DNA of 23,599 nucleotides from Baffinella frigidus (lineage: Eukaryota; Cryptophyceae; Cryptomonadales; Baffinellaceae): assembly GCA_026770585.1 (NCBI GenBank), contig MU647176.1, positions 110,370 to 133,968 of the forward strand, in the 5' to 3' direction. Each line of letters starts with the position of its first letter. The first letter of the stretch is position 1. The position numbers were made by a program, and so were the translations under genes. Positions 1 through 23,599 of the stretch are shown here, piece by piece. The notes below the pieces were generated by a model. The model saw only the letters and a list, made by a program, of their open reading frames with translations, did not search any database and was not told where the DNA came from.

Positions 1-70
<70 letters not shown>
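1..70. repeat. poly-G run at window start
   Basis: Seventy consecutive G before the first other base. This may be a real homopolymer, the edge of an assembly gap, or a two-colour sequencing artefact; the sequence alone cannot decide. No gene overlaps it. The next ~410 bases (71-483) hold no gene I can support, only a repeated CAGTGGTGCCGAC motif near 165 and 310. Confidence 0.9.
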
Positions 71-71
<1 letters not shown>

Positions 72-483
72 GCAGGGGATACCTTTTGAGGGCGTTGAGG
101 ATGCTGAGGCGGGTCCGTCATATGGCTCAAGAGTAATTAACAACAAAGGAGAAGGGATGATTGCTCAGTGGTGCCGACAAACGGCAGTAGATAGTGGAGC
201 TGGTCACTTTGCAAGGGTACTGAAGAGGGAGAGATGGTGCCGCCGCAGTCCCCCAATCCTCTCTGTTGTCGTCAATCGATGACAACCTACATGCAAGGGA
301 CAGTTGATCAGTGGTGCCGACGCGCCAGTGCAGGAGTCTCGTTCTGGCGCTCAGGGTTCCGGGGTTTAAGAAGTGAGGGCCGATGCGTTCCTCCATTTTA
401 CGCTCTCAGGGTTTGGGTTGCACAGTTCTGGATACAGCGTGCACGAGTGGTGTTTCTTGGGGTGCAGAGCGCGGGGGTTAAGC

Positions 484-622
484 CCACTTAGCAGCGGCCG
501 GGGTCCTTTTCACCTTGAATTCAAGGTGAAATTCCGGTTAGAATCCAGGGCAACGGATAAGATTGTCGTACAAATAGTTTAGATGGACTGTATCCGTGAA
601 GCCCCCGGTGGCTGCTAAGTGG
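484..622. mobile_element. Foldback element, CCACTTAGCAGC family, copy 1
   Basis: Starts CCACTTAGCAGC and ends GCTGCTAAGTGG, with GGATAAGATT and TTTAGATGGACTGTATCC inside. Related copies lie at 5881-6046 and, in the opposite orientation, at 9638-9771. It is short, has terminal inverted repeats and no coding capacity, so it fits a MITE. Nothing shows which transposase moves it. Confidence 0.8.
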
Positions 623-839
623 CTAGACTGGATGAACGGGTCTGTACCGGGAGCATCAAACCGCCCACGACTCTTGACAAAACGACGCGTCTCCTTCTGG
701 TTCCAATGTATGGCACTAAGTAATAACTCTTTTACTGACCCTGGTGCTAACCCTGCTTGCCCGCTTCACGCATCGTCCTGCTGCGGACAAACCCTCCCGG
801 ATATTAACTGTTCTCCTGGTACTAGCCGGGTTGGTCCTA

Positions 840-1043
840 TTGTCGAAATGGAATCCGCGCGGAAAAAATCGAGGTCAGGTCAGCAACATTTTCCCATTTT
901 TTTGCCTTTTTGTGTCATCTTATGGGTGGGAGATGCTATTTTGAGATAAAAACCATGCCTAAGATAGCATAAAAGTCCATTTTTTGGAAGTTTTCCTGAT
1001 TTCCTGACCTGACCTCAATTCCGCGCGAAGTCCATTTCGACAA
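840..1043. mobile_element. 204-bp TA-flanked foldback element, copy 1
   Basis: Terminal inverted repeats begin TTGTCGAAATGG and continue through CCGCGCGGA and GAGGTCAGGTCAG. TA flanks both ends (838-839 and 1044-1045), consistent with a TA target duplication as made by Tc1/mariner-type transposases. Copies at 3845-4048 and 22267-22470 have exactly the same length (204 bp). The interior has a hairpin around GATGCTATTTTGAGATA. No ORF. Confidence 0.85.
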
Positions 1044-1144
1044 TAACAGGGGGCGACCAAACCTTGGTACTCTACCAGGCTACGAACAAACACTCCCGGA
1101 TAAGTCAACGGCTAGGTGCCGCCGGCAGGCTGGTGAAAAGGGGG

Positions 1145-1161
1145 GAGGGGAGGAAGAGAGG

Positions 1162-1203
<42 letters not shown>

Positions 1204-1305
1204 GATAGAGGAGGGCGGGAGAGAGAGAGATGGAGAGAGGATGGAGGAGGGCGGGAGAGAGAGTGAGGGAGGGAGAGAGAGGGAGAGGAGGGCGGCACGG
1301 TCGCG
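1145..1305. repeat. GA-rich microsatellite
   Basis: Imperfect (GA)n with GGA interruptions. Long reading frames over it on both strands (Arg/Glu or Ser/Leu runs) are low-complexity translations, not genes. Confidence 0.95.
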
Positions 1306-1379
1306 GGGGGCTCGGTAACCAGAGAGATCGTGTACCAATTTTGATTGAACCCCCCCCCCCAAAATTGAACCCGTTTTCC

Positions 1380-1484
1380 TATCCCTCAAGTGGCGAGTAG
1401 GCCCATACGCCCTACCGTAGGGCCCTAGGACCTGCCTAGGACCTCTGGGCCGTCAATTTTGACGGTTTCACCGGTTAAGGGATG
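1380..1484. mobile_element. Foldback element, TATCCCTTAAGTGG family, copy 1
   Basis: Ends are TATCCCTCAAGTGG and CCGGTTAAGGGAT. It holds the CCCTACCGTAGGGCCCTAGG palindrome and tandem CCTAGGACCT. Related copies at 17449-17552 and 22644-22748 and a partial one at 19308-19365. About 104 bp, non-coding. Confidence 0.7.
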
Positions 1485-1487
1485 GGA

Positions 1488-1800
1488 TGGGGTCCAACCA
1501 GGGAGAGTGGCGTGGCAAAGGCAGCACGAAAATTACTACACTTCTGCTTTAATATTACTAGTAAAGATCGTTCTGTGTAGTAAATTTCATTGCCGAAGTT
1601 TTTAAAATTAAAATCGTTTTCCTATAGGATTGGGTCCAACCGCGGAGAGTGGCGTGGCAAAGGCAGCACGAAAATTACTACACGTCTGCTTTAATATTAC
1701 TAGTAAAGATCGTTATGTGCAGTAAATTTCATTGCCGAAGTTTTTTTGATCGACAGGTTTCCTCGTGGGATTGGTTCGAACCGCGGAGAGTGGCGTGGCG
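1488..1800. repeat. ~143-bp tandem duplication carrying two core palindromes
   Basis: A unit beginning with GGTCCAACC and GGAGAGTGGCGTGGC is repeated at about 1495, 1634 and, partially, 1777. The first two units each carry the core palindrome (ACGAAAATTACTACAC to GTGTAGTAAATTTCATTGCC; ~1525-1594 and ~1668-1736, the second with GTGCAGTAA). The core here has no long outer inverted repeat, unlike other copies in the window. Confidence 0.75.
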
Positions 1801-1844
1801 ACTTGCTCCCGCTCGGAGTCATAGGGCGCGGGCTGGGAGAGCGC

Positions 1845-2110
1845 CTGGAGGGTGCAGGAGGGTTCAGGAGGGTCCAGGATGGTTCAGGATGATGGTTCAG
1901 GAGGAGGGTTCGGGATGAGGGTTCAGGAGTTCTGGCGTGGCGACTTGCTGCCGTTGGGCGTCAGGGGCGCGGGCTGGGCGATCGCCTGGATGGTTCAGGA
2001 GGGTTCAGGAGGGTTCAGGAGGGCGCATGAGGCTTCATGAGGGTTGAGGAGGGTTAAGGAAGAGGGTTCAGGATGAGGGTTCAGGAGGGTTCAGGAGGGT
2101 TCATGACGAG
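1845..2110. repeat. GGTTCAGGAG minisatellite
   Basis: Degenerate tandem GGTTCAGGAG/GGTTCAGGATGA units, interrupted near 1930-1985 by unrelated sequence. From 2110 to 2300 I see only dispersed-repeat fragments, including a plus-strand piece (CTGGAGACGCGGGAGG) of the exon repeated on the minus strand between 4.2 and 7.6 kb. Confidence 0.8.
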
Positions 2111-2301
2111 GGTTGAGTGCTGGAGACGCGGGAGGGTACGACCCGAAACGTGTCTCACGGGTTTCGGGGTTGTAGGAGGTGGAGTTAGAATCCATCCGGG
2201 AAACGCTCGTATGAGCGGCCGACACGGGGTACAGTAAGTGGCGCAATGCGCAGCATGTGCGGCGCTGGCGCTGATTGCGTAGCAACAAATTATCAATCTC
2301 T

Positions 2302-2352
2302 CTTTGGGGTTTGGGGTTTGGGGTTTGGGGTTTGGGGTTTGGGGTTTGGGGT
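2302..2352. repeat. Telomere-like (TTTGGGG)n array
   Basis: About seven TTTGGGG units on the plus strand. G-rich on plus, as are all other true arrays left of 11.5 kb. Confidence 0.95.
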
Positions 2353-2576
2353 GCAGGTAACAACACCGTTGGGGCCCTTATCGGCCAGGACGACGCGCCT
2401 CGAGACCAGCCAGGCTCTCGGCCCGGCGCATCTCCCCCAGCTCCACGGATCAGTCAACGAATCCGCGCAGAGATCAGTCAACCCTTGTTCGTGGGGTGAC
2501 GGATCAGTCAACCGTCGCGGTTGACTCACGCGCACGCACGAGTAGGTAGTCAAGTGAATCACTTTAACAAAAGGCT

Positions 2577-2735
2577 GAGGAAAATGAAGAAGCAGAAGAA
2601 GAACAAGAACCCGAACAAGAACAAGAACAAGAACCAGGACAAGAACAACAAGAAGAACAAGAAGAACACGAACAAGAACAAGAACAAGAACAAGAAGAAC
2701 CAGAAGAACCAGAAGAACAAGAACAAGAACAAGGA
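2577..2735. repeat. AAGAAC/AAGAAG hexamer-type satellite
   Basis: A long purine-rich, C-containing tandem repeat. It gives Lys/Asn-rich (plus) and Val/Leu-rich (minus) open frames. The 188-residue minus-strand frame over it starts within the exon-like segment 2744-2838 but is otherwise repeat translation. Confidence 0.9.
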
Positions 2736-2743
2736 TGACGCAC

Positions 2744-2838
2744 CGCGAGACGAGGGAGGCCTCCACGCGGCGAATCTCCTCCTCGAGACGGCGCTCCTCC
2801 CCCCCCTGCGCCACCCGCCGCGACACCTCCCGCTCCAC
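2744..2838 (-). CDS. Coiled-coil exon-like segment, VEREVSRRV type
   Basis: On the minus strand this 95-nt segment follows GATCGCAG and precedes GTGCGT. It reads VEREVSRRVAQGGEERR followed by LEEEIRRVEASLVSR: a charged, Glu/Arg-rich heptad-like peptide typical of an alpha-helical coiled coil. The length is not a multiple of three, unlike the other exon-like segments; a run of eight C on the plus strand lies inside it and may carry an indel. Shorter copies lie at 3027-3057, 3597-3619, 8033-8071 and, inverted, 8253-8291. Function unknown; it may belong to one coiled-coil gene spread over 2.7-11.9 kb or be a duplicated relic. Confidence 0.45.
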
Positions 2839-2858
2839 CTGCGATCCCGCGTCCGTCA

Positions 2859-2927
2859 ATATATATATATATGTATATATCTATATATATATGTATGTAT
2901 ATCTTTATATATACATATATCCGTCAA
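2859..2927. repeat. AT/GTAT microsatellite
   Basis: Imperfect (TA)n with TGTA and TCTA interruptions, A+T-only in an otherwise GC-rich setting. Confidence 0.95.
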
Positions 2928-3026
2928 TCTCCAGGCGGCGCTCCCCCTCCCCCTGCGAAGTCGAGAGTGAAACGTCTCAAAGCAAAAGTGGAACCTCCGA
3001 TAATTTAAGGTAAAACACCGACAGGT

Positions 3027-3057
3027 GCGCCACCCGCCGCGACACCTCCCACTCCAC
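3027..3057 (-). pseudogene. Fragment of the VEREVSRRV-type exon
   Basis: Minus strand, after CTTGCCAG: reads VEWEVSRRVA, then diverges. It keeps the acceptor AG and the exon 5' end only. A second fragment at 3597-3619 follows ATCGCAG (VEWEVSR) and runs into the CT microsatellite. Confidence 0.5.
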
Positions 3058-3059
3058 CT

Positions 3060-3480
3060 GGCAAGATATTTAGTGTCAATCGCCTGGAACGATATTCAGT
3101 TTGAATCTCATATGCAAACACTTGAATTTATAAAATTTGTCTGGGGCGATTTGGAGGATTTCAAGGTGAAATTCTTGAACTATGATCCGAATGGAAATCT
3201 CGAGAACGGATTCCAAGACCAACATTGAAAGTTTTTGCTTGGATATGCTCTCAGTTTTCAGCTCAGACATCGGGAAGGGTCATTTCGGAGAGGCGCAAAA
3301 TGACGTTGCTGTCAAAATTACTACGCAAGATTTGCAAAATTTCTTTTTTCCTCATTCCTGATTTTAAAACGATTCTCTCACACATAAACACATTCAGTTT
3401 AAATCTCAACCCTTGTGATGTCGTGGGGGTGGGTTATGAGCTATGGGGAAGCTATGCCGAGGCTCCTCCTCCAGTCTGGC
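3060..3480. other. No gene recognised
   Basis: A+T-richer sequence. It contains a decayed half of the core palindrome (AAAATTACTACGCAAG near 3317) and a 14-base match to a conserved SSU rRNA motif (AGGTGAAATTCTTG near 3164) that I do not consider sufficient to call rRNA. No splice-bounded coding segment found. Confidence 0.5.
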
Positions 3481-3483
3481 ACC

Positions 3484-3542
<59 letters not shown>

Positions 3543-3575
3543 CTCTCTCTCACTCTCTCTCTCTCTCGCTCTCTC
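3484..3575. repeat. CT microsatellite
   Basis: Nearly pure (TC)n with few interruptions. Between it and the element at 3845 I see no gene. Confidence 0.97.
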
Positions 3576-3844
3576 CTCTCCCTGAAAATCTCCAGCCACC
3601 GCGACACCTCCCACTCGACCTGCGATCTCCTTTGTTTAATTCGCCCTTTTGATTTGATTTAGATCACCTGAGCAAATTCCACAACACCCCTCCCACACAC
3701 AGCGCTTTGCAAAGTGGTTGGTCGCCAGTGCAATTGACAAGAACGATGTTGTTTTGAGCGACTGGAGTTTCGGTGTAGTTTTCGAGGAGGTTCACCTAAA
3801 ATCCTTGAAACAAAGTAACTACCATACGGTTCTGGTAGGCCCTA

Positions 3845-4048
3845 TTGTCGAAATGGGCTTCGCGCGGAATCGAGGTCAGGTCAGGAAATCAGATTTTTTC
3901 TCAAAAAATAGACTTTTATGCTATCTTAGGCATGGTTTTTATCTCAAAATAGCATCTCCCACCCATAAGATGACACAAAAAGGCAAAAAAATGGGGAAAT
4001 GTTGCTGACCTGACCTCGATTTTTTCCGCACGGAGCCCATTTCGACAA
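3845..4048. mobile_element. 204-bp TA-flanked foldback element, copy 2
   Basis: Same termini as copy 1 (TTGTCGAAATGGGCT...), same length, interior in the opposite orientation, TA on both sides (3843-3844 and 4049-4050). Confidence 0.88.
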
Positions 4049-4103
4049 TAGCGCCAGGAGACTCTCTCACCTCAGGAAATCCTGTCTAAAAAGGGGTTCT
4101 CTC

Positions 4104-4178
4104 CAACGAAATTTACTATGCAAACGCTTGACCATTACTAGCATGACCAAATTGTGTTGTAAAAATCTTTCTAGAGAT
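4104..4178. mobile_element. Decayed copy of the core palindrome
   Basis: CCAACGAAATTTACTATGC on the left and GTGTTGTAAAAATC on the right, with a loop (CATTACTAGCATGACCAAATT) like other cores. Adjacent 4170-4240 is a short duplicated stretch with GATCGTTGAAAAAAACCTTT twice. Confidence 0.55.
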
Positions 4179-4258
4179 CGTTGAAAAAAACCTTTTTCAA
4201 CGACCTCAGAGATCGTTGAAAAAAACCTTTCTAGAAATTCCTCGACACTTCCTCTCAC

Positions 4259-4354
4259 CTCACTCTCCACCGCTTTCCACCTCCGGGCCTGAGCGGCAAC
4301 ATCAGCCCACACCGCGAGTGCCTCCCGCGTCTCCAGCGCCCGCCCCGCCCTCCG
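4259..4354 (-). CDS. Coiled-coil exon, ALETREALAVWADV type, copy a
   Basis: Minus strand, 96 nt, between CCCCGCAG and GTGAGAGG, both good splice consensus. It encodes 32 residues, RRAGRALETREALAV then WADVAAQARRWKAVESE, phase 0 at both ends. The composition (Ala, Arg, Glu, no Pro) suggests a helical coiled-coil or spectrin-like stretch. A (CCCCAAA)n array on the coding strand lies directly upstream of the acceptor. Full copy at 6822-6917, 5'-shortened copies at 6629-6697 and 6405-6473, partial copies at 7523-7607, 4616-4651 and 4869-4902. The parent protein is not identified; a large repetitive coiled-coil protein is the simplest reading. Confidence 0.6.
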
Positions 4355-4358
4355 CTGC

Positions 4359-4432
4359 GGGGTTTGGGGCTTGGGGTTTGGGGTTTGGGGTTTGGGGTTC
4401 GGGGTTGGGGTGTGGGGTTTAGGGGGGTTTAG
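4359..4432. repeat. Telomere-like (TTTGGGG)n array abutting an exon
   Basis: TTTGGGG units with variants, G-rich on plus, so (CCCCAAA)n in the sense of the minus-strand exon 4259-4354; only the CCGCAG acceptor separates the array from that exon. Two short C-rich stretches on plus (about 4495-4535 and 4795-4850) are exceptions to the usual orientation. Confidence 0.85.
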
Positions 4433-4615
4433 ATTTCAGAGGGGAACTCCCCGCGCTCCGCTACGAGGGATCAGAGGGCGACTTCGTTCAGTCGCCGAAA
4501 CCCCAACCCCTGAACCGCTGACCCCGAAACCCGTGAGGCACGTTTCGGGTCTTGCCCCTGAAATGCTAACCTCTAAGCCCAAAACCCGAACGTGAGGCAT
4601 GTTTCGGGTCCTATC

Positions 4616-4651
4616 CTCCCGCGTCTCCAACGCCCGACTCGCGCTCCGCTC
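4616..4651 (-). pseudogene. Fragment of the ALETRE-type exon
   Basis: Minus strand reads RSASRALETRE and then diverges. No downstream half and no donor. The sequence beyond (ACCCGAAACATGCC) recurs beside the fragment at 4869-4902 and on plus near 2140, so fragment and flank were duplicated together. Confidence 0.5.
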
Positions 4652-4868
4652 CGAGGAGTGTAGAAGTGAACACCGTTCAGCGGTGAGGACGAGAACAGGG
4701 TGTTTTAAACTGTCCCACCCGACGATTACATGCGAAAACATGTTGAGTCTCGCGCTCCGCTGCGAGGGTACAGAGGGCGACTTCGTGTAGTCGCCGAAAC
4801 CCCAACCCCTGACCCGCTGACCGCTAACCGCTAACCCCGAAACCCGTGAGGCACGTGACGGGTCATAC

Positions 4869-4902
4869 CCTCCCGCGTCTCCAGCGCCCGCCCCACGCTC
4901 CG
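4869..4902 (-). pseudogene. Fragment of the ALETRE-type exon
   Basis: After CGCAG on minus: RSVGRALETRE, then diverges into the same flank as the fragment at 4616. Keeps the acceptor, lacks the 3' two thirds. Confidence 0.5.
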
Positions 4903-5100
4903 CTGCGAGGGTTCAGGGGAGAACGTCGTCCAGCGGCTGTATTCTTTTCTGTAAATTTGCGTGTATTAATATCATTTACATTTTCTAACAATATATAAAG
5001 TTCTTCGGGAAACCGTTGAAGGACTTTAAGAACGTTTCTATTATTATTTGTCGAGTATTTCATTACGGCGAGGCACGTTGTGGGTCCTACCATGCCGTAG

Positions 5101-5269
5101 CACACGAGGCTATCCATGCGAACATAACCAATGTCGATTGCACGCCTTTGCGTAGTAATTTTCATACGATTGGTCACGTGGCGCCCGAAAAGCGGGCGCC
5201 GCGTGACCAATTCTCCCCACAAAACGCTACAATCGACTTTTGTTCTGTTCGCATGGATAGCCTCGTGTG
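5101..5269. mobile_element. Foldback element, CACACGAGGCTATCC family, copy 1
   Basis: Termini CACACGAGGCTATCCATGCG and its inverse. The centre (5169-5212) is a long hairpin around GGTCACGTGGCGCCCG. Copy 2 at 15782-15960 has the same ends but a mostly unrelated interior, also with a central hairpin. Confidence 0.85.
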
Positions 5270-5363
5270 GTAACACCCAGCAGCACGTCCCGTCCTGCCG
5301 GGTCACTCGTGGTGTCGCCGCGGGATAACTAAACGGGCGTGTTCGCCACCGGGCCGGTCATCT

Positions 5364-5506
5364 AATTTCGGACCAAGACAGAATCTGTCCCGCTATCTTA
5401 GGCTCCCCACGCGGAAGGTAAGGGTGTATATGCTGTTTTAGGTATCAAATGATGCTATCTTACCCCTTTATGTCAGGACAGATTCTGGTATGGTCCGAGA
5501 TGAAAT
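5364..5506. mobile_element. Foldback element, ATTTCGGACC family, copy 1
   Basis: Left arm ATTTCGGACCAAGACAGAAT, right arm ending TATGGTCCGAGATGAAAT. The interior has CGCTATCTTAGGC and its partner ATGATGCTATCTTA. A copy lacking most of its left arm lies at 21107-21226. Confidence 0.75.
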
Positions 5507-5699
5507 CGTCGTGTGAACCGAAGGGGTCTGCACAAGTTTCTCCGGTAGCGCGGCCGCCGGCAGAGCGTTGTGCAGAGAAGTTGGCAACGGAAACGATCCA
5601 AAAAAAAAGAAACTTGACGGTGCTGGTCAAAAACGTCGACTTTCACCAACTTTGGATTATTTCGGTGGCCAACTTGTCTGCACAGCGCTGCACGCGTAC

Positions 5700-5795
5700 C
5701 TTGAAGCGCACGCGCGCGACGAGGAGGCAGCGCGCGCGCCACGCCCCCAGCACGCCCCGCACCCGCCTCACGTCCCGCGCCCGCCGCGCATTTCT
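5700..5795 (-). CDS. Arg-rich exon-like segment, VLGAWRARC type, copy 1
   Basis: Minus strand, 96 nt between GCCGCAG and GTACGCG, phase 0 both ends. It reads RNARRARDVRRVRGVL followed by GAWRARCLLVARVRFK. Copy 2 (7904-7999) has the same length and boundaries and is open in the same frame only, which supports this frame. The Leu/Trp/Arg spacing recalls helical, possibly calmodulin-type, repeat proteins, but no family is established. A third partial copy of the 3' end lies near 7764-7797. Confidence 0.5.
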
Positions 5796-5880
5796 CTGCG
5801 GCGCACGCAGAGTCAGGCACGAAAACACCGACTCCGTAGGAAAGAGCGTTCGCTACGCCCCCAGGACGCCCCGCACCCGG

Positions 5881-6046
5881 CACTTAGCAGCCACCGGGGG
5901 CTTCACGGCAGATGTCACGACCCGCGCCCGATGTCCCCCCGGATTCTCCGGAGAAATTCCGGTTGGAATCCATCGCAAAGGATAAGATTCAAGTGTAAAT
6001 CGTTTAGATGGACTGTATCCGCGAAGACCCCGGTGGCTGCTAAGTG
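5881..6046. mobile_element. Foldback element, CCACTTAGCAGC family, copy 2
   Basis: Begins CACTTAGCAGCCACCGGGGG and ends GCTGCTAAGTGG. Longer than the other copies owing to extra sequence near the left arm. Shares TTTAGATGGACTGTATCC with copy 1. Confidence 0.8.
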
Positions 6047-6400
6047 GCCAGCACCGCATGATAAACACTCTGTTTCGAGGAGTTGCCCGCCACTTCCTCT
6101 CACCTCCCACGCCAGAGTCTTCGAAGGGGTCGCCAAAAGTCAATTTCCCCTCAAGGGCAACGGTCTTCAAAAGTCAATACCGTACCCACATACGGTTTAA
6201 AATATTTTTCCCCTTCCTGCAGTCTGGCGTGGTCACTCTCCGCCACGTCCTCTCTCTGGGCCTCCTAGGGCCAACCGTGGTCCAAACACCACATCCTAAC
6301 CACCCTCAGATCGAGGATTTTTCCCACAGGTTATCACCTCACTCCCCGCCTTTTTTTTCGCCCACCCCTCAGATCCTGGAAGGAGTTCCCCGGCAAGGCA
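6047..6400. other. No complete gene; one possible exon-end fragment
   Basis: Near 6097-6110 the minus strand has GGCGTGGGAG|GTGAGAGGAAGTG, matching the donor region after exon 4259-4354, so another degraded exon copy is likely. Otherwise pyrimidine-rich unassigned sequence. Confidence 0.4.
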
Positions 6401-6404
6401 TCAC

Positions 6405-6473
6405 CTCATGCTCCGCCGATTTCCCCCTCCGGGCCTGAGCGGCAACATCAGCCCACACCACGACCGCCTCCCG
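6405..6473 (-). CDS. Coiled-coil exon, ALETREALAVWADV type, short form 1
   Basis: Minus strand, 69 nt, after GGTGATAG and before GTGATGCC, phase 0. Reads REAVVVWADVAAQARRGK then SAEHE. It lacks the first nine residues of the 96-nt form; the new acceptor GATAG is shared with 6629-6697. The intron between these two is 155 bp. Confidence 0.55.
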
Positions 6474-6821
6474 CTATCACCAACAACTAAAAAAGGGTTC
6501 CAATTCCTTTTAAAACAGGCACTCGTTTGATCATCTGCACCAGACTGAGTTGCTTTACAAAACTATACTTGGGGTCCGGCACTTTTTAAACTGTCTTCGG
6601 GTCGAAAAGTTCCCCGAGGCGGCCTCACCTCATGCTCCGCCACTTTCCCCCTCCGGGCCTCAGCAGTAACATCCGCCCACACCGCGAGCGCTTCCCGCTA
6701 TCACCAAACACTAAAAACAAGTTCCAATTCATTTTCAAACAGTCGTTTAATAGTGTCGGGACCCCAAGAATATTTTTGTAAAGCAACTCGTACTGATATA
6801 GATTGAAAGAAGTTCCCAGAC
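6474..6821 (-). repeat. Two short introns with related sequence
   Basis: Between exon-like segments 6405-6473, 6629-6697 and 6822-6917. Both introns (155 and 124 bp) begin GTGAGG/GTCTGG followed by GGGAACTT and end TTGGTGATAG. They contain TTTGTAAAGCAACTC in opposite orientations, the arms of the element seen again at 16721-16888. Confidence 0.5.
6629..6697 (-). CDS. Coiled-coil exon, ALETREALAVWADV type, short form 2
   Basis: Minus strand, 69 nt, after GGTGATAG and before GTGAGGCC, phase 0. Reads REALAVWADVTAEARRGK then VAEHE. Same boundaries and length as 6405-6473; reading frame kept despite substitutions. Confidence 0.57.
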
Positions 6822-6917
6822 CTCATGCTCCACCGCTTTCCCCCTCCGGGCCTGAGCGGCAACATCCGCCCACACCGCGAGCGCCTCCCGCGTCTCCAGC
6901 GACCGCCCCGCCCTCCG
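6822..6917 (-). CDS. Coiled-coil exon, ALETREALAVWADV type, copy b
   Basis: Minus strand, 96 nt, between CCCCGCAG and GTCTGG, phase 0. Reads RRAGRSLETREALAV then WADVAAQARRGKAVEHE. Most differences from copy a keep the helical character (W to G, S to H). A (CCCCAAA)n array abuts the acceptor, exactly as at copy a, so array, acceptor and exon were duplicated as a unit. Confidence 0.6.
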
Positions 6918-6975
6918 CTGCGGGGTTTGGGGTTTGGGGTTCAGGGTTGGAGGGTGGGGTTTACGGGGGTTTAGG
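6918..6975. repeat. Telomere-like array abutting exon copy b
   Basis: TTTGGGG units and variants, G-rich on plus. Followed by GGTTTCAGAGGGGAACTCC, which also follows the array at 4359-4432. Confidence 0.85.
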
Positions 6976-7074
6976 TTTCAGAGGGGAACTCCCCGCGCTC
7001 CGCTACGAGGCCTCCGCTGCGAGGGTTCAGGGGAGAACATCGTTCAGCGGCGAGGCGGGGAATGCCGAACCTTA

Positions 7075-7211
7075 ATCTCCATACAAGTATTAATTAATTG
7101 CTTTTCGGCAACGAAAATTACTACACGATTTGCTCATAAAAGTAATAGTAGAGCGTTTGTGTAGTAAATTTCGTTGCGCCAAAAGCGATTAATTAATACT
7201 TTTGTGGAGAT
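7075..7211. mobile_element. Shell-and-core foldback element, ATCTCCATACAAG shell, copy 1
   Basis: Outer arms ATCTCCATACAAGTATTAAT and inverse enclose the core GGCAACGAAAATTACTACAC (7107-7126) ... GTGTAGTAAATTTCGTTG (7159-7176). Same shell at 16153-16291 and 18062-18186. No ORF. Confidence 0.88.
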
Positions 7212-7297
7212 GAACCTGGGGTGTCGGCGACTCCAACGAAGAGAACATCGTTCAGCGGCGAGGCACGGTGTGCGTCCTACCATGCCGTGGTGGGGAT

Positions 7298-7450
7298 TTC
7301 ATCCGGACGAGTATTTGACTCAAATACGATTTCTAGGACCTGGCAACGAAAACTACTACACAATTGGTTCATAAACGTAATAGTAAAACCTGGTGTGTAG
7401 TAACTTTCGTTGCCAAGATCGTGTTTGAGTCAAATACGAGTCGCGATTAG
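7298..7450. mobile_element. Shell-and-core foldback element, CATCCGGACGAGTATTT shell, copy 1
   Basis: Outer arms TCATCCGGACGAGTATTTGA and TCAAATACGAGTCGCGATTA enclose a core with GGCAACGAAAACTACTACAC and GTGTAGTAACTTTCGTTGCC. Related shells at 10447-10621 (different interior) and 23268-23446 (core present). Confidence 0.87.
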
Positions 7451-7522
7451 GTTCAGGAGGACGGTTCAGGAAGTCCTCAGCATGCTGGTGGTGCTGAGGG
7501 GTGGGACCCTACACACTGAACC

Positions 7523-7607
7523 CTCCTTTCCCCCTCCGGGCCTCGGAAGCAACATCAGCCCACACCGCGAGCGCCTCCCGCGTCTCCAGCGCCCGCTCCG
7601 CGTTCCG
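7523..7607 (-). pseudogene. ALETREALAVWADV-type exon, 3'-truncated
   Basis: Minus strand, after CCCCGCAG: RNAERALETREALAV then WADVASEARRGK, then diverges into CTGAACCCTC before the donor. A short CCCTAAA/CCCCAAA stretch (7611-7632 on the opposite strand) abuts the acceptor. Confidence 0.5.
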
Positions 7608-7903
7608 CTGCGGGGTTTAGGGTTTGGGGTTCAGAGGGCAACTTCGTGTAGCGGCGAGACACGTTTCGAGTCGTAACATCCTACCCTGTCGCAGTACCCA
7701 GCAGCATAGCATCCCGTAGCGCCCGAAAGTGGGTCGACACCGAAAGGGGGGGCGGGAAGAATACCTTGAAGCGCACACGGGCGACGAGGATGCAGCTTCA
7801 CAGGAGAAATCTTAGGAGAAATTACTATGGCATAGGTAATTTCACTTATGAATCCTAATTAAATCAATTACCCCCCCCCCCAACAAACCTGGGTGGCGCG
7901 TAC

Positions 7904-7999
7904 CTTACAGCGCACGCGCGCGAAGAGGAGGCAGCGCGCGCGCCACGCTCCCAGAACGCCCAGCACCCGATCCAAATCCCGCGCACGCCGCGCATGGCT
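7904..7999 (-). CDS. Arg-rich exon-like segment, VLGAWRARC type, copy 2
   Basis: Minus strand, 96 nt between ACCGCAG and GTACGCG, phase 0. Reads SHARRARDLDRVLGVL then GAWRARCLLFARVRCK. Compared with 5700-5795 substitutions are mainly in the first half. It lies just downstream (minus sense) of the VEREVPRRV segment 8033-8071, and the open frame is continuous across both, so the 33 bases between may be coding rather than intron. Confidence 0.5.
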
Positions 8000-8032
8000 C
8001 TGCGGTGCACGCAGGGTAAGGAAAGGAAACAC

Positions 8033-8071
8033 CAACGAGTGCTCCACCCGCCGCGGCACCTCCCGCTCCAC
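8033..8071 (-). CDS. VEREVPRRV exon-like segment
   Basis: Minus strand, 39 nt between TTTCCAG and GTGTTT, phase 0: VEREVPRRVEHSL. The same segment is inverted at 8253-8291 on plus, in the opposite arm of the inverted repeat. Pro in place of Ser (compare 2744-2838) would disturb a helix. Weak donor; may be a relic. Confidence 0.35.
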
Positions 8072-8252
8072 CTGGAAAGATATTTAGTTTGAATCACCTG
8101 GAAAAATTGTTTGGTTTACAGGCAAGATCTGGATCGAAGGACAGGCAGTAAGATCTGGATCGAAGGACAGGCAGATCGAAGGACAGGCAGTCCAGATCTT
8201 GCCTGTAAACCAAACAATTTTTCCAGGTGATTCAAACTAAATATCTTTCGAG

Positions 8253-8291
8253 GTGGAGCGGGAGGTGCCGCGGCGGGTGGAGCACTCGTTG
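8253..8291 (+). pseudogene. Inverted copy of the VEREVPRRV segment
   Basis: Mirror of 8033-8071 in the right arm of the inverted repeat, after TTCGAG instead of a CAG acceptor. Its orientation opposes every other exon-like segment left of 12 kb, so it is probably a by-product of the inverted duplication. Confidence 0.5.
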
Positions 8292-8338
8292 GTGTTTCCT
8301 TTCCTTGGGCGGAAATGCCTCTGGGCGAGGGAGGTAAC

Positions 8339-8746
8339 AGAACAACGACAGGCAAGACCCGCAAGACCTCCTACTTGGACCAAATCCCGATTTGGGCGAC
8401 CTCCATTTCCGCCTGAAAACGGATTCACCCGGGTCGATTTCGCTGAAAATGGCTCAGGCAACATCCTGGAGGACAGGCAAGACGTGGAGCACGCGGACGG
8501 CACCAAAAAGATTTTGACGACCTGCATTTCCGCCTGAAAAGGGCCCCGCAAGGGTCGATGGACAGGCAAGACCTGGCACGCAGCGTGGATGGCGTCCGGG
8601 GGTCAAACGGCGCATGGACCGTTGGACCATTGGATCACTCAACGTGAGGCTCGAGCAAAGAAGAAGAAACACAAGGATTATTAATGAGGAATAAAAAGTA
8701 GGGTCGCAAGGAGAATAAAAAGAAGGGTCGCAAGGACAGGCAAGAC
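8339..8746. repeat. Tandem/dispersed GGACAGGCAAGAC repeat region
   Basis: GGACAGGCAAGAC recurs near 8472, 8563 and 8735, with related forms near 8350 and 9354; ATTTCCGCCTGAAAA occurs twice (about 8405 and 8526). On minus, GTCTTGCCTGTCC is the start of the intron after exon 8747-8821, so these are repeated donor-side sequences. A remnant of the exon end lies at 8577-8600 (DAIHAAC). Confidence 0.6.
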
Positions 8747-8821
8747 CTGGAGCGCAGCGCGGATGGCGTCCGAGGCGGCGAGGGCCGAGTCGCGCGCCGC
8801 GCGCGCCGTGTGAAGCTGCGC
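8747..8821 (-). CDS. Coiled-coil exon, Ala-rich
   Basis: Minus strand, 75 nt between GGTGGCAG and GTCTTGCC, phase 0 at both ends. It reads AQLHTARAARDSALAA then SDAIRAALQ, an alanine-rich amphipathic helix with no Pro or Gly. The best-looking of the single-copy segments. A foldback element lies immediately upstream in the minus sense, flanked by a 15-base direct repeat that spans this exon's acceptor. Degenerate remnants of its 3' end lie at about 8577-8600 and 9366-9400. Confidence 0.55.
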
Positions 8822-8828
8822 CTGCCAC

Positions 8829-9075
8829 CAAGCGAAATTTAGAGCGTTTGCGGTAATTGTTGTCCGTTTCGGACGTGCGGTTTTCCGGTTTTCCGGTTTT
8901 CATTTGTACCAGAAGTGTCCATTTAAAATGTTTTACGGCCTTGACAACATTTTAAAAAACCGGAAAACCGGAAAACCGTACGTCCAAAATGGACAACAAT
9001 TACCGCAAACGCTCTACTACACAATTTGATCATACTAGTAATAGTACAGCGTCTGTGTAGTAAATTTCGTTTGGG
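8829..9075. mobile_element. Core palindrome element interrupted by a second element
   Basis: CCAAGCGAAATTTA (to 8841) continues at 9015 as TACTACACAATTTG... and ends GTGTAGTAAATTTCGTTTGG. With 8842-9014 and one TA removed, the two halves form an uninterrupted core palindrome. A direct repeat AGCTGCGCCTGCCAC flanks it (8814-8828, 9087-9101). Confidence 0.85.
8842..9014. mobile_element. 173-bp foldback element nested in a core element, TA duplication
   Basis: Termini GAGCGTTTGCGGTAATTGTT and inverse, with TTTTCCGGTTTTCCGG and its inverse in the arms. TA duplicated at 8840-8841 and 9015-9016; removing one copy restores the host palindrome. No ORF. Confidence 0.9.
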
Positions 9076-9101
9076 AGAAACCGCTCAGCTGCGCCTGCCA
9101 C

Positions 9102-9418
9102 AAAGCACCCCCCTATCTCAGAATCTCTGAGAACCCCGCCCCCGCCCCCTTCCATTTTTTTTCAGAATACCGAATTGAGGACCAAATTGAGGGCTGAATT
9201 GAGGGGGTGGAAAAATAATGGCGAGGATGATGCTAATGAGCGATTCATCGTGCACCACCTGACGCGCCATGGACAGGTTTAGGGTTTAGGGTTTAGGGCT
9301 TAGGCCACCCAAAAGCCGATCGAATCCTGGTTTAGGCTTGAGGGTTCAGACATGGACAGGCAAGACCTGGCCCGCTGTCAGCGCAGCCATGCGCGTCGCT
9401 CAGCGCAGAAGGCTGTGT
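9102..9418. other. No gene recognised
   Basis: C-rich stretch, then a short TTTAGGG tract at 9274-9302 (four units, G-rich on plus) and a degenerate copy of the GGACAGGCAAGAC region. On minus, 9366-9400 resembles the end of exon 8747-8821 but has an in-frame stop. Confidence 0.5.
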
Positions 9419-9560
9419 GCCGTGTGGTCTGTCTCGGTCTATTTGGTCTCACCAATTTGGTGAAACCAGGCTCTTTCCCGCCCCACCGTTGACGAATTTG
9501 CACCACGCGCTCAGCATGTCAACTTGAAAATAGTCGTTCAACCCAAGTAGACAGAGCTAG
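9419..9560. repeat. Dispersed repeat, pair member 1
   Basis: CCGTGTGGTC ... CTCACCAATTTGGTG ... AGCATG.CAACTTGA.AATAGT ... CAGAGCTAG matches 23134-23258 in order and spacing with many substitutions. It ends in the CAGAGCTAG terminus shared by the family at 10754-10876. Confidence 0.7.
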
Positions 9561-9563
9561 GAC

Positions 9564-9641
9564 CTCAGCCGCGTCACGCTGTTCTGTCATCTTTCCCGCC
9601 AAGCCTCGCAGGCACCGAACCCCCCCCCCGAGCCGTTCCAC
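9564..9641 (-). CDS. Coiled-coil exon, VERLGG type, copy 2
   Basis: Minus strand, 78 nt before GTCCTAGC, phase 0. Reads VERLGGGVRCLRGLAG then KMTEQRDAAE. Same length and frame as 9781-9858. Its acceptor side has been replaced by a foldback element whose terminus (GCTGCTAAGTGG) overlaps the exon's first bases and happens to supply an AG. It may therefore be skipped or mis-spliced by one base. Confidence 0.5.
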
Positions 9642-9771
9642 TTAGCAGCCACGGGGGGCTTCACAGATACAGTCAACCTTTTGTTCTAGAATCTTATCCA
9701 GTTGCCCTAGATTCTAACCGCCTTCCCCCCGGATATCCGGGGGGGGGAGGGGCTCGGCCGCTGCTAAGTGG
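9638..9771. mobile_element. Foldback element, CCACTTAGCAGC family, copy 3
   Basis: CCACTTAGCAGCC at the left, GCTGCTAAGTGG at the right, opposite internal orientation to copies 1 and 2. It lies exactly between two copies of the VERLGG exon, its left four bases coinciding with the exon edge. Confidence 0.83.
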
Positions 9772-9780
9772 TAGACTGAC

Positions 9781-9858
9781 CTCAGCCTCGTCGCGCTGCT
9801 CTTTCAGCTTGCCCGCCAAGCCTCTCAGGTGCCGGATCTCGCCCCCGAGCCGTTCCAC
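9781..9858 (-). CDS. Coiled-coil exon, VERLGG type, copy 1
   Basis: Minus strand, 78 nt between CTGCCCCAG and GTCAGTC, phase 0. Reads VERLGGEIRHLRGLAG then KLKEQRDEAE: regular Leu spacing with Glu/Arg/Lys around it, as in a coiled coil. Upstream (minus sense) a 321-bp intron made almost only of telomere-like heptamers joins it to exon 10180-10233. Protein family unknown. Confidence 0.6.
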
Positions 9859-10179
9859 CTGGGGCAGGATTGAGGGATGAGGGTTTGGGGATTAGGGTTT
9901 GGGGTTTAGGGGGTTGAGGGGTGAGGGGTTAGGGTTAAGGGGGTTGGGGGTTGGGGGTTGGGGTTTAGGGTTTAGGGTGTGGGTTGGAGGGTGAGGGTGG
10001 AGGGTGTAGGTAGGGTGTAGGGTTGAGAGTGTAGGGCTGAGGGTGTATTGTCGAGGGTGTAACGTTGAGGGTGTAGGGTGTACGGTGTAGCGTTGAGGAC
10101 GGAGGGCGAGGGTGTAGGGTGTAGGTAGGGTGTAGCGTCAAGGGTGTAGCGTTGAGGGTGTGGGGTGTAGGGTACGCAC
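9859..10179 (-). repeat. Putative intron made of telomere-like heptamers
   Basis: In the minus sense it begins GTGCGTACCCTACACC, continues as CCCTACA, CCCTCAA, CGCTACA, CCCTAAA and CCCCAAA units, and ends ATCCTGCCCCAG. Bounded by two in-phase exon-like segments. On plus it is TGTAGGG/TTTAGGG/TTGAGGG, the usual G-rich orientation left of 11.5 kb. Confidence 0.65.
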
Positions 10180-10233
10180 CTCGAGGTGGTGTCCAGACTG
10201 CGCCAGCCGCAGCTCCTCATTCAGCAGCACCAC
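10180..10233 (-). CDS. Coiled-coil exon, NEELRLAQ type
   Basis: Minus strand, 54 nt between CTTAGCAG and GTGCGTAC, phase 0. Reads VVLLNEELRLAQSGHHLE, helical with Leu/Val at heptad-like positions. Good splice consensus at both ends. Joined to 9781-9858 through the heptamer-repeat intron. No second copy seen. Confidence 0.57.
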
Positions 10234-10379
10234 CTGCTAAGTTGCCGGGAAGATGACTTAAGATAGTTGACTTAAGATGAAATGTCTGACTCGTCATCTC
10301 CGAGATGCACGTGACAACACGCCAATCCCCCGAGATTCACGTTACAATAAGAGTCAGCAATACGAGTCAGCAACCGTAT

Positions 10380-10428
10380 GGTACGTAATTGAATCCGGGA
10401 TTTAGGGGGCCGGATTCAATTACGTACC
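10380..10428. repeat. Short hairpin
   Basis: GGTACGTAATTGAATCCGG and its inverse separated by about 12 bases. Non-coding. Confidence 0.85.
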
Positions 10429-10446
10429 AGATCCTCTGTTGGATCT

Positions 10447-10621
10447 CATCCGGACGAGTATTTCTGAGAAATACTATTTTGGGGACCACCGATGCGATTT
10501 TGGTGTATCTTAAGGCTATACATTGTGAAGTTACTGCTGTGAAAGGCCAATATGAACAGCCCCTATGCCTTAATATACACCAAAATCGTATTCCTCAGAA
10601 ATACTCACCGTAATGAGATCG
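10447..10621. mobile_element. CATCCGGACGAGTATTT-shell foldback element with a different interior
   Basis: Outer ends GATCTCATCCGGACGAGTAT and GAAATACTCACCGTAATGAG correspond to the shell at 7298-7450 and 23268-23446. The core palindrome is absent; instead inner arms CGATTTTGGTGTAT and ATACACCAAAATCG enclose ~75 bp of unrelated sequence. Confidence 0.8.
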
Positions 10622-10753
10622 CAGGCTCACCACCTGACCAAACCCCGCCCATAAGACATATGACAGCAAAAGGGGGCGTTAAATTGAACCTGTTTCCATA
10701 TGAAATCCCCCGCGGCCGGTTTCGTACCAGGGCGGTGGCAATACCGGGCAGGG

Positions 10754-10876
10754 TCTAGCTCTGCCCGAGTTTTATTCTGGCTCGTCCCTGTAAGTATTTA
10801 AGAACAGAAATCCGGTAAACACGGGCGAATAGAAAGCCTTTAGGACGAGGCAGAATAAAACTGAGGCAGAGCTAGT
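10754..10876. mobile_element. Foldback element, CTAGCTCTGCC family
   Basis: CTAGCTCTGCCCGAGTTTTA and the inverse of CTAGCTCTGCCTCAGTTTTA at the ends. Single ends of the same family, with varying sequence beyond, lie at about 13477-13530, 19465-19513, 23247-23258 and 23540-23588. Confidence 0.8.
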
Positions 10877-11029
10877 GATCGCTGATGCAGTGGCACTTTC
10901 AGAGCTTTGATGCTCCGCTGGGCTTTTATTTGTGGCATGGGGGAGGGGTTACTATCTTGGAATAGCACCCATGCCTAATATTCCGGGCAGGATTAGTACC
11001 AGAAACGGTGGTGGGTGGTTCTCTCGTTT
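10877..11029. other. No gene recognised
   Basis: Contains GCATGGGGGAGGGGTTAC and CACCCATGCC, possibly a degraded foldback. No splice-bounded coding segment seen. Confidence 0.5.
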
Positions 11030-11495
11030 AGGTTGTAGGGTGTGCGTTTAGGGTTTAGGGTTTAGGGTTTAGGGTTTAGGGTTTAGGGTTTAGGGTTCAG
11101 GGCTTAGGGCTTAGGGTTTGAGGTTTAGGGTTAGCGTTCAGGGTTTAGGGTTCAGGGTTTAGGGTTCAGGGTTTAGGGCTTAGGGTTTAGGGCTAAGGGT
11201 TTAGGGCTTACGGCTTAGGTGTCTCTCTTGTAGGGTTTAGGGTTTAGGGTTTAGGGTTTAGGTTTCAAGGTTTAGGGTTTAGAGTTTAGGGTTTAGGGTT
11301 CTATGGTTTAGGGTGTAGGGTTTAGGGTTTAGGGCTTAGGGTGTAGGGCTTAGGGTTTAGAGTTCTCAGTCTTAGGGTTTAAGGTTGAGGGTTTAGGGTT
11401 TAGGGTTGAGGGTGTAGGGTTTAGGGTGTAGAGTGTAGGGTGTAGGGTGTAGGGTGTAGGGTGTAGGGTGTAGAGTTCAGGGTTGAGGGTTAAGG
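11030..11495. repeat. Long TTTAGGG-type telomere-like array
   Basis: About 60 heptamers: TTTAGGG dominates, with TTCAGGG, CTTAGGG, TGTAGGG and TTGAGGG variants. It ends where coding-like minus-strand sequence (11477-11930) begins. G-rich on plus. The degeneracy and internal position argue against a chromosome end. Confidence 0.95.
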
Positions 11496-11930
11496 GTTTC
11501 TGGGGGATGCGGCGCCTGTTCGTCAGCGCAGAGGTGCCCCTGCGCCTTCAGACTATCCTCCAGCGCCTCCCACGCCGTCACGCTCCCCCTCCTCACCAAA
11601 TCCGCAGACAGATACTCAAACGTCCTCCCCCCCGCGCCTTCCCCCGCGGCGCCAGGCGCCTCCCCCCCCTCCGTCGGGCGCGCCTGGTTCCGCTTCCATG
11701 CCTTCGCTGCCTTGATTCCTCCCCGCGCCCGCAGGGATGTCGGGGAGGAGGCGGTGGACGATCGAGACGAGGAGAGGGCGGAGCCCTCAGACGGGACGAC
11801 GCCCGCTGCTTCGGCCACACTCCACTGCGTTTCCACGGGGGATGCGCGCGGCGAGTGCGCAGCAGCGGAGGACGCGCCGAGTTGGAGAGGACGTTCTGGA
11901 TGGGGGGATGGGGCCTGCCCGGGTGAAGGT
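11477..11930 (-). CDS. Hypothetical coding segment, possible upstream part of the coiled-coil gene
   Basis: An open minus-strand frame of about 150 codons. Its downstream part reads GGIKAAKAWKRNQARP, later RTFEYLSADLVRRGS and VTAWEALEDSLKAQGH, with helical, charged composition and strong GC bias. The upstream part is Ser/Pro/Ala-rich. The last few codons run into the heptamer array. A GTGAGG after SADL could be a donor. It lies at the right end of the minus-strand segments and faces away from the gene at 12892. No family recognised; the exact start is unknown. Confidence 0.35.
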
Positions 11931-11987
11931 TGTCAGGCGAGAGAACTGCGAAGGGTTCGAGGCGGCACACGCGGTTTGGAGGAACCA

Positions 11988-12260
11988 TGCACTGAGCATT
12001 CACCTCTGCGATCTCGGTTGACCATGACCAACCCAATCGGTGCTGCAGGTGCGCGGCATATCCAGGTGCTGCGCGACCTTCTCGCGTGCAAGGGGGGGGG
12101 CATGGGGGCCAAGGCCGCGGGGGGGGGGGCGCACGGGGAGGGAGAGGGGAACAAGGTGTCTCACAAGAAGGATGCTTCTGTGGGCCAACAGCGTGAGGGG
12201 AGGGTTGTGATTTAAGTTGGTCATGGTCAACCGAGATCGCAGCAGGTGAATGCGCAGTGG
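11988..12260. mobile_element. Foldback element in the divergent intergenic region
   Basis: Arms ~45 bp: GATCTCGGTTGACCATGACC on the left (12010-12029) and GGTCATGGTCAACCGAGATC on the right (12219-12238), each extended outward by GCATTCACCT..GC and its inverse. The ~180-bp interior has long G runs. Long open frames over it on both strands follow from the palindrome and high GC. Confidence 0.85.
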
Positions 12261-12700
12261 ATGTTGGTTGGTGATCAAGTGAACTTTGCGGATGGGCAGG
12301 CTCACCCACTGGCTGACCGAAGGGGGGCTGAGTTGCACAGCAGCGAGTACCGCAGCGGGCAGAACGACCTGGACCGGCTTGTGGAAAGAGAGAACTGGAG
12401 AGTTCGAAAGCTCCACGGGGCTCGAGGGGCTGGCCCCTCCGCTGGCCCGGTCATTCAGCAATGAATGGCGACGGGTCCCCCTGATTGACGGGTCGAGAAC
12501 CCCCGGGCGAAACCTGTCAAGGGGCACCTCATCCTCGGGGCGACCAGGAAGATCCCCTGGGAGAGGGCGCGCTCGCGCACGCACCATCCCGGGGGGGGCG
12601 CCCCGCGCGCTCAGACGTTGGGAGGACGCCTTGACTGTGCTCTGGGCCCCCAGAAGAGGTCAAGGAGATCGCAAGAGAGCCCGTAGTTTCCAGTCAAAAG
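12261..12700. other. Intergenic sequence, no gene recognised
   Basis: GC-rich. Overlapping open frames on both strands lack convincing protein character. Likely promoter-side sequence for the divergent pair; no TATA box or known element identified. Confidence 0.4.
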
Positions 12701-12703
12701 TTG

Positions 12704-12836
12704 GGATACGATTTCGGGGACCCCCGATTTTATTTGCAACGAAACTTACTACACGATTGGTTGGGACGTGACCAGAAGATCCAGCGTGTAGTAATTTTAA
12801 TTGTAAACCGGATCGGAGATCCCCGAAATCGTATTC
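12704..12836. mobile_element. Shell-and-core element just upstream of the lumen-protein gene
   Basis: Outer arms GGATACGATTTCGGGGACC and GGAGATCCCCGAAATCGTAT enclose GCAACGAAACTTACTACAC ... GTGTAGTAATTTTAATTG. The inner flanking (GGATCGGA.. CCCCGAAATCGTAT) is shared with 23268-23446. It ends 55 bp before the ATG at 12892, so it probably sits in the promoter or 5' UTR. Confidence 0.85.
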
Positions 12837-12891
12837 ATCCTGAAAACCGGGATCGAGAGAGACCTCTCCAGCCCCTCCCGCCCCCTCCGCC

Positions 12892-15800
12892 ATGCGTTCT
12901 CCAGCCTTCGTGATGCTCGCGGTCGTGCTGCAGCTCCCCCTCGTTCTCTCCTTCCAGCCCCAACCGACCACCCTTCGCACCAGGGGCGCCCTTGCTGTTT
13001 CCATGTGCGCAGCAGAGGGAAAGCAGCACCGCCGCGCCGCGATCCAATCAATGGCTACGCCGTTGATTGCTGCGGCTCTCGTCGCTGTGGGCCCCGGAAC
13101 GGCGCTGGAGGCGTCCGCTGAGCCGTTCGATGACGTTAAGGTGTGTGGAGGCTGCCCCCAAATTGCGTCGTTCTCTCGCCTGGAGCGATTCTGTAGCTTA
13201 TCTGGTGTTTCTCCTTTCTCCTTTGCCAAATTCCACCTTGTGGACCAACCCGGCTCCACCCACGAAGCAAGCCATACCGGGGCTTATATCGTGTTCCAAC
13301 CCGGCTGCACCCATGAAGCAAGCCATACCGGGGCTTGACCGGTGCCACCTGCAGGCGGCGCGCAGGGTGCTCGACAAGATGGATGCCATGATCGATGCCG
13401 AGCAGTGGGACAAGATCCGTACTTTGCTCAACAACCCTCCCCTCGCCTTCACTGGCCCTGGTAAGGCTCTCTCTCGCTAGCTCTGTCTCCGTGAATATGG
13501 GCTCCTCGTAAAATACATTTAGATCCACCCTGGAGGGAACATTATGGTATTTTGAGCATTCTTAAGTCAACTCCCCTTGAGATGCAGCCGTAATGCGGCT
13601 GCAACGTGATGAATGGATCTGGTACAAAAAGGTCCAATACGTATTTTTGTGGTATAAATCCTGTCAACTTTTGCGATAAAGGGTTATTCAAGATTGGCCG
13701 CAACTCCCCTCCAGGGCGGCAGGGCTCCGTACAAACGCTCCAGAGCAACGAGCATCTTTAGAAATTTATTCAACGCGGCCAGCTTAACCGAGGCAGCGCT
13801 AGGCTCTGTTCGCTTGTTCACGCTCGTGGCGGCGAAAGAAACTGGAACGAACCCTCTGACCTGCACCCTGTACCCTGTACCCTGTACCCTGTCCCCTACA
13901 CCCTACACCCTTTGTTCACGCTGGTGGCGGCGAACGAAACTGGAACGCACCCTCTGGCCTGCACCCTGTACCCTGTACCCTGTACCCTGTACCCTGTACC
14001 CTGTACCCTGAACCCTGTCCCCTACACCCTACACCCTACATCCTGTAGACGCCCTACACCTTGCACCCTACACCCTGAACTCTGAACCCTTAACCCTAAA
14101 CCCTAAACTCTGCACCCTATACCCCTACACCCCTACACCCCAAACACCAAACTCCAAACCCCAAACCCAAACCCCAAACCCCCAAAACCCTAAACCCTCA
14201 ACACTACCAGGCTCGATCGGAGCGGCGATGAAAGCAGCGGGGGCAACGTTGCCGAAGGGCATGCGGGGGGCAGCAAAGGTGCGACCAGCCCCAAGAGCGC
14301 GACCACAGTTTCCAGGTCCATTCATAGGTGCAGGGGTGAGCTCTCCTCGCGGTTTCCCGGGGGTGACGTTGCTGGAAGGCATGCGGGGGGGGGCAAAGGC
14401 ACACTCTCACCCCCCACACCCGACATCCCCAGAACTCAGAGGGCCAGAAAAGTGTTCTGGTACATTGATGTGCTTATCCGGGGAAACCTATTTTTCTTTC
14501 ATTTGATGGCAATCAAAATTGCTACACAGATTCTTTTATATTACTAATAAGAACGAATTGTGTAGTAATTTTCGTTGCCATCAAATGAAAGAAAAATAGG
14601 TTTCCCCGGATAAGTGCAAGGGGGTCTCGTTCCTCGCGGTTTCCCGGGGGCAACGTTGTCGAAAGGCATGCGGGGGGCAGCGAAGGTACTACCAAACCCC
14701 GCACCATAAATCTCATCTCAGAGTCATCTCAGACGACGTATTTTAAAAAGGGTTTCTCTAAATTCAACTCCCCCACAAAACCGTCAACTCAATATCGTAA
14801 AAATAAAACTCTCACGATAGCCGCTGGTACTCCCCTCGCGCAGGGGATCGGTGAGGACTTTTTGACGAACACTCGGCTGCTCGACACTTTCGTGTATAGC
14901 AACGTCTTCGTCGATGAAGGTCGGGTTAACACCATGTGATGCGTGCGGGCAGGGTGCGGAGAGAGAGAGAGAGAGAAAGTGTGTGTGTGTGAGAGAGAGA
15001 GTGTGTGTGTGAGAGAGAGTGTGTGTGTGAGAGAGGGAGAGAGAGAGAGTACACGCGGCTTCTCGACACTTTCGTGTACAGCAACGTCAACGTCGATGAA
15101 GGTACAACCCTGCCTTCGAAGTGGATCAAGTCGAGGATGTGTTGTCAGCCATTTCCCGTCTGCAAGGCTCGAAGTCGAACCCAATGGCAGCTGAAACCCA
15201 AACAGCTAAAATCGAGATTTGTACAGCAACGCGTCGATGAAGGTCGAACCCTGAAAGACCCGCGCCTGTCGACTTCTATGTGTTGTTCTAAGACGAATGG
15301 GAACTAGTATGAAGCCTTAGAACTAGGAAAATCGCTTATTGGTGCTGCCTTAGTACCAGAGAGCGCGGCCCACCGAGACAAAAGTCGAGAGTGGAACGTC
15401 TCAAAGCAAAAGTGGAACCTCTGTTAACTCAAGAAGTAACAGTGGAATACCTCGCATTGGTCAGCTGGCGTGGGACTGTCAAGTACAGCCCTGCCTTCGA
15501 AGTGCCTCTGGCAGACGTCTGCCAGAGGGAGGCATTGTCTTATATCCGAGGTCCTCGTGTAAGTGCCGAAAGTCAAACGTTGAAGAAGGACGTATCTGGA
15601 CGCGACTTGGTGCAAACGTTGACCATGAGAATGTTCAAAGGTGTGTCAAGCCCTCTATTGCAAATTTTGCGCCGAATCGCGTCCAAATCAGTCCTCCTTC
15701 AATGTTGGCTTTCTGCATCTCTGTAATGGTGTTCACCCGAGGCGGGCCCGTGTAAGTGCGCCTCCTGGGAGCTCTTGGGTCCACACGAGGCTATCCATGC

Positions 15801-17409
15801 GAACAGAATAAAAGAACAATTTAAAGTTTATGGGGAAATGATCACGTTTCCGTACGGATGTCCGTGCGGAAACGTGATCAAATGCTGACTTTTGGCGTGT
15901 TTCCTGGGCAATAATCCAATAGTTAACTTATGAATCTGTTTGCATGGATAGCCTCGTGTGGGCACCCTGGCTGTAAAGATCCCAGGCCGCCTGTATTTCC
16001 CCGGCACGAGCAACCCCACTAGGGTGGTCACGTTATCAAACATCAGAGTTCCCCACTACGTCGGAGTTCCCCTCCGAGTTACTGACCCATACTGGCTTCT
16101 GCCGCACGACGCTCCCTGCACATGACCTTCCTCGGCGCCCCTGATCAGGCTCATCTCCATACAAGTATTAATTAATTGCTTTTGGCGCAACGAAATTTAC
16201 TACACAAATGCTCTAATATTACTTTTATGAGCAAATCGTGTATAGTAAGTTTCGTTGCCCAAAAGCAATTAATGAATACTTCTATGGAGATTAAGCCACA
16301 ACATCGGTGGGAGTGCATGCATGGCGGCCGTGTTCGTAGTAAAAAAGGTCTCTCTTCTGCACTGTCCCCGAGCTTGCCGATCAGGTGCTGTGTGATGGGT
16401 AGACTCTGGCATCCCCCTCCACTATGAGAGTGGTGGTCCGGGAACCCTCACCCCTCACCCCTAACCCTAAACCCTAAACCCTGAACCCTGAACCCTGAAC
16501 CGCAACGTGCATCGCAGCAAGTGCTGGGCCTGAAGATTGACTTCAAGACCCCACCGGGGTCTTGAAGTCCCGGAAACACTAACCCCGAAACTCCGACCCC
16601 TGAACCGTAACGTGCAGCATGTTGGTTTCGATCCGTAACAAACGCAGTTTGCTCTTGCAACGCGGCAAGTGCTGTGCCTCAAGATCGAATTCAGGACCCC
16701 TTTGGGGTCTTGAAGTTCATAGCGACGCAAACCAGGGTGAGTTTTGTAAAGCAACTCGTTCTGGTACAAATTATAAAACGAGACCTCGTTTAAAAAGGAC
16801 TTGATTTTTTTTGGTTTTAAGTGATCTTTGTTTTACAATTTGTACCAAGAACGAGTTGCTTTACAAAACTCACCCTGGGTTGCGTCACTATTAAAGTTCG
16901 GGGTCTTTCCTTCCCAGAAACCCCAACCCCGAAACCCTAAACCCTGACCCGTATTTTTGAGCACGGCAAGTGCTGGGCCTCAAAATTGACTCCACTTCAA
17001 GAACCCCTCGTGATCTTGAAATCTCGGAAACCGTCACTCCGAAACCCTAAACCCTAATCTGTAATTGCAACGCGGCAAGGCCTAACCCCGAAACCCTAAA
17101 CCCTAACCCGTGACTTTCAGCGCGGCAAGGGCTGGGCCTCGAAATTGACTCCCATGACAAGAACCCCTCTGATCTTGAAGTCCCGGAAACAGTAACTCCG
17201 AAGGAAGCATGGCTTTTCTGCAGAACAAGTTCCGGTGTCCGCCTATGTTGGGAGCTCGAAGAACCTGAAGGACCTAAAGGACCCTAAACCCTAACCCGTA
17301 ACTTTCAGCGCGGCAAGTGCTGGGCCTCAAAATCGATTTCAAGACTCCGAAGAACTACCTCAAGGGTGCGAAGCAAGCGCTCGATGAGTTCATCGAGTTG
17401 GGTGCTTAG
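12892..17409 (+). CDS. Nuclear gene for a thylakoid-lumen protein, four exons (PsbQ-like?)
   Basis: Exons 12892-13140, 13355-13460, 14821-14919 and 17309-17409 (249, 106, 99, 101 nt) give 184 residues plus TAG. Introns of 214, 1360 and 2389 bp are GT-AG and in phases 0, 1, 1. Residues 1-20 are a signal peptide (core VMLAVVLQLPLVLS); Phe21 follows the likely cut (S|FQP), the mark of complex red-lineage plastids. Residues 21-46 are transit-like. Arg47-Arg48, a hydrophobic stretch (58-67) and ALEASA|E (cut after 76) form a Tat-type thylakoid signal. The mature ~108 residues are helical: AARRVLDKMDAMIDAEQWDK, IRTLLNNPPLAF, LLDTFVYSNVFVDE and YLKGAKQALDEFIELGA. Length, lumen targeting and the ending recall PsbQ-like photosystem II extrinsic bundles; this is inference. 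Exon 3 start is chosen by phase (GATAG acceptor, weak pyrimidine tract); CAG at 14843 would break frame. Confidence 0.75.
13245..13336 (+). repeat. Duplicated 41-bp unit at the end of intron 1
   Basis: CCAACCCGGCT.CACCCA.GAAGCAAGCC...GGGGCTT occurs at 13245-13285 and 13296-13336, within intron 1 and close to its acceptor (CACCTGCAG at 13346-13354). Confidence 0.9.
13461..13860 (+). other. First part of intron 2
   Basis: Begins GTAAGGCTCTCTCTCG. A CTAGCTCTGTCTCCGTG terminus at 13477 belongs to the CTAGCTCTGCC family. AGCCGTAATGCGGCT hairpin near 13586. No exon-like segment. Confidence 0.5.
13861..14200 (+). repeat. CCCTGTA/CCCTACA/CCCTAAA array in intron 2
   Basis: A unit TTGTTCACGCT.GTGGCGGCGAA followed by (CCCTGTA)n and (CCCTACA)n is present twice (about 13812-13912 and 13911-14040), then CCCTAAA and CCAAACC variants. 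C-rich on plus, the sense of the host gene; opposite to all arrays left of 11.5 kb. Confidence 0.92.
14216..14700 (+). repeat. Repeated GGCATGCGGGGG unit in intron 2
   Basis: AACGTTGCCGAAGGGCATGC, ACGTTGCTGGAAGGCATGC and AACGTTGTCGAAAGGCATGC mark three copies (about 14248, 14367, 14652); the latter two share CTCGCGGTTTCCCGGGGG. The third is separated from the second by the foldback element 14474-14613. On minus the frame reads APRMPFGNVAP-like peptides, but no splice frame supports coding. Confidence 0.6.
14474..14613. mobile_element. Shell-and-core element, TTATCCGGGGAAACC shell, copy 1
   Basis: Outer arms TTATCCGGGGAAACCTATTT and inverse; core GGCAATCAAAATTGCTACAC ... GTGTAGTAATTTTCGTTGCC. 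Flanked by GTGC on both sides (14470-14473, 14614-14617), a probable 4-bp target duplication. Inside intron 2. Confidence 0.9.
14957..15049. repeat. GA/GT microsatellite in intron 3
   Basis: Alternating (GA)n and (GT)n blocks, immediately before the second copy of exon 3. Confidence 0.95.
15048..15101 (+). pseudogene. Second copy of the 3' part of exon 3
   Basis: TACACGCGGCTTCTCGACAC through CAACGTCGATGAAG|GTACAA matches the end of exon 3 (14870-14919) and its donor. Read after one of the AGs of the GA tract it is 54 nt, phase 1 at both ends, and encodes YTRLLDTFVYSNVNVDE. It could be spliced in without breaking frame, but is more likely a by-product of local duplication. A shorter third copy with donor lies at 15220-15242 (TACAGCAACGCGTCGATGAAG|GTCGAA). 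Confidence 0.6.
15243..15781 (+). other. Intron 3, unassigned stretch
   Basis: Holds a GTCGAGAGTGGAACGTCTCA block (15383-15402), also at 2959-2978 with one change, and a CCTCTGGCAGACGTCTGCCAGAGG-type hairpin at 15504-15527. A 111-codon open frame (15391-15726) has no splice or homology support. Confidence 0.5.
15782..15960. mobile_element. Foldback element, CACACGAGGCTATCC family, copy 2
   Basis: CACACGAGGCTATCCATGCG and inverse at the ends, as at 5101-5269. Central hairpin TGATCACGTTTCCG ... CGGAAACGTGATCA off-centre to the left. Apart from the ends and the TCACGT motif the interior differs from copy 1. Confidence 0.85.
16153..16291. mobile_element. Shell-and-core element, ATCTCCATACAAG shell, copy 2
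   Basis: Same shell as 7075-7211. Core loop in the opposite orientation: ATGCTCTAATATTACTTTTA here against GATTTGCTCATAAAAGTAAT there. Inside intron 3. Confidence 0.88.
16440..16500 (+). repeat. CCCTAAA/CCCTGAA array upstream of an exon-4 pseudo-copy
   Basis: C-rich on plus. Leads directly into pseudo-copy A of exon 4 (ATCGCAG|CAAGTG). Confidence 0.85.
16518..16553 (+). pseudogene. Exon 4 pseudo-copy A
   Basis: CAAGTGCTGGGCCTGAAGAT... after ATCGCAG reads QVLGLKIDFKTP, identical at the protein level to the start of true exon 4, then leaves it. The sequence beyond folds: GACTTCAAGACCCC with GGGGTCTTGAAGTC. Confidence 0.75.
16666..16701 (+). pseudogene. Exon 4 pseudo-copy B
   Basis: CGCGGCAAGTGCTGTGCC...: QVLCLKIEFRTP. 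No AG directly before it; followed by the same GGGGTCTTGAAGT. Confidence 0.6.
16721..16888. mobile_element. Foldback element, AGTTTTGTAAAGCAACTC family
   Basis: Arms from GCGACGCAAACCAGGGTGAG and GTTTTGTAAAGCAACTCGTT to CTGGTACAAATT, inverse from 16832. Related arms lie in the short introns at 6530-6600 and 6740-6800. Confidence 0.85.
16967..17165 (+). pseudogene. Exon 4 pseudo-copies C, D and E
   Basis: C (from 16967) CAAGTGCTGGGCCTCAAAAT; D (17071) CGCGGCAAGGCC, very short; E (from 17121) CGCGGCAAGGGCTGGGCC after TGACTTTCAG. Each is followed or preceded by CCCTAAACCCTAA and CCGGAAAC.GTAACTCCGAA, showing a tandem unit of array, acceptor and exon start. All lose the frame after ~12 codons. 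Confidence 0.65.
17281..17308 (+). promoter_or_regulatory. 3' splice site of intron 3 built from a telomere-like repeat
   Basis: ACCCTAAACCCTAACCCG then TAACTTTCAG directly before exon 4. CTAAC 15-20 bases from the AG is a plausible branch point. The same array-plus-acceptor occurs before pseudo-copy E. Confidence 0.6.
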
Positions 17410-17448
17410 GCCGTGTGTGAGGACGGAGCCCTAGGAAGGTTGGGTGCG

Positions 17449-17552
17449 TATCCCTTAAGTGACCAACGGGCGAATAATCGCCCGTGGAAGCCTTGGGCAG
17501 GTCCTAGGGCCCTACGGTAGGGCGTATGAGCCTACTGGTCACTTAAGGGATA
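17449..17552. mobile_element. Foldback element, TATCCCTTAAGTG family, copy 2
   Basis: TATCCCTTAAGTGACCA and inverse at the ends; CCTAGGGCCCTACGGTAGGG and a CGGGCGAATAATCGCCCG hairpin inside. 40 bp after the stop codon of the lumen-protein gene, so probably in its 3' UTR or terminator region. Confidence 0.8.
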
Positions 17553-17676
17553 CCCTGGGGTGAGAGTCAAGCTGCAACAGGGGTTTCTCCAAGGCATGGA
17601 GAGGGACGTGCGCGTGCGTGGGTGCGTGGGTGCGTGGGTGCGTACGCTAGGGAGGGTACATGTAGGTGTACACGGT

Positions 17677-17720
17677 GGAAGCAAACGCCCTCGACCATTT
17701 CATCGAGTTGGGCGTACGCT
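17677..17720 (+). pseudogene. Copy of the lumen-protein C-terminal coding end
   Basis: GAAGCAAACGCCCTCGACCA TTTCATCGAGTTGGG...TAG reads EANALDHFIELGVR and stop, against AKQALDEFIELGA and stop in exon 4. The 3' flank of the gene (CCGTGTGTGAGGAC.GAG.CCT) is also repeated, at 17819-17841. A local segmental duplication. Confidence 0.65.
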
Positions 17721-17814
17721 AGCGCCCCCCCCCTAGGACCACCATAGGGCCCTAGGCATAGGGCTACTGTAGGGTCCTAGGAGGAGGCTCTTTCTGATGA
17801 GCGAGGTGCCCCTG
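17721..17814. mobile_element. Left-truncated 117-bp CAGGGGTACCTCGC element
   Basis: CCCTAGGACCACCATAGGGC ... GAGCGAGGTGCCCCTG: right end and interior of the family below, the left terminus missing and fused to the copied C-terminal coding end. Confidence 0.7.
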
Positions 17815-17917
17815 TTGGCCGTGTGTGAGGACAGAGTCCTGGAAAGGGCCCGCCTCGGGCAAGGAGGAGGAGTATGTTCCCTCACACCCTCTACGAGGAC
17901 ATCGAGTTGTGTGGGTA

Positions 17918-18034
17918 CAGGGGTACCTCGCTCATAAGAAACCGCCGCCCCCTAGGACCCTACAGTAGGCCTATGTCTAGGGCCCTATGGGGGTCCTATG
18001 GGGGTGGGCGTTTCTTGTGAGTGAGGTACCCCTG
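17918..18034. mobile_element. 117-bp foldback element, CAGGGGTACCTCGCTCA family, copy 1
   Basis: CAGGGGTACCTCGCTCATAA and GTGAGGTACCCCTG at the ends; CCTAGGACCCTACAGTAGGC inside. Same length as 19794-19910. Almost the whole element is one imperfect palindrome. Confidence 0.85.
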
Positions 18035-18061
18035 TAGAGGCCCTGAGGCCGGACCGAACTA

Positions 18062-18186
18062 ATCTCCATAGAAGTATTAATTAATTGCTTTTGGGCAACG
18101 AAAATTACTACACGATTTGCTTTTACAAGTAATAGTAGAGCATTTGTGTAGTAACAAAAGCAATTAATGAATACTTTTGTGGAGAT
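18062..18186. mobile_element. Shell-and-core element, ATCTCCATA shell, copy 3, core truncated
   Basis: Left shell and left core arm intact; on the right GTGTAGTAAC joins directly to AAAAGCAATTAATGAATACT, losing ATTTTCGTTGCC of the core arm. Confidence 0.87.
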
Positions 18187-18229
18187 GAGAATGTCTACAT
18201 AAATTACTTCTCTCCGCCCGAGGGGGGCC

Positions 18230-18369
18230 TTATCCGGGGAAACCTATTTTTCTTTCATGTGATGGTAACGAAAATTACTACACGATTCGTTTTTATTAGT
18301 AAGATTCAAGCATTTGTGTAGTAATTTTCGTTGCCATCAAATGAAAGAAAAGTAGGTTTCCCCGGATAA
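18230..18369. mobile_element. Shell-and-core element, TTATCCGGGGAAACC shell, copy 2
   Basis: Same shell as 14474-14613, with core GGTAACGAAAATTACTACAC ... GTGTAGTAATTTTCGTTGCC. GGCC on both sides (18226-18229, 18370-18373), a second independent 4-bp duplication. Confidence 0.9.
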
Positions 18370-18405
18370 GGCCCGTCCTAGAGTCCTCACACCCTGTCAT
18401 GTGAA

Positions 18406-18552
18406 AAGCTAACGCCAGCGAGGTACTTAGGGCCTACGGATTGCCTACGGTAGGAGCCCACCTTCTACGACTTTTAAACTCATTTTTTTTTAAACGTCGT
18501 AGGAGGAGGGGGGGTTGCTACCGTAGGCTAAGGGGTCCGCTGGCGTTAGCTT
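18406..18552. mobile_element. Foldback element, AAGCTAACGCCAGCG
   Basis: AAGCTAACGCCAGCG and CGCTGGCGTTAGCTT at the ends, GCCTACGGTAGGAGC and a TTCTACGACTTTTAAA hairpin inside. Confidence 0.85.
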
Positions 18553-18658
18553 GTGGCGTTACCTGGAAGCAGGCTCTTTGCGTGCAGGGGTACATGTACA
18601 GGCTTATCTGGGCCATAAGAAAACAGAACTTAAGAACACAGACCGGACTTGGGTCCCC

Positions 18659-18736
18659 CGTTTTCTTAATTTCGTACCATAGGGTTGACAAAATCTTGCG
18701 TTTGGTCAACCCTGTGGTACTAAATTAAGAAAACAG
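18659..18736. repeat. Hairpin around GTTTTCTTAATTT
   Basis: GTTTTCTTAATTTCGTACCA and AGGGTTGAC pair with GTCAACCCT and GGTACTAAATTAAGAAAAC. Non-coding. Confidence 0.85.
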
Positions 18737-18783
18737 ACACCGACCGACGTCGGAGCAACCGTGTTGTTATAGCCCAGGTACCC

Positions 18784-18882
18784 CTGTACCTCGCTCATAA
18801 GAAAGTGCCACCCCTCGCACCCTACAGTAGGCCTATGCCTAGGGCTCTACGGTGGTCCTAGGGGTGGGGGCAGTTTCTTAAG
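18784..18882. mobile_element. CAGGGGTACCTCGCTCA family, right-truncated copy
   Basis: CTGTACCTCGCTCATAAGAA to CAGTTTCTTAAG; the right terminus is replaced by the heptamer array that follows. Confidence 0.75.
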
Positions 18883-18884
18883 AA

Positions 18885-19155
18885 CCCCAAACCCCAAACC
18901 CCAAACCTCAAACCTCAAACCCCAAACCCCAAATCCCAAACCCTACACCCTACACCCTACACCCTCCACCCTCCACCCTCCACCCTCCACCCTAAACCCT
19001 ACACCCTACATTCGACCATAAACCTTCAACCTTCATCCTTCACCCTCAATGCTAAACCCTCAACCCTAAACGCTAAACGCTAAACGCAAAACGCTCAACC
19101 CTAAACGCTAAACGCTAAACCCTAAACCCATAAACCCCAAACCCTAAACCCCTGT
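18885..19155 (+). repeat. CCCCAAA/CCCTACA/CCCTCCA/CGCTAAA array
   Basis: About 38 heptamers of several variants in homogeneous blocks. C-rich on plus, as in introns 2 and 3. No exon recognised at its 3' end; TGCGTGGGTGCGTG repeats follow, as at 17605-17640. Confidence 0.93.
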
Positions 19156-19307
19156 ACGTTCACACGGAACGTGCGCGTACGTGGGTGCGTGGGTGCGTGC
19201 GCTTAGAAGGGTGCCTGCAGGTGTACACGGTGGCCATGTCAGCCCCCTCCCACCCCACCCCACCCTGCTTTTCCGTTTGCTCACCTGCCTCAGCGCCGTC
19301 GATGCGA

Positions 19308-19365
19308 TTAGGCCCATACGCCCTACCGAAGGACCCTAGGACCTGCCTAGGACCTCTTGGCGGTC
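19308..19365. mobile_element. Fragment of the TATCCCTTAAGTG family
   Basis: TTAGGCCCATACGCCCTACC..AGGACC..CCTAGGACCTCTTGG: the interior only, without the termini. Confidence 0.65.
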
Positions 19366-19601
19366 AGTGCATTCACCTTCCATTTCTAGCGCCGTTTGAG
19401 TTCAGTTTCGTCTCATCATTAAAAACATTGAAACGTAGATGGACGGTTCATTTGTACTGGAGATCCATCTTCAAAACTAATAACGACGAGCCGAGATTTA
19501 CTGAGACAGAGCTAGTATTTCCCTCTGTACATGGCGACACACGTTTCTACATCCCTAGAACTGTACACGGATGCGGTGAAGCTCTGCGGCGGCCATCCCA
19601 T
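19366..19601. other. No gene recognised
   Basis: A 178-codon plus-strand frame (19185-19721) spans three different repeats and is not accepted as a gene. CTGAGACAGAGCTAG (19490-19504) is an end of the CTAGCTCTG family. Confidence 0.5.
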
Positions 19602-19741
19602 CCACCAGCCATCTCAAGTGGCTCAAATAGTGTCCTGGAAGGTCTTCAAATTTACCTTGGATCGAAGTCGGATCTGACCCCCATCCAAGGTGGACCGAAA
19701 ATGCCCCAGAGCACTATTTGAGCCACCTCCAAGGGCTGGTG
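19602..19741. mobile_element. Foldback element, CCACCAGCC family
   Basis: CACCAGCCATCTCAAGTGGC and TCAAATAGTG at the left pair with CACTATTTGA and GCCACCTCCAAGGGCTGGTG at the right. A second internal hairpin around TTTACCTTGGAT/ATCCAAGGT. Confidence 0.83.
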
Positions 19742-19793
19742 GATCTGCAAGGAACCTCTGCATATGGCACGCCCCCCCCCCCTGTGAGGACTA

Positions 19794-19910
19794 CAGGGGT
19801 ACCTCGCTCAGAAGAAACGCCCAACCCCCTAGGACCACCGTAGGGCCCTACGCATTGGCCTACAGTAGGGTCCTAGGAGGAGGCGCTTTCTTGCGAGCGA
19901 GGTACCCCTG
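19794..19910. mobile_element. 117-bp foldback element, CAGGGGTACCTCGCTCA family, copy 2
   Basis: CAGGGGTACCTCGCTCAGAA and GCGAGCGAGGTACCCCTG. Best-preserved copy. Confidence 0.88.
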
Positions 19911-20285
19911 TACACACCCTTACAGTCGATCTAACGACTCTCGGCGGGCTCGTCCTAGCCCGAGTGCGCATAGCCCTACATGGCGAGTTTCAGGGTGACC
20001 ACTCCATAGCTCTCCCGAGGCGGGGCTATCCCAGCCAAGGCGGACCTATCTCAGGCGAGTCCTGACATTATCCCCTACATGGCGACTTTGAGGGTGAAGA
20101 GGCGACGCCGTCGGCGATGCTCCAAGTCCTCAGTCTCATTCAGGATCGAGACGAACTCCCGCGCGTGGGAGTAGAAGGGATTCATCGCCATTCTCTCCTG
20201 CCTCTCCTCGAACCGCAACTGGAGAAACGACGAAAAAGATTACTTTCGGGAACGACGAAAAAGATTGCGAAAACGATTACGAAAA
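19911..20285. other. No gene recognised; short repeats
   Basis: TACATGGCGA.TTTCAGGGTGA appears twice (about 19976 and 20074) and AACGACGAAAAAGATTAC repeats at 20225-20280. GAGACGAACTCCCGCGCGTG near 20148 looks coding-like on minus, but I could not set exon bounds with confidence. Confidence 0.4.
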
Positions 20286-20289
20286 GATG

Positions 20290-20383
20290 ACTTTTTCTGG
20301 CAACGAGAATTACTCCACAGATGCTTTAGTATTACTTGTAAGACCCAATTGTGTGGTAAATTTCGTTGCCAGAAAGATGTTTT
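20290..20383. mobile_element. Core element with an ACTTTTTCTG shell
   Basis: GACTTTTTCTGGCAACGAGA and TTACTCCACA ... GTGTGGTAAATTTCGTTGCC and AGAAAGATG. A short shell different from the others. Confidence 0.8.
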
Positions 20384-20487
20384 TCATCCGCCGTTGAAAC
20401 CGGACCTGGGTTAGGGTTTCGGGGGCTCAGTCACTCCACGCAGCGGACTACGACGGGGAAACACGGCTGGTTCTGACCGACGCCGGT

Positions 20488-20602
20488 CTCGAGTTGAGTC
20501 TAGGACAAGATTTGTCAACTTAAGGACCAAACGCGAGGATTCCTAGCGTTTTTGTGGGCCAGTGATCTTAAGTTGAAGAATTTGTCAGAGACTTAACTCG
20601 AG
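20488..20602. mobile_element. Foldback element, CTCGAGTTGAGTCT
   Basis: CTCGAGTTGAGTCT, AAGATTTGTCAACTTAAG and their approximate inverses ending GACTTAACTCGAG. ~115 bp. Confidence 0.8.
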
Positions 20603-20615
20603 TCCGGTTTCGTTA

Positions 20616-20851
20616 TTGTAGATTTCGGGTCCGCGCGGATTTTTATGAGATCAGGTCGGGGGATCGGGGAAAAAAAAAACGTGAAAATGATTCGTTGTGT
20701 GTCATCATATGGGTGGGGGTCGCGATCTTGTCATCAAATCCATGCGTAAGATATCATAAAACTTTAGATGGACGTAAAAATCTCCGCGATTTTTCCATTT
20801 TTTTAGATCCCCCGACCCGAAGTGAAATCCGCGCGGACCCGAAATCTACAA
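20616..20851. mobile_element. Diverged relative of the 204-bp TA-flanked family
   Basis: TTGTAGATTTCGGGTCCGCG and inverse, TA at 20614-20615 and 20852-20853. The order of parts matches the 204-bp family: CCGCGCGGA, a (AG)ATCAGGTC stretch, GTGTCATC.TATGGGTGGG, and an ATG..TAAGAT..CATAAAA hairpin. 236 bp. Confidence 0.8.
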
Positions 20852-20936
20852 TAGGATATCCCGAGGAATGACTGACACGCAGCGGAAAGCGGAGGCCCAC
20901 CCCGAACATGCAGAAGGATGCCCTCTGATGGATTCC

Positions 20937-21077
20937 ATACGGCAACACTTACAATTCATAAACAGGATTTCAATCAAAATTACTACACGTTTGCTTTAAT
21001 ATTACCATAAAAGTTTTGTGCAGGAAAAATAAATTTCATCAAACCCAGTTTATAAATTATAAGTGTTTCCGTATGCG
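20937..21077. mobile_element. Core element with a CATACGGCAACACTTA shell
   Basis: CATACGGCAACACTTACAAT ... TTATAAGTGTTTCCGTATG outside; core AATCAAAATTACTACACG ... AAATTTCATC inside, right core arm degraded. Confidence 0.75.
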
Positions 21078-21106
21078 ATTCGGGTAGCACCTCGGAGGGG
21101 GATATT

Positions 21107-21226
21107 CCGTCCCGCTATCTTAGGCTTCCGACGCCGAAGATAAGGGTGCATATGCTATTTCAGGCACACAATGATGCTATCTTACGCCTTTTTATGTGGG
21201 CAGATTCTGGTATGTTCCGAGATGAA
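21107..21226. mobile_element. Foldback element, ATTTCGGACC family, copy 2 (left arm lost)
   Basis: GTCCCGCTATCTTAGGCTTC to GGTATGTTCCGAGATGAAA, collinear with 5391-5506. The outer left arm is missing. Confidence 0.75.
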
Positions 21227-21300
21227 ACCAATGTTGTAGAGGAGAACGGTACGTCACATTCCTCTCGCGCAGAATATCGCTCAGATGAAAACAACATGAG

Positions 21301-21508
21301 ATTCATAGGCTAACGGCCTGAAAATGGGGTAGTTAGGCCTACGGCATTGCCTAGGACCTCCTACCGTAGGCCGAGGGATCCTAGGACCAAAAAGTCTCGA
21401 CCTACGGTAGGAGTTCCTAGGCAATGTAGGATCCCTTGGCCTACGGTAGGATTTTCTAGGCAATACCGTAGGCCTAAGTGCCCCATTTTCAGGCCGTTAG
21501 CCTATGAA
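21301..21508. mobile_element. Foldback element with a 17-base flanking direct repeat
   Basis: TTCATAGGCTAACGGCCTGA AAATGGGG and inverse at the ends, CCTACGGTAGGA repeated inside. GATGAAAACAACATGAG is repeated exactly on both sides (21284-21300, 21509-21525). Confidence 0.87.
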
Positions 21509-21525
21509 GATGAAAACAACATGAG

Positions 21526-22080
21526 AGTCGGGGCAGCACCTGAGATGAGATTCGGGGTAGCACCTCAGATGAGATTCGGGACAACATGAGAGGCGGGGCA
21601 GCACCTGGGAGGGCGTTCGGTGGATCGTGTGCTCCGGAGCGTCCTCCCCCACCAGATGCACTTCTGAGTCTGAGCGGGGCGGCATCTGCGAAGGTGTGTG
21701 TGTGTGTGAGAGAGAGAGAGCCCTCTCTCTCTCTTCTCTCTCGCTTCTCTCTCTCTTCTCTCTCTCTTCTCTCCCTCTTCTCTCTCTCTATCTCTCCCGC
21801 TCCCCCCCTCTCTGAGAAGGGGGTGTGTGTGGGGGGGTGAGTTCTCTCTCTCTTTCTTCTCTCTCGCTTCTCTCTTCTCTTCCTCTTCTCTCTCTCTCTC
21901 TCTCTCTCTCGTTCTCCCACTCTCTATGTCTCTGTCTCTCGCTCGCTGTATCTTTCTCTCTGTGGAACTGTCTCTGTCCCTCTCCCTCTCCCCCACCCAC
22001 TTACCCACCCACTCCCCTCTGTCTTCGCCCTCCTTCTGTCCACTCTCCAGGCACAGCCCACACACAAAGACAATGGAGCC
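21526..22080. repeat. Short tandem GATGAGATTCGGG repeats, then CT microsatellites
   Basis: GAGATTCGGGGTAGCACCTCAGAT-like units at 21526-21615 (shown in part), then (CT)n from 21721 to about 21990 broken by a GTGTGTGTGGGGGGG stretch. Ser/Leu or Arg/Glu frames here are repeat translations. Confidence 0.85.
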
Positions 22081-22266
22081 TGTAACAGGTTATGATCCGC
22101 CCCTCACGCTGAGAGTGCACTGCCAGGGCGGAGTTTTTGTATTAGTCAACTCAACGGCGAAAATCGATTTACTACCCATTACGTGGACCTCGTTTCTAAA
22201 GTTGACAGATTTGTGGGGGTGTTGACTTTTACAAATCTCCGGATTCGCAGTGGAGTGACCCTTCTA

Positions 22267-22470
22267 TTGTCGAAATGGGCTCCGCGCGGATCAAATCGAG
22301 GTCAGGTCAGCATTATTTTCCCATTTTCTTGTCTTTTTGTGTCATCTTATGGGTGGGAGATGCTATTTTAAGATAAAAAACATGCCTAAGATAGCATAAA
22401 AGTCTATTTTTGGATTTTTTTCCTGATTTCCTGACCTGACCTCGATTCCGCGCGAAGCCCATTTCGACAA
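22267..22470. mobile_element. 204-bp TA-flanked foldback element, copy 3
   Basis: Same length and termini as 840-1043 and in the same orientation; TA at 22265-22266 and 22471-22472. Confidence 0.9.
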
Positions 22471-22643
22471 TAAGTGAACCGCACTACGTGGCTCACTCTC
22501 AGGGCATCTGCTGTCCTCTCACCCCCCCCTGCCCCCCTGTTGTGGGGCTGACCCCGAGGGCTCATAACCCTACTGGATTCTACCGCCACGACCCCCCCCC
22601 CCCCTGCGACAGTCCGGCGACCCTCCCCTGAACCGTGAAGCGC

Positions 22644-22748
22644 TATCCCTTACGTGGCCAGGGGGTCGAATTCGACCCCCAAGAGGTCCTAGACAGGTCC
22701 TAGGGCCCTACGGTAGGGTGTATGAGCCTATTGGCCACTTGAGGGGTA
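22644..22748. mobile_element. Foldback element, TATCCCTTAAGTG family, copy 3
   Basis: TATCCCTTACGTGGCCA ... TTGGCCACTTGAGGGGTA; CCTAGGGCCCTACGGTAGGG inside and a GGGGGTCGAATTCGACCCCC palindrome near the left end. Confidence 0.8.
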
Positions 22749-22984
22749 TTACCACAACGCGAAGTGGTGTGGAGCACACAGCGGGCTACGCGGGGGGAAA
22801 CGCTTCATAATCAAGGAATTTCCGGTTACCTTATCCGTAGGAACCCCCCCCATGTCCCTACGGATTGCCTACCATAGGGTCGTAGGTCTTATCGCTTAGG
22901 GGCTATTCAAAGGTGGGGACTACAGTGAGATTTAGGGGGGAGAACCCACCGCACATCATCTTTGCAAAATGCACGCTGGAGTTA
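22749..22984. other. No gene recognised
   Basis: CCTACGGATTGCCTACCATAGGG (22857-22877 region) resembles interiors of the CCTACGGTAGG elements. Nothing else. Confidence 0.5.
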
Positions 22985-23258
22985 TGGCGCTGTCTCAGTC
23001 TATCCACACGGTGGGCTAGGAAGGTTTCGTTGGGGTTGGAATCCAGGGTGTTACGTGACCAAATTGCACCAGAAAATCCATCAAGTTAATAGTCTCAAGG
23101 CAAGTTGACTTTTGATGAAAGGTTCGTAGTCCACCGTGTGGTCGGGCTCACCAATTTGGTGAGCCCGGGCTCCTTCCCGCTCCAAAGCTGACAAATTTGT
23201 GTCGCAGACCCAGCATGCCAACTTGAGAATAGTATGACAGTCAACCCGAGTGAGGCAG
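22985..23258. repeat. Dispersed repeat, pair member 2, with CCACACGGTGG inverted repeat
   Basis: CCACACGGTGG (22992-) pairs with CCACCGTGTGG (23131-). 23134-23258 matches 9419-9560, including the GGCTCACCAATTTGGTGAGCC palindrome region, and ends GAGGCAGAGCT. Confidence 0.7.
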
Positions 23259-23267
23259 AGCTGCCCT

Positions 23268-23446
23268 GATCTCATCCGGACGAATATTTTCCGAAAACAC
23301 GATTTCAAAAGTGTTTTCAACGAAAATTACTACACGATTTGCCTGTACTTTTTAAAATGGTCAGGTCCGTGTAGTAATTTTCGCTGCAAATCGGATCGGA
23401 GGTCCCCGAAATCGTATTTTCGGAAAATACTCGCCGCGATTAGATC
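23268..23446. mobile_element. Shell-and-core element, CATCCGGACGAATATTT shell, copy 3
   Basis: GATCTCATCCGGACGAATAT and ATACTCGCCGCGATTAGATC outside; core CAACGAAAATTACTACAC ... GTGTAGTAATTTTCGCTGC. Between shell and right core arm lies GGATCGGAGGTCCCCGAAATC, shared with 12704-12836. Confidence 0.88.
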
Positions 23447-23599
23447 GGGCAACTTCTCAATAAACCGGCCTTTGGAAACCAACTCGGTAAGTCCACTTCG
23501 GATTCCTGGTGGTGGGAGACAAAATCTAGTACACAAATGCAACTAAAATACAGTTACGGCGGGCCCGATTTCACTCAGGCAGAGCTAGACAGTCGTACA
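23447..23599. other. End of window; partial CTAGCTCTG-family end
   Basis: No gene seen. CACTCAGGCAGAGCTAG (23573-23589) is a right end of the family at 10754-10876; the rest may lie at 23450-23570. Confidence 0.5.

Follow-up and report, generated by a model that had tools for sequence, protein, structure and literature searches.

Telomere-like heptamer arrays in a stretch of the genome of Baffinella frigidus, an Arctic cryptophyte alga, mostly occupy intron 3′ ends, at one deposited splice site and at acceptor-like sites on both strands. We infer that the orientation of these arrays is maintained by splicing, and we put it at about an even chance that introns retain telomere-like repeats in the C-rich sense in this way, with local duplication multiplying them. 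The sample is a single window of 23,599 nt, meaning the whole stretch of DNA analysed.

A scan for three tandem degenerate units recovers 16 heptamer tracts in the window, all flanked by unique sequence on both sides, as expected of interstitial telomeric sequences (tandem telomere-type units in a non-terminal position). The same three-unit scan of dinucleotide-preserving shuffles returned no tract in 18 of 20 and one tract in 2 of 20. Eight of the 16 tracts are G-rich on the plus strand, every one left of 11.51 kb, and eight are C-rich on plus, seven of them right of 14.0 kb. Exact heptamers follow the same division about the ATG of the rightward gene at 12892, with 51 G-rich on plus (34 TTTAGGG and 17 TTTGGGG) versus 1 C-rich to its left, and 25 C-rich on plus (14 CCCTAAA and 11 CCCCAAA) versus 2 G-rich to its right. 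The switch in orientation falls between 11503 and 13860. Read on the C-rich strand, the units of the 16 tracts are varied (CCCTAAA 47, CCCTACA 29, CCCCAAA 26, CCCTGAA 12, CCCTCAA 10, and others). The array positions given by the sequence-only reading were borne out to within a few bases by Tandem Repeats Finder and the scan; the array at 13861, of CCCTGTA and CCCTACA type, was detected by the former and missed by the stricter tract scan. Two short C-rich exceptions that had been noted near 4510 and 4820 are likewise real. The scan picks up just the first of them (4494-4514), and inspected by eye they are copies of a single segment.

The features of the right half are as follows.
12892-14939, plus strand: rightward gene, deposited four-exon model (12892-13140, 13355-13460, 14211-14278, 14844-14939; spliced translation), a hypothetical protein of Baffinella frigidus.
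13461-14210, plus strand: intron 2 of the rightward gene in the deposited model, its 3′ end filled by C-rich-sense heptamer variants.
16436-17308, plus strand: unit B, five partial copies of a short array with acceptor-like site and exon start, followed by a copy at 17282-17308 before the putative last exon (six-segment alignment).
17309-17409, plus strand: putative true last exon (..RQVLGLKIDFKTPKNYLKGAKQALDEFIELGA stop), absent from the deposited model.
18883-19155, plus strand: C-rich-on-plus array downstream of the rightward gene, no recognised acceptor adjoining.

The strongest single case is intron 2. The four exons in the window, once spliced, match exactly a deposited 172-aa Baffinella frigidus protein (P0001), and the last ~350 nt of the second intron of that model (13860-14208) consist of C-rich-sense heptamer variants, with the final unit, CCCTCAA, stopping 9 nt short of the intron's last base at the annotated 3′ splice site. 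AG occurs 22 times in the 399 nt preceding the array versus once in the 349 nt of the array; the array is AG-poor and lies beside a 3′ splice site that belongs to a deposited model. No other unit is placed within a deposited intron, and the model itself describes an unnamed hypothetical protein, for which no transcript evidence was seen. Pfam gave no family above cut-off for the protein, the sub-threshold matches being GPR15L, Dppa2_A, TetR_C_6, and PsbQ (PsbQ at E 1.9). Its leader may resemble a plastid-targeting sequence. Structure searches gave no solved relative (one returned none, and the best E in the other was 0.53), a single-sequence fold reached a mean pLDDT of 41, which is too poor for structure search, and no relatives of P0001 were found in viral_contigs. 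If exon 4 ended at 14919, the putative last exon at 17309-17409 would continue its reading frame. Exons 3 and 4 are also copied within introns.

The features of the left half are as follows.
2303-2358, minus strand: (CCCCAAA)7, no recognised acceptor adjoining.
4259-4424, minus strand: unit A, an array at 4356-4424 running into CCCCGCAG/CGGAGG (a slash marks the splice boundary), then a 96-nt exon-like segment at 4259-4354 (sequence, ab initio).
4494-4514, plus strand: discordant C-rich-on-plus tract (scan), with a sister near 4797-4845 read by eye.
9276-9305, minus strand: short array ~16 nt before the acceptor-like site CGTCAG/GTGGTG, the acceptor being read from sequence.
9781-9858, minus strand: putative leftward exon VERLGGEIRHLRGLAGKLKEQRDEAE (ab initio), with a diverged copy at 9564-9641.
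9859-10179, minus strand: putative leftward intron of 321 nt (ab initio), donor GTGCGT, acceptor CTGCCCCAG.
10180-10233, minus strand: putative leftward exon VVLLNEELRLAQSGHHLE (ab initio).
11026-11503, minus strand: longest array, C-rich on minus, with 15 AG, no recognised acceptor adjoining.

Five acceptor-like sites in the left half, from three unrelated units, share the design of an array placed before an acceptor, as judged from ab initio exons. In the candidate intron at 9859-10179, also called ab initio, heptamer-like sequence runs nearly from donor to acceptor, and there is 1 internal AG in 319 nt and 36 on the antisense strand. Unit A has further array-bearing copies at 6822-6967 and 7510-7640. 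Concatenated, the leftward exon-like segments gave no match at E up to 10 among 7997 candidates (deposited proteins of ~136-432 aa). With respect to the directions of transcription proposed earlier, the rightward one is supported by the deposited model, and leftward transcription across 2.7-11.5 kb is suggested by exon-like segments only.

A head-to-head fusion of two subtelomeres, joined somewhere from 11.5 to 13.86 kb and with their internal arrays still in the original direction, would also leave G-rich arrays on the left and C-rich arrays on the right. This alternative, which the sequence-only reading had raised, is not favoured, as the arrays do not meet at one junction: the innermost are 2.36 kb apart, with exons 1 and 2 of the deposited gene between them. 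Nor would a fusion be expected to set arrays beside acceptors on each strand, or to yield copies in which an exon start travels along with the array, and we find it scarcely credible.

As likely as not, splicing accounts for the orientation through the absence of AG. A C-rich-sense array (CCCUAAA or CCCCAAA) has a unit without AG and is pyrimidine-rich, and could occupy the sequence just upstream of an acceptor and create no false acceptors, while in the G-rich sense every TTTAGGG unit would supply UUUAG/GG. We propose that C-rich-sense arrays are retained in introns because of this difference. RNA in the G-rich sense might also fold into quadruplexes or be bound by silencing factors of the UAGGG type. 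Local duplication would then multiply the tolerated units, carrying their orientation along.

Counts of AG are consistent with this proposal. Fifteen tracts totalling 1333 nt, a set that excludes the discordant tract and the array at 11026, contain 5 AG versus 21.3 expected from composition, along with 22 GA and 136 AG on the antisense strand. Part of this AG scarcity is built into the heptamer, and duplicated tracts inherit it. AG content bears no clean relation to distance from an acceptor: the 11026 array has 15 AG versus 9.3 expected, but the 18883 array 0 versus 3.2. CTAAC occurs 7 times in the 16 tracts; branch-point supply by the arrays as a reason for the bias is possible but unproven, and quadruplex avoidance is inseparable here from AG avoidance. 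The earlier proposal that the bias is tied to introns and their 3′ ends holds in part: arrays adjoin acceptors in both orientations, one of these being a deposited splice site, and most C-rich-sense tracts are nearly AG-free, but the cases are few and many are duplicates. Three units (2303, 11026, and 18883) do not adjoin a recognised acceptor.

The evidence for an orientation bias is weaker than the number of tracts suggests, since there are few tracts to begin with and duplication has produced many of them from each other. Grouped by hand into independent units, with the leftward gene called ab initio, there are ~8 concordant versus 1 discordant (sign test 0.02). The acceptor-adjacent units that are unrelated to each other (intron 2, 9859-10179, 9276, unit A, and unit B) are C-rich in sense in 5 of 5 cases (sign test 0.03). 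In units A and B, array, acceptor, and exon start have been duplicated jointly. Duplication alone could be considered, whereby a few ancestral intron ends had a C-rich tract by chance and segmental duplication spread each of them within its gene, with no selection on orientation. The three array-bearing copies of unit A, the six segments of unit B, the copying of exons 3 and 4 inside introns, and the small number of independent units all fit this account. The five acceptor-adjacent units, however, cannot be aligned outside the heptamers and still agree in orientation (5/5, 0.03), and we regard duplication alone as possible but doubtful.

Alternatively, the arrays may be non-telomeric: replication slippage in place could have lengthened C-rich, AG-poor tracts that supply branch points and pyrimidine at intron 3′ ends, until they became heptamers that only look like telomere repeats. 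Their placement at intron 3′ ends and the high unit variety across the 16 tracts agree with slippage, and no Baffinella telomere repeat was found in the literature excerpts searched, but the period is constant at 7 nt, CCCTAAA is the commonest unit at unrelated sites, and some arrays are distant from acceptors (2303, 11026, and 18883). This origin appears unlikely. Replication or transcription polarity could act instead of splicing if one orientation were less unstable for fork movement or formed fewer RNA-DNA hybrids, and orientation-dependent instability of interstitial telomeric tracts is described in yeast in the available part of PMC6410037. On polarity there would be no reason to expect arrays at 3′ splice sites. 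When the C-rich strand is sense, the template is the G-rich one, where quadruplexes should hinder the polymerase more. This explanation seems highly improbable.

To gauge array orientation in gene models by proxy, a protein database was queried with the CCCCAAA/TTTGGGG array in both its peptide forms. Among the 120 matches listed of 1922, mostly unnamed metagenome ORFs, 38 were C-rich and 82 G-rich in sense; we treat the proxy as uninformative, though its raw direction is against a C-rich-sense bias. One named Baffinella protein stood among the matches listed, and it is C-rich in sense. A palindromic repeat core of the window had no match in viral_contigs or genome_contigs, window positions 9700-10300 had no matching phage record, and Rfam placed no family in the window at gathering scores. 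CCCTAAA arrays are present in 17 viral contigs.

Several known systems resemble the arrays in part. Like the Baffinella tracts, vertebrate interstitial telomeric sequences are telomere-like and lie inside chromosomes, some within introns; excerpts of PMC7215372 give 31% of the human ones in introns, a share that fits random insertion, and name their effect on splicing as untested. The Baffinella tracts differ in being degenerate, in lying right beside acceptors, and in their consistent strand. The heptamer motif of plant telo boxes (AAACCCTA motifs) is the same and also lies within genes, but it occurs singly, with an excess in 5′ UTRs and fewer copies than expected in introns (PMC3022908, in part), unlike arrays at intron 3′ ends. 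Mammalian intronic transposable elements likewise show a strand bias ascribed to selection on splicing, yet they are scarce near acceptors (PMC3088655, in part), which the Baffinella arrays adjoin. Introners (intron-generating elements) are repeats that form nearly whole introns, as in the candidate at 9859-10179, but the arrays here have no identified element ends or target duplications, and the available main text of PMC9860276 contains no cryptophyte or telomere term. Among the titles and abstract openings searched, no report of strand-biased telomere-like arrays at intron ends was found.

The effect of intronic telomeric repeats on splicing is named as an open question in the excerpt of PMC7215372, and the Baffinella genome measures 534.5 Mb according to that of PMC9756366. 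If the bias held genome-wide, this genome would supply natural replicates in large number, with one strand of the telomere-like repeat allowed next to splice acceptors and its complement purged, and repeat expansion would be tied to intron and exon gain in cryptophytes. A broader and rather speculative reading, to which we give little weight, makes telomere-like arrays a common source material for introns in this alga. Gained by insertion or expansion in the C-rich sense, they would serve as AG-free 3′ ends, with some introns consisting of array almost from donor to acceptor, and by rendering acceptors portable they would help to multiply exons. If true, it would link intron and exon gain to telomere-type DNA across the genome.

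All of the telomere-like arrays named in the sequence-only reading are present, and the exceptions it named, C-rich on plus near 4510 and 4820, are real. When the window is scanned for degenerate CCCYAAA in runs of three tandem units, with no more than 4 of 21 positions mismatched, 16 tracts emerge:

G-rich on plus: 2303, 4356, 6919, 7609, 9278, 9870, 10145, 11040
C-rich on plus: 4494, 14020, 16451, 16914, 17038, 17282, 18885, 19043

Dinucleotide shuffles contained no tract in 18 of 20 cases and one tract in the other 2. Counted to either side of 12892, where the start codon of the rightward gene lies, exact heptamers are 51 G-rich on plus versus 1 C-rich to the left and 25 C-rich versus 2 G-rich to the right. 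Head-to-head telomere fusion would orient arrays in this way, but it predicts arrays at the junction and would not set them beside acceptors on both strands, and is thus unlikely.

The rightward gene is made up of 12892-13140, 13355-13460, 14211-14278, and 14844-14939, which splice through GT..AG introns into exactly the deposited 172-aa Baffinella frigidus hypothetical protein, the one database match to its first conceptual protein; on this basis the window is attributed to that cryptophyte. Heptamer variants occupy approximately 350 nt at the 3' end of its 750-nt intron 2, and the final recognizable unit (CCCTCAA) stops 9 nt short of the intron's last base. AG is found once in 349 nt of array, compared with 22 times in the 399 nt upstream of it. 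The deposited model ends at 14939. Alternatively, we infer that exon 4 may run to 14919 and join 17309-17409, leaving the frame open for a 199-aa protein ending KQALDEFIELGA. The putative intron before 17309 ends in CCCTAAACCCTAACCCGTAACTTTCAG, and upstream of this acceptor lie five partial copies of the combination of array, acceptor-like site, and exon start, so the tracts here (unit B) are counted as one. Pieces of exons 3 and 4 also recur at 14647-14685, 15053-15103, and 15233-15247, inside or just after the gene's introns, so exon-fragment duplication is not confined to array-bearing units.

For the leftward side, the search, which covered database proteins of about 136-432 aa, returned no match. 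Several segments nevertheless resemble exons belonging to a single coiled-coil gene; the first three below, predicted ab initio like the fourth, have CAG before, GT after, and a whole-codon length:

10180-10233, minus, exon-like segment
9781-9858, minus, exon-like segment
4259-4354, minus, exon-like segment
2744-2838, minus, exon-like segment of 95 nt

The predicted intron at 9859-10179 (321 nt) is filled nearly from donor to acceptor with telomere-like heptamers and has one internal AG. Unit A consists of the 96-nt segment at 4259-4354 and its array; it has two further copies, at 6822 and 7510, and partial copies of the segment that lack a full array lie at four other places. Another acceptor-like site follows the short array at 9276 after about 16 nt. 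A nearly perfect inverted repeat at 8018-8306 (116-nt arms, 99%, 57 nt apart) has an exon-like segment within.

Other repeats are also present. Palindromic elements (cores at 1535, 7120, 7355, 9016, 12748, 18107, 18277, and 23329; also 14473-14614 and 16146-16290) have a common core, ACTACAC..GTGTAGTA, with 8 found as pairs, but their outer inverted arms differ in family, as though a single core had been inserted into various longer inverted repeats. Another family (832-1046, 3902-4056, and 22264-22473; both orientations, 91-95% alike) resembles a short inverted-repeat transposon. Positions 1-70 are 70 consecutive G, possibly an assembly artefact. CCCCAAA/TTTGGGG-type peptide repeats occur within two proteins with bacterial names (P0044, P0104), a Flavobacterium glycosyltransferase and a penicillin-binding protein 1A, so expansion of this heptamer is found outside eukaryotes too.

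Fifteen of the 16 tracts agree with the presumed gene strand (p = 0.0003), a figure inflated by copies. Duplication without selection on orientation is the strongest rival explanation; a non-telomeric origin of the heptamers in slippage is less probable. Grouping by hand into unrelated units leaves 8 concordant versus 1 discordant (one-sided sign test, 0.02):

Concordant: 2303; unit A; 9276; 9866-10173; 11026; intron 2; unit B; 18883
Discordant: 4494 with its sister near 4800

Taken by themselves, the five units next to acceptors are all concordant (sign test, 0.03), and an intron of the deposited model holds only one unit. That array strand follows gene strand in the window is suggested, not proven.

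For strain CCMP2293, which is described as the same species as a B. frigidus strain, the genome assembly spans 534.5 Mb, 41.1% of it repeats, and neither "intron" nor "telomer" was found in the main text of that paper (PMC9756366). The intron share of human interstitial telomeric repeats is consistent with random insertion, a splicing effect being named there as untested (PMC7215372), and plant telo boxes show enrichment in 5' UTRs (PMC3022908). Mammalian intronic transposable elements are orientation-biased, yet are scarce near acceptors (PMC3088655), whereas several of the arrays here adjoin acceptors or acceptor-like sites. One-orientation arrays that adjoin acceptors and travel with duplicated exons were not found among the records listed in the literature searches, which covered few subscription papers.

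The C-rich unit contains neither AG nor GT, while TTTAGGG reads UUUAG|GG. Across 15 sense tracts totalling 1333 nt, which exclude the 11026 and discordant tracts, AG occurs 5 times against 21.3 expected from composition, GA 22 times, and antisense AG 136 times. This scarcity is consistent with a splicing constraint, but it does not cleanly track acceptor distance, as of two tracts with no recognized acceptor adjoining, 11026 has more AG than expected (15 versus 9.3) yet 18883 is AG-free (0 versus 3.2); moreover, the tracts are related by descent. The arrays could possibly supply branch points, but CTAAC occurs only 7 times over the 16 tracts. GT is unavoided in both the intron 2 array (14 versus 6.6 expected) and the leftward intron (5 versus 2.2), which agrees with a constraint on acceptors, not donors, by which splicing would keep intronic arrays C-rich in sense.
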